Source of the DNA: Membranipora membranacea
Taxonomy: Eukaryota; Bryozoa; Gymnolaemata; Cheilostomatida; Membraniporidae
Reading direction: 5' to 3'
DNA length: 64,000 nucleotides
Assembly (NCBI GenBank): GCA_914767715.1
Contig: OU612072.1
Span: forward strand, 248,001-312,000
Below, piece after piece: positions 1 to 64,000 of this stretch. Position 1 is the stretch's first letter, and every line of letters starts with the position of its first letter. The position numbers and the translations under genes were made by a program. Below the pieces are notes generated by a model, which saw only the letters and a list, made by a program, of their open reading frames with translations, made no database searches and had not been told where the DNA came from.

Positions 1-822
1 ACAAGTGATGATGAAAGGCCATCGCTACCCACCAGTATTTAACTTTTTTGTAAGTTGTAACACTGGTTAGTGGTTGTGGTTGTGTTGCATCTCTTACTTA
101 GTTGTATTTTTTGCTTTTGTTGTGTTTGCGTTGTATCATCATAGAAATGTGCTCACTACCCAGGTTATCTCAATCCGAATTCCGTCATCTGAGTAGTTTT
201 TGCGTTTGAGCATTGTCCCTAGGTTTGCTATTCTGCTCACAGATTAGTCACAAACATAATTTGCCTCAGAGTACTGAGATTACTAAAACTGTGACATCTG
301 GCCTAGATGAGTGTATTATTGACCTAGATGTACATTTCATTACTTGGGTGCCATCTTGTTTTAAGGACAAATAATCTCTACTCTGATATATGTACAATCC
401 ATAAATATCTGCCTCTCCTGCTAGCAGAGATATATACAATAATATACCAGACATGTATACACAACTTACTGTTACACTGTCTATCGGACAGGAGTGACAG
501 CGTATACTTTGATTATGGAAGGGATGGAAACATTCTACCATGACGTTTTATTCTATGGTTTGGTTTTGTCCCTACTCAAACCATCGGAAACAAATCTCGG
601 TATCATCATTTCCCTTGCAGTCAAACAAAATCCAACAAATGCTACATGTTAGCAGCCCACATGGCGATACAGCACATCAGTCAGATTGGGTGTTCAGGTC
701 GCCTATAGCGGCATCTCATGCACATCCTGCAAGGCAGTGTTTTCAGCACATACTCTGGATAGCGCCATCATGTATCAGACTGTTCGCCTGTTTCCTGTTT
801 CTAATTTTGTGTCGTTTTGTAG
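1..822. other. Left edge, no assigned coding exon
   Basis: I see no convincing coding exon here. The stretch probably belongs to an intron of the golgin-like gene whose first visible exon starts at 823. Open frames across 540-822 run straight through the acceptor at 821-822 and lose coiled-coil character upstream of it, so they are treated as chance frames. The donor-like string near 47 has no recognisable coding sequence before it. Confidence 0.5.
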
Positions 823-1041
823 CGAAGAGTTAAAACACGAGCTGAGTAATCAGGAGAGGACGATAGCTGAGAAAAGTAAATCTCTCAAAATGCAGCAGCA
901 AACTATCAGCGATCTCAAGAAAACAATAAAAAGAGAGCTCAAAGGTCACGACCCCAGTCAAGGTCAGGTGACAGAGGTCAGCAGAGGTCACGATTCGATG
1001 GACAGAGTGAGATCGAGTCCAGCACTTAGTGAGCTGGATAG
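823..1041 (+). CDS. GOLGA1: Golgin coiled-coil exon
   Basis: The acceptor is the AG at 821-822 after a T-rich tract and the donor is GTGAGA at 1042. The exon enters with the third base of a codon and leaves with two bases. The first ~40 residues (SEELKHELSNQERT onward) have the charged and leucine pattern of a coiled coil; a Ser/Asp-rich linker follows. Confidence 0.75.
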
Positions 1042-4000
1042 GTGAGATTACAGGTTGAGGTGGGAGGGGCTCTAACACCTCACCCCTCTCCTAATAATGG
1101 CCCTCGGTCTATGTGTATTGTACTATATTCAGTACCTCAAACATTGATTATATAATACAGGGTCGGCCTTAAACTATATCAGTATTAAACTACAATAGAG
1201 ATGAAGACAAGGTCCGCTGATGTGTCAGTAAGAACGGTTTGTTTCCATCGAAAATCTGGAAACTTTTCAAGTGGTTATAAAAGTGGTAGCTCAGTGACGC
1301 CAAATCCCGAGTTTACGGTAACCTGACATATTTTTTTGACACCTGCCTTAGCTGGCACATCATTCAGATGTCAAATTTACTAAAAATGAATACGTGGAAC
1401 GATAAGACTAGTGGTAACAGTGTAATGGATTTTACGGCTGATTTTGGCAAAATAATCTGTTATCTTAAATTAGTATTCAAATTAATTCATGGTATTTGGT
1501 AAATTGCCAAATAACGATTGCGTTGTGTAGGCTTCTATTGATGTTTGTAGCTGATCACTGTTTTCTGACTGGCAGTCCTTTGGGTATAGTTTGGTCAGGC
1601 TGTGCAGTCTACCTTACCACTACTACATTCAGCTGTATACACACACACAGTATCCACAGAGTGATGTAACGTAACACCCTCCCTGCCTCTTACTGTGCAC
1701 AGCCCGCCATTATCATACACACAGTGATCTCTGGTGTACTACATTATAGATTACCCATAGACCCTGCTATAAGTTACAGCTAGTTATTATAGTATCTGCA
1801 GCTATGCTGTGCTGATAATATAACCGAATTTAACTCCCTAACTGAAATTTAATATTTCCAAATCTTTAATTGGTCCGACATATCCAGGTATTACCCTGTC
1901 TAGGACTTTGACATTCTTTCTGTGACCTTCCCTACAGATATGACTCACCAGTGGAAGATAATACTACTCACTCAGAGGGAGCTAGTCACTTACATAATAA
2001 CAGAGTACCCCCTACATCACCTCACAGTGGTAATCCGTCCCTGTACAGACACGGCTCTACATCAGCTCAGCTTAGTAATAGTACATCATCCACTCTAACT
2101 CAACAATACAGGCATGAGGTAAGAGAGGATAACTTATCTAGGTTTGTAATCAGACTTGGTTGAAATTATTGTCAGTTGCGAGCATTTGGCTTGGATGGCT
2201 GGAACCAGGGAAATGGAACCTACTAACGGCCTCTGACTAAATTGGGGGTCGCCTGCTCTTTACCATAACAGTTAATTTGAATAGTGAAATCAAAGATTTA
2301 ACAGACTAGTCTAAGTATAAGTTTAGGAGTATAGACTATGAGACACTTGAGATAACAAGGTGTGGAACTCATAAAGTTAACTCATTAACTTAGACTTTAA
2401 TTAAAACTATCATGATATTCAAGTGCCATAAAACCACGTAACTAGCTCTTATCTCTGTCTCATGTGTATAACATAGCCCTGAGGCTAACCATCCCTCCGC
2501 CAGTGTACAGCTAGTCAGCTGGCCAGCCAGGGCTATAAGGAACTAAACTAAACAAAAATAATTCTGTCAAACATTAAATTAAGCCTCATGTCTGTTTTTC
2601 TTCCTGGTCTAACCCCACCCCCTCCACCATATTGAGTATGAGTAGAGGATATTTAGCATAGTAGCACAGATGATTGTTAGGTTAGCTGTAAAGTGCTGCA
2701 TGTCATAACGTTCCCCAGCCCATTCTCCTCAGTTCTAAGTCACAGAGACTTTCGGTATTTTATCTCTAAATTCCACACGATTCACTCCTGATGGCCATAA
2801 ATCTTATCTGACCTGTTAACCTAAGAATAGGCTGATAGTGATGGCCTACTTTTATATAGGTCACCAGAGGTTTGTGTTTCTAATTAAAAGGGCAGTATTT
2901 GTCATCATTCGTCATATTGGGACAGCTTGATTCTATTTACTTACTAAAAAAAAATCCCTAAGGCGGCAGCTAGCTCTACAAAAAATCAATGAGTTACAGA
3001 CTGTGTTTTTGTTAGCTAAGCTAGCAGTGTTTACGTAGTGTTACACATACTGGGCTCATAGACTGATGATTCTGCAGCTGCTGCTAAACTATGAAATGTC
3101 AGCTTACTTATTGGCTCCTTAGTTTACATAGGCTATTAGTGTATATACAAATAGAGCTTTAGTTATGCACTTATACACTTCGTCTGACTAACTTCCCTGT
3201 TAGCCCTGGATGGTGTGTATCGTTATCTCGAGCAGCTCTGAGTGAGCATACCTTTGTTTACTTTGGGGAGTTTCACAGGTTATCTATCGGCCGCCCGAGT
3301 CACCTTGTAGTGAGCAGATTGTACTTTAGCATACTTATCAGTGTTCCAGCGATATTCACAGCCATTAGAAGTTTCTTTGTCCCCACTGTGCAGGCCCTGA
3401 CCTACCTGTAAGCTAGCTCTTGTTGAGCAATGCCTCTTAACCTAAAAAACTGATAGTTCATGCTAAACCCTTACCCCCCCCCCCCCCCCCCCCCCCCCTA
3501 CTACAGGGCTGGCTGAATGTGAGCAGTGAGAATCTGATAGATTTAATCCTTAGTATTTTATGTTGACATGATGGGCTATGATTCATAATGTTGATGTTTT
3601 TGTTTCTTGGCACTCGTTATTCATACGATACAAAATAAGAATTGCCTCATCATCGCTATGATGTCAGGCTATGAGTAATACATTAGAGTTATAAAAAGTA
3701 GGTATTCTGAGAATTCGGAGCCAATATCTACTCTACCTATATGATTTATTACCAGCACAATGCTTTGACTAGAGAGTAGCCCTATACTGAACACATTCTG
3801 TGGTCCCTGGGGGGGGGGGTTGTAATTACTCCCCATGTATTAGGTGTGACATGACGACATGAGGACATGACTAAACTCAAAGAGACACTCTAATTTATCT
3901 AACTCCACAAACACAAACACAATACCCTGACTAATACCCTGACTGATACCCTTACAATAAGAGCCTTAGTTTGATGTCTGAGTACACATTGAAATGTTTC

Positions 4001-6147
4001 TATTAGATAACATGAGTATTTAGAACATGTGGATTACTTTGATTATGTATTTGGGCTGAATAAATGAAAGTGTTGTAAGCTTGAGCTGATTACACATACA
4101 GGTGTGTGGATAGGCTGTAATTGTGCTAATCTACAGTATGAGCAGTTTGTATAATTCACACCTGGATATTGTTTTACAATGTGAAATACATGTGTAAGCT
4201 CTTTATACTTAGCAAGTTTAACAAGCCTAACAATTTGGGATATTTTAATCGAAAGTCTGCGTCTTTCACGGATGCTCTTAGGCTGGAGCATTAGAAAATT
4301 TGCCCTTGGTTTCCATAGTTGGTAGTAGGCTTCACACGATGTGTAGAATCTCGCTGGTGTGATGCAAACATTTTTTTGCCCTTTTTATGACTAACTTTAT
4401 TATTGCACAAGTAGGAATTTAAATTCTGTTCCTGACGTGATTCACCTCCAAGGAGCAAATAGCAATTTAGAAATAATAACAGGTTTGCCAAAATATACCG
4501 GTACATACTGTTGCAACACAGACTACCAGTAGAATTGTTGATGCGCCTCTTGAGGAACCCGTTATATCACAGTAAGCTGTGTACAGTATGAGCCTCGCAC
4601 AGAGCTGGTTATTAGTACATACATACTTCCATATATAACCATGACTCATACGATGGATGTCCTAAAAATAGTTATTCAAAAAAGTGAGCAGTGTAAACAA
4701 GAGAATATAAAAGCTGAGTGAGAATCGATAACACCAGCTGTAATAGGCTTCGTAAGAGTGACTTGACATTTGTAGTATGTGGACAAAAGATTCCTTGGGG
4801 AGTTTATCGCTTGGCTGTTTTTGTCATTGTGCTCGATTGATTGTTTGATTCAAATGTTTGAAAAGGCGCAATTCGAAATTTTGAGCTGCCTACATAGACT
4901 AGAGCTGACACTGAGCATCGAACTGCCTGACACCCCCCCCCCCCCCCCCCCGTCCCGAGCTCGATAGGTACAGGGAACTATGAGGTACATTATAAATCCT
5001 TCTATCTTGGGATATCGGACTCCCTATGAGCGGCCCAATAGTGGTGACAATCAAGGTCCTAATATGACATATAAGACTATCAGAGTTATTCTGATACTGC
5101 CCCTGTGCGTGCCTGACTATCCCCTTGGAGATAGAATATTTAGTAATAAATACTTCCTGAGACTAGGAAGTTCTTAGTAACTCTTAATCCTCTCCTTCTA
5201 TAATAAAATAGGGATTACAGGAATATTCAGGTCTCAGAAGCGGCAACTTTGTCCTGAGTCATAGAATTCTATACTCTCTATCCCGACCTCAAACTGATAG
5301 ATGAAGGTGATGTTAGTCATAGAGTGTCATGTAGCGGAATAAACACGAGCTAACCTAACCCAGATACCCTGATACCCAGATACCCTGATACCCAGATACC
5401 CTGATACCTAGATACCCTGACTTTGAGTGCCTGGTCCATACCAGGATCGGTCCTGGTTAACCACATACTCGCCTTATCTGAATATTTGGTACCAAGGAAT
5501 GACAATAATGACACTATTTCAACAAAATAAATGCCGGATTTCAGTGATATATACAGCCTACCCCATCCTGAGTAATTTTACCTAATAACCAGACAGCATA
5601 TCAATGGAATTCCCAGGCAGATCAACCTGCTGTGTATGAAATTATTGGTCTGATCATACAGACATTCCAGGCAGATTGTTTCATGGGTACTCCTTACCAC
5701 ACCCCACTAGCCTAGTGACATTTTCCCTCTTACTTCGTCTTACAATATTCTAACATTACTAGCTCTTATATTCTAACATGACTATATCTTATATTCTAAC
5801 ATTACTAGCTCTTATATTCTAACATTACTATATCTTATATTCTAACATTACTATATCTTATATTCTAACATTACTAGCTCTTATATTCTAACATTACTAG
5901 CTCTTATATTCTGCAGGTCAACGGGTTCTGCGGACATAAGGATATTAACTTTGAGTATCTGAAGAATGTGGTGTTCAGTTTCCTGGTCAGTAAGGACAGA
6001 GAGTGTATACACTTAGTCAAAGCTCTCGCCGTCATACTCGAGTTTACTAAAGCTGAGGAGAAACTGCTAAAGGAGACTCTACAGTGGAAAATGTCCTGGT
6101 GGCCGGCCGCTAAGAAACCCTCACAAAAAGGAGGCAGGAAAAGTTAA
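823..6147 (+). CDS. GOLGA1: Golgin-97-like GRIP-domain protein, 3' part
   Basis: Three exons fit in phase: 823-1041, 1938-2118 and 5917-6147 (stop TAA 6145-6147). The first encodes a heptad-type coiled coil rich in E, K, L and Q. The second is a Ser/Thr/Pro/His-rich linker. The last encodes a GRIP domain containing INFEYLKNVV, with the Tyr that GRIP domains need for binding Arl1-GTP, followed by KETLQWKMSWW and a basic end. Family knowledge: GRIP golgins dimerise through coiled coils and tether vesicles at the trans-Golgi network. The C-terminal wording resembles golgin-97 more than GCC2 or golgin-245, so the symbol is a best match. The 5' part lies outside the window. Further small exons inside the 3.8-kb last intron cannot be excluded, though the phases join directly. 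Confidence 0.82.
1938..2118 (+). CDS. GOLGA1: Golgin linker exon
   Basis: The acceptor CCCTACAG ends at 1937 and the donor GTAAGA starts at 2119. The exon completes the split codon of the preceding exon and ends in phase 0, matching the GRIP exon. Its composition (S, T, N, H, P) is that of a flexible linker before the C-terminal domain. Confidence 0.7.
2119..5916. other. Long intron with low-complexity tracts
   Basis: This is the presumed last intron of the golgin gene. It holds a run of 25 C at 3474-3498, a run of 19 C at 4933-4951, a ~16-bp repeat of the CAGATACCCTGATACC type around 5359-5420, and a ~22-bp AT-rich array from about 5745 to 5912 that abuts the acceptor of the final exon. No coding exon is evident. 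Confidence 0.6.
5745..5912. repeat. ~22-bp tandem array next to a splice acceptor
   Basis: About seven tandem units of the type TATTCTAACATTACTAGCTC or the variant with TATATC run up to the acceptor TTCTGCAG of the GRIP exon. Each unit contains CTAAC, so the array supplies many branch-point-like strings. Confidence 0.85.
5917..6147 (+). CDS. GOLGA1: GRIP-domain terminal exon
   Basis: The exon encodes 76 residues and a stop. Residues 9-55 or so are the GRIP core (DINFEYLKNVVFSFLVSKDR, then the HLVKALAVILEF segment). The remainder is basic and tryptophan-containing (MSWWPAAKKP). Length and position at the extreme C terminus fit the family. Confidence 0.9.
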   Translation, partial: VNGFCGHKDINFEYLKNVVFSFLVSKDRECIHLVKALAVILEFTKAEEKLLKETLQWKMSWWPAAKKPSQKGGRKS

Positions 6148-8047
6148 CGGCAGCTAGATAGGGTGACCAATGAAAACCACTGCCATGCAGTAGTCGACTG
6201 GTGTGAATTCTCAGAGTATGGCCTACCCCTTTGCCTGGGTCTGGGTGACTGTACTCAGCCTTGAAACTAAACTCTGCAGTGCAATGTTACTAAGGGCTAC
6301 ATAACCAGATACAACTTGAGCCTGTCTGAGATAAGTGATTAATGACTTCATTTTCTTATTTGTTACGCTGCCTATGTTTGAGAATTGTGGTGGTGAGAAG
6401 GAGAGGTTTGTGATGATTGACAGTGATACACAATGCCTCTCCTCTCACAACTCTCACTACAAATATTACCACATCAGTGCATTGATATCATCCCAGGACC
6501 ATTTATTTCCTCTTAGATCACTCTCACTTTTTCAATTTTAGGCTGATGATTTTATGAATAATTCATTTCATAGTATTACTTTGTTATTAGTAATATTGTG
6601 CAAGGTTATATATATATATATCTAACTATGGATCCTCTGGGATGGCTGGTGAACTATCCAGACTCAGGCTATATCTGTTTCAGACTGCTGTTCACTTTAC
6701 ATTGGTCATATTAGTCATATTATAATTTTTCTGGGATTTGGCTGGATTTGGGATTGGAGTCTGGTATTTAGGGTCGGGTATGGTGGTTTATTTTTTTATA
6801 TAACTTAATGACTGATTCACAGAAACTACTACCTCTGGTAGATGTGATTTGTTTTTCACTTGATTTGAATTTTTGCAATGATAAAATCAGATTATTGAGA
6901 CTTCTGTGGCAATAAATTGTTGCAAATTACAAAATAACTAAGTCTACTAAATATGACCGTGACCAGCCTGAATGGCTTTTGAAGATTCCTGCCGAACATC
7001 ATGCGTAGAAAGTCAGAAACCAGACAACAACAGGGTAGAGAAATATATGAGCTAAGTATTTTCGGAATTATCATATAAAAAAGGTATTCAAAAACCCAAA
7101 TCTAAATAAACCCATTCAATAAGTATATACAGCAATTAAAATTATGTATTGAAGAAAAGTTTTTGAAGATGGCAGTTATGAAAAGTCTGGTCAAATTAAG
7201 AGAGAAACTGAGCATAGAAGGCATATTTCTGCATATAAAATAAAAACAAGCAAAGCTACAAAGAAAGATTAAAATGACCAGAACCTGCTGTTATTTATAT
7301 CTTTGATAAGATGATAAAATTGTCCGTCCCCATCACAGTAAACAGAAGGGGAGATAACTAAATGTTACCAGTTTTAGTGTGGAATGGTTTAATTGATTAG
7401 GTATACTAAATTATATAAGTCTAGAAAATTGATTGATGGGCTAATGTGTAATATGCTGAAAGTACTAGAGAAGGCTGCTGTGGATTATGATTACCATATA
7501 CTACCCTCGACTGCCTCTCAACTCTGAGGAACTCTGAGGAAACATGAGATCCTAACTATGAAAAGTCCGCTGTAGATATGCAGCTTTAATGTCAGGTATT
7601 TACGTAGACCTAGACTGGGAGCCACAGCTGAGTGCTCCTCAGATATAACTCAAGGCTATTTTGATGATTCTGCGATAGTTAAACTCAGTTCGACTTTTCC
7701 AGCAGCTGACAACATGTTGAAGCTAGAAGATCATATTTTACTTAATTTGCATAAAAAAGCTGAGAGTAGAGTATAAATATAACAACCAATGGTAAGTTCT
7801 CTAGTTGTGAGGTAACAGCTGTGTCACAACATCAACCACACAGCGAGGCCTCATACAGAACGAGCTGTGGGTTGCATCTGTGTCACAGCATCAACCACAC
7901 AGCGAGGCCTCATACAGAACGGGCTGTGAGTTACATCTGCTAGCTGTGAGAACCTATCAGGTTATAATATGACAGGTGAGTCTAACCTTATCTCCTGATA
8001 TGGTGAGCGAGGTGTATCGTTAGTCCGAGTCGTTAGGTGGAGGATGT
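6148..8047. other. Intergenic region between convergent genes
   Basis: This separates the golgin stop from the stop of receptor gene 1, which converges from the other strand. It is AT-rich, with AATAAA-type strings near 6909 and 7102 that could serve the golgin transcript. Apart from the duplicated ~60-bp unit at 7816-7935 I see nothing coding. Confidence 0.6.
7816..7935. repeat. Two ~60-bp direct repeats
   Basis: A unit containing CACACAGCGAGGCCTCATAC occurs twice in tandem, nearly identical, about 110 bp downstream of the receptor gene 1 stop (minus strand), so it lies in its probable 3' UTR. Confidence 0.8.
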
Positions 8048-8344
8048 TTAGTCCGAGTCGGTAGGTGGAGGGTTGACGGGAGGTTTAGGTGCTCGTCTAG
8101 CTGCTGGTTGTGGTTGTGACGGTCTGTATTCTCCATGTGTACCTCTCTCCACTGACTCGTACTCCATACCTACAGGCTGGCGGCCGGAGCTAGGGGCGGG
8201 GTTACCCTTTTGTTTGTCTGTCTTGAGGAAGTCTATAGATGTATATTCCACCTCCGGTGGTCTGTCAGCTCTCTGTGTCGGACGTACCATAGCAGTGTTA
8301 GGGTGTGGCTGATTAATCGCGTGTACCTCAGAGTAAATTATCTC
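8048..8344 (-). CDS. Gene 1 exon 10, ITIM tail
   Basis: The terminal exon encodes 98 residues. It begins EIIYSEVHAI directly after the acceptor TTTGTAG. Tyrosines fall at 424, 454 and 482, a spacing of 30 and 28. The first two fit (I/V/L/S)xYxx(I/V/L); the third has Met at -2. PAARRAPKPPVNPPP near the end is an SH3-ligand-like stretch. The stop is TAA at 8050-8048. Confidence 0.85.
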   Translation of the reverse strand, partial: EIIYSEVHAINQPHPNTAMVRPTQRADRPPEVEYTSIDFLKTDKQKGNPAPSSGRQPVGMEYESVERGTHGEYRPSQPQPAARRAPKPPVNPPPTDSD

Positions 8345-11300
8345 CTACAAACACCAGTTATCAAAATAAGAGGTTTTCTATACTGATCGCCTTGGTTATG
8401 ATTAGGGCGCGATAATCTGGTATGTTCATTGTACTTTACCTGACTGATCAGAACATAACATTCAAACACCCGGGTCACCAAACTAGTTTTCTAATACAGA
8501 GGGCAACACAAAACCACTATAGGTTCTACTTGCAACAAGCAATGGGAACAATGTCAATCTACAGTAACCTACATGTGCGTGGTCAGTTTGAATCATGAGC
8601 TTGCAGGAGTCTGCTTCTGCCAAGCTTGAGGCTAGCTTGCTAGCAGTAAGTTTGTCACAGGAATAATGAAGGTCATGCTGAATCTGAATGACGAGCAATA
8701 AAGGGGTAGCTTGTTATATACTGCAGGCTAGCATTGAAACCTGACTCCTGTCAGCCCAAAAAGTCACAGGTCTAACCTCCAACAACTGAGCTCTCACAAC
8801 ATATTAGGACTCATACACAGGATAGTTATTACTTACATCATTCAGAGGCTTCTTATCATTTGTAGGCGCTCTCCCTGAAAGAGAAGAAAAATAGTCATTA
8901 TATATTGATATATGGGCTGCAATATCAAGTTATGGACCGGGTTACACTATGTTTTGGGGCTATGAAGGCAACTGGGTTCAAGACGATGATCTCCTTAATA
9001 TAATATAACTCCTCACATGACGCACAACAAAAGGTTACTTTGGCTTATAGAAGGGGAATCGGTGCAAAGACACTGTTATGTGCACTTTAAGCAGGCCCTC
9101 TAAAAAGCCCAGCTATGTTGAGTTTGAATTTACCGCTGAAAAATACCTAAGATCTCATTGGTTTGTTTGAACTTTGGACGCTAACTGCCTGCCACCAAAA
9201 AGTAACAGTTGTGGTAAAATGCTACATAGTGATTGGCTAAAATAGCCTTATAGCGTTGATTGAATCAGTACTTGATAATACTGGTCACGATTACTCATTG
9301 TTCTCTGCAAAGCAAAATTGAATTTTGACAAACATTGACCACTTTCAACATCTATTTATGCGCAACCTTAACACCACATGGACTAAGATGGCTAGTCATA
9401 AGCCAATCACATTGTTTGTAACTGTTGACTTGAAGATCACGAGGGGGAGGGAGGCCTACTAGATACGCCTTAAATATGGGGCGTGTGATGTATGGTCCTA
9501 TATACAACATATAGGGACTGTCATGCTAAACAGGCTTTTGGATCATGCATTCTCCAACAACATCAACTATAACTGATGGACAAGCAGTGTACAATGTGGT
9601 GATGCAAATACTTCGGTGTGCCTCACACCATGCCTGGTTCGCTGCTGTGCGTGAATATAATCTGAAAGGTTTGCTTTCAATGAACCACAGGCTAATGTTG
9701 CACACGAGGGGTTACCAGCCAGCCAAAACATTACATCCTTGGTATCTCTTTCAAACTAAGTTTCTTAAGACAACAGACGCCACAACGGTAGCCATGACCC
9801 TCAGCCTGCGGGCGTTTACTTAGTGGGCAATCTTACCAACTGGAGGAGGGAAACGGGTCTGTGGAATAAATTGTATCTAACACTCACTAACGGTATAATG
9901 CCAATTCGGAGCATAATGCATAAACGATAACGCAACAACAACAATAAAACACACAATATTAAAGTAATAGAGTTGGTAGCGTACCTATCTCTAAATGTTA
10001 TCGTGACCTAGGAGGAGATTGAGAAGAACTTGTTAATGTAACTTAGCATGGATAGCCTAGAGAAGGCTTACTAGCTGAGAGCCCTCAGATTGGCAATATC
10101 ACTGCAGACCAGCATGAGGCAAATCTACAGATCACACTGAGTAAAGTCCAGCATGATGCGATTCATAACCCAGCATTCAATAAAACCCGAATTTGGTAGG
10201 GGGCCTGATTGATTGAGTGATAGTGAATTAATAGACCACTACAGTTAAAGTCAGTAAGCAGACACTACATAAACATGCAGAAGTGTTGAGACTAGGTGCG
10301 CCGGACTATTTTGCTCAATTGTTCTACATTCTTTAGTTTATCTATTGCCAGAAACAATGGAAGAATTTTCCGTGCCAAAGGGCTCAAATTCAAATTTCTA
10401 ACAGGACATTTCACTCTAATATGTTCCTGCTATCTAAGAGAGCTTAGCAGGCCTCACCACAGAGACACATAAGAAGGAGAGACGGATATGTAACACTCAC
10501 CTTTAGTCGGACGACTGTAAAATAAAATAAAACACAAATTGTGAGATAAAGTGGACAAGTTAAGATTTGAAAATACTTTAAAGTGAGTCCTACTAGGCCA
10601 TGTTTGGTATGGTTTTAAAGATCTCAGGCTGAAAAGTCATATGAAATAAGACAGCCTGTGAACCTTATTGCAGTAAAACTTCTGCAAAGTCTGAAAAATT
10701 GGGATCATAGTGGATCATAGTGATTTGTTGCCTCCCCCTGACCCCTATGATCTACTATGATCCTTGCTAAAATAATTGAAAAAAACTAATTGCTATTTTC
10801 CAAAATTTTCATTTTTTGTTAATTTTTATTTGCCCTATGAACTCACAACATTTGATTTACTGGGGTAATATATACACTTTTCTAATAGGACTGACCCTTT
10901 AATAACATCCAACTTAGCATTGATTATTGCTTTGCTTTCACGGACCTCAAGTAGTGAGAAATTGTGAATTAATCTGAGCTATTTCCCCGGCCAGGGGGTA
11001 AGAGTCTCGGCGGCTCAAACTATTTTCATGTAAGAGTTGTGTATATTTACTTTGGTCTGGAGTCTCCATTCTCATTTAGAGGTAGATCTGCTCCCTTCTT
11101 CCCAGGCTGCTGAGACGCTGAAATGAGTTGCATATTAGGAATGTGATGTCTTTATAAATTGAGAACAAAAGAACAGTGTAAGTAAAATATAACTAAAAAC
11201 ATGATTTATTTGTGGCCTGAGATAGGGAGTACCAATTCAAATTCAGAAATATAGATAGGAAGAAGCTGTTACAGAAAGTTAATCACAGCTAATCTGAACA

Positions 11301-14300
11301 ACGCAACCGCAGAAGTACCAGCAACCATTCCAGTTGAGCAATTATATGTCGAATCACATCTCAATCCTTCTTAGAAGTCCATGGGAAGTCAATGGTTCCC
11401 TACTGGGCACTTAATTGATTTACACGTATCTTACTAATACCCTACCCAAAGACCATTGCATGTTATAGCCAGGTAGTTACATATGATAAAGTTTTGTCAG
11501 ATTTGCATGGTAAAAAATTTCAAGGCTCTACTTGGTGTGAATAAGGAAAGATAGCTCTCATTCCGTACTATAATGTCACTAATAACAGGAAGTGCTTTTT
11601 ACTTGCATTGCATATCCTGTTCATAGTGACATCATAATGCAGAGAATGAGAGTAACTTCCCCTTTTGAGAGTGTTACTCTTTCCACCATCAATAATTCAT
11701 GCCAAGTAGAGCATTGAAATTTTTTACCTAGTAAATCTGACAACACTAATTAATCATATGTAACTGCCGGACTATAACATGCTTTGGTCTTTTGGTAGAC
11801 TTTAAAGCTTAGTTCACTATCTCCAATGAGAGAAATCAAAATTGAAATTGATCAACTGTAACTTAGTAATTTTAGAGCGCACCACCTTAATCAATCAACA
11901 CAGTGACCTCTAAATAAGAAACATGGAATGTGAAGGAGGCACATATTTGTCGTGGCCACAACAAAATGAGTCCAAGCATGCAACATTGTATTACCAGACA
12001 CGTTATTTTGCCGACCTGAAATAAATTTAGCAGAAACTGATGATGTCATGCAAACCACCATTCTAAAGAGGATAAACCTAGAGCGAATCTCCCTACTTTA
12101 TAGAGATGTGGGTATAAGATGGTCAAACCAAGTCCCTGTCATTTTGCTGAAGTAAAAGACAAACGTTTGACTACTTTCACCTTCAACTACAGTATATGAC
12201 CGGATATTTCAAAGCACACAATTCTGGCCAAGACTATTTACCTTTGCGTTTTTTCCAGCAGCAGAATCCAATGATAACAACAATAATAATGGCACCTATA
12301 ACTCCTCCTACTGCTCCACCTATAGTAGCTGCTGATGTTCGGGGTTTTGGCTCAGAAGTAGCAGGTACTGTTGGGGGAGGATTGGTCGGTGCCGTGTTAT
12401 CCCACATGATTCGCCATGTAATAGACAATGGACTTGAACCTACAAGACACAATATCAGACATTGTATACCACTGGTCAATTTGCCTCATCTATTTTAAAT
12501 GCTGAGGGAAACTGTGTGGTGTTACACATTACTATAATCATGATAAAAAGTTATACTAAAACAGGATCATATGGAAGACACATTGCAATTTGGGAATATC
12601 TGATAGGAACAAAGCGGAAAGAACCATTCTGTGGTTCACTTGTATATCACTGTTTTTCAGGTACAACGATCTCGCCAATTTTTATTTGAATCAGGAGCAA
12701 TTAAAAACGAAGAGCATGCGAACCAGTACTATCATGTTGCCAATGAATACCACTTTGTGCCAGATCTGAGGGTATGCTCGTAAGCTTACCTAGACTAGTG
12801 ATCGCTGGACATTAAACACACCTTTTTTACCAAGACATGGGTAACTCAATATTAAGAAATAGAAGTCAATATATAACTGTACTAGAGGAAGCCTGGAATT
12901 ATCATTTCTAGTTATAGACCGATGTGTTTTGAAAGCTGTCCTATCCACTGACAGGATATGACTACATATCACAGTTTATAGTTGCTACTGTGCTTCCAGG
13001 ATGCTAGGTCATACACAAAATGTGCTAGACTGCATCAAATGTAGGGTCTACATAACAGGACCATATTCACATGGTATGTAATTAGGTTACGTAGTGTGAA
13101 TCGGTAGAGTAAACACTCACCAGCTCCAGCAACAGATCCTTCACAAGTAATCTCTTCTACCTCCCCATTATCTCTAGAGTTGTCGCTAAATGATAGCATG
13201 CTGGTCTGTGTGGAGGTGATATCTGTTAGATTTGATATCCAGGAGTAAGTCGGTGTAGGATAACCTTCTATGTCGCATCTCAGGGGAGTTGGTGATCCAG
13301 GGTTGTTATCTTCAGACCTAAGTATTGTCTGAGTCCAGTCACGGGAGATATCTGAAATTGTGACAAATACAAAGTCAAGCCGACAGCAGGAAAGCTTTGA
13401 TTTTTGTTGGAGCTTAAACCACTGCTGCCACAGCTGGGCTTTGCCAAGCATAGCCACCAGTCAAAAGTTTGAATAGAGAGTCAGGGTCAACTTTTGTCAT
13501 CACTAATGGTGGATGGCTGGGAAAGAAGATACTCCTTACATTTTGAGAGCTCATATAACTCCATTCAAAGCTACTGGCTAGATGTTTTGATGCCACAACC
13601 CTCTATTTAAATTTTTGACTGGTAGCTCTGCTGGGCAAAGCCCTGCTGTGGCAGCAGTGGTTTAAATAAGAATATGCAGCACCGTTGGGAAACTAGAAAC
13701 TACAAAAGAGTGAGGCTGAAGTAGCACTAATGGACTCACATATCGGCCTGATTTCCTTTGTCTTGACCTTATCACTTTCTACCGGCCAATCAGCATTTTC
13801 CTGATCTGTGCAGCGTACAGTAAACCCATCTCTGTCTGCAGGACTTGTAGTGTAAGATCCACCAGGTAATGAAGTCACTTCTCCAGATTCTCTGACCAAT
13901 TCTGCATAAAGATAACAATAATATTGCTTTTGTTTGACAATTAAAAAGGATTAAAAGTCTGAGCTGAGCCAATGTATATTCATTTGCAATTTTGGTTTTA
14001 ACAGCCAAGAATGGGAGCTGCATCATAAGAGTTGGTAGAAAGATGACAATCTCGTATGGTGGCGATATATGTTGGCAGGGCATAGTACAACATATTATAC
14101 GTGATGACTACTGTATAGTTACCATAAACATAGGTGCTCAACGGAGAGTTTGACTCACAGCTGACAGTTATCGTAACATTCTCAACCACAGGATCCACCC
14201 CAACAGATATCGTAAGATTTTTCGGCGGAACTGAAGAAAAAAGAGTTGTTGATTTTGCTTTTTGCTACAGTTATCATAGAATACATAGAAGGCTAACCAT

Positions 14301-15287
14301 CAATGTGACATGGAGAATATTTTGTGAAAGTATTACAGAACCATGAAGGTTTACAGTAAGGAAGTTTTACTTTGATGCTGTGGCTTTATAAAAAAAACTA
14401 CACAATAATTAAAAACATCAGCGTGTGGTATCATCATGGATACAAGACCCTTGCTTGCACATCATACTCACTTAATACAGGTTGGTGCTGGATAACTACC
14501 GGAGTAGTTCCTTGCGTCGAACTTTCACAGGTTATTGATTGAGTAGACAGCTCTTGTGTGATGTTCAGTTTGACAGTCAAAGTGTTATCATTGTCAGGAA
14601 GGTTACACTGCTCATCATTGACTGGAGCTTCAACTAGAACTGGCCATTTATTCGCAAGAGTAAATGTCGTGCTGAATCGAAGACATTGAAGCTCTGCATC
14701 GTCCAACTTCATAACCAAACCATATATACTACCAGAAGCCGGTATCTCAGAAGATCTACATGTTAATGTGAGCGGTTCTCCGAGATAATAACTGTTACCT
14801 GTAGTTGTAGCTTTATTAAGTGTTAATACTTCTACAATGATAATGAATAAACAGTCATTTAACATTATCATTCACAGTGATAGCAAATTCTACTGTATCT
14901 GGTATAATGATAGTCAACAATTTTTTCTGAAGCAAAAAATTCTGAATATGTTTCATCAGGATTCATGTAGTAGTAGTAGTAGTAGGCCTACATATTTGTT
15001 ATATGTGATAATTGAATAAAACTTATGATAAACTTGACTGATGTGCAGGTTCTTGAGAAAAGCTGAACCTCTCCAAGATGCATGCAGGCTCACGGCGGTC
15101 AAATATTTAGTCACTGGATTGGCAAGATGTAAAATTACTGTCATGTGGGCGTACATCAAAGAGCCATAATGCCTCCGTAAAAATGAAGTCCTAGTAGCAA
15201 CAAACCTCCAACTGAGAATTGCAATATAGTCACCACAGATATGCATATAACTGCAAGCCACTGTCTTGATTCACTCGATGAAATCAT
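8048..15287 (-). CDS. Receptor gene 1: three-Ig membrane receptor with ITIM tail
   Basis: Ten minus-strand exons join without a phase conflict: 15287-15206, 14831-14472, 14230-14123, 13901-13740, 13351-13121, 12439-12242, 11117-11051, 10514-10501, 8874-8837 and 8344-8048; the sum is 1557 nt, 518 aa plus stop. Residues 1-27 are a signal peptide; Ig1 is 28-147 (C52/C129, extra pair C77/C103, sequon NIT at 117); Ig2 is 148-237 (C172/C214, no core Trp); Ig3 is 238-314 (C263, W275, C307). A Pro-rich stalk precedes a Gly/Ile membrane segment at about 354-376, followed by KKRK. The tail has ITIMs at Y424 (IIYSEV) and Y454 (VEYTSI), an ITIM-like site at Y482 (MEYESV) and a proline-rich end. Known: phosphorylated ITIMs recruit SH2 phosphatases. 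Inferred: an inhibitory surface receptor; the ligand is unknown. No kinase domain was seen. Confidence 0.85.
8837..8874 (-). CDS. Gene 1 exon 9, tail
   Basis: A 38-nt exon, acceptor TCTCTTTCAG and donor GTAAGT, phase 1 to 0, encoding GRAPTNDKKPLND. It links the microexon to the ITIM exon. Confidence 0.65.
8875..10500. other. Intron 8 of receptor gene 1
   Basis: There are no further exons I can support. A 92-codon plus-strand open frame at 9545-9823 has no recognisable domain and lies antisense in the intron; it may be part of an old mobile element. Confidence 0.5.
10501..10514 (-). CDS. Gene 1 exon 8, 14-nt microexon
   Basis: Fourteen bases between an acceptor after TTTTATTTTACAG and a strong GTGAGTGT donor. 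It converts phase 2 to phase 1 and encodes RPTK. The call rests on splice signals and on the phase chain closing only when it is included. Confidence 0.55.
11051..11117 (-). CDS. Gene 1 exon 7, tail
   Basis: A 67-nt exon with acceptor CATTTCAG and donor GTAAAT. It enters in phase 1 from the membrane exon and leaves in phase 2. It encodes a hydrophilic juxtamembrane stretch (ASQQPGKKGADLPLNENGDS). There is no counterpart in genes 2 and 3. Confidence 0.65.
11441..11799. repeat. ~360-bp imperfect palindrome (foldback MITE-like)
   Basis: The left arm (CCAAAGACCATTGCATGTTA and onward) recurs inverted at the right end (CATGCTTTGGTC... inverted), including the CATATGTAACT/AGTTACATATG and CCAAGTAGAG/CTCTACTTGG blocks. 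The arms are about 170 bp with a short spacer near 11610. It lies in gene 1 intron 6, between the membrane exon and the tail exons. Confidence 0.8.
12242..12439 (-). CDS. Gene 1 exon 6, stalk and membrane segment
   Basis: A 198-nt exon encoding a Pro/Thr-rich stalk (NPPPTVPATSEPKP) and a membrane helix beginning IGGAVGGVIGAIIIVVIIGF, then CCW and KKRK as the stop-transfer signal. No charged residue lies inside the helix, so it does not look like an adaptor-dependent receptor. If the donor were not used, translation would stop two codons later. Confidence 0.88.
12661..12771 (+). other. Exon-like open segment antisense to receptor gene 1
   Basis: A 111-nt phase 0-0 block runs from an acceptor CTGTTTTTCAG (ends 12660) to a donor GTATGC (12772) and is open for 37 codons. 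It contains EEHANQYYHVANEYHFVPDL, two Tyr motifs. Orthologous antisense blocks sit in the same intron of gene 2 (about 29768-29870) and gene 3 (about 53720-53815). The gene 2 block has a stop; in gene 3 the second half is open. It may be a tail exon of an opposite-strand gene or a relic of one. Confidence 0.4.
13121..13351 (-). CDS. Gene 1 exon 5, Ig-like domain 3
   Basis: A 231-nt phase 1-1 exon with the classical spacing of Cys (PLRCDIEGYP), Trp (TYSW) and Cys (EEITCEG). The acceptor is TTTCAG and the donor GTGAGT. It is the most canonical of the three domains. Confidence 0.85.
13740..14230 (-). CDS. Gene 1 exons 3-4, Ig-like domain 2
   Basis: Two exons (14230-14123 and 13901-13740, phase 1 throughout) make one short Ig-like domain. 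The first cysteine is in ITVSC, the second in GFTVRC, and a G-strand-like KVKTKEIRP follows. Past the donor the paralogues drift into different frames, which supports ending the exon at STYVY. The core Trp is missing, so the domain is reduced. Confidence 0.75.
14472..14831 (-). CDS. Gene 1 exon 2, Ig-like domain 1
   Basis: A 360-nt symmetric phase 1-1 exon, the same length as in gene 2. It starts with EVLTLNKATTTGNSYYLGEP and carries the LTLTC and SITC cysteines that frame an Ig fold, plus a second internal cysteine pair. The acceptor follows CATTGTAG and the donor is GTGAGT. Confidence 0.85.
15206..15287 (-). CDS. Gene 1 exon 1, signal peptide
   Basis: The ATG is at 15287-15285. The exon reads MISSSESRQWLAVICISVVT and onward, a hydrophobic leader matching genes 2 and 3 nearly residue for residue. 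The donor is GTTTGT and the exon ends in phase 1, as do its paralogues. Confidence 0.8.
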
Positions 15288-17600
15288 CCTAGTATTTCGA
15301 AGTGCGAACTGAAAAAATAGATTATTTAGCAATCGATGATAACTCTTGATTGTGATCTGAGGTTGTCAGGTCAACTAGAGAAGTAGCCCAGTATGATATA
15401 ATTATTATGCTGCCCAAACCACGCCCTTCAATCAAAAAATCAATTCTAGCGGTTTATGGTCTTGTCAGGTCCAGGGCCAAGCAAGCATTATTCTTATAAA
15501 TATAGATTCTTGTTATGCATTTACGTATCTAACAAGAGGCTCAGTATACAATCAAGGCTATTGTGTAAGGTATGATACATTTGAATTCGTTGCCAGAGTT
15601 CACAGCTTGAAATAAATGATGATGATCAAATGATAGCTAAGCAATATAAGCTCCACGAGCATGGGATCCTTGGGCTAGCACAAAGTTCAGTTATTCTGGT
15701 GGTATGTATACTAATGTTGTATACTAAATGACATATACTAATGCTGTTGTATACTAATGCATTGCATTAGAATATGTCATAAGACATGTGGATTAGTGAT
15801 TGTTGTGTAACAAGCTAAACAAAACCTTCGTCGATATTTTGTATATGTACTTTACAAAAGAGGATGAAGTAAACAATTAGTAGGCCTACACAGTAGGTTG
15901 TCTGGAATGAGAACTAAGCCCTACATTGCTCCTTGATTTCAAGCTAGTAAGTAAGATGGATCAAGAGAGTAGCCAGTAATACATTCATGTCTATGTAAAC
16001 CCACTGGCTGGCATGCTTGAAACTCAGGTAACAGGAATTACACAACTGAACTTTATTTTTTCAGAGTCCGATTATCTCTTCATTATTAAAAACAGCAAGA
16101 ATCACTATCTGAATCTCAAAGTGAAAAGCGGCTTGCCAGTGAAGGTGGGTTGTGTGTTCTGTACTAAACAAACCAGCGATAAAAAAAAACAAATTGTGAA
16201 CCAGGGGGGTCTTTCAATTATAAAGGATGAGTGCTGCTTTACTAAAGCAAATCATCATTATCACACTATTGCTCTACAAATCGCTCACATGGACAAAATC
16301 GCTCCCAAAAGTTCCTAATGCAAAATATGTGTATACAGATAGTCCGACAATGAATGAGCGGTTTCTGGGTATGACCCTAGCAGGTCTCAATCACTCATTG
16401 AGGGAGCGATCAGATTGTGATTTGGGTTGTTTATAATTGAAGATCCCCCAGTTATCAATGTTTCAAGTCTACTTTAATTTTAATGGCATTTATATGTTGC
16501 AAAAAAGAAGGGGCATAACATTAATTTCTTTAAACTCTGATGTGCAGATGATAGTTGAAAGTTGAGTTTGGTTTCACTCACCCATACAACTTACTTGACT
16601 CAGAGGAGATGAACAGACAGTCACAGTGCGAGTATAAAAGCAATTTGGTAGTTACTCCTCCTTGAAAATGAAAGATGAGGCCTCAGGAGAGATATTAGAG
16701 GTCTGGTAGAAGCAAGGAGTAACGGGTATCCTTGGTGGTAGAAGATATAGGCCCTTCCTACAACCTAGTCCCACTAGACTAGTACTAGCTAGGCTTACTT
16801 GGTACTCGCCTTGAGTTGACAGGCTAGATTATTAGATAGATAGTTAGTTAGTAGATTGATAAATTGTATTAATATTTATTGTCCATAGATAAAATATTCT
16901 TACTCTATTAAGAAGGTAAAACTCTAAGTTCAGTAGCAGGAACACAAATCAGTGGATATTATCAATATTACTGTAATAATTACAGTATCGCGTAACAATA
17001 ATCATGTAAGACCTCCTGCATACCAGTGTGACAGCCAGTGTTCGCTAGTGTGAGTGAGCCGACTTCCTGTTATAATGATCAATAGACATTTGAATAAGCC
17101 TTGAATATCCATGTCAATGATGGAATTGGTTGGACAACTCTCAAAACAGCTATTGGGCAGCCAACTCCTAAATCATACATGCTTTTGAACAGCAGCAGCA
17201 AGGGTGAGACCAATGAACTAAGTTCATTGGTGAGACTCGGACCCCAGCTTTCCTGCCTTTACCACATGACATTCAGTATTATATAAAACAAATGACCTGG
17301 ACCAGATTTTCTCTTTCAATTTTTAAGGTTTAGTTGTTTCCCCTTTTCCTAGTTTTTGGGAAGTTTTGGCTTTGTCAAATAACTTTTAAACTTTTCTTGG
17401 GTTAACTATCAATTTAGATGACAAATAGGAAAACTTTAATATATAGCCAACCAATCCCGCTCTTTGGACCTGTAGATTGTGTGTGGAAACACAACCTGTA
17501 GGGTGTACCCTACGATTTCATTTATATGTATTCATTCTATTTCTGAGAGTACTAATTTGTACCCATAGGTTCCGCCTTTGGATAAAAATTTTTATTTTTT
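15288..17600. other. Upstream region of receptor gene 1
   Basis: The promoter of gene 1 should lie here on the minus strand. I see no gene. A 101-codon plus-strand frame at 16013-16318 has no recognisable motif. Short ATACTAATG-type repeats occur near 15710-15770. Confidence 0.45.
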
Positions 17601-17634
17601 CAACTTCGAAATAGCGGTAAAAAAGTGATAATAA

Positions 17635-17919
17635 ATGGAATATCAAATTAAACTTTATAAAAACCTTGCTAACCAAAGACACCTATCTATACAACATTTT
17701 CTAAATGAGAAAAGTGGGAATGCACTGACGGAACAACTGGTTCAGGCTCATGCAGTACCTTTTGTCGCTTCCATTGTGGAAGCGATTGAAAAGACTGTTA
17801 CTAAAGTGACTGCCAATGAAATTCCACTGCCGAAAGAAGGCATACACAGAATATTTTTAAAGCTGCAAAAGATACCATTTGAAGGCTTAAAGCGGAATCG
17901 ATATATACAATCTGTTTAG
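17635..17919 (+). pseudogene. Unassigned ORF in a decayed virus-like or Polinton-like element
   Basis: A 94-codon frame (NEKSGNALTEQLVQAHAVPF region) with no clear family match. Just downstream, about 17960-18150, a second frame is readable as KDEIYRALTAEMLKYGVVES before stops. Both lie upstream of the capsid-like frame at 19610 and probably belonged to the same element. This part is not represented in copy B, whose duplication starts further right. Confidence 0.3.
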
Positions 17920-18059
17920 ATATATACCTAGATGTCAACCTGTTTAACACTTTTTTGGTTTTAAATAAGGATGAGATCTACCGAGCACTGACTGCAGAAA
18001 TGTTAAAATATGGTGTGGTTGAGTCTCCAATATTTTATGGTCAAGGTGGTAAAACATTG

Positions 18060-19010
18060 ACATGCTTCCCCACACTGATTTCGAGATTACACTATTAGTA
18101 TGTGTATCTCTGATCGATAGAGCTTCTGTCGCAAATATTGAGCACCTACATTTGGCTGAAAGAGAGGACAACTTTAATTTTATCAAACAGACATGATCGA
18201 AACAGAATTACCTAGCTCTGCATTGGTAATACACCTGTAATTGGGTGAAGGTGAACTTGTTGCACCCATCCTCCAAAATAAAATGATTAGCATGCTGATG
18301 ACAAATGAGGGTGTAGCCAATTCAAAAGCACTGCTATCAGTGATATTGAACCCTGTTAATATTGTCAGGTGTATTTGCAATGGAAATTTATTGAATTAAA
18401 TTATAAAATTTCTTTTTGCAAAATCATTTTTGGAAGATCAATGCATACGGTTTGGCTAATGAAAATTAGACCGGAAATGTGTGATAAATGCAATGGTCTT
18501 ACATATGGGGCCACTGAAGAATTCTGACAACGAATTTTCAACCCATAGTCACCAATATGGAAGAGCAGAAGTATACCATCATTTTGAGTGGTATGGTTAA
18601 AGAATTGAAAGAACCTGAAGCAGGCCTATTGGGGTGATAAGTCAACATAGTTTGCATGTAAAGCAATGGGGAAATAAATAGAGGTGTTGGACCATTGTTA
18701 GTTCTCTCTTCTGAGCTTAGGCTAGCAATACACAGTTTCGATGTCACTTTTCTTGTCAAAAACATGTGCTAAATGCTCTTCTAAAACTGTTAAAAGGTGA
18801 TATCAGATTTTCTAAATATAAATTAGAATATTTTAACAAAGAATGAGAAAATGATAAGTGTATATCCAAAAGTTTGGGTAATCATCCACACGTCTCCTAA
18901 ATACTGAATTTCAGCTGCACTCAAGCTAAGTGAACTAATTCACTCTCTATCGATCAGAGATATACATGCAATAGTATATCACGTGATCAGTGTGATGCTT
19001 CCCACTTATA
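18060..19010. repeat. Inverted repeat inside the decayed element
   Basis: The ~70-bp segment near 18061-18130 (with TATCTCTGATCGATAGAG) recurs inverted near 18945-19010 (CTCTCTATCGATCAGAGATA), both flanked by similar GCTTCCC strings. This suggests a foldback structure or local rearrangement. Confidence 0.65.
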
Positions 19011-19125
19011 TGCAGACAGAGAAATTCAAGACCATGATTCATCAATTTTAATGATTTTTATACGAGCAACTCGGGTACTACACAGCAGACATTGACTCAA
19101 GCAAAAAAGGAATGGGAAACTGAGG

Positions 19126-19365
19126 ATGTTCGTGAATTTGAGGCGGAGGATGGAACTGAGGATTAGAGTCAGTTTGAAGAGGCGGATAAAGACCTGGATT
19201 TTACTCTGTAGTCTGTATACTGATGCAAACAATGAGAGGTTTGCAGTTGGAGTGGGCCCTGCTGATCGTTTGTCCATGTTGCTTGCTTCTAAGAATGCGG
19301 GGAACACTAATCTAGATCTAATTAATGAGGCTCAGGATACTCTCAAGAAGTTGCTTAAACGATGA
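19126..19365 (+). pseudogene. C-terminal remnant of an element ORF
   Basis: The frame reads NERFAVGVGPADRLSMLLAS and ends KKLLKR-stop. In copy B (about 42465-42702) the same frame is longer upstream and begins with an acidic stretch (EELEAEDGTEDWSQFEEADK) that in copy A is interrupted by a TAG. It is probably the end of a structural or accessory protein of the element at 17.6-21.4 kb; the function is unknown. Confidence 0.35.
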
Positions 19366-19609
19366 GCTACTGACTAGGTCAAATATTATCAGTCGGAAAA
19401 GTTATTTTAATAATAAATGGAAGAAGATACATTGTTACTTAGCGGGATTGGTACCAACTTAAAAGCGAAGCTTGATACTCCTATTTAAGCGGTCTATGTA
19501 AAATTGCCATACAAGGGCTTTCAATGTAATACACTTGACCAAATATTACCACTACCAATAACAAGTTAAAATACACTATAAGAAAACACATATAAGTGCA
19601 CAAAGGAGC

Positions 19610-20135
19610 ATGACTTTTCGATCGGGTGCGTATGAAATGAAAGCAATACCAAATTTTATAAGAGTAGAGCTGACGCGTAGAGGAGATGCTGGAGCCTTTC
19701 AGCTAGTGGCCAACTCTAACACATTGAAATCTGTAATAGACGTGACTAATTCCAATTGCATAGTGAATATTGGAGAATCAACAATTAAGAGTATTCTTGG
19801 TTGGTCAACAGGAAATCTACCTAAGGGTACAAACAACTCTTCCAAAAATGTAAATGTAAGTAAAGTCAATGAGATTTTAGTTGACTGTAATATTTTTGAA
19901 GGTGCTTATACAGCAGAGTCAAGCGGAGGTTATCAAAACAGACTGTGTTGGCAAGCTTTATCCCAATGTTGCACCCGGATATAAAGTAAAAATTGAGCCA
20001 AGACAGCTATTTTATGCTAACATGAATACTACATTGATTAAAAAGGTTGCGGTGTGTCTCACCAACAAGGACTATACCCCCATGACAACCCGGATGAAAA
20101 AATGTCAGTCAAATTGTTTATTAAACCTGAAATAA
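19610..20135 (+). pseudogene. Decayed minor-capsid (penton)-like ORF, copy A
   Basis: A frame of 124 codons starts MTFRSGAYEMKAIPNFIRVE and then continues in another frame from about 19930 (YPNVAPGYKVKIEP), so a frameshift has broken it. The layout (charged N-terminal strand region, then a CNIFEGAY turn, then the PNVAPGYK block) resembles minor capsid proteins of Polinton/adintovirus-type elements common in invertebrate genomes. It is only a fossil; no integrase or DNA polymerase of that class was found nearby. The assignment is by motif memory and needs a profile search. Confidence 0.5.
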
Positions 20136-20881
20136 ACAGCCATGAAAAAAACGTATAGTATAGGTATGTCAGAAACGGTAATGTCTCTAGCGATTACAAG
20201 AAGATGTCAAAATTTGTTAATCCTCAAAGCTTGGAGGTAGTCAAAATTTTGAAAAGAGTAAGAAAAATGTTTTAGTATAATAATCAAGATGGCAAATTTC
20301 AAGAGCATAAATGGTCAATGCTATGTGATTGAGAGCGATCGAATAAAAAAACAAACTAAAACAAAATGCCTTGGCACATCGTACGTTCAAAATTGGTTGG
20401 TTGTCAAAGTTCAATGTTGTCAAGTTTATGGCATCTCATCCCAAAAGCCTTCTCTCTGGTGGTCAATAGAATCATAATTGTGATGAAAAATTACTCACAC
20501 AAACACAATTATTACTATTATTAAATCTATTCATAGAAAATATAATAATATCACATATTTTATTGACTGTAATTCAAGATCTGGTACCTCCATTCAAGAT
20601 CAACCACCATTTTATAATGTGACAAATTACTGTTCATCCTCTTTCCAAATTATGTTCACCAATTTTTTTTCAATTATAAGATCAATCACAGTAGGGATAT
20701 GATGATATCCCTTTCAGTTAAAATTAAATCCTGGGGGCAAATTTCTTGTCAATTTTCTTTTTAAAAAGGCCGCTGAAAAGCCTTAAAACTGCTTCTGATT
20801 TTTTGAAAATTCTCTGGTGGAGGCCCCCAACACCCCCCTAGCAGAAAGGCGCCAAAGCACCCCTCATGCACCCACCCTGCC

Positions 20882-21175
20882 TTGCCCTACCACTTCAAAA
20901 CCAATGGATATAGCCCTGCTTGGATCTATATGAGTCTTAATCCTACCAGGTACGGATATTTTGTGGTAGAGGTCCTAAATGAGGACACCCATGAACCATA
21001 CAAGTGTTACATGCCAAAATATATTGCTGGACCAAGATGTTTGTGTATGAAAAGTTTGATAAGAAAACCAATGGGAGTTAATATTCGTTTCACAAAGTGG
21101 TATTTTTCCCAAAACAGAAAAGCAATTTTGAAGTGTATGGTTAAAACACTCATGTTATTATTCCCGAGGAAATAA
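20882..21175 (+). pseudogene. Unassigned conserved frame in the decayed element
   Basis: A 97-codon frame with the readable block EVLNEDTHEPYKCYMPKYIA. Its copy-B counterpart (about 44380-44711) keeps the PMGVNIRCTKWH region but is out of frame upstream and carries a GGGTCT triplication. No function assigned. Confidence 0.25.
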
Positions 21176-21432
21176 TGAATTTTTATTCCTATGTCAACAA
21201 TGAATGTGAGAAGCATTTTTACATTAATACATTTATTTATTTCCTTTTTTATCCAAGGTGCCAACAAAATGCATTTTATCATTTTTATTGTAACAAAACC
21301 TGTAAGGTTGTCCACTTTTTATTACAGTAGCATACCAAATGGTTTGAGATAAAGTCTAAAGATTATATTATATATTGTTTAACGTATCGATGTCAATTCT
21401 ATCGTTACCTCCACTAAAAACGGATACTAGGG

Positions 21433-23750
21433 CGGTAGGTACGAAAAACCGAACCACGAACTCACAAGCTACGAACCTTTAAAAAACCGAACCTTCAATG
21501 TGTCTGATAACATAATTTCGGCCAATGATGTTCTTTGTAACAAAAAGTCAAAACTTTGATGAACAGTTATCCTCTCTTGCACTTTGGCAAGTGGTAGAGG
21601 ACAACTCCAATCCAAGCAGAGAGTTTGGGACATATGAGCAGGGAGAGTGGGAAGGGAACAGGGAGGGGAGCAGGGAGTTTTCCCCCGACTGAAAAAAGAA
21701 GGGGATTTTGTTCTAGAAGAGACACCAGGCTAGATCATGGCCTGAACGATTTCCAGATTGAGACAGAGGTTCCGGAGAGCTGGGAGCCACCAAGTTCAAA
21801 CTTAGTGATTATTACCATGGTGGTGCGACTGATCCTGGATAATTGAGTGATTATGCACAAATGCACGCAGTGATGCTTTTACTTACTAAATGATGCTTGC
21901 AAATACTCTGTTTATGTGATCATTGCACTGTTTGAGTGATAAGGTGATCCAATCAGATAACATTTATTATATGCGCATTCAAATAAAGGTAATGGTTCAG
22001 AGAAGAGACTGTTGATGGTGTTTACACGTGTATTCAATGAACTTATTTGTATATTATGGTGCCTGAAAAAGCGGCAAAATGAGAGGCAGAAAAAAAGGCC
22101 TGAGAGAATAGTAATGGCTCAGGTGGATTAATACTGAAGTGTGAGCATTCATGGCTGTGAATACACGTGTGATGGTAGACCATCGGGGACATAAAGCAGT
22201 TCCTATCCAATCGTAGTGGCAATGTACGTTGTTAATGACAGTAAGCTAACTATCAAGCCATCACTGATGCATAACAGCTATCACTAGGATTGTGCTGTGA
22301 CTTCTGGTACTGCGTAACTAAAAAAACAGAAAATATCATATTCAAATTCAAAGAGAAGTATGTCATATGATATCATATGTCATGATATTATCAGTTAAAA
22401 TCTAAAACTCACTTTTTGCTCACTGCGCTCTACTCATAGCTTTAGGGCAGCATGAGGCAAGCTCCCTGTTTCTTCATTGCCGGTTAATATTATTTGCTTT
22501 TTTTATGGCTAGATGGTGACTGGTGAAGCTCACACCACATTACATTATCAATCATGCTCGACTGGGATAAAATGAATAATACACCAATTAATTTTGGTAC
22601 ATACCTGACCCAACTTGCAGCTTAATTACTATGTAGTTGTTTTACACGAGGCCGTTTCAGAAGACTAGGATATTATCATTATCAGTTTAGTCCGGGCCAC
22701 CACAGCTTGAACCTGACTTCGTTACACAGCTATAGTACAGCATGTTAGTCTGACCATCGGACCAAAATAATTTTGTATTCTGTGGTACGAGTCAGAGAAA
22801 TCAATAGCTGAGGTTGTAATGAGTAAGGGCCCGCATGGATATCTACAAACACAAGATTTCTTTGTTAGTTATTACAGAATATGCAGTTAATATATAGTAT
22901 TTGCCTAACCACTTTCATACTAGTAGGATCATTTCATAATTTGATGAAGCCTGATCAAGCTAATGTAAATTTCAGAGAGGCAACACTGATCTGATATCTC
23001 TTAGAGTAGCACAAAATGCTGTATGTAAGACCTAACAGTTAACAGTTATAGTTATATATATATAGTAAATAAGCTCAATTTTTTATAGAAGAATTTTAAT
23101 GTATATTAGAGGTCCTACTTTCCCCCTCATGCTTTGTTTGAAACCAAAGAACAGCCATGAACTTTCAAAACAATATTTCAAGATAGGCCAACACCCATAG
23201 TACATACTTGTTAACTCTGTTGAGAGGTGATGATTCAGGAGGGAGCCTTCTGCTCCTCCTGTGACGAGTCAAAGGGGCTCCAATTTACTAAACTGTGACC
23301 ATTTCTAATAAATAAATAAGTGTGGTGTGTCCTCCATTACAGCCTTCTGTAGTAGCTCCACCTACTTCCATCATTTTCAAACTTGCAGGAATATATATAT
23401 ATAGTCAAACCATTCCTCTCTCCAATGCAAAAGTTCATTTGGATTCATGATGACTAATTTGACAATGGCATCTACTTGGTGTGTACCAAACTGTGCAATC
23501 TTGCTCTCCATAATTTTTCATCAAGTGACCTTGAGCTAGTGCACCTAGTTAGGGTGCAATGAGCTCTATTAAAAGTCAAAGTTTGATGTCTGTTATATTA
23601 TTGGTCACTTATCAAAAACATGACATTTCATTGGCTACTGACAATTTAAACTTTGAGCAAATTGATTTAAGCAGGAGAGGATAATCCTGAGTTCGGTTTT
23701 TAGAGGGTTCGTAGTTCGTGAGTTCGTGGTTCGGTTTTTCGTACCTACCC
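21433..23750. mobile_element. 2.3-kb non-autonomous TIR DNA transposon (copy A only)
   Basis: The termini are inverted repeats of about 60 bp, GGTAGGTACGAAAAACCGAA at the left and its complement at the right, flanked by a 9-bp direct repeat ATACTAGGG (21424-21432 and 23751-23759). Copy B has the uninterrupted site at about 44971. The inside carries no transposase I recognise; a 73-codon frame at 21625-21846 is Gly/Arg/Ser-rich. The target-site length fits hAT- or P-like families. Confidence 0.88.
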
Positions 23751-24799
23751 ATACTAGGGTGCTGTAAAAGATGTAGCGGTTTAAAATAAAAAATTTTGCC
23801 TGCAGAGCCAAAGCAAGGTGGGGAAACTTCTAGATTAATTGATAAGACCGGAAATGAATTCCACGTTCCTTGATACAACTTTTGTGGACCAGGGGGAACA
23901 AAGCTCAGCGTAAGACTAGACTCTAACTAAAACCCGATAACCCCACCAGTGAAAAGCATAGACAGAGCAGCATGATATTGCTTATAGAGATAACGAAGGT
24001 CTTATCACTATCTATAACTTAAAGCATCACATAATTCACATCTCACATGATAACAAGTGAGCAATAAAAGAACCTATAATTATAATGTGTGAGTCACTTT
24101 TAAAGCCAAACTATTTCTAGTGATAACACATTGACCAGGAAGTAGTAGACTAGTAGAAGCAGTCACTGTTCAGTTATACTTATACATAGACTGTCTGCTT
24201 GTGTGACTGCAGGTAAACTGGTGAAACTGTAAAGCACAACTAAGTGAGTCTATCTAACATGCAAAGTATTTTAAATTCTTCTCAACCCTGTAATAGTTTG
24301 CTTATCCAGGTTTAGAGTATTGAGCACACTTGTGCTTTTGAATGAATTATATTACAGGCATCAATAAAACTTGATTATAAGTGGAGTATTCCAAATTTGC
24401 TGCATGTTACATTGTTACATTGCTGGATGGACATTTTAGAGCTGGAGTCAATGGGGTGTCCAAAATCCAAATTTCTTAGGTTTGACATGAAAAATCAATT
24501 GCCTGAATGAATCTGTTACAGATTATATTGTAGCCATCTCAAAACTCAGCATACATGCAGGGTACAGGTAATCTTTATACCATCGTCTCCGTAATTAACT
24601 GATTTGTGGTTTGCAAGCTAGCAATATTCAAATGCATTGTTGAAAAAGTGATGCATTAACATCGGTTTTTGGTCCCCTGGAAAAAAACAAAGTATCACAG
24701 CGAATGAACACAAAAGTTTGTTCATGCTTACTTACGTTGTTCATGCAGTCATCCATTATATAACTTGGTCATGTTCTCAGTAAATCTGGTATAGTACCC

Positions 24800-26700
24800 G
24801 ACAAAGACAGAATGATATCTATGAGAGAAGCCAATACTCCTAAGCAAGTCAATGATGTGCAGCAGTTCATTGTAATGATCAATTACTATGGAAATTTCAT
24901 AGCATATGTTGCTACCAAAGCTGAGCCATTACAAAATCTAATGAGTGACAGAGTTGACTTCACTTGGTCAAAAGAGTGCCAACAAGAATTCAACAATCTG
25001 AAAGAGGAGTTGTGCACACAGGCACTTCTCACCGTACTTGACCCTAGAAAACAGCTGGTGACGGCATTTGATGCAAGTCCCTACTGGTGTCGGAGTCATA
25101 ATCTCACTAAGAAAGGATGATGGATCTCTGAGACTCCAATAGCCTATGCCTCTAGAACGCTATCAGATGCAGAATCAAACCAAGGAGTAAAACTCTTTTA
25201 CTCCTTGATCAAACTACGTTCAGACATACAGAGAAGTTCTCAGCATCATGTTTGCACTGAAGGAATTTGCTAAGTGTTTGATTGACAATAAATTTATACT
25301 CATCACACTGCACTTCAAACAGTATTTGGCCCTAATGCTAGGTTAGAGTCGGGAGTTGCCCCCTCTCGACTGCACAGATGGAAACTCATTCTCAGCGAAT
25401 ACCACTATATAGTACAATGCCACAAATGTACTGGCCATCGGTGTGTGGATTAAACGGAACGGTGGTTATCTCAAGTTCACAAAGATAATTATTCGTATCG
25501 ATATCGTGAAACGGAAATTACAAGCATATAAAAATCAGGTGCTGAAAAGGTGAAAACTGTTGTACCTCAATTTGCCGTCATCAAATTAATGCTAATTCTA
25601 AAAGCGGGAGAAAACACTCAAATCAATTATCACAAATGTTAAACCCTATTAATTTCGTTTACTAACAGATTTTTGACTAACGCAAGAAAAATATCACAGT
25701 TATTATTATCTGAACAAACTAACCCTACCTAAATGATAATATTAAATATATTTACCTTTTTTACTCCCTTGGTTTGTTTAAGAAACACCTTTGCCCAGTA
25801 AAATAGAATATTAATTATGAACACCAAATAGAACAGTAGAGCATAAGTACTTTAGTGAAATTGTATGACACAACACGTCAAGCTCCTATGGGAAACTGAT
25901 TTATCCACACAAACACAGCAAGACAGTGCAGCTAATTGGGCATGAAAGCATACATAGCCTGACACAACTCAGGCCACACAATGACAATACAATTAGCGAT
26001 CACTCCCAGTGAATGGCGGGGGGGGGGGCACAATGCAGCGCACCGCAGCTAAAACAAAGGTTCTTATTTATGTCATGTTGATTATCTGTCAAGAGCTCCT
26101 CTCAGTTCTGATGAAAGTTTCGAGTTGTAAGTAAATTATTTCTCAATAGTCGCTGATAGAATAAGTCATAAAACTACTAGACTTCCTATTCTCAGTAAGG
26201 TTCGTTACTTCGGGCGGGGGTCTCAAAGCAGCGCACCGCAGCTACAACAAGGGTTCTTAGTAAACGTAGTCATCTCACAGATGACAAATCAAATGATGTA
26301 TATGGTATGGTTGTAGAGTTGTCCTACCCTATTGTCTCATGAATGAAATCAGTTGTTCAAGTGGTTGGTAATTCACCACCCAAAACTTTGTATTTCATTC
26401 AGTTTGAGCACAAGCCGTGGTTCAAGGTTCATGCTGAGTTAGTGGAATATGATAGTCAGAACTATTTGATTGTGGTCACATGATATAGCAAATGGTCACA
26501 TGTAGAGTCAATGAGTATTACTAGACTTAAGGCTATACGCTCGCTAAGACACTTATTTTCAACACATATGATACAGATAGTTCTAAGTCGTTCACATCCG
26601 GAGAGTTTGTGGAATTTCTCAACTTTAATGGAATTAGTTAATCAAAATCTATGTATGTGTGTTTTAAACCATCTATCATTGGAGCAACAATAACATTAGG
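24800..26700 (+). mobile_element. Ty3/gypsy pol remnant, copy A
   Basis: The RT/RNase H junction is recognisable at 24812-25120 (VQQFIVMINYYGNFIAYVAT, then LVTAFDASPYW). RNase H-like wording continues in shifted frames to about 25400. An integrase-core-like frame (YSKWSHVESMSITRLKAIRS) is at about 26400-26690. Stops and frameshifts break all parts, and an unrelated or non-coding stretch (25430-26390) separates them. No intact LTRs were seen. It lies directly upstream of receptor gene 2. Confidence 0.7.
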
Positions 26701-27419
26701 CTAAGTATATTAAAAAAAAGAGTTATGAGTTGTTGTGTCTCATTAAAAAACTGTAAAAAGTTGTTCTTTCTCTTCTCAGTCCTATAACTTTCAGCTCTAA
26801 AAATCACAGGTCTGCAAAACTATATTCTAAAACACGACTATAAAGTGGATGGCTCGGATTGTTGCTAATAATAATAAAATAATTGCCAGTAGTCATATTT
26901 TAAACAGATTATCGCTCTTCATAACATTCAATAACAGTATAAATAAATTTAGTGGCTGTCCTTTGGCAGTGTTCAAGAATGATTTTGTCTTTCTCTTTGT
27001 CAGCTAAAAAAGTGAGCCATGATGTCATTACGTCATTGTCATTACGATACAACAGCCCAAAATACCACCATATATATAGATTATATAGGCTTTATCATCA
27101 CAGGTTTACTTCAAACTGTCAACGCTGACAACCTTTATCACATGAGACGTACCTTACAAAGCTGCCTTGATTTTGTAATGAGCTTCTGTTCGATACGTTA
27201 ATGCATAACACATCGTAGGGAAACAAGAGACGCTTGTTCGACCACGAACATGACCAAAAAACGATAAACTGCTAGAATTGATAATTTGAATGAAGAGACC
27301 TGTTTGGAATTGGTTAACATAATAATCCTATCATATGGGTAATTGTGATTTATCACCTCTCGATTGTGATTTGTTGCTAAAATGTTTCTTTTTTTCAGTT
27401 CACATTTTGATGCACTAAG
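26700..27419. other. 5' flank of receptor gene 2
   Basis: This stretch is conserved with 50410-51153 in front of gene 3 and must contain the proximal promoter and any 5' UTR. It has a TATATATA-type string near 27070 and no coding exon that I can support. Confidence 0.4.
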
Positions 27420-27504
27420 ATGAGTTCATCGCCCGAATCAAGACAATGTCTTGCAGTTACATGCATATTATCTGTGGTGACTATATTGCAATTTTCAGCT
27501 GCAG
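27420..27504 (+). CDS. Gene 2 exon 1, signal peptide
   Basis: MSSSPESRQCLAVTCILSVV and onward, ending FSAA. It is one codon longer than genes 1 and 3. The donor is GTTTGT, phase 1. Confidence 0.8.
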
Positions 27505-30500
27505 GTTTGTTGCTTCTAAACTATTTGATGTACAACCAAATGACAGCATTTCTAGTAAACTTTGCCATTCTAAAAACTTTGCCATGTCTAAATATTCGAT
27601 GCCCGTGAACCTGTATGCGTCTTGAAACTGGTCCACCTTTGCTCAAAAAAGCATCCTCACGTCAGTCAAGTTTAACATAAATTTCATTGTCAACGACATG
27701 TCTACTTCATTGAATTCTATAGAAATATATCGACCCATCCGGATCTATTTGCTTTTGAAAAAAGTTTGATGACATAACCATTATACCAGGCACACTAGAA
27801 TTATCTATCACTGGTGTGATTTACAAGAAAATGTTATGAAGTCATCCAAGCACTGTTTATTCATTTACATTATAGAGGTATTGACGCTGGATAAAGCTAC
27901 AACTACAGGTAACAGTTATTATCTCGGAGAACCACTCACAATAACATGTAGGTCTTCAGAGATACCGGCTTCTGGTAGTATATATGCTTTGGTTATGAAG
28001 TTGGACAATGCAGAGCTTCAATGTCTTCGATTCAGCACGACATTTATTCTTGGGAATAATTGGCCAGTTCCGGTTGAAGCACCAGTAAATGATGTTCAGT
28101 GTAACCTACCTGGCAATGATAACACTTTGACTGTCGAACTCAACATCCCGCAGGAGTTTTCTTCTCAATCAGTAATCTGTGGAAGTTCGACACGAGGAAC
28201 TCTTTCGGTAGTTATCCAGCCCCAACCTGTATTAAGTGAGTATGACGTGCAAGCAAGGGTCTTGTATCCATGAGGATACCACACGCTGATATTTTTAATT
28301 ATTGTGTAGTTTTCTTTATAAAGCTGCGGCATCAAAGTAAAACTTTCTTACTCTAAACTTCACTGCTCCGTAATACTTTCACAAAATAATCTCCATGTCA
28401 CATTGATGGTTAGCCTCCGATTCAGGCATTCACTTGGAGCCTTCTGTGGATTCTATATCTGGAGTCTTCTGTGGATTCTATAATAACTGTAGCAAAAGCA
28501 AAATCGACAACAACATGTAACTCATTTATTTCTTCAGTACCGCCGAAAAATCTTACGATATCAGTAGATAAGGACCCTGTAGTTGAGAATGACACAGTTA
28601 CTGTCAGCTGTCAGTCAGACTCTCCGTTGAGCACCTATGTTTATGGTAACTATACATTAGTCATCATTTGTAATACTATGCCCTGCAAACATATATCGCC
28701 ACCATACGAGATTGTCATCTTTCTACCAACTCTTATGATGCAGCTCCCATTCTTGGCTGTTCAAACCGAAATTGCAAATGATTATTGAGAATATACATTG
28801 GCTCAGCTCAAACTTTTAATCCTCTTTAATTGTCAATCAAAAGCAATATTATTGTTATCTTTATGCAGAATTAGTCAGAGAATCTGGAGAAGTGACTCCA
28901 TTACCAGGTGGATCTTACACTACAAGTCCTGCAGACAGAGATGGGTTTACTGTACGCTGCACAGATCAAGAAAATGCTGATTGGCCAGTAGAAGGTGATA
29001 AGGTCAAGACAAAGGAAATCAGGCCCAGATGTGAGTTCATTAGTGCTACTTCAACCTCACTCTTTTGAAGTCACTATGTAGTTTCCAAACTGTGCCTCAT
29101 ATTTTTATTTAAGCTCCAAGAAAAAGCAAAGACTTCCTGGTATCAGCTTTACTTTGTATTTGACACAATTTCAGATATCTTCCGTGACTGGACTCAGACA
29201 ATACTTAGGTCTGAGGATAACAACCCTGGATCACCAACTCCACTGAGATGTGATATTGAGGGTTATCCTACACCCACTTACTCCTGGACATCAAATCTAA
29301 CAGATATCACCTCTACAGAAACCAGCATGCTATCATTTAGCGACAACTCTAGAGATAATGGGGAGGTAGAAGAGATTACCTGTGAAGGATCTGTTGATGG
29401 AGCTGGTGAGTGTTTACTCTTCCGACTCACACTACGTAAAATATGTGTGTTTACCTCAACTCCAACAATTAACCTAATTAGTTAGTTATGTAGGCCCTAC
29501 ATTTGTAGCACATAGCACATTTTGTGTATGACCTAGCATCCAGGAAGCACAATAGTAACAATAAACTGTGACATATAGTCATATCCTGTCAGTAGATATT
29601 TAGTTGTTGAGCTAGAAATCATAATTCCTGCCTAAGTCAAGGCCTTCTCTAGTACAGTTACATATTGACGTCTATTCTCTTAATATTGAGTTACCCATGT
29701 CTCGGTAGAGGTAAAAAAGTGTGTTTAATGTCCAGTGATCACAAGTGTAGGTAAGCTCACAAGCATACCCTCAGATCTGGCACAAAATGGTTTTCATTGG
29801 CAACATTATAGTGCTGATTTGCATGCTCTTTATTCTATTTTTGCTCCTGATTAAAAAAAAACAGTGATATACAAGTGAACCACAGAATATTTCTTTCTGC
29901 TGTGTTTCTATCAGATATTCCCAAATTACAATGTGTCATTCATTATGTTCCTGTTTTTGTATAACTTTGATCATGGTTATAGTAATGTCTAACACCACAC
30001 AGCCCCCCACAGCATTTAAAATAAATTGAGGCAAATCGACCAGTGGTTTATAATGTCTGATTTTGTTTCTCATAGGTTTCAGTCCATTGTCAATAACATG
30101 GCGAATCATGTGGGATGACATGGTACCAACCAATCCTCCACCAACAGTACCCACTGACGCTGGGCCAAAACCACAAATATCAGCAGCTACTATAGGTGGA
30201 GCAGTAGGAGGGGCTATAGGGGCCATAATTATTGTTGTTATCATCGGATTCTGCTGCTGGAAAAAACGTAAAGGTAAATAGTTTTGGCCAAAATCGTGTG
30301 CTTTGAAATATTTGGTCATATTTGGTAGTTGAAGGTGAATGTAATCAAACATTTGTCTTTTACTTTAGCAAAATGACCGAGACTTGGTTTGACCATCTTA
30401 CACCCACAACTCTATAAAGTAGGGAGGTACCGTCTCTGTAAAGGTTTATCCTCTTTTGAATGGTGGTTTGCATGACATCATCGGTTTCTGCTAAATTTGT

Positions 30501-33500
30501 CTGGTGATACAATGTCATTCTTTAGTGGTCACAACAAACATGTGCATGTTCATGTACATGTACATGTTTGAAGTCTACCAAAAGACTGAAGCATGTTATA
30601 CTATCGGACTTAGACTAAGGATGATACATAACGACCTGTTCGAAGTTCGGAATTCCTTTTTTCAATATAACTTCTTACAGTCCATCTATAAGCAAATTTC
30701 TCTCTCTATGTGATTTATTTATCTAATGGACCTCTGTGTGAGTCTTGCATCAGGTCAGCAAAACAATTCTTGATAAAGCTTGATATAATTTGCCTGAATG
30801 TTCAAAGGGATTGAATTTTTGTGTACCCCTATTATGAGTCAGTAGCTCAACACTACAATACCTGGGAGACAAAGGTAAAGGTGAAGGTATGAGTTTTAAA
30901 GCAGCCAGGTTGATAAATATATTAAAGTGTTCCAGTTAATGGTTGTATTGGCTCACAGAGTTTTGTAAGCATTATGAGGCCAGTTGTTGCCTATCGTTGG
31001 TTTGAATCATCCTACTGCTCAACTTAAATTATTTACGTATATCAAGGAAGTCATTTCCATGAGTGAACTGAGAGGTTGTTTCACCCATATTGTGAATAGG
31101 CTCTTTTTGCTTTATTTGTGAACATATTTGGCAGAATGGTCTCCAGGCGGCTTCTCTTCATACTATTTTATGATTTCCTTGGGTTGATCTATTGATGGAT
31201 AAAGCTTTATCGATGAAAAAAACACTCTGAACATCTGACAAAACTCAGATGTGTTAATATATAATATATACTTTATTAGTGCTGATCAAAGTCAATGACA
31301 AATTAAGACCATGCATAAATAAATGAATGAAAACAAAGCAGTCAGGTGTATTTATGAAAAATATCATTGTCTATAAATGCTGTCCTATTTATAGAACGGT
31401 GATTTCGGGCTTCCAAAAATATTTTGCACGGATGATTCTAATATTCTTTAACCTTTGCAATAAAATATCGAAAACAAAGAATATCAAGATGTATTCTTAG
31501 TTCTTCAAGCTTTAGTAAAGAAAGTCTCTCTTCATGTGTACTCCTCCTCATATGGAATCATAATTCTGGTGCAGAGCTTTTGAAATCTCTCCACTTATAT
31601 ATGATGAGCAGTAGAGTCAGTCATGAGACAGTTAGAGTTTGATAGAGGATGGTATAATGTTGTGTCATCTGCGTACTTAAGATGGGGCGTTGGTGGTGAC
31701 AAGTCATCGATAAATGCATTCCAGAGTAGAGGACCTAGTACTGTCCCTTGGGAGACACCTATATTGATTGGACTGAAAATTGATTTTTTGCTGCGAAACC
31801 TTACACATTGTTCTCTATTAGAGAGAATGTCCTGAACAATTGCTATAAGATACCTATCAATTTTCAGTTTAAAAACTTTCTTGACAGCCAGATCTGGACG
31901 CATTTTGTCGAATGCTTTAGAAAAATCTAGCATTATTGCATGAACAACGAGATTGTCATTGCAATCAAGCAAGCTAGCCACACTAGATGAAAAGTTCACC
32001 AAAGCATCTGTGGTACCAATATTCCTTGTGTAAGCATATTGGTATTTGAGTGGGAAGTTTCTCTGTTATGCGCCAGGAGAGTATTGAATCAATTGAGTCA
32101 GAAACCTTGCTCAAATGATGTAAAATACTAATTGGGTGGTTATCATTCTATGTAGATGGATCAGGTACGTTGTTGATAGGTACGACCTCTGCTAGCTTCC
32201 ATTGCATTGGAAATTTTCCACACACCACGATTTTGTTAATGATGTTTGCTATAGGCTCAGAGAGGATATGCGAGTTATTTTTTTATATCCATGAAGGGTA
32301 ATCCTCTTATATGGTTGCGTTAGTGGTATCTATATTTTCTAGGTGGGAGTTTACAGTGTATTCTTCTACCGATGGAATGTCATCAATTGTAACATAATAG
32401 TCAGGGAATTCAATGACACTGCCGCTGTTGGTAAGGTAACTGTTAGAGTAACCTAAGAACTCTGCATTTGTGATTCAAATATTATTTACCCTCACCACTG
32501 GAGATGAAACGGGAGTTGTTATGCCTCAAGTCAATCTCATTATGTTGTTCCACCAATCTATAGATCCTCTGGTTGCTGAGTTTATTTGGTTATCAGTATT
32601 TTTCTGTAGTTCCTTCTGTTGATGAAATTTCGGAATGGATGACAGGGCTTTCCAAGCAGGTTTGATTTTACGATGAGCCCTGTATTTTGCATGTTTCAAC
32701 TTAGGTATTAGTGGAGAGGTGATTAATAAGGTTGTGTTATCTTAAAAGGCAATTAATCAATGATAACTCAACAGTTTGATATCCAGTACTAACAGATCGT
32801 TAACACTGATGTGATTATTCTTAAGCATGACCCCTCTTGTCATGTATTGCATGACATAGTCCTTGACACACAGACCATGTCTTGTCCCCTTTGCATAGAC
32901 AACAAATATTTACATAGTCAATTGGAAAATAATAATATATATATATGTGATCAAACAAGTGGAAATAACTATACAGGGTCGATGATTGATATGGGGCTAG
33001 AAAAATGGTATATTTAGCCTAAATCAATTCTAATGGGTATAGTCTTTGCATGACTGTGTAAATTAAAGAAAAAACATTGAAATGGTTCAGTCCCAAAACG
33101 GCCCGCGGCCCCAAACGGCCCGTGGCCCAAAACGGCCCGAGGCCAAACAATGGCCCGCGGCCCAAAACGGCCCAGCATGATTTTTGAGTTCGTCTTGACC
33201 CAAAACCCTTAAAAAACAAGTTGTGTCAACAAACTTATGTTTTTGAAAAAAAATTGAATTTTAAAAAATTTTCAAAAAAACGGCCAAGTATGTTTCTAAG
33301 TTATCCATGTCCAAAAACGGAAAACGCCCAAAATGACCCTAGGGAGAAAACGGCCCAAGCCCCTAGACGGCCCGCGACCTAAAACGGCCCAGTATGATTT
33401 TTTAGTTCTTCGAGTCCCGAAACCTCTAAAAAATGTTTTTAGTCAACAAACTTAAGGTTTTGGGAGAAAACTTCAATTTTTGGGAAAAAACTTCAGTTTT

Positions 33501-36500
33501 CAAATTTTTAAAAAAACTGGCTCAGTATGATTTTTGAGTTCTCCAAGTCCCAAAACCTCTAAAAAACAGGTTGAGCCAAGAAACCTAAGTTTTTTCGGAA
33601 AAAATTAAATTTTTCAATTTTTTCAAAAAACGGCCAAGTATAATTTTTGAGTTCTTCGAGTCCCGAAACCTCTAAAACACGTTTTAAGTCAACAAACTTA
33701 AGTTTTTGGGAAAAAACTTCAGTTTTAAAATTTCAAAAAAACCGGCCCAGTATGATTTTTGAGTTCTCCAAGTCCCAAAACCTCAAAAAACTAGTTGAGC
33801 CAAGAAACTTAAGTTTTTCGGAAAAAATTAAATTTTCCAAAATTTTCAAAAATACGGCAAAGGATGATTTTTGAGTTCTCCATGTTCCAAGACCTCTAAA
33901 AAACATGTTACATCAGCAGAGTTAAGTTTTTGTGAAATATAAAATTTTAAAAATCTTTCAGAAAAACGGCCAAGTATGATTCTTGAGTTCTTCGAGTCCC
34001 GAAAGTCTAAAAAAAACGTTTTAAGTAAACAAACTTAAGTTTTGGGGAAAAAACTTCAGTTTTCAAACTTTTCAAAATAACGGCCCCGCATGATTTCTGA
34101 GTTCTCCATGTCCCAAAGCCTAAATAAAACAAGTTGGGTCGTTAAACTTAAGTTTATGGGATAAAACGTCAGTTTTCAAATTTTTCAAAAAAACGACCCA
34201 GGATGATTTTTGAGTCCTCCAAGTCCCAAAACCTCTTAAAAACAAGTTAAGCCAAGAAACTCAAGTTTTTTGAAAAAATTTAATTTTTTAATTTTTTCAA
34301 AAAAACGGCCAAGTCTGATTTTTTTAGCTCTCCAAGTCCCAAAGCCTATATAAAACAAGTTACATCAACAGATTTATGTTTTTGGTAAAAATGAAATTTT
34401 TTTAAATACTAAAAAAATCCGCCAAGCATGATTTTTTGGTTCTCCGGGTCCTAAAACCTCTAAAAAACAAGTTCCATCAACAGACTTAGGTTTTTGGGAA
34501 AAATATAACGGCCAAAAAAACGGCCAAGTATGATTTGTGAGCTCTCCAAGTACCAAAGCCTATATAAAACAAGTTGCGACAACAAACTTGAGTTTTTGGG
34601 AAAAAACTTAACTCAGTTCATTAAAGTTAATTTGGGCAAATCTTAGGCTGAGAATTTTTCCTCTCTTATTGTTGAAATTTGGTTGCTGTTTTACGAAATA
34701 GAGTTATCATCCCATGTATTTTATCATTCGTTGTGAGAAATTGGCCATTACATGCAGCACCATGTCTGAAGCTGATCCTAAAAATCCTGTTAGTTGTAGA
34801 GAATTATTTCTTATCCTCAAATCATTACAACCACTTCACATTATAACATGGCCATAATATGTACAAGCTGTGCCGTATGACTGCAGCTTTCAAAACTAGA
34901 ATCGTTTGCGAAACATTGTGTTGACCATGGAAAGTATGTTAATTCTAGCTGCTGGTTGCAGATTAATCTATGCAAAGCCATCTATCTGTATAAAATCTTT
35001 TCAAGTAGGTGGCTAGATTGCATTTTTTTAATTAAAAAAAATTAATTTTTTTCCCAAAAACTTAAGTTTCTTGGCTTAACTTGTTTTTTTAGAGGTTTTT
35101 GGACTTGGAGAACTCAAAAATTATACTTCGCTGTTTTCGGCCGCGGGCCGTTTAGGGTCTTGGGCCGTTTTCTCCCAAGGGCCATTTGGGGCGTTTTCCA
35201 TTAAATTCATCTAGTCTCATTTCTTTTAAAAGGAAATTTTATTATTTACTTCCAAGCTTTTACGATCAACAATTGGGAAAAGCATGACATCAGAAATTCT
35301 CATTTTAATAGGACACAAATTTTTATCTGGATAGGCTTGTTTAGCATTATTCACCTTACAAATGACAATCGCGTTATTATCACAAAAGTACTCAATGTTC
35401 ATAAATAATAGATATAACAAGAGAAAGTAGTACAAAATGTGAGTCAATCATAAATTGTCTGCCCATGACTTGCTCTTTTACCAGTATAGCTGCAAGTTAA
35501 TGAAATTAAGTTATATAATTCCGGTACATCCCATCAAGGTTTCATTTCTTTTGTTTTTGATGCTGTACAGGCTTCTGTTAAGCTTTGTGGTATTCTGTCC
35601 AACTTAGTTAATTTTTCCTGCAGTATTCGTGTAGGTTGTTTGGTACTGCAGGTAAATCAGTGAGATACACAAGGAGGTCGTTACTGGTAGACATGTCATG
35701 TTCTCTGTTGTTAGAGTCACAAACAACTTTTCTCTCCTGCCTTTTCTTCCCTTTCCAATTTTCAATCTCCAAATCCGATCCAACTTGATCAAGCTACCAA
35801 TCAAAAACTTGGTAATGATATATGGGGCATGAAACTCAGTGTATGTCCTGAAAATCTGAGGTCTGTAGCTCAATAATTGCTTATTATGCCAGCTACAAAA
35901 GAAGCTTTTTCTAAAGCATCACAAATCATTAAAATAATGTGTAGCCAAATTATCTTTTGAGCAGCAGCATAACTTCTAAAGGTCTGACAGCACAATTTTT
36001 TGGATTGCTCATCTCCCGAGGAACATAGCGTTAAGTTTTTTAGTAAAAAAGGAAAACATCTGCCAACATTTCGAGAGCTTTAGTGAAAACAGTTTAACAA
36101 TGATAAAATTGCTGCCCTGCTGCCGGCATATGTATGCATCTACTCCATTTTCATGGCGGGCATTTTTTGAGTACAATCTGTAAATCTGAGGTCTGTAGCT
36201 CGGCAACTTATTTTGTTTGCAGCAAAAAAGGATTCCTCTTTACAATCATTATGATTCATAGCCATATTGAGAGTATAAAAATTTGGCACCGACTCGAACC
36301 CAGAGCTCTGTGTTGACGAAATAGAGAATTATCCACTGAGCTACAGAGACATGTTGTATCAAAATAAGAGTGTCTGGCTTAAATTTAGTGGAGCATGAAT
36401 TCTGTATTACAACAATTACATTACATTACTGATGATGAATACACACACAATCAGCATATTTGTGCACAGCTAAATCATAGCAAAACAATAAAAATAATGT

Positions 36501-39500
36501 AGAAGCACATTTTCTTTTGAGCAGCAGCATGGCTTCAAATGGACAGACACCACATATTTTTATATCATTGAATTGCTCATCTTCTGAGGAACATAGTGGT
36601 TATTTTCTTTAGTAAACCAGGAAAATATCTACCAACATATCGAAAGCTTTACGGAAAACGGTTAAAAAATGATATAAATTGCTGCCCTGCTGCCGGTTTA
36701 CGTATGCAATTATTCCACTTTCATGGGGGGCAAAGAAATACACAGTTTGTGAGTGTGTCCTGAAAATTTGAGGTCTGTAGCTTGATAAATTTTTATGCCA
36801 GCCACAAAAGAAGTTTTTCGCTTTATAATTTTTATGATTTTTGGCCTTTTCGAGATGTGGGGATAACTCGGGTTCACAAAATTACCTTGTATGCCCTGAG
36901 TGCCATGCATTTTTTGTACTGTAAGATTAGTAAAAAACTTTTTGTATATTTAATATCATATTCATAGAAGGTATCAGCTTGTGCTACTATATTCATTAAA
37001 CACATTAAAACATATAGTATGTGAGTATTTCTACCTAGCCGGTTCTAAGCAATGTTCAAATTTCTTCTCTCGACCATAGCAAAAAGTGAACAAAAAACGG
37101 CATTCAGATATTTGTAGCTTCTACTGTTGAATAACAATTGCATGTATTTGTATGAGATCATGAGTAAACCAGCGACTTCCCACATACTGCATCATCTGTA
37201 GCATGACAATGTGCCCTACAGTACAATAGTGGAAGGGCAACTCCAAAATCCAGCAAGCGCGGGCAGAATGTCGTTGAAACACTGTGACAGCATGGACCAA
37301 ACAGGCAGATATAACAATTGAGTATTTTTCTTTTATTAAGTGATAAACTCACCATATCTTACATTGGCTTGTCATCAGACGTTTGTAGAACCAAATTACT
37401 TATCGAAGTCATAGCTTAGTGCTTAGGGACTTATCATGATCATAATTATAGTACCAAAGTCAATCTAATGTCACAAAAAGAAGTTCAATTAAGATGTGAA
37501 GGGAAAACTCTTTGTTATGCTGGCAGTATTCTTCATTTTTCAACATGTATCATGTATAATTACCATATAAATAGTTTTCAGGTGAGTCTGACTGACCACT
37601 GACAGTGATGGTCTTGTTCTCAACTACTGAGTCTTTATCAGGAGATATCGTAAGATTCCTCGGTGGTACTGTAATAACATAAAGATATTATACATATTAT
37701 ACAATATTCCTACTGAGCCGGTTAGGAGAGTTACAGGCTATTTAATTTCCACAATCAGGTTCCATACTTGGCCGTTTTTTTGGGAAAAAACTTAAGTTTG
37801 TTGACTGAAAACGCTTTTTAGAGGTTTTGGGAATCGAAGAACTCAAAAATTATACCGGGTCGTTTTTTTTGGATAAGTTTGAAAACTTAAGGTTTTTCCC
37901 AAAAACTTAAGTTTGTTGACTTAAAACATTTTTTTAGAGGTTTCGGGACTCGAAGAACTCAAAAATCATACTGGGCCGTTTTTTTGAAAAATTAAAAAAA
38001 AATTAAATTTTTTCCCAAAAACTTAAGCTTCTTGGCTTAACTTGTTTTTTTAGAGGTTTTGGGACTTGGAGAACTCAAAAATTATAGTTGGCCGTTTAAG
38101 GCCGCGGGGCGTTTAGGGCCCTGGGCCGCTTTCTCCCGAGGGCCATTTTGGGCATTTCCATTAACTTCATCTAGTCTCATTTCTTTAAAAAAGCAGGTTT
38201 CATTATTTACTACGATCAACAATTTTGAAAATCATGACATCAGAAATTCTCATTTTAATAGGACACAAATTTTAATCTGGATAGGCTTGGTTAGCATTGT
38301 TCACCTTACAAATGACAATCGCATTATTATCACAAAAGTACTCTATGTTCATAAATAATAGATAGAGCAAGAGAAAGTAGTACGAAATGTGAGTCAATCA
38401 TAAATTGTCTGCCCATGACTTGCCCTTTTACCAGTATAGCTGCAAGTTGATGAAATTAAGTTATATAATTCCGGTACATCCCATCAAGGTTTCATTTCTT
38501 TTGTTTTTGATGCTGTACAGGCTTCTGTTAAGCTTTGTGGTATTCTGTCCAACTTAGTTAATTTTTCCTGCAGTATTCGTGTAGGTTGTTTGGTACTGCA
38601 GGTAAATCAGTGAGATACACAAGGAGGTCGTGACTGGTAGACATGTCATGTTCTCTGTTGTTAGAGTCACAAACAACTTTTCTCTCCTGCCTTTTCTTCC
38701 CTTTTCCAATTTTCAATCTCCAAATCCGATCCAACTTGATCAAGCTACCAATCAAAAACTTGGATTGTGAGCTGTTAAAAAATGTGAGAGTCATCGCAGC
38801 TCTACAATTCAATTACATTTTGCATGATGCATGCAGTGTCAGTCAAGGTTTTTTATCAAGTTTATTGTAAAAAGAACACCATATAAGGAGAAAAAATGGT
38901 TTTGATTTCTGCACAGTAGTTAAAAGTACTCACCTAGGTAAAGTCAACAATGACACACATCAATGTGCGTTCCCTTCAATGAAGCCACATACACCTCACC
39001 GAGTATAAAATACAATTGCTACACTAAAGAACAAGATACACTACATGATCATAAACTTTGACTTATACATGCACATAGGTATTGTCTGCTCATTACATTT
39101 GGTTGGATAACAATCCGACAACGGTATGTGTCACTATTTTATCATTTGGACTGAAAATTTAAGTTTTTTCTCATTTGGCCATCAGATTCAATAAAATGAC
39201 ATGCAATCCCTAATTTAAGATGACAATCAGTCTTGAAAAATTATACCACATCATTTCTCGATTGTGGTAGCAGGTATTTAGCCAAAGCGGTACACCGAGT
39301 TGTTAATATTCCCTTGATCAGCCTATCTCAACAGGATATTGCTGTAAACTATGATCAATTTGTTGCAGATCACCAAACATCAGCAGGAAAAGAAGCAGTT
39401 ATAACCCTGACCGAAACTGGCAATACCAACCAAACTAGGTGTGTATATTCCTTATTATTACCATAGTCTTGTGAAGATGCAAGCATCACCTCTGAAGAGT

Positions 39501-40411
39501 TACAAAGCATTTTGTGTGAAAACTAGATGGTGAATACTGTTTCATTCATAACATGCCTTTGTTAAACCATTAAAATGAAAATACTATATTGATGCAATGG
39601 TGATCGGTGTATTATTCTGTGTGTCAGTCAAAAATTATGACCAAGTTGCTTATCCATTAACTTACGCACAAATAGACAGCCATCATCAGTTTATTTTCTG
39701 CACAGCTTTTGTCTTGCATAAATCTGAATAAATTTGAAGATATTCAATGTTCACCTTATGGCGCTGGATACAGGTAAGCGTAAATCTGCTAATTCAAATT
39801 TCACTGGTTGATATTAAGTAAGCGTTCAGTTTCCTCTACAAAATTGGATCAAAGTAAATGCCCAGTTCGGACCCTACTTTGCTCTAGATAGCCTTGTTTA
39901 CTTTTCTCTTTCAGATTAAGCAACAGGATATCAACCAGAGGTACGAAACATTGCAGCCTCACTTCGGTGTCATCTCACAAAGAAAGTTCTGAATTCAACA
40001 GATTAGAATCTTTATTTCTGGCATTTTACTTTACTTCAAGGCCTTATATTGGTCATTGTATCTGTAAAAATATGAAGTGACAATCAAAAACTCTAGATGA
40101 ATGCGCATGTATTTTTAACATTTTCAATTTGGCTATCCTAAATGATTCTTTCACATATTCACATACGAGAACCAGGCTCTCTTATTTCAGAGATCACATC
40201 AGTAGAAGATTATGAAGAGGTGGCTGCTGTCTCAAACTCAGCCACATCACCAGATTATGTGAATGGGAATTTAATAAGCTCTAATAGACAGACATACGAG
40301 AATCTACCTGAGGTCACAAGAAAACCTGGAAATGATTATGAAAAGATAAACATAGAGAAACAGCATGATGATGTTCATAACTACACTCATGTCGGTAACT
40401 GGAGGTATTGA
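27420..40411 (+). CDS. Receptor gene 2: three-Ig membrane receptor with ITAM tail
   Basis: Nine exons close in phase: 27420-27504, 27876-28235, 28538-28645, 28869-29030, 29175-29405, 30076-30273, 39282-39438, 39915-39940 and 40191-40411; 1548 nt, 515 aa. The ectodomain is gene 1-like: leader, Ig1, reduced Ig2, Ig3 (C, W, C), Pro-rich stalk, membrane helix about 355-377, KKRK. The tail is unrelated to gene 1. It has Tyr at 450, 465, 478, 492, 507 and 515; Y478 and Y492 form YENL-x10-YEKI, an ITAM by pattern. Known: phosphorylated ITAMs dock tandem-SH2 kinases of the Syk family. Inferred: an activating receptor with its own signalling motif. Intron 6 is ~9 kb and holds repeats, so the join to exon 7 is the weakest step. 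Confidence 0.8.
27876..28235 (+). CDS. Gene 2 exon 2, Ig-like domain 1
   Basis: Same 360-nt phase 1-1 exon as gene 1, with cysteines in LTITC, LQC, VQC and SVIC. The acceptor is TTACATTATAG and the donor GTGAGT. Confidence 0.87.
28538..29030 (+). CDS. Gene 2 exons 3-4, Ig-like domain 2
   Basis: Exons 28538-28645 and 28869-29030. They start PPKNLTISVDKDPVVEN, with cysteines in VTVSC and FTVRC. The 5' exon stays open past the donor as far as 28788, so intron retention would add about 48 residues before a stop. Confidence 0.78.
29175..29405 (+). CDS. Gene 2 exon 5, Ig-like domain 3
   Basis: 231 nt, phase 1-1, with the C/W/C signature (PLRCDIEG, TYSW, EEITCEG). It is nearly identical to gene 1. 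Confidence 0.87.
30076..30273 (+). CDS. Gene 2 exon 6, stalk and membrane segment
   Basis: 198 nt. A stalk NPPPTVPTDAGPKP is followed by the helix IGGAVGGAIGAIIIVVIIGF and CCWKKRK. There is no charged residue in the helix. Confidence 0.88.
30369..30376 (+). promoter_or_regulatory. Possible short-tail alternative exon start
   Basis: The acceptor TGTCTTTTACTTTAG is followed by CAAAATGA, which joined to the membrane exon gives Ala-Lys-stop. The same signal exists in gene 1 (12146-12139, minus) and gene 3 (54324-54331). Its use would give a tailless isoform. This is by pattern only. Confidence 0.3.
31590..32740 (-). mobile_element. Non-LTR retrotransposon RT fragment, copy A
   Basis: The 31595-32002 frame (minus) has the RT core: IMLDFSKAFDKMRPDLAVKK, GVSQGTVLGPLLWNAFIDDL and YADDTTLY, with the catalytic YADD intact. 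Upstream, 32030-32470 reads in broken frames with CGKFPMQWKLAEVVPIN. It is 5'-truncated with frameshifts, sits antisense in receptor intron 6, and is shared with copy B, so it predates the duplication. Confidence 0.85.
33080..34620. repeat. Minisatellite of ~100-120-bp units, copy A
   Basis: About 14 degenerate tandem units share AACGGCCAAGTATGATTTTT, GAGTTCTCCAAGTCCCAAAA and CAACAAACTTAAGTTTTTGG blocks. The left end is enriched in CCCAAAACGGCCCG words. Related inverted-orientation units recur at 35030-35185 and 37750-38150. Confidence 0.9.
35030..35815. repeat. Nested duplication, unit 1
   Basis: It matches 37975-38765 in direct orientation and a single locus 58960-59760 in copy B. It starts in inverted minisatellite units (GGCCGCGGGCCGTTTAGGG) and ends in the minus-strand open frame at 35604-35873. 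Confidence 0.85.
35604..35873 (-). other. Repeated minus-strand open frame, unassigned
   Basis: The shared core KFLIGSLIKLDRIWRLKIGK is followed in 38558-38812 and 59542-59802 by ERKVVCDSNNRE and TSHDLLVYLTDLPAVPN. This copy has a frameshift after the core. In the other two copies a TTTTTTAACAG-like acceptor string precedes the frame. The reading frame survives in two of three copies, but I recognise no domain. Confidence 0.3.
35875..36905. repeat. Two tandem ~560-bp units
   Basis: Both units contain TTTTGAGCAGCAGCAT, GAGGAACATAG and GCTGCCCTGCTGCCGG blocks in the same order (35875-36330 and 36440-36905). They are absent from copy B. Confidence 0.8.
36285..36350 (-). mobile_element. tRNA-like SINE head
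   Basis: On the minus strand the sequence GTCTCTGTAGCTCAGTGGAT contains an A-box-like TAGCTCAGTGG, and 30-40 bases on there is a B-box-like GGTTCGAGTC. The ends do not pair into an acceptor stem, so it is a tRNA-derived SINE relic and not a functional tRNA. Confidence 0.5.
37570..37672 (-). pseudogene. Broken Ig2 first-half exon, antisense
   Basis: On the minus strand the frame reads PPRNLTISPDKDSVVENKTI and VSGQSDSP, the same exon as 28538-28645 of gene 2, preceded by an AG acceptor. The core Cys of the Ig fold is Gly, and a stop follows a few codons past the usual donor. It is a relic of a minus-strand receptor copy, present only in copy A within the nested duplication. Confidence 0.7.
37975..38765. 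repeat. Nested duplication, unit 2
   Basis: Direct duplicate of 35030-35815, about 2.95 kb away. The intervening DNA, with the SINE-like units and the broken Ig exon, is missing from copy B. It contains the longer version (38558-38812, minus) of the unassigned frame. Confidence 0.85.
39282..39438 (+). CDS. Gene 2 exon 7, juxtamembrane tail
   Basis: 157 nt, phase 1 in and phase 2 out, donor GTGTGT. It encodes AKAVHRVVNIPLISLSQQDI and ends TETGNTNQTR. No family recognised. The acceptor (GGTATTTAG) is only moderate, but it is the one that fits the membrane exon phase. The gene 3 counterpart has two stops. Confidence 0.55.
39915..39940 (+). CDS. Gene 2 exon 8, 26-nt small exon
   Basis: The acceptor is TTCTCTTTCAG and the donor GTACGA; phase 2 in and 1 out, encoding LSNRISTR. 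It is conserved in copy B (60895-60920) with one change. Confidence 0.55.
40191..40411 (+). CDS. Gene 2 exon 9, ITAM tail
   Basis: 221 nt after the acceptor CTTATTTCAG; stop TGA at 40409. It begins EITSVEDYEEVAAVSN. YENL at 478-481 and YEKI at 492-495 are separated by ten residues, within the ITAM range of 6-12. DYVNG and TYENL also fit a Grb2-type YxN site. Tyrosines recur every 13-15 residues. Confidence 0.85.
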
Positions 40412-40551
40412 ACCGTAAAATGTCTCCCAGATGACTAGTAATGGAATATAAGAGCGGATTACCTAGTTGTGACTCATAAGAACGATTGATTTATAAAAAC
40501 GACACAGGCTATAGAGTTATATAATATTTATTCATCAAACTTCCTAAAGCA

Positions 40552-40557
40552 AATAAA
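40552..40557 (+). promoter_or_regulatory. Poly(A) signal of gene 2
   Basis: AATAAA about 140 bp past the stop. The equivalent in copy B is at 61532-61537. An A-only retroposed insertion begins right after it. Confidence 0.6.
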
Positions 40558-40560
40558 TAA

Positions 40561-40966
40561 CAAATTAGAAATTCAAACCCCTGCCATTACAGCCACTAGG
40601 TCGAAGGAAAAATTTGCCCCAAAGAGAGCCAACAACTGTAGAGGGGAGAGGTCAATGTTAACCACAGGTGTTAACTTGTGGAATTCACACCTACTGGTGG
40701 AGGAGGGGGCGGCTCCTTCTGCTTTGCATGGGAGGTTGGCATCCTCGCTGTGGGGGTGTGGTTCCCTTCTTGTTGAGTAGGCTGCGTGTCTGGGCTTGCC
40801 CTGGGGACAGTAGCTTCCGTTTTCCCGATAATCGGATGGTCGCCATACTAGTCCTGGACTAATCTGACCATGCCGCTGCCTTATTTTATTTCAATATTTT
40901 AGTCCTTTGATTTTAATTACAATAAATTGTTGCAGAAACCAAAAAAATAAAAAAAAATAAAATAAA
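40561..40966 (+). mobile_element. ~400-bp A-tailed insertion (copy A only)
   Basis: Copy B goes directly from AAATAAATAA to AACCGATGATAGG, whereas A carries about 400 bp ending in an A-rich tail (AAAAAAATAAAAAAAAATAA). The A/T flank obscures the target duplication. It looks like a short non-LTR-mobilised element. Confidence 0.75.
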
Positions 40967-41715
40967 AACCGATGATAGGATACATTTGTGCTCCAGCTAG
41001 ATTCAGCCATATCCGTAATGCTTGATTTAGCATGCGATCTTAATTATAAACATGTGAACAGTACAAAAGTCAAAGGATATTAGATCAGTGTACCTCATGG
41101 TGACGTGTGACACCAGTTTGACCAGACACACAATATTCAGGAAGAACAATCCACCACTTTAATTTCAGATCTTGCACCGAGATGAAGTCTATGTCGGCGA
41201 GGTGATGACTATCTCATGAATCCAAATCAGTTGACATTTGTTTAAGACGAGAAATTTGAGTCTACTCTAGAAGTGTTAAGTACTGGCAGCAGAAACATTT
41301 TTTTGCATTCTTTATATAGCTAACATTGAAGACTATCTTACAGTTTACTCAACCTCTTATTTATTATTTATTTATTATAGAGTTATTATATACTGCTATA
41401 TATATGCTTGATTTCGGCAAGTTATATTACTTTATGAGCAGAGTAAACAGCACCATCAACAAACGGTCTAACAAAATGGAGACTCTAGCTCTAGTTAGTA
41501 ACCATTCATAAAACTAGAAATATACGAAGAAAAACTAAAGGTGAGTCGCTGTGAAATATTTGAAATTCAGCATGATTATAGTTTAGTTTAACAGAGCTTG
41601 AAATTTAGTGGATCATACATACAAATCTACAACATCGAGTTACCACTACATCATACAACTGCTAATGAGTCTATTAGTTTTGGTCAAGCTTGATATCAAA
41701 TACATATAGACTCAC

Positions 41716-41877
41716 ACCGAGGCCTGATTTCCTTTGTTTTAACCAAATCCTCTTTGTAGGGCCAATCACTATGTCCTTGTTCTGTGCAGCGTACAGTAAA
41801 CCCATCTCTATCTGCAGGACTTGTAGTGTATGATCCACCAGGTAATGAAGTCACTTCTCCAGATTCTCTGACTAGTT
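41716..41877 (-). pseudogene. Orphan Ig2 second-half exon, antisense, copy A
   Basis: 162 nt with the same borders as gene 1 exon 4 (AG before AACTAGTCAGAG, donor GTGAGT). The frame is ELVRESGEVTSLPGGSYTTS, with GFTVRC, and is fully open. No other exons of a minus-strand receptor are in order around it, so it is a fragment. The frame also stays open upstream as FSDDEILMFDT. Confidence 0.75.
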
Positions 41878-42334
41878 CTGTATCGAACATTAGAATTTCA
41901 TCATCAGAAAACTTGCATATCAAGGCAATCACAAACCTATATCGTTATCATCAGCTTCGCACATTTGGCAAGTAAGAGCCGAGACAAAATTTGTCATCAA
42001 ATTTTATATCATTATTGTTGTCTTGATTTTCGCACAGCATGGACCAAACAGGCAGAGATATAACGAGTGAGTGTTTATCTTTTATAAAGTGATAAACTCA
42101 CCATATCTCACATTGACTTGTCATCAGACATTTGTAGAACCAAATTACTTATCTAAGTCATAGTTTAGTGCTAAGGGACTTATTATAATGATAGTTATAG
42201 TACCATAGTCAATCTTATGTAAAAAATCCTGTTTAATAAAGATATGAGGGGGAAACGCTTTGTTATGCCGGCAGTTTTCTTCATAAAACTAAAAACCTTT
42301 ATTAAGGGGGACCTTTGACAATTGAAAAACATTG

Positions 42335-42460
42335 CTTATCCCAGTCCCATTATAACATTCATCCCAGATAGCCATCCCAGATAGCCATCCCAGATAGCCA
42401 TCCCAGTCAATGTGAGCCAGAAAATGACACAATCCCAGACTTTCTTGGTCCGTCTGGGAT
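42335..42460. repeat. Junction spacer between copies A and B
   Basis: About 125 bp found at neither outer end. It contains three to four tandem units of CATCCCAGATAGC, with related TCCCAG and TGGGATAGC words. Confidence 0.75.
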
Positions 42461-42928
42461 AGCAGGCGGAGGAACTTGAGGCAGAGGATGGAACTGAGGA
42501 TTGGAGTCAGTTTGAAGAGGCGGATAAAGACCTGGATTTGACTCTCTAGTCTGTATACTGATGCAAACAATGAGAGGTTTGTAGTTGGAGTGGGCCCAGC
42601 TGATCGTTTTTCCATGTTGCATGCTTCTAAGACTGCGGGGAACACTAATCTAGATCTAATTGATGAGACTCAGGATACTCCCAAGAAATTGCTTAAACGA
42701 TGAGCTACTGACTAGATCAAATACTATGAGTCGGAAAAGTTATTTTAATAATAAATTGAAGAAGATACATTCGTAACTTAAAAGCGGAGCTTGATACTCC
42801 TATTTAAGCGGTCTATTTAAAATTGCCATGCAAGGGCTTTCAATGTATTACACTTGGCCAAATATTACCACTACCAATAACAAGTTAAAATACACTATAA
42901 GAACACACATATAAGTGCACAAAGGGGC

Positions 42929-43540
42929 ATGAATTTTCGATCAGGCGCGTATGACATGAAAGCAATATCAGATTTTATAAGGGTAGAGCTGACGCGTAGA
43001 GGAAATGCTGGAGCCTTTCAACGAGTGGCCAATTTTAACACGTTGAAATCTGTAATAGATGTGACTAATTTCAATTGCATAGTGAATATTGGAGAATCAA
43101 CAATTAAGAGTATTCTTGGTTGGTCAACTGGAAATCTACCTAAGGGTACAAACAGCTCTTCCAAAAATGTAAATGTAAGTAAAGTCAATGAGATTTTAGT
43201 TGACTGTAATATTTTTGAAGGTGTTTACACGGCAGAGTCAAGCGGAGGTTATCAAAACAGACTGTGTTGGCAAGCTTTATCCCAATGTCGCACCCGGATA
43301 TAAAGTAAAAATTGAGCCAAGACAGCTATTTACGCTAATGTATTCTAAGTGCTCAGACTCCAAGGCGCAGGGAGTTACTTGCGCAACTTGAGTTACTTGC
43401 GCAACTAACTCCCTGCGCCTTGGAGTCTGAGCACTTAGACTAACGCTAACGTGAATACTACATTGATTAATAACGTTGCTGTGTGGCTCACCAACAAGGA
43501 GTATACCCCCATGAAAACCCGGATGAAAAAATATCAGTCA
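42929..43540 (+). pseudogene. Decayed minor-capsid-like ORF, copy B, split by a foldback
   Basis: It begins MNFRSGAYDMKAISDFIRVE. It has the same frameshift as copy A after SSGGYQNRLCWQAL, so that break predates the duplication. A 94-bp foldback insertion then interrupts the second frame at 43345. Confidence 0.5.
43345..43438. mobile_element. 94-bp perfect foldback insertion (copy B only)
   Basis: Two perfect 33-nt arms (43345-43377 and 43406-43438, beginning CTAAGTGCTCAGACTCCAAG) flank a 28-nt loop that itself repeats TTGCGCAAC. ACGCTAA words flank it on both sides. Copy A lacks it. Confidence 0.9.
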
Positions 43541-43760
43541 AATTGTGATTGATTTGATGATGATGTGATTGAGAGCGATCGAATAAAAAACCAAACTAAA
43601 ACGAAATGCCTTGGCACATCGTACCTTCAAAATTGGTTGGTTGTCAAAGTTCAATGTTGGCAAGTTTATGGCATCTCATCCCAAAAGCCTTCTCTGTGGT
43701 GGTCAATATAGTCATAATTTTGATGAAAAATTACTCACACAAACTCAATTATTACTATTA

Positions 43761-44010
43761 GGTAAATTCGCGTCCTTGGTATCTATATTAAATAATCATT
43801 AATCATAATCATTTTCATGGGAAATCCAACTGAATCCAACTTGAATTCAAGTTATCTCCCTATTACCAATGAGGGGATAGTTCTAAGTTTCATGTCAATA
43901 TCATTGAAAAACCGTATTCCTAATCATAAAATCTTTTCAGTTCGATTTCCCCATGAAAATGATTATAATTATTGATTCTTTAATATAGATACCAAGGGCG
44001 CGAATTTACC
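43761..44010. mobile_element. 250-bp MITE with TATTA target duplication (copy B only)
   Basis: TIRs of about 60 bp start GGTAAATTCGCG and end CGCGAATTTACC, and are flanked by TATTA at 43756-43760 and 44011-44015. Copy A has the empty site near 20517. Confidence 0.92.
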
Positions 44011-45584
44011 TATTATTAAATCTATTCATGAAAAATATAATAATAATATCACATATTTTATTGACTGTAATTCAAGATCTGGTACCTCCATTCAAGATCA
44101 ACCACCATTTTATAATGTGACAAATTACTGTTCATCCTCTTTCCAAAATATGTTCGCCAATTTTTTTTCAATTTTAGGATCAATCACAGTAGGGATACAA
44201 TGATTTCCCTTTCAGTTAAAATTAAATCCTGGGGCAAATTTCTTGTCAATTTTCTTTTTAAAAAGGCCGCTGAAAAGCCTTAAAACTGCTTCAGATTTTT
44301 TAAAAATTCTCTGGTGGAGGCCCCCAACACCCCCCTAGCGGAAAGGCGCCAAAGCACCCATCATACACCCACCCTGCCTGGCCCTACCACTTCAAAACAT
44401 ATGGATGTGGATCAAACAATGGATACAGTACTGCTAGGATCTAATGAGTCTTAATCCTACCAGGTAAGGATATTTTGTGGTAGAGGCCCTAAATGGGGAC
44501 ACCCATGAAACATACAAGTGTTACATGCTCAAATATTGCTGGACCAGGGTCTGGGTCTGGGTCTGGCGCAAGATGTTTGTGTATGAAAAGCTTGATAAGA
44601 AAACCAATGGGAGTTAACATTCGTTGCACAAAGTGGCATGTTTCCCAAAACAGAAAACAAATTTTGAAGTGTATGGTTAAAACACTCTTGTTATTATTCC
44701 CGAGGAAATAATATATTTTTATTCCTATCTCAACAATGAGTGTGTGAAACATGTATAAGTGAGAAGCTTTTTACATCAATACATTTATTTATTTCCTTTT
44801 TTATCCAAGGTGCCAACAAGAAAATTCATTTTATCATTTTTATTGTACCAAAACCTGAAAGGTTGTCCACTTTTTATTACGGTAGCATACCAAATGGTTT
44901 GAAATAAGGATTTTATTATATATTGTTCAACGTATCGATGTCTATTCTATCGTTACCTCCACTAAAAACGGATACTAGTGTGATGTAAAAGGTGTAGCGG
45001 TTTAAAGTAAAAAAATTGCCTGCAAAGCCAAAGCAAGGTGGGGAAATTTCTAAATTAATTGATAAGACCGGAAATGAGTTCCACGTTCCTTGATACAACT
45101 TTTGTGGACCAGGAGGAACAAAGCTCAGCGTAAGACTAGACTCTAACTATAACCCGATAACCCCACCAGTGAAAAGCATAGACAGAGCAGCATGATATTG
45201 CTTATAGAGATAACGAAGGTCTTATCACTATCTATAACTTAAAGCATCACATAATTCACATCTCACATGATAACAAGTGAGCAATAATAGAACCTATAAT
45301 TATAATGTGTGAGTCACTTTTAAAGCCAAACTATTTCTATTGATAACACATTGACCAGGAAGTAGTTGAGTAGTAGTAGCAGTCACTGTTCAGTTATACT
45401 TATACATAGACTGTCTGCTTGTGTGACTGCAGGTAAACTGGTGAAACTGTAAAGCACAACTAAGTGAGTCTATCTAACATGCAAAGTATTTTAATTTCTT
45501 CTCAACCCTGTAATAGTTTGCTTATCCAGGTTTAAAGTATTGAGCACACTTGTGCTTTTGAATGAATTATATTACAGGCATCAT

Positions 45585-48325
45585 GTGCATTTATGAAAGT
45601 GATCTCAAAACTAAAACTGAATTTGGATTCCTTGGCAGCACGAAGACCCTGATGTTGTGAACGAGTTTAGATGAATGTGGTTACGCGTAATTTGAACGCT
45701 AGTAGAGATTGTGAGTATGATGAATTTAGGTATTACTTTTGCTAGTCGTCTTCTCATGAACATGATGAGATGACGACTACAATGTATTACAAATATGTTA
45801 ACAGTGTGAATGGGAACCCCTAGTTCATACATGGATGAACATGGATGATTAGGGAGAGTGAGTGAATTATTAATAGGAAGTAAAGAGCTTACCTTGGGGA
45901 CTCTTGATCCACCGAGAGAACTGGGCACATCAAAAACATTGGAGCTGAAATATGTGGCAGCAGCACCCAGATATCTAGCCACATATTCAGTATTAGATAG
46001 TAATATAAAACACCAGAAAACCACCAGAAAACCACCAGAAAAAACAACAACAGCAACAAAAAACAACATGATTGCGTGATTGTTCGTGCGAGTTAATATC
46101 TTGTTCTGTTTATATTTGTATATGTTTTCTATCATGACGTTGTCTCTCACCCATGTTTTTGTCTATCTCTAGGTTCGATATCACCGTAACAGGACAGGTC
46201 GATCAGGATTAAGTTACTTCAATGGTTGTCGATTCAGAGGTAGAATAGTGTAATTCGGTAAGTTATATATTTATATAAATTGAGCATTTGCCGTTAGCCA
46301 GTTGTTAGTGTACACCCGAAAGTGCAGAAGACTGGAGAAGTCAATTAATTTATTTAAATCTTCGCTTCAATTTATACCAATTAGGGTTAATTTCAGAAGA
46401 TGTAGGGGTGTTAGACAATCAATAATTATATTATATCGGGCATTATTTATTGATCACAAATCTTTTGATAATAAAATAAAAAAATCTACTAATGATCTTC
46501 AATCAGAAAAATGCGAAAAAATTTTGCACTATTTTGCATATTGAAATTAAAAAGAGAAACAAAAGCTCACATGTAACATAAAAATGGAGAGTTTGCCCCC
46601 AGTGTGGTGCGTGCCCTTGGTCTTGGTTTCTGGGCCAGTAGAGTTGACCTTCGAGGAGCAGTTGTTGGTTTGTAACTTGCCATCACACCATTAAGGCATT
46701 GCTCTGTGTTATTTTCTATATTACACATGTACTCTTGGCTCGTCTGGTTGAGGAGATCAAGCAATTGTTGTAATTAATGTTCGCTGTTCGGTCATTGTAA
46801 TCGAGACCACACAGATCAAGAACCTTGAGTACCAAATTTTCTACACGCAGGATCCTCATTCTTTGCTGCTGAGAGAGCATGGAATACCAGGAGGGAGAAG
46901 CATACATGAGAATGGGACGGATGCATGCTATGTAGAAATGTTTCAGTGCACTGATAGACATTCCAGATCGTTTGAGGTCTATCAGTGTATATATTATTGG
47001 TCTAGTCTTTTTCACGAGGTGATCAACGTGTTGTTTGAATGTCAGATTGTTGTCAATCACGACACCTAAAAACTTTGTGTTTGTCTCGTTTCCAATAACG
47101 TCACCGCTCATTGAGAATCTGTGCGGCTCGATCTTTTGACTGTTGTGCACATTTGAGAACGTCATGCTCACTGATTTTGATGGATTGGCCATCATGTTAT
47201 CCTCAGCACACCATTCTGTGGTCTCGTCTATAGCTTGCTGCAGTTGTTCGGTCTTTTCGCTAGATGAAGATGGTATGAGTGTCACATCATCGGCGTACTT
47301 GATGGTAGTGCATGAAGGAGACAGAGTATTTATGTACAGCAGCCAGAACATTGGACCCAAGAGAGTACCTTGAGGTGTACCATTCTTGGTCAAGAGTGTG
47401 ATACTATGCTCACTGCCCAGTTTGACATTCTGCTGCCGTTGACTAAGGAAACTGTGTATGATCAGCACCAGACTAACATTTCTATGAGTTTGCCCTCATC
47501 CATCCAATAAGGCAACAAGCGTGACTCGATAGACTGCCAGAGATAAAATTTACCAAACGCTGTCTCAGGTAAGCCTGCTCAGTCAGGATAAAAGACAAGG
47601 GTTTCAAAATGGTCTGCAACTCCTGAAGAACAGGGTCATTACGTCAATTTATCAGGAAAGATACAGTAAGAATCAGTAATTGCTTCACCATGTCACATTG
47701 TTGATAAGCAAATAGGCAGCGCAGTCATATAGCAGTATGTTGATAGTTATTACGAGAGTAACTGTCCAATTTGAAACTGAGTTACGTGAAATAGTTGATT
47801 GGTTAAAATCATTGGGGAAAAAACCAGATTTGTTACATATGACATGACTATTGCAACAGCTAACCTGCAATTAGTTAGTCTGCTACAGCACATGACAGGG
47901 TGTTATGTCGTTATTATTTTGCGTATTATGTAGACCACAATGAAGTGGCGATTTCATTTTATGCTGAACCATGCTACAAGCTAAATGTCTCTCTGATTGC
48001 TCCCAAAATGAATCTGTAAACATCCCAAACCAACATACTCTAAATAACGACACCGACTGGTGAAAGCTTACTCAGACTATGAGGGAGGCATGCAGTAGAT
48101 AGAAAGTGAACTAGAAGGTACATTCTGGCAATCCTATACACTGTAGATAGAGCAGCTGAGAGAACCTGCTACAACATGTCAATATGTTAGGTAACTGCAT
48201 CTGATTGTAAAGACAAATGACCCACAAATAAACTGAGATTGAATTCTTGGCTTGAGGCCAACGAGGTAACTGATGATGCTAAAAAGAAAAATCATTTTTA
48301 GGGCTGTGATAGGTAATATAACTTG
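45585..48325. mobile_element. ~2.7-kb insertion with RT fragment (copy B only)
   Basis: Copy A is continuous here (near 24360-24380). The insert contains a minus-strand RT fragment at 46560-47530. The rest is unassigned, including open frames on both strands at 45611-46150 and 46302-46544 with no recognisable domain. Confidence 0.8.
46560..47530 (-). pseudogene. Non-LTR RT fragment, C-terminal half
   Basis: A 250-codon frame (46716-47468) includes NGTPQGTLLGPMFWLLYINT, KYADDVTLIP (YADD), FLGVVIDNNLTFKQHV and YIACIRPILMYASPSWY, the order of RT motifs plus thumb in non-LTR elements. It is a different family from the RT at 31.6 kb. 5'-truncated. Confidence 0.85.
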
Positions 48326-48689
48326 CTTATAAGTGGAGTATTCCAAATTTGATGCATGTTACATTGTTACATTGCTGGATGGAAATTTTAGAGCTGGAGT
48401 CAATGGGGTGTCCAAAATTCTTAGGTTTGACATGAAAAATCAATTGCCTGAATGAATCTGTTACAGATTATATCGTAGCCATCTCAAAACTCAGCATACG
48501 TGCAGGGTACAGGTAATCTTTATACCATCGTCTCCGAAATTAACTGATTTGTGGTTTGCAAGTTAGCAATAATCAAATGCATTGTTGAAAAAGTGATGCG
48601 TTAACATTGGTTTTTGGTCGCCTGGAAGAAAACAAAGTATCACAGTGAATGAACACAAAAGGTTCTTCATGCAGTCATCCATTATATAT

Positions 48690-50410
48690 CTTGGTCATGT
48701 TCTCAGTAAATCAATCAAGTCAATGATGTGCAGCAGATCATTGTAATGATCAATTACTATGGAAATTTCATAGCATAAGTTGCTACCAAAGCTGAGCCAT
48801 TACATAATCTAATGAGTGACAGAATTGACTTCACTTGGTCAAAAGAGTGCCAACAAGAATTCGACAATCTGAAAGAGGAGTTGTGCCCACAGGCACTTCT
48901 CACCGTACTTGACCCTAGAAACAGCTGGTGATGGCATTTAATGCAAGTCCCTACTGGTGTCGGAGTCATAATCTCACTAAGAAAGGATGATGGATCTCTG
49001 AGACTTCAAAAGCCTATGCCTCCAGAACGCTATCAGATGCAGAATCAAACCAAGGAGTAAAACTCTTTTACTCCTTGATCAAACTACGTTCAGACATACA
49101 GAGAAGTTCTCAGCATCATGTTTGTACTGAAGAAATGTCACACTGCACTTCAAACAGTATTTGGCCCTCATACTAGGTTAGAGTCGGGAGTTTCCCCTCT
49201 CGACTGCACAGATGGAAACTCATTCTCAGCGAATACCACTATATAGTACAATACCACAAATGTACTGGCCATCGGTGGGTGGATTAAACGGAACGGTGGT
49301 TATCTCAAGTTCACAGATAATTATTCGTATCGATATCGTGAAACTGAAATTAAAAGCATATCAAAATCAGGTGCTGAAAAGGTGAAAACTGTTGTACCTC
49401 AATTTGCCGTCATCAAATTAATGCTAATTTCTAAAAGCGGGAGAAAACACTCAAATCAATTATCACAAATGTTAAACCCTATTAATTTCGTTTACTAACA
49501 GATTTTCGACTAACACAAGAAAAATATCACAGTTATTATTATCTAAACAAACTAGCCCTACAGAAATGATAATATTAATTATATTTACCTTTTTGACTCC
49601 TGACTTTGGTTTGTTTAAGAAACACCTTTGCCCAGTAAAATAGAATATTAATTATAAACACCAAATAGAACTGTGGAGAATAAGTTCTTTGGTGAAACTG
49701 TGTGACACAACACGTCAAGCTCCTATGGGCAACTGATTTATCCACACAAACACAGCAAGACAGTGCAGCTAATTGGGATGAAAGCAAACATAGCCTGACA
49801 CAACTCAGGCCACACAATGACAATACAATTAGCGACCACTCCCAGTGAATGGCAGGGGGGGGGGGCACAATGCAGCGCACCACAGCTACAACAAAGATTC
49901 TTATTTATGTCATGTTGATTATCTGTCAAGAGCTCCTCTCAGTTCTGATGAAAGTTTCGAGATATAAGTAAATTATTTCTCAATAGTCGCTGATAGAATA
50001 AGTCATAAAACTACTAGACTTCCTATTCTCAGTAAGGTTCGTTTCTTCAGTGATTGTAGTCATCTCGCAGTTGATAAATCAAATGATGTATATTGTATGT
50101 TGTATTTGATTCAGTTTGAGCACAAGCCGTGGTTCAGGGTTCATGCTGATTTAGTGGAATATGATAGTAAGAACCATTTGATTGTGGTCGCATGATATAG
50201 CAAATGGTCACATGTAGAGTCAATGAGTATTACTAGACTTAAGGCTATACGCTCGCTAAGACACTCATTTTCAACACATATGATACAGATAGTTCTAAGT
50301 CGTTCACATCCGGAGAGTTTGGGGGATTTCTCAACTTTAATGGAAATGGTTAAACAAAATCTATGTATGCGTCTTCGAAACCATCTATCATTGGAGTACC
50401 AATAACATTA
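48690..50410 (+). mobile_element. Ty3/gypsy pol remnant, copy B
   Basis: Counterpart of 24800-26700. The RT/RNase H stretch (48710-49260) is more broken, with a TAA replacing a Tyr codon after NFIA. The integrase-like frame is at 50223-50405. Confidence 0.65.
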
Positions 50411-51608
50411 GGCCAAGTATGTTAAAAAAAAAATTATGAGTTGTGGTGTCTCATAAATACACTGAAAAAAATTGTTCTTTCTCTTCTCAGTCCTATAATT
50501 TTCAGCTCTAAAAATCAAAGGTCTGCAAAACGATGTTCTAAAAGTATTGAAACCAAACCAACGACTATAAAGTGGATGGCTCGGATTGTTGCTAATAATA
50601 ATGAAATAATTGCCAGTAGTCATATTTTAAACAGATTATCGCTCTTCGTAACATTCAATCACAGTATAAATAAATTTAGTGGCTGTCCTTTGGCAGTGTT
50701 CAAGAATGATTTTGTCTTTCTCTTTGTCAGCTAAAAAAGTGAACCATGATGTCATTATGTCATTGTCATTACGATACAACAGCCCAAAATACCACCATAT
50801 ATATAGATTATATAGGCTTTATCATCACAGGTTTACTTCAAACTATCAACGCTGACAACCTTTATCAAATAAGTCATACCTTACAAAACTACCTTGATTT
50901 TGTAATGAGCTTCTGTTCGATACGTTAATGCATAACACATTATAGGGAAACAAGAAACGCTTGTTCGACCATGAACCTGACCAAAAAACGATAAACTGCT
51001 AGAATTGATAATTTGAATGAAGAGACCTGTATGGAATTGGTTAACACAATAATCATATCATATGGGTAATTGTGATTTATCACCTCTCGATTGTGATTTA
51101 TCATTTGTTGCTAAAATGTTAAGTTTTTTCAGTTCACGTTTTGATGCACTAAGATGATTTCGTCAACTGAATCAAGACTGTGGCTTGCAGTTATATGCAT
51201 TTCTGTGGTGACTATATTGCAATTTTCAGCTGCAGGTTTGTTGCTTCTAAACTATTTGATGTACACCCAAATGACAGCATTTTTAATAAACTTTGCCATT
51301 CTAAAAACTTTGCCATGTCTAAATACTCGAGGGCCGTGAACCTGTATGCTTCTTGAAACTGGTCCACCTTTGCTCAAAAAAGCATCCTCACGTCAGTCAA
51401 ATTTAACATAAATTTCATTGTCAACCACATGTCTACTTCATTGAATTCTATAGAAATATATTGACCCATCCGGATTTATTTGCTTTTGAAAAAAGTTTGA
51501 TGACATAACCATTATACCAGGCAAACTAAAATTATCTATCACTGATGTGATTTACAAGAAAAAAGTTATGAAGTCATCCAAGCACTGTTTATTCATTATC
51601 ATTATTAG

Positions 51609-51965
51609 AGGTATTGACGCTGGATAAAGCTACAACTACAGGTAACAGTTATTATCTCGGAGAACCACTCACAATAACATGTAGATCTTCTGAGATACCG
51701 GTTTCTGGTATATATGGTTTGTTTATGAAACTGGAAGATGCAGCGATTCAATGTGTTCGAGTCAGCACAACATTTAGTCTTGTGACTAATTGGCCAGTTC
51801 CAGTTGAAGCTCCTGTAAATAACGATCAGTGCAACCTACTTGAGAATGACAACACTTTGACTGTTGAACTCAACATCCCGCAGGACCTTTCTACTCAATC
51901 AATAACCTGTGGAAGTGGAATACAAGGAACTGCTCCGATAGTACTCCAGCCTCAGCCTGTATTAA
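51609..51965 (+). CDS. Gene 3 exon 2, Ig-like domain 1
   Basis: 357 nt, one codon shorter than its paralogues (SGIYG in place of SGSIYG). Cysteines are conserved. Many replacements relative to gene 2 cluster between the first two cysteines. Confidence 0.85.
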
Positions 51966-52013
51966 GTGAGTATGAGGTATAAGAAAGAGTGTTTTATCCA
52001 TGATGATACAGCA

Positions 52014-52258
52014 TTCGTATAACCACAGGATTTGCTCTTGTGAATAAATGGCCTGTTCCGGTTGAAGCTCCAGTCAATGATGAGCGGTGTAACCTATCTG
52101 AGAATGATAACACTTTGACTGTCAAACTCAACACAACACAAGAGCTGTCTACACTATCAGTAATCTGTGTGAGTTCGACACAAGGAACTCATTCGGTAGT
52201 TATCAAGTCCCAACCATTAAGTGAGTATTATGTGCAAGGAAGGGTCTTGTATCCATGA
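52014..52258 (+). pseudogene. Partial duplicate of the Ig1 exon
   Basis: NKWPVPVEAPVNDERCNLSE through the end of Ig1 is repeated 50 bp after the complete exon, including the GTGAGT donor, but the first half and acceptor are missing. It is probably not spliced in. Confidence 0.75.
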
Positions 52259-52497
52259 TGATACCACACGCTGATATTTTTAATTATTGTGTAGTTGTCT
52301 TTATAAAGCTGCGGCATCAAAGTAAAACTTTCTTACTCTAAACTTTCTTGTTCCGTAATACTTTCACAAAATATTCTCCATGTCACATTGATGGTTAGCC
52401 TCCGATTCAGGCATTCACTTGGAGTCTTCTGTGGATTCTATGATAACTGTAGCAAAAGCAAAATTGACAACAACATGTAACTCATTTATTTCTTCAG

Positions 52498-52987
52498 TAC
52501 CGCCGAAAAATCTCACGATATCTGTTGGGATGGATCCTGTGGTTGAGAATGATACGATAACTGTCAGCTGTCAGTCAGACTCTCCGTTGAGCACCTATGT
52601 TTATGGTAACTATATATTAGTCATAATTTGTAATACAATGCCCTGCCAACATATATCGCCACCATACGAGATTGTCATCTTTCTACCAACTCTTGTGATG
52701 CAGCTCCCATTCTTGGCCGTTAAAACCGAAATTGCCAATGATTATTGAGAATATACATTGGCTCAGCTCAAACTTTTAATCCTCTTTAATTGTCAATCAA
52801 AAGCAATATTATTGTTATCTTTATGCAGAATTAGTCAGAGAATCTGGAGTGACTTTATTACCTGGTGGATCTTACACTATAAGTCCTGCAGACAGAGATG
52901 GGTTTACTGTACGCTGCACAGATCAGGAAAATGCTGATTGGCCGGTGGAAAGTGAAAAGGTCAAGATAAAGGAAATCAGGCCCAGAT
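52498..52987 (+). CDS. Gene 3 exons 3-4, Ig-like domain 2
   Basis: Exons 52498-52605 and 52829-52987 (one codon shorter: ESGVTLLPGG). Cysteines in ITVSC and FTVRC are retained. Confidence 0.78.
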
Positions 52988-53129
52988 GTGAGTCCATTAG
53001 TTCTACTTCAGCCTCACTCTTTTTTAGTCACTAATTAGTTTCCAAACTGTGCCATATTTTTATTTAAGCTCCAACAAAAAGCAAAGACTTCCTGGTATCA
53101 GCTTTACTTTGTATTTGACACAATTTCAG

Positions 53130-53360
53130 ATATCTCCCGTGACTGGACTCAGACTATACTTAGGTCTGAGGATAACAACCCTAGATCCCCAACTCCGCTG
53201 ACTTGTGATATCGAGGGTTATCCTACACCCACTTACTCCTGGACATCAAATCTAACAGATATCACCTCTACAAAAACCAGCATGCTATCATTTAGCGACA
53301 ACTATAGAGATAATGGGCAGGTAGAAGAGATTACTTGTGAAGGATCTGTTGGTGGAGATG
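53130..53360 (+). CDS. Gene 3 exon 5, Ig-like domain 3
   Basis: 231 nt, C/W/C signature intact (PLTCDIEG, TYSW, EEITCEG). The acceptor is TTTCAG and the donor GTGAGT. Confidence 0.85.
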
Positions 53361-54031
53361 GTGAGTGTTAACTCTTCCGATTCACACTACGTAAAATATG
53401 TGTGTTTACCTCAACTCCAACAATTAACCTAATTAATTATTCATGTAGGCCCTACATTTGATGCATTTTAGCACATTTTGTGTATGACCTAGCATCCAGG
53501 AAGCACAATAGTAACAATAAACTGTGACATATAGTCATATCCTGTCATTAGATCTTTAGTTCTTGAGCTAGTAATCATAATTCCTGCCTAAGTCTAGGCT
53601 TTCTCTAGTACAGTTACATATTTACTTCTATTCTCTTAATATTGAGTGACCCATGTCTCGGTAGAGGTAAAATAGTGTGTTCAATGTCCAGTGATCACAA
53701 GTGTAGGTAAGCTCACAAGCATACCCTCAGATCTGGCACAAAATAGTTTTCATTGGCAACATTATAGTGCTGATTTGCATGCTCTTCCTGCTTTTTTTGC
53801 TCGTGATTAAAAAAAAACAGTGATATACAAGTGAACCACAGAATATTTCTTTCTGCTGTGTTTTTATCAGATATTCCCAAATTACAATGTGTCTCTCATT
53901 ATGATCCTGTTTTTGTATAACTTTGATCATGGTTATAGTAATGTGTAACACCACACAGCCCCTCACAGCATTTAAAATATATTGAGGCAAATCGACCAGT
54001 GGTTTATAATGTCTGATTTTGTTTCTTGTAG

Positions 54032-54229
54032 GTTCCAGTCCATTGTCTATCACATGGCGAATCTTGTGGGATGACATGGCACCAACAAATCCTCCACCAA
54101 CAGTACCCAATGACGCTGGGCCAAAACCACAAATATTAGCAGCTACTATAGGTGGAGCGGTAGGAGGAGTTATAGTTGCCATTATTATTGTTGTTATCAT
54201 CGGATTCTGCTGCTGGAAACAACGCAAAG
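54032..54229 (+). CDS. Gene 3 exon 6, stalk and membrane segment
   Basis: 198 nt; the helix region IGGAVGGVIVAIIIVVIIGF and CCWKQRK are intact. Confidence 0.87.
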
Positions 54230-55569
54230 GTGAATAGTTTTGGCCAAATCGTGTGCTTTGAAATATTTGGTCATATACGGTAGTTGAAGGTGGATGTAAT
54301 CAAACATTTGTCTTTTACTTTAGCAAAATGACAGGGACTTGGTTTGACCATCTTACACCCACAACTCTATAAAGTACATAGATACCGTCTTTGTAAAGGT
54401 TTCTCCTCTTTAGAATGGTGGTTTGCATGACATCATCAGTTTCTGCTAAATTTGTTTCGAGTCGGCAAAATAACGTGTCTGGTGATACAATGTTCTCATT
54501 TTTTGTGGTCACAACAAACATGTGCATGTGCATGTACATGTTTGAAGTCCACCAAAAGACTAAAGCATGTTATACTATCGGACTTAGACTAAGGATGATA
54601 CATAACGACCTGTTCGAAGTTCGGAATTCCTTTTTACAATATAACTTCTTACAGTCCATCTATAAGCAAATTTCTCTCTCTATGTGATTTATTTATCTAA
54701 TGGACCTCTGTGTGAGTCTTGCATCAGGTCAGCAAAACGATTCTTGATAAAGCTTGATATAATTTGCCTGACTGTACAAAGGGTTTGAATTTTTGACTCA
54801 GTAGCTCAACCCTACAATACCTGGGGAGACAAAGGTAAAGGTGAAGGTATGAGTTTTAAAGCAGCCAGGTTGATAAACTGATGATTAAATAGATAAATAT
54901 ATAAAAGTGTTCCAGTTAATGGTTTGTATTGGCTCATAGAGTTTTGTAAGCATTATGAGGCCAGTTGTCGCCTATTGTTGGTTTGAATCATCCTACTGCT
55001 CAACTTAAATTATTTACTTATATCAAGGAAGTCAATTCCATGAGTGAACTGGGAGGTTGTTTCACCCATATTGTGAATAGGCTCTTTTTGCTTCATTTGT
55101 GAACATATTTGGCGGAATTGTCTCCAGGCGGCTTCTCTTCATACTATTTTATGATTTCTTTGGGTTGATCTATTGATGGATAAAGCTTTATCGATGAAAA
55201 AAACACTCTGAACATCTGACAAAAATCAACGTCTGAAAAAACTCAGATGTGTTTATATATATATATATACTCTATTATTGCTGATCAAAGTCAAAGACAA
55301 ATTAAGACCATCCATAAATAAATGAAAAAAAACAAATCAGTCAGGTGTATTTGTGAAAAATATCATCGTCTATAAATGCTGTCCTATTTATAGAACAGTG
55401 TTTTCGGGCTTCCAGAAATATTTTGCACGGATGATTCTCATATTTTTATCGAAAACAAAGAATATCAAGATGTATTCTTAGTTCTTCAAGCTTTAGTAAA
55501 GAAAGTCTCTCTTCATGTATACTCCTCCTCATATGGAATCATAATTCTGGTGCAGAGCTTTTGAAATCT

Positions 55570-56715
55570 CTCCACTTATATATGATGAGCAGTAGAGTCA
55601 GTCATGAGACAGTTAGAGTTTGATAGAGGATGGTATAATGTTGTGTCATCTGCGTACTTAAGATGGGGCGTTGGTGGTGACAAGTCATCGATAAATGCAT
55701 TCCAGAGTAGAGGACCTAGTACTGTCCCTTGGGAGACACCTATATTAATTGGACTGAAAATTGATTTTTCGTTGCGAAACTTTACACATTGTTCTCTATT
55801 AGAGAGAATGTCCTGAATAATTGCTATAAGATATCTATCAATTTTCAGTTTTAAAACTTTCTTGACAGCCAGATCTGGACGCATTTTGTCGAATGATTTA
55901 GAAAAATCTAGCATTATTGCATGAACATCGAGATTGTCATTGCAATCAAGCAAGCTAGCCACACTAGATGAAAAGTTCACCAAAGCATCCGTGGTACCAA
56001 TATTCCTTGTGTAAGCATATTGGTATTTGAGTGGGAAGTTTCTCTGTTATGCGCCAGGAGAGTATTGAATCAATTGAGTCAGAAACCTTGCTCAAATGAT
56101 GTAAAATACTAATTGGGTGGTTATCATTATATGTAGATGGATCAGGTACTTTGTTGATAGGTGCGACCTCTGCTAGCTTCCATTGCATTGGAAATTTTCC
56201 ACACACCAAGATTTTGTTAATGATGTTTGCTATAGGCTCAGAGAGGATATGCGAGTTATTTTTTTATATCCATGAAGGGTAATCCTCTTATATGGTTGCG
56301 TTAGTGGTATCTATATTTTCTAGGTGGGAGTTTACAGTGTATTCTTCTACCGATGGAATGTCATCAATTGTAACATAATAGTCAGGGAATTCAATGACCC
56401 TGTCACTGTTGGAAAGGTAACTGTTAGAGTAACCTAAGAACTCTGCATTTGTGATCCAATTATTATTGACCCTCACCACTGGAGATGAAACGGGAGTTGC
56501 TATGCCTCATGTCAATCTCTTTATGTTGTTCCACCAATCTATACATCCTCTGGTTGCTGAGTTTATTTGGTTATCAGTATATTTCTGTAGTTCCTTCTGT
56601 TGATGAAATTTCGGAATGGCTGACAGGGCTTTCCAAGCAGGGTTGATTTTATGATGAGCCCTGTATTTTGCATGTTTCAACTTAGGTGATCTTAAAAAGC
56701 ACTTAATCAATGATA
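55570..56715 (-). mobile_element. Non-LTR retrotransposon RT fragment, copy B
   Basis: Counterpart of 31590-32740. Frames at 55576-55983, 55964-56209, 56288-56479 and 56507-56710 cover the RT core (YADDTTLY) and upstream parts with the same truncation, which shows insertion before the 23-kb duplication. Confidence 0.85.
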
Positions 56716-57049
56716 ACTCAACAGTTTGATATGGAGTACTAACAGATCATTAACACTGATGTGATTATTCTTAAGCATGACCCCTCTTGTCATTGTATTG
56801 CATGCCATAGTCCTTGACCCACATGATTCAAAACACAGACCATGTCTTGTCCCCTTTGCATACACAACAAATATTTACATAGTCCATTGGAACATAATAT
56901 ATTTATGTGATCAAACAAGTTGAAATAACTATACAGGGTCAATGATTGATATGGGGCTAGAAAAATGGTATATTTAGCCTAAATCAATTCTAATGGGTAT
57001 AGTCTTTGCATGACTGTGTAAATTAAAGAAAAAGCATTGAAATGGTTCA

Positions 57050-58555
57050 GAATAACGGCCTGCGGCCCAAAACGGCCCGTGGCCCAAAACGGCCCGTGGC
57101 CCAAAACGGCCCGAGGCCAAAAAATGGCCTGCGGCCCAAAACGACCCAGCATGATTTTTGAGTTCGTCTTGACCAAAAACCTTTAAAAAACAAGTTGTGT
57201 CAACATGTTTTTGAAAAAAAATTGAATTTTCTTAATTTTTCAAAAAACGGCCAAGTATGTTTCTAAGTTATCCATGTCCGAAAACGGAAAACGCCCAAAA
57301 TGACCCTAGGGAGAAAACGGCCCAAGCTCCTAGACGGCCCGCGACCTAAAACGGCCCAGTATGATTTTTGAGTTCTTCGAGTCCCAAAACCTCAAAAAAA
57401 CTAGTTGAGCCAAGAAACTTAAGTTTTTCGGAAAAAATTAAATTTTCCAAAATTTTCAAAAAAACGGCAAAGGATGATTTTTGAGTTCTCCAAGTCCCAA
57501 GACCTCTAAAAAACATGTTACACCAACAGAGTTAAGTTTTTGTGAAATATAAAATTTAAAAATCTTTCAGAAAAACGGCCAAGTATGATTTTTGAGTTCT
57601 TCGAGTCCCGAAAGTCTAAAAAAACGTTTTAAGTAAACAAACTTAAGTTTTGGGGGAAAAACTTCAGTTTTCAAACATTTCAAAATAACGGCCCGCATGA
57701 TTTTTGAGTTCTCCAAGTCCCAAAACCTCTAAAAAGCGAGTTAAGTCAACAAACTTAAGTTTTTGGGAAAAAACTTAAGTTTTCAAATATTTCAAAAAAA
57801 TGGCCCAGTGTGATTTTTGAGGTCTCCATGTCCCAAAACCTCTGTAAACAAGTTACATCAACAGGCTAAAGTTTTTGGGGAAAAAAAAAAATTCTTAAAA
57901 TATTTCCAATGAACGGTCAAGCATGATTATTGAGTTCTCTATGTCCCAAAACCTCTAAAAGACAAGTAACATCAACAGACTTAAATTTTTTTGGAAAAAT
58001 ATAATTTTAAAAATCTTTCAAAAAAACAGCCAAGTATGATTTGTGAGCTCTCCAAGTCCCAAAGCCTATATAAAACAAGTTGCGTCATTAAACTTAAGTT
58101 TATGGGATAAAACGTCAGTTTCAAAATTTTTCAAAACATGACCCAGGATGATTTTCGAGTCCTCCAAGTCCCAAAACCTCTAAAAAACAAGTTAAGCCAA
58201 GAAACTTAAGTTTTTTGAAAAAATTAAATTTTTTAATTAAATCAAAAAAACGGCCAAGTCTGATTTTTTAGCTCTCCAAGTCCCAAAGCCTATAAAAAAA
58301 CAAGTTACATCAACAGACTTATGTGTTTGGTAAAAATAAATTTTTTTCAAAATATTAAAAAAAACCGCCAGGTCCGCTCCAGGTCCTAAAACCTCTAAAA
58401 AACAAGTTTCATCAACAGACTTAGGTTTTTGGGAAAAAATATAACGACCAAAAAAACGGCCAAGTATGATTTGTGAGCTCTCCAAGTACCAAAGCCTATA
58501 TAAAACAAGTTGCGACAACAAACTTGAGTTTTTGGGAAAAAACTCAACTCAGTTC
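57050..58555. repeat. Minisatellite of ~100-120-bp units, copy B
   Basis: Counterpart of 33080-34620 with unit-level gains and losses. GGCCCGTGGCCCAAAACGGC words open the array. A single inverted patch follows at 58960-59130. Confidence 0.9.
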
Positions 58556-59541
58556 ATTAAAGTTAATTTGGGCAAATCTTAGGCTAAGAATTTGTCCTCT
58601 CTTATTGTTGAAATTTGGTTGCTGTTTTACGAAATAGAGTTATCATCCCATGTATTTTATCATTCATTGTGAGAAATTGGCCATTACATGCAGCACCATG
58701 TCTGAAGCTGATCCTAAAAATCCTGTTAGTTGTAGGGAATTATTTATTATCCTCTGATCATTACAACCACTTCATTATAACATGGACATAATATGTACAA
58801 GCTGTGCCGTATGACTGCAGCTTTCAAGACTAGAATCGTTTGCGAAACATTGTGTTGACCATGGAAAGTATGTTAATTCTAGCTGCTGGTTGCAGATTAA
58901 TCTATGCAAAGCCATCTATCTGTATAAAATATTTTAAAGTAGGTGGCTAGATTGCATTTTTTTAATTAAAAAATATTAATTTTTTTCCCAAAAACATAAG
59001 TTTCTTGGCTTAACTTGTTTTATAGAGGTTTTTGGACTTGGAGAACTCAAAAATTATACTTCGCTGTTTTCGGCCGCGGGCCGTTTAGGGTCTTGGGCCT
59101 TTTTCTCCCATGGGCCATTTGGGGCGTTTTCCATTAAATTCATCTAGTCTCGTTTCTTTTAAAAAGCAAATTTTATTATTTAGTTCCAAGCTATTACGAT
59201 CAACAATTGGGAAAAGCATGACATCAGAAATTATCATTTTAATAGGACACAAATTTTAATCTGGATAGGCTTGGTTAGCATTGCTCACGTTACAAATGGC
59301 AATCGCGTTATTATCACAAAAGTACTCTATGTTCATAAATAATAGATAGAGCAAGAGAAAGTAGTACAAAATGTGAGACAATCATAAATTGTCTGCCCAT
59401 GACTTGCCCTTTTACCAGTATAGCTGCAAGTTGATGAAATTAAGTTATATAATTCCGGAACATCCCGTCAAAATTTCATTTCTTTTGTTTTTGATGCTGT
59501 ACAGGCTTCTTTTAAGCTTTGTGGTATTCTGTCCAACTTAG

Positions 59542-59802
59542 TTAATTTTTCCTGCAGTATCCGTGTAGGTCGTTTGGTACTGCGGGTAAATCAGTGAGAT
59601 ACACAAGGAGGTCATGACTGGTAGAGATGTTATATTCTCTGTTGTTAGAGTCACAAACGACTTTTCTCTCTTGCCTTTTCTTCCTTTTTCCAATTTTCAA
59701 TCTCCAAATCCAATCCAACTTAATCAAGCTACCAATCGAAAACTTGGAGTTTGAGCTGTTAAGAAATGTGAGCGTCATCGCAGTTCTACAATTCAATGAC
59801 AT
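59542..59802 (-). other. Repeated minus-strand open frame, copy B
   Basis: 86 codons, same core (KLDWIWRLKIGKRKKRQERK, then TSHDLLVYLTDLPAVPN) as 38558-38812. No recognised domain. Confidence 0.3.
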
Positions 59803-60265
59803 TTTGCGTTATGCATGCAGTGTCAGTCAAAGCTTTTTATCAAGTTTATGGTAAAAAGAACACAGTATAGGGAGAAAATATGGTTTTGATTTATGCACAG
59901 TAGTTAAAAGTACTCACCTAGGTAAAGTCAACAATGACACACAGCAATGAGCGTTCCCTCCAATGAAGCCACATACACCTCACTGAGTATAAAATACAAT
60001 TGCTACACTAAAGAACAAGATACACTACATGATAATAAACTTTGACTTATACATGTACATAGGTATTGTCTGCTCATTCCATTTGGTTGGATAACAATCC
60101 GACAAAGGTCTGTGTCACTATTTTATCATTTGGACTGAAAATTTAAGTTTTTTCTCATTTGGCCATCAGATATAATAAAATGACATGCAATCCCTAATTT
60201 AAGATCACAATCAGTCTTGAAAAATTATACCACATCATTTCTTGCTGGTGGTAGCAGGTATTGAG

Positions 60266-60419
60266 CCTAAGCGGTACACCGAGTTGTTAATATTCCATTT
60301 ATAGATAGATAGATAGATATTGCTGTAAACTATGATCAATTTGTTGCAGATCACCAAACATCAGCAGGAAAAGAAACAGTTATAACCCTGACCGAAACTG
60401 GCAATACCAACCAAACTAG
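60266..60419 (+). pseudogene. Gene 3 exon 7, broken
   Basis: Counterpart of 39282-39438. AAA-to-TAA at 60268-60270, and a (GATA)n replacement at about 60300-60318 that brings a TAG. The remainder (NYDQFVADHQTSAGKETVIT) is open. Confidence 0.65.
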
Positions 60420-61170
60420 GTCTGTATATTCCTTATTATTACCGTAGTCATGTGAGGATGCAAACATCACCTCTGAAGAGTTACAAAACATTTTGTGTGG
60501 TGAATGGTGATGGTGAATACTGTTTCATTCATAACCTGCCTTTGTTACACCATTAAAATGATAATACTATTGATAAAATGGTGATCGGTGTATTATTCAG
60601 TGTGTCAATCAAAAATTTTAACCGAGTTGCTTATGCATTAACTTACGCATAAATAGACAGCCGTCATCAGTTTATTTTCTGCACAGCTTTTGTCTTGCAT
60701 AAATCTGATTAATTTGAAGATATTCAATGTTCACCTTTTTGCGCTGGATACAGATAAGCGTAAATCTGCTAATTCAAATTTCACTGGTTGATATTAAGTA
60801 AGCATTCAGTTTCTTCTACAAAATTGGATCAAAGTTAATGCCCAATGCGGACCCTACTTTGCTCTAGATAGCTTTGTTTACTCTTCTCTTTTAGATTAAG
60901 CAAAAGGATATCAACCAGAGGTAGGAAACATTGCAGAATCACTTCGGTGTCATCTCACAAAGAAAGTTCTGAATTCAACAGATTAGAATCTTTATTTCTG
61001 GCATTTTACTTTACTTCAAGGCCTTATATTGGTCATTGTATCTGTAAAAATATGAAGTGACAATCAAATACTCTAGATGAATGTGTATGCATTTTTAACA
61101 TTTTCAATTTGGCTCTCCTAAATGATTCTTTCACATATTCACATACGATAACCAGGCTCTCTTATTTCAG

Positions 61171-61391
61171 AGATCACATCAGTAGAAGATTATGAAGAGG
61201 TGGCTGCTGTCTCAAACTCAGCCACATCACCAGATTATGAGAATGGGAATATAATAAGCTCTAATAGACAGACATACGAGAATCTACCTGAGGGCACAAG
61301 AAAACCTGATAATGAGTACGAAAAGATAAACATAGAGAAACAGCATGGTGATGTTCATAACTACACTCATGTCGGTAACTGGAGGGATTGA
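61171..61391 (+). CDS. Gene 3 last exon, ITAM tail
   Basis: 221 nt, open, stop TGA at 61389. YENL, ten residues (PEGTRKPDNE), YEKI. Differences from gene 2 leave every Tyr of the core motif in place; only the terminal Tyr is Asp. Confidence 0.75.
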
Positions 61392-62319
61392 ACTGTAAAA
61401 TATCTCCTAGATGACTAGTAATGGAATATAAGAGCGGATTACCTAGTTGAGACTTATAAGAACGACTGACTTATAAAAACGACACAGGCTATAGAGTTAT
61501 ATAATATTTATTCATCAACCTACCTAAAGCAAATAAATAAAACCGATGATAGGATACATTTGCGCTCCAGCTAGATTCAGCCATATCCGTAATGCTTGAT
61601 TTAGCATGCGATCTTAATTATAAACATGTGAGCAGTACAAAAGTCAAAGGATATTAGAGCAGTGTACCTCATGGTGACTTATGACACCAGTTTGACCAGA
61701 CACACAATATTCAGGAAGAACATTCCACCACTTAAAATTCAGATCTTGCACCGAGATGAAGACTATGTCGGCGAGGTGATCACTATCTCATGAATGCAAA
61801 TCAGTCGACATTTGTTTCAGATGAGAAATTTGTGTCTACTCTAGAAGTGTTAAGTACTTGGGCTCCAGCTAGATTCAGCCATATCTATAATGTTTGATTT
61901 TTTTTGTTGCATTCCTTACTTAGCTAACATAGAAGACTATCTTACAGTTTACTCACCCTCTTATTTATTATTTATTTATTATAGAGTTATTATATACTAC
62001 TATATATATGATTGATTTCAGCAAATTATATTACTTTATGAGCAGAGTAAACAGCTCCATCAACAAACGGTCTAAAAAAATTGAGAGTTTAGCTCTAGTT
62101 AGTAACCATTCATAAAACTAGAAATATGCGAAGAAAAACTAAAGGTGAGTGGCTGTAAAATATCTGAAATTCAGCATGATTATATTTTAGTTTAACAGAG
62201 CTTGAAACTTAGTGGATCATACATACAAATCTTCAACATCGAGTTACAACTACATCATACAACTGCTAATGAGTCTATTAGTTTTGGTCAAGCTTGATAT
62301 CAAATGCATATAGACTCAC

Positions 62320-62481
62320 AACGAGGCCTGATTTCCTTTGTTTTAACCAAATCCTCTTTGTAGGGCCAATCACTATGTCCTTGTTCTGTGCAGCGTACAG
62401 TAAACCCATCTCTATCTGCAGGACTTGTAGTGTATGATCCACCAGGTAATGAAGTCACTTCTCCAGATTATCTGACTAGTT
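62320..62481 (-). pseudogene. Orphan Ig2 second-half exon, antisense, copy B
   Basis: Counterpart of 41716-41877, but the Glu codon after LVR is TAA, so it is dead in this copy. Borders are otherwise preserved. Confidence 0.75.
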
Positions 62482-63559
62482 CTGTAGCGAACATTAGAAT
62501 TTCATCATCAGAAAACTTGCATATCAAGGCAATCACAAACCTATCTTGTTATCACCAGCTTCGCACATTTGGCAAGTAAGAGCCGAGACAAAATTTGTCA
62601 TCAAATTTTATATCATTATTGTTGTCTTGATTTTCGCACAGCATGGACCAAACAGGCAGAGATATAACGAGTGAGTGTTTATCTTTTATAAAGTGATAAA
62701 CTCACCATATCTTACATTGACTTGTCATCAGATGTTTGTAGAACCAAATTACTTATCTAAGTCATAGTTTAGTGCTAAGGGACTTATTATAATGATAGCT
62801 ATAGTACCATAGTCAATCTAATGTAAAAAATCCTGTTTAATAAAGATATGAGGGGGAAACGCTTTGTTATGCCGGCAGTTTTCTTCATAAAACTAAAAAC
62901 CTTTATTAAGGGGGACCTTTGACAATTGAAAAACATTGAGGAGTTCTCATGACCTTTGAGCCTTTTAGCTTCATTTGTGTCCCTAGGTAGTTTCTTGGCT
63001 CTATTCTGTACTCTAGATTATACTGGGATGTTTAAAGTGATACAAATTTTCAAAGGCTAAACTACGGCTTTGAAGGGAGCTTGGAATTTACTTTGCTAAG
63101 ATATCAGCCTATTAATTGAACATTTCTGAGTCTGTAATCGGTATGTTGATTTCGACTACATGTATGATCACTATGTAGATTGTACTTTTTAAATTAATTA
63201 ATTTCCCACAAAAGCAGCAAGCTGACACATTGTTATGCTGTTTACATTCTTAGGCTCAGTTGAAAGGCACTGGAGGAAACTCACAACATACTTGAGCGCA
63301 AAAAGAGTGTACATAAAATGTATGATTGGATAAGTTGGTAATGATTTAGATTATGATATTATTCTTCTTAAATTAATCGAGTATCCAAACAATGGACTGA
63401 TTTAGATACTACTTAATGGTTCTAAGACCAAGGAAATGCTTTCCTCTGCTCAACATCACAAACCTGATTATCCTAAACTGATTCTAGATGGCACCGATAT
63501 ATTGTTTTTTGAAAAAGCAATATACCTTTTGTAGACATTGACAACCAACTTAGATTTAA

Positions 63560-64000
63560 TAATAGATATAATAGACTATTTTGACTCTCAAATTGAGTGG
63601 GACTTTAGACCTTAATTCAGTTTTTATGTTGTTGATATCCTGCCCGTAGTAGATAACCAATCTGATCCGGACAAAATCTCTTCACAAGTGATAAAAAACA
63701 AAGCTTATTATCTTCCCAATTTTGGTATATCTTGTAAATTTAGTCATGGTAAACTCTACATTCCCAGACTGGCTAAAAATTGCACGAGTGACACCCATCT
63801 CGAAAGAAAGGCAAAAAAAGTGTTTATTACTATCGCCCACTATCAATCTTAAGCACTTATTCTAAAATTGGTAAACAAATTCTTAGTGACCAGATCATTG
63901 ATTTTTTAGAGACCAACTCAATTTTAACCGACTGTCACTAGTATAAACAAGCTCATGGAACAATTGTATGAAAGTTTTAACAGATGCAACGACACAGTTG
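63560..64000 (+). mobile_element. Non-LTR RT fragment at the right edge
   Basis: Frames read DPDKISSQVIKNKAYYLP, then VNSTFPDWLKIARVTPISKE, then LSTYSKIGKQILSDQIIDFL: the N-terminal part of a non-LTR RT, with frameshifts. It is plus strand and continues beyond the window. Confidence 0.7.

Follow-up and report, generated by a model that had tools for sequence, protein, structure and literature searches.

A 64,000-nucleotide stretch of DNA from the bryozoan Membranipora membranacea (contig OU612072.1, positions 248,001 to 312,000; hereafter the window) probably belongs, at a rough probability of 0.6, to a recombining array in which type I Ig receptor genes encode paired inhibitory and activating receptors. 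The outer part of these receptors is encoded by phase-1 exons (leader, Ig1, a split Ig2, Ig3, stalk and membrane helix), which are followed by a tail exon of either a two-ITIM or an ITAM-like type, and the paired receptors most likely signal in cis. An earlier note on this DNA is partly confirmed by our analysis: its paired inhibitory and activating reading is supported, with putative signalling and a putative ligand.

Gene 1 (minus strand, 15287 to 8048) is composed of ten exons with AG/GT borders that join into a single open protein of 518 amino acids, and gene 2 (plus strand) forms a splice-consistent open exon chain of 454 amino acids. From Ig1 to the membrane exon the lengths in the two genes are identical, exactly as had been noticed before (360/108/162/231/198 nt), and each exon starts in phase 1. 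The ITIMs ascribed to gene 1 are borne out by two strict matches in its tail (IIYSEV and VEYTSI; P = 0.0008 for at least two in composition shuffles), so that one member of the pair carries strict ITIMs. The ITAM ascribed to gene 2 stands in a looser form: its YENL-x10-YEKI pair gives one match at a spacing of 6-12 but none at the strict spacing of 6-8 (shuffle P = 0.011), and we refer to it as ITAM-like. The exon that bears it is predicted to be spliced in phase 1 straight onto the membrane exon, which completes the open chain. The membrane helix of the receptors, inspected by eye, is devoid of basic or other charged residues that could serve a partner chain.

A tandem duplication, its copies about 20.6-24 kb apart, includes genes 2 and 3. 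The suggestion that gene 3 has the same ectodomain holds for the exon series and for three exon lengths (108, 231 and 198 nt) but not for Ig1 and Ig2b, the full series being 357/108/159/231/198 nt. The earlier description of its tail as broken is not supported, because the tail exon is undamaged and its in-frame junction yields a 451-aa protein; the sole tail damage found is the loss of the acceptor from the counterpart of an optional gene 2 exon (39335-39438). The features of the three genes are collected in the table, together with related fragments.

Table. Exons of the Ig receptor genes and related fragments in the window (positions counted from its first nucleotide)
Feature	Position	Strand	Length (nt)	Remarks
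Gene 1 leader (signal peptide) exon, coding part	15206..15287	-		
Gene 1 Ig1 exon	14472..14831	-	360	
Gene 1 Ig2a exon	14123..14230	-	108	
Gene 1 Ig2b exon	13740..13901	-	162	
Gene 1 Ig3 exon	13121..13351	-	231	Ig_3 match below Pfam cut-off
Gene 1 stalk and membrane exon	12242..12439	-	198	
Gene 1 tail exon A	11051..11117	-	67	Present too in paralogs 629k and 432k
Gene 1 tail exon, predicted	10501..10514	-	14	
Gene 1 tail exon	8837..8874	-	38	Present too in paralogs 629k and 432k
Gene 1 ITIM exon and stop	8048..8344	-		IIYSEV, VEYTSI, MEYESV
Gene 2 leader exon, coding part	27420..27504	+		
Gene 2 Ig1 exon	27876..28235	+	360	
Gene 2 Ig2a exon	28538..28645	+	108	
Gene 2 Ig2b exon	28869..29030	+	162	
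Gene 2 Ig3 exon	29175..29405	+	231	Above Pfam Ig_3 and Ig_2 cut-offs
Gene 2 stalk and membrane exon	30076..30273	+	198	
Open candidate exon 5' of gene 2 ITAM-like exon	39335..39438	+		Phase 0 to 2
Candidate exon	39916..39941	+	26	Phase 2 to 1
Gene 2 ITAM-like tail exon and stop	40191..40411	+		YEEV, YVNG, YENL-x10-YEKI, YTHV
Gene 3 leader exon, coding part	51154..51235	+		
Gene 3 Ig1 exon	51609..51965	+	357	
Half copy of Ig1 exon, gene 3 intron 2	52029..52220	+		Candidate; borders by eye, phase-compatible
Gene 3 Ig2a exon	52498..52605	+	108	
Gene 3 Ig2b exon	52829..52987	+	159	
Gene 3 Ig3 exon	53130..53360	+	231	
Gene 3 stalk and membrane exon	54032..54229	+	198	
Gene 3 ITAM-like tail exon and stop	61171..61391	+		Intact
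Ig2a fragment	37565..37669	-		Reverse orientation
Ig2b fragment	41720..41878	-		Reverse orientation
Ig2b fragment with stop	62324..62482	-		Reverse orientation

The genome search for further members that had been recommended returned 30 matches to the Ig1 exon of gene 2, 21 of which fall within C8:125,681-813,875, so that the window is part of a larger array; the ITIM exon of gene 1 has four matches and the ITAM-like exon of gene 2 eight, all on C8, and the number of genes in the array is known from these Ig1 and tail exon matches alone. Three ITIM paralogs besides gene 1, joined from their loci, keep the order Ig1-Ig2a-Ig2b-Ig3-TM-ITIM with an Ig1 that is 34-40% identical to that of gene 1. 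Ectodomains of two subfamilies, A and B, are each found with both tail types, so that either chassis can carry closely similar outer domains. In the pair formed by genes 1 and 2, amino acid identity is 82.5% in Ig1 and 95% in Ig3; a second pair, 629k (ITIM) and 672k (ITAM-like), shares 94% in Ig1 and 100% in Ig2a but only 64% in Ig3. The tails of 672k, 477k and 552k were provisionally assigned from exon position. Not every copy is whole: three of the eight ITAM-exon matches belong to broken or incomplete genes, with a stop in the membrane exon of 477k and stops in the tails of 552k and 755k, the latter having no Ig1 nearby, and of the four ITIM exons that of 432k ends prematurely, behind its second ITIM. 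In 734k tail exon A is missing, and the donor that serves gene 1 is absent from the membrane exon. Open frames yielded no convincing tail for gene 4 (C8:334,786-332,393; searched down to 313 kb), which has neither a leader nor a tail match, nor for a divergent gene at 125k.

The conservation of the ITAM-like exon bears on what this tail might do. All five tyrosines are kept in the six copies with an intact tail exon, as are two YxN sites (YVNG or YENG, and YENL). YxN is a docking site for Grb2, and it is conceivable, though unlikely, that the tail belongs to a growth or adhesion receptor and docks Grb2/PI3K-type adaptors through its YxN and YxxV/L/I sites, in which case the pairing would be one of ITIM-type with adaptor-type tails and not of inhibition with activation. 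The kept YxN sites and the spacing of 10 rather than 6-8 would suit such a tail; the YxN count in gene 2 (two) is not above that of shuffles (P 0.14). However, copies of both subfamilies A and B retain the YENL-x10-YEKI/YERI spacing, a constraint that independent docking sites would not need, and some receptors accept an ITAM spacing of up to 12.

Three Ig domains had been proposed for each ectodomain, and the third can be upheld: Ig3 is the only firm Ig domain, passing the Pfam cut-offs in gene 2 and falling below them in gene 1. Ig1 and Ig2 lack Pfam support (best E-value 0.055 for Ig1 over 14 members; no match at E 0.1 for Ig2 when the complete gene 1 and gene 2 chains were searched) and are read as putative Ig domains from cysteines, exon phase and position; in Ig1 four cysteines are invariant in the 14 aligned sequences, which were picked from the 30 genome matches. 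The 518-aa chain of gene 1 found no homolog in a protein collection at E 0.01 (8000 candidates scored), the alignment of the three window copies of Ig1 found no relative among viral and bacterial/archaeal contigs, and an AlphaFold model of Ig1 from three sequences was too poor for use (pLDDT 36). Against solved structures the best hit of the 14-member Ig1 profile was VEGFR2 (E 0.35), and neither its five hits nor the 28 hits of the Ig3 profile included a protein named KIR, LILR, Siglec or CEACAM; the two profiles thus suggest no ectodomain homology to these families beyond the Ig fold. The best-scoring relatives of Ig3 include DSCAM, contactin, neurofascin, DCC, Robo and NCAM, and also MuSK and titin, mostly via several weak stretches. 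The adhesion and guidance proteins among them would fit homophilic adhesion or allorecognition molecules whose tails tune adhesion, their likeness to ITIMs and ITAMs reflecting ordinary phosphotyrosine traffic with no on/off pair, and the allorecognition family Hydractinia Alr is described as having such motifs too; we consider this unlikely, as the presence of both tails on each of two ectodomain types fits opposed outputs better.

A same-strand Ig1 exon lies upstream of the ITIM exon in all four matches and of the ITAM-like exon in seven of eight, and on these grounds the tails can be tied to the Ig genes independently of RNA. At 734k, moreover, only ~265 bp separate the membrane exon from the ITIM exon, and a phase-0 donor may be present. 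The upstream Ig1 exons and the short distance at 734k speak against a gene-model artefact, in which the tail exons come from other transcripts and intron retention stops the receptors soon beyond the membrane helix (KKRKGK-stop), and they render it improbable despite the predicted intron of ~9.9 kb before the gene 2 tail exon, the in-frame stop met close by when the membrane exons of genes 1-3 are read on, and the conserved open exon upstream of the ITAM-like exon that has no known 5' partner.

The array bears marks of exchange. Breakpoint tests indicated recombination in six of seven cases, with 0/2000 permutations, and a chimera of 734k and 501k is present at 786k; on this evidence outer exons or domains and tails are exchanged by recombination, with breaks mostly in or beside introns. 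In this one genome, clustered and recombining Ig receptor genes are found as in an invertebrate histocompatibility complex. Between genes 2 and 3, differences occur at 110 of 1156 sites in exons and at 121 of 2487 non-coding sites (P 2.4e-7). Positive selection as the cause of this excess was discarded, given that synonymous divergence is raised too (0.20, with introns at about 0.05), which speaks for conversion or protected exons rather than for selection on residues alone. As regards the tails, the dN/dS of the ITIM exon is 0.08-0.17 in all three pairs of full-length copies, indicative of purifying selection, and that of the ITAM-like exon is 0.34-0.45 in the eight A-B pairs; two pairs of close ITAM-exon copies with few changes give 1.26 and 1.44.

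The paired-receptor reading suggests the following mechanism. The tails would be spliced onto the Ig and membrane exons, and upon ligand binding a Src-type kinase would phosphorylate them. The ITIM tail would then recruit a SHP-type phosphatase and raise the threshold, and the ITAM-like tail, acting in cis, would trigger a response by recruiting either a tandem-SH2 kinase or adaptors of the Grb2 type; the sum of both signals could decide between attack and tolerance, most plausibly in the recognition of self and non-self or of microbes. At C9:12,128,490-12,135,640 two SH2 pieces and tyrosine-phosphatase pieces lie in order on one strand, as in a SHP-type phosphatase. More tentatively, the array may be a histocompatibility-type complex in which recombination shuttles Ig1 cassettes between ITIM and ITAM-like chassis, each new specificity tending towards both forms.

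If true, this would amount to a germline machine that holds the inhibitory and activating pair matched as specificity changes. ITIM/ITAM control of unrelated receptors in Hydractinia, Botryllus and vertebrate NK cells has been proposed as an ancient decision logic (PMC12065747). In the bryozoan array this logic would be legible at the level of genes, as two ectodomain types times both tails, and the frozen recombinants show how matched pairs can arise. The array is a locus at which self/non-self recognition, and the upkeep of matched pairs under changing specificity, can be put to the test. A literature search, chiefly in freely accessible papers, turned up no account of such an array in this genome.

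KIR, LILR and Siglec are clustered paired Ig receptors whose inhibitory members carry ITIMs and whose activating members mostly work in trans, using a basic residue in the membrane helix to pair with DAP12 or FcR-gamma. The vertebrate-type paired architecture proposed earlier holds and is strengthened by the paralogs and by the second pair 629k/672k, but KIR, LILR and Siglec are not its best comparison, because their activating members mostly use partner chains; here the activating motif lies in cis, as it does in mammalian CEACAM1/CEACAM3, Botryllus FcoR and Hydractinia Alr, and the membrane helix has no basic residue. Gene conversion is on record between Siglec-11 and Siglec-16 (PMC5701461). 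Oyster CgIgIT2, as a review describes it, resembles the array in being an invertebrate Ig receptor with an ITAM in cis, but it has five Ig domains and that description mentions no ITIM partner.

By analogy, the closest kinds appear to be Hydractinia Alr, Botryllus FcoR and mammalian CEACAM1/CEACAM3. Alr, again compared by the description in a review, is a large invertebrate Ig gene complex with candidate members bearing ITIM and ITAM motifs; the description does not mention pairs of near-identical ectodomains on opposite tails. CEACAM1 and CEACAM3 combine similar ectodomains with an ITIM/ITSM and an ITAM-like tail in cis, respectively, and CEA families are reported to undergo gene conversion (PMC5112662, PMC2832619, PMC7042247); no homology is claimed beyond the Ig fold. 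The FcoR of Botryllus schlosseri (fuhc locus) is, according to the account consulted, likewise a set of clustered type I IgSF receptors of an invertebrate, with tails carrying ITIM, hemITAM or Y-x-x-I/L/V motifs that are swapped among alleles or splice forms (PMC12065747). FcoR is described there with a V-type Ig, a sushi domain and two C2 Ig domains, whereas genes 1 and 2 have no sushi match in Pfam, and the activating-type tail of the bryozoan receptors differs from that of FcoR in its two-site ITAM-like array.

The Ig receptor genes on contig C8, to which the window belongs, form what we read, with a probability of roughly 60%, as an array of recombining paired inhibitory and activating receptor genes that would signal in cis. 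The paired architecture proposed in the earlier note is borne out, and it is extended by a second pair, a large array and a series of frozen recombinants. Gene 1 has nine introns, every one with GT/AG borders, and its joined exon chain encodes a single open protein of 518 aa; the exons for Ig1 (360 nt), the split Ig2 (108 and 162 nt), Ig3 (231 nt) and the stalk/membrane helix (198 nt) precede four tail exons of 67, 14, 38 and 294 nt, the last plus the stop. The exon lengths that the earlier note described as shared are equal in genes 1 and 2, whereas gene 3 departs from them at Ig1 and Ig2b. In gene 2 the membrane exon joins the tail exon directly in phase 1, giving a product of 454 aa. Gene 3, formerly thought to carry a broken tail, has an intact tail exon of the same kind and a product of 451 aa. 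An optional open candidate exon in gene 2 is followed in frame by a 26-nt exon and then by the ITAM-like exon, and both of these upstream candidates are found in four paralogs; the gene 3 counterpart of the optional exon has lost its acceptor, and a search for a 5' partner (phase 1 to 0) for the two candidates found none. Beside the end of the gene 1 tail, at the left edge of the window, an open frame encoding a GRIP domain (PF01465, E 1.7e-14) probably represents the final exon of a gene of golgin type.

Positions of the receptor genes and neighbouring features in the window
Feature	Position	Strand	Remark
Gene 1	15287 to 8048	minus	leader to ITIM exon and stop
Gene 2	27420-40411	plus	Ig1-to-membrane exon lengths as in gene 1
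Gene 3	51154-61391	plus	357/108/159/231/198 nt
Optional open exon	39335-39438	plus	gene 2
26-nt exon	39916-39941	plus	gene 2
GRIP-domain frame	5878-6147	plus	
Minisatellite, ~113 bp	33468-34436; 57302-58381		genes 2 and 3
Reverse-transcriptase/RNase H fragments	31595-32065; 46716-47495	minus	
Reverse-transcriptase/RNase H fragment	24764-25120	plus	
140-aa open frame	19562-19984; 42881-43303	plus	two copies
Reversed Ig2 exon fragments	37565-37669; 41720-41878; 62324-62482	minus	between genes

ITAM, ITIM, YxN and DAP12 are used here in their conventional sense. The gene 1 tail contains two strict ITIMs (IIYSEV and VEYTSI) and a near-ITIM, MEYESV; two or more strict ITIMs arise in 0.08% of composition shuffles. 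The gene 2 tail holds four YxxV/L/I sites and two YxN sites, the latter no more numerous than in shuffles (P 0.14). Its YENL-x10-YEKI fits an ITAM at the wide spacing of 6-12 only (shuffle P 0.011) and nothing in the tail matches at 6-8; the tail is termed ITAM-like, which corrects the plain 'ITAM' of the earlier note. The three Ig domains claimed for the ectodomain are not equally secure. Ig3 of gene 2 exceeds the Pfam cut-offs (Ig_3, 30.2 against 30; Ig_2, 29.9 against 27), whereas that of gene 1 falls below them (25.5 and 24.0, respectively); its top relatives among solved structures include adhesion and guidance proteins, mostly matched over several weak stretches. Ig1 is likely an Ig domain, a grade below certainty because its best solved-structure match, an Ig domain of VEGFR2, reaches only E 0.35; against Pfam its 14 members gave nothing better than E 0.055. 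Four cysteines are invariant across all 14 aligned Ig1 sequences, which were drawn from 30 genome matches after removal of close duplicates, the half copy, a sequence containing stops and any match lacking a locus. Ig2, split across two exons, would by inference be a third.

The window, C8:248,001-312,000, is part of a larger array, as a genome-wide search of the kind the earlier note had proposed reveals: gene 2 Ig1 has at least 30 matches in the 339 Mb searched (18 contigs), and those listed comprise 21 at C8:125,681-813,875, including a half copy inside gene 3, six at C8:2.30-2.51 Mb, one at C8:24.6 Mb and two on contig C10. Read as one contiguous stretch, C8:100,001-360,000 also contains gene 4, for which neither a leader nor a tail match was found, gene 5, whose ITAM-like tail is 98.6% identical to that of gene 2, a divergent gene located at 125-130 kb and, at 313 kb, a weak match to Ig1; gene 7 (566 kb) likewise has an ITAM-like tail. 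The ~113-bp minisatellite lies within the long intron preceding the ITAM-like exon of genes 2 and 3, with related repeats at genes 4, 5 and 7, and retroelement fragments occur within and between genes.

Every genome match of the two tail exons lies on C8 (loci named by kb position), with a same-strand Ig1 exon upstream in all four genome matches of the ITIM exon and in seven of the eight of the ITAM-like exon, an arrangement suggesting that the tails belong to Ig genes; at 755k no Ig1 exon lies near the ITAM-like exon. When 629k, 734k and 432k are joined from their loci, the order Ig1-Ig2a-Ig2b-Ig3-membrane-ITIM is found in all three, and identity to gene 1 rises along the protein, from 34-40% (Ig1), 43-50% (Ig2a) and 43-47% (Ig2b) to 53-55% (Ig3), 58-63% (membrane exon) and 91-96% (ITIM exon). 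The 3' flank, too, is 87-96% alike, so recent sharing accounts for part of the likeness of the ITIM exon; the dN/dS of this exon is 0.08-0.17 in all three pairs of full-length copies, a set that excludes 432k, where the exon ends after 67 residues, past the second ITIM. At 734k the membrane exon lies ~265 bp from the ITIM exon without the 67-nt first tail exon of gene 1; the donor used in gene 1 is altered, and a phase-0 donor may be read six bases further on. All five tyrosines are conserved in the six ITAM-like copies whose tail exon is intact, among them 477k, where a stop interrupts the membrane exon; at 672k, 477k and 552k the reading leaves out the DNA between membrane and tail exons. 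With 552k and 755k excluded (stops in the tail), the 15 pairs give dN/dS values of 0.34-0.45 in all eight A-B pairs (types defined below), 0.47-0.54 for gene 7 against genes 2, 3 and 5 (three pairs), and 1.26 and 1.44 for pairs 2-3 and 3-5, which differ at few sites; pairs 2-5 and 672k-477k show zero synonymous change.

We label the window-type ectodomain A, and B those whose Ig1 is ~31-40% identical to gene 1. A occurs on both tails, ITIM in gene 1 and ITAM-like in genes 2, 3, 5 and 7. The second pair, 629k (ITIM) and 672k (ITAM-like), is 96.5% identical in Ig1 nucleotides (94.4% aa) and 100% in Ig2a, diverging later (81% in Ig2b, 64% aa in Ig3); A and B therefore each occur with both tails.

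Genes 2 and 3 arose by a recent tandem duplication, yet they differ more in exons (110/1156) than in non-coding DNA (121/2487; Fisher P 2.4e-7), with a synonymous distance of 0.20 against ~0.05 in introns. A 140-aa open frame lacking a Pfam match at E 0.1, present twice in the duplication, is possibly a mobile-element protein, and the reversed Ig2 fragments are possible donors or relics. Segment distances are mosaic: gene 7 resembles gene 5 in its upstream region and its Ig1, while its intron 3 is like that of gene 2, and its Ig3 and intron 5 are like those of gene 1. Maximum chi-square values were reached in 0/2000 permutations in six of seven comparisons and in 49/2000 in the seventh, with four of the seven breaks at or within ~60 nt of the Ig2a start; these tests use a single MAFFT alignment, and the 376k copy is poorly aligned beyond Ig1. 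The 786k gene (C8:786,874) is an A/B chimera, 96.8% like 734k (B) into the intron after Ig1 and 99.3% like 501k (A) beyond the breakpoint; a local assembly error is a possible alternative origin of this join. Gene 1 is like A genes piecewise from 15629 to 11773 and 80-96% like 432k (B) over the greater part of the region between 10581 and a point past its stop, parts of which 629k and 734k also resemble, with a weaker B likeness (72-81%) already between 12422 and 10898. Gene 1 may thus be read as an A ectodomain joined, in the tail introns, to a tail found on B genes.

Beyond the genes, their order, motifs and recombination, which the sequence shows, we infer that the tail exons would be spliced onto the membrane exons and that the receptors would signal in cis, with an SHP-type phosphatase acting for the ITIM tail and either Grb2 or a tandem-SH2 kinase for the ITAM-like tail. 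At C9:12,128,490-12,135,640, SH2, SH2 and PTP pieces, as distinct from an assembled gene, follow one another in this order on the same strand; they were chosen among 44 SH2 and at least 158 phosphatase matches. Activating members of KIR, LILR and Siglec signal mostly in trans, which sets those families apart from this array, and sequence profiles of Ig1 and Ig3, compared with solved structures, showed no homology to KIR, LILR, Siglec or CEACAM. What goes beyond the earlier note is the second pair, the array and the recombinants. By description rather than sequence comparison, the nearest published invertebrate kinds are Hydractinia Alr and the Botryllus FcoRs, whose tails carry an ITIM or a hemITAM (PMC12065747, PMC11999971). 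Mammalian CEACAM1 and CEACAM3 are also a nearest published kind, bearing ITIM and ITAM-like tails, respectively, in cis (PMC5112662, PMC2832619).
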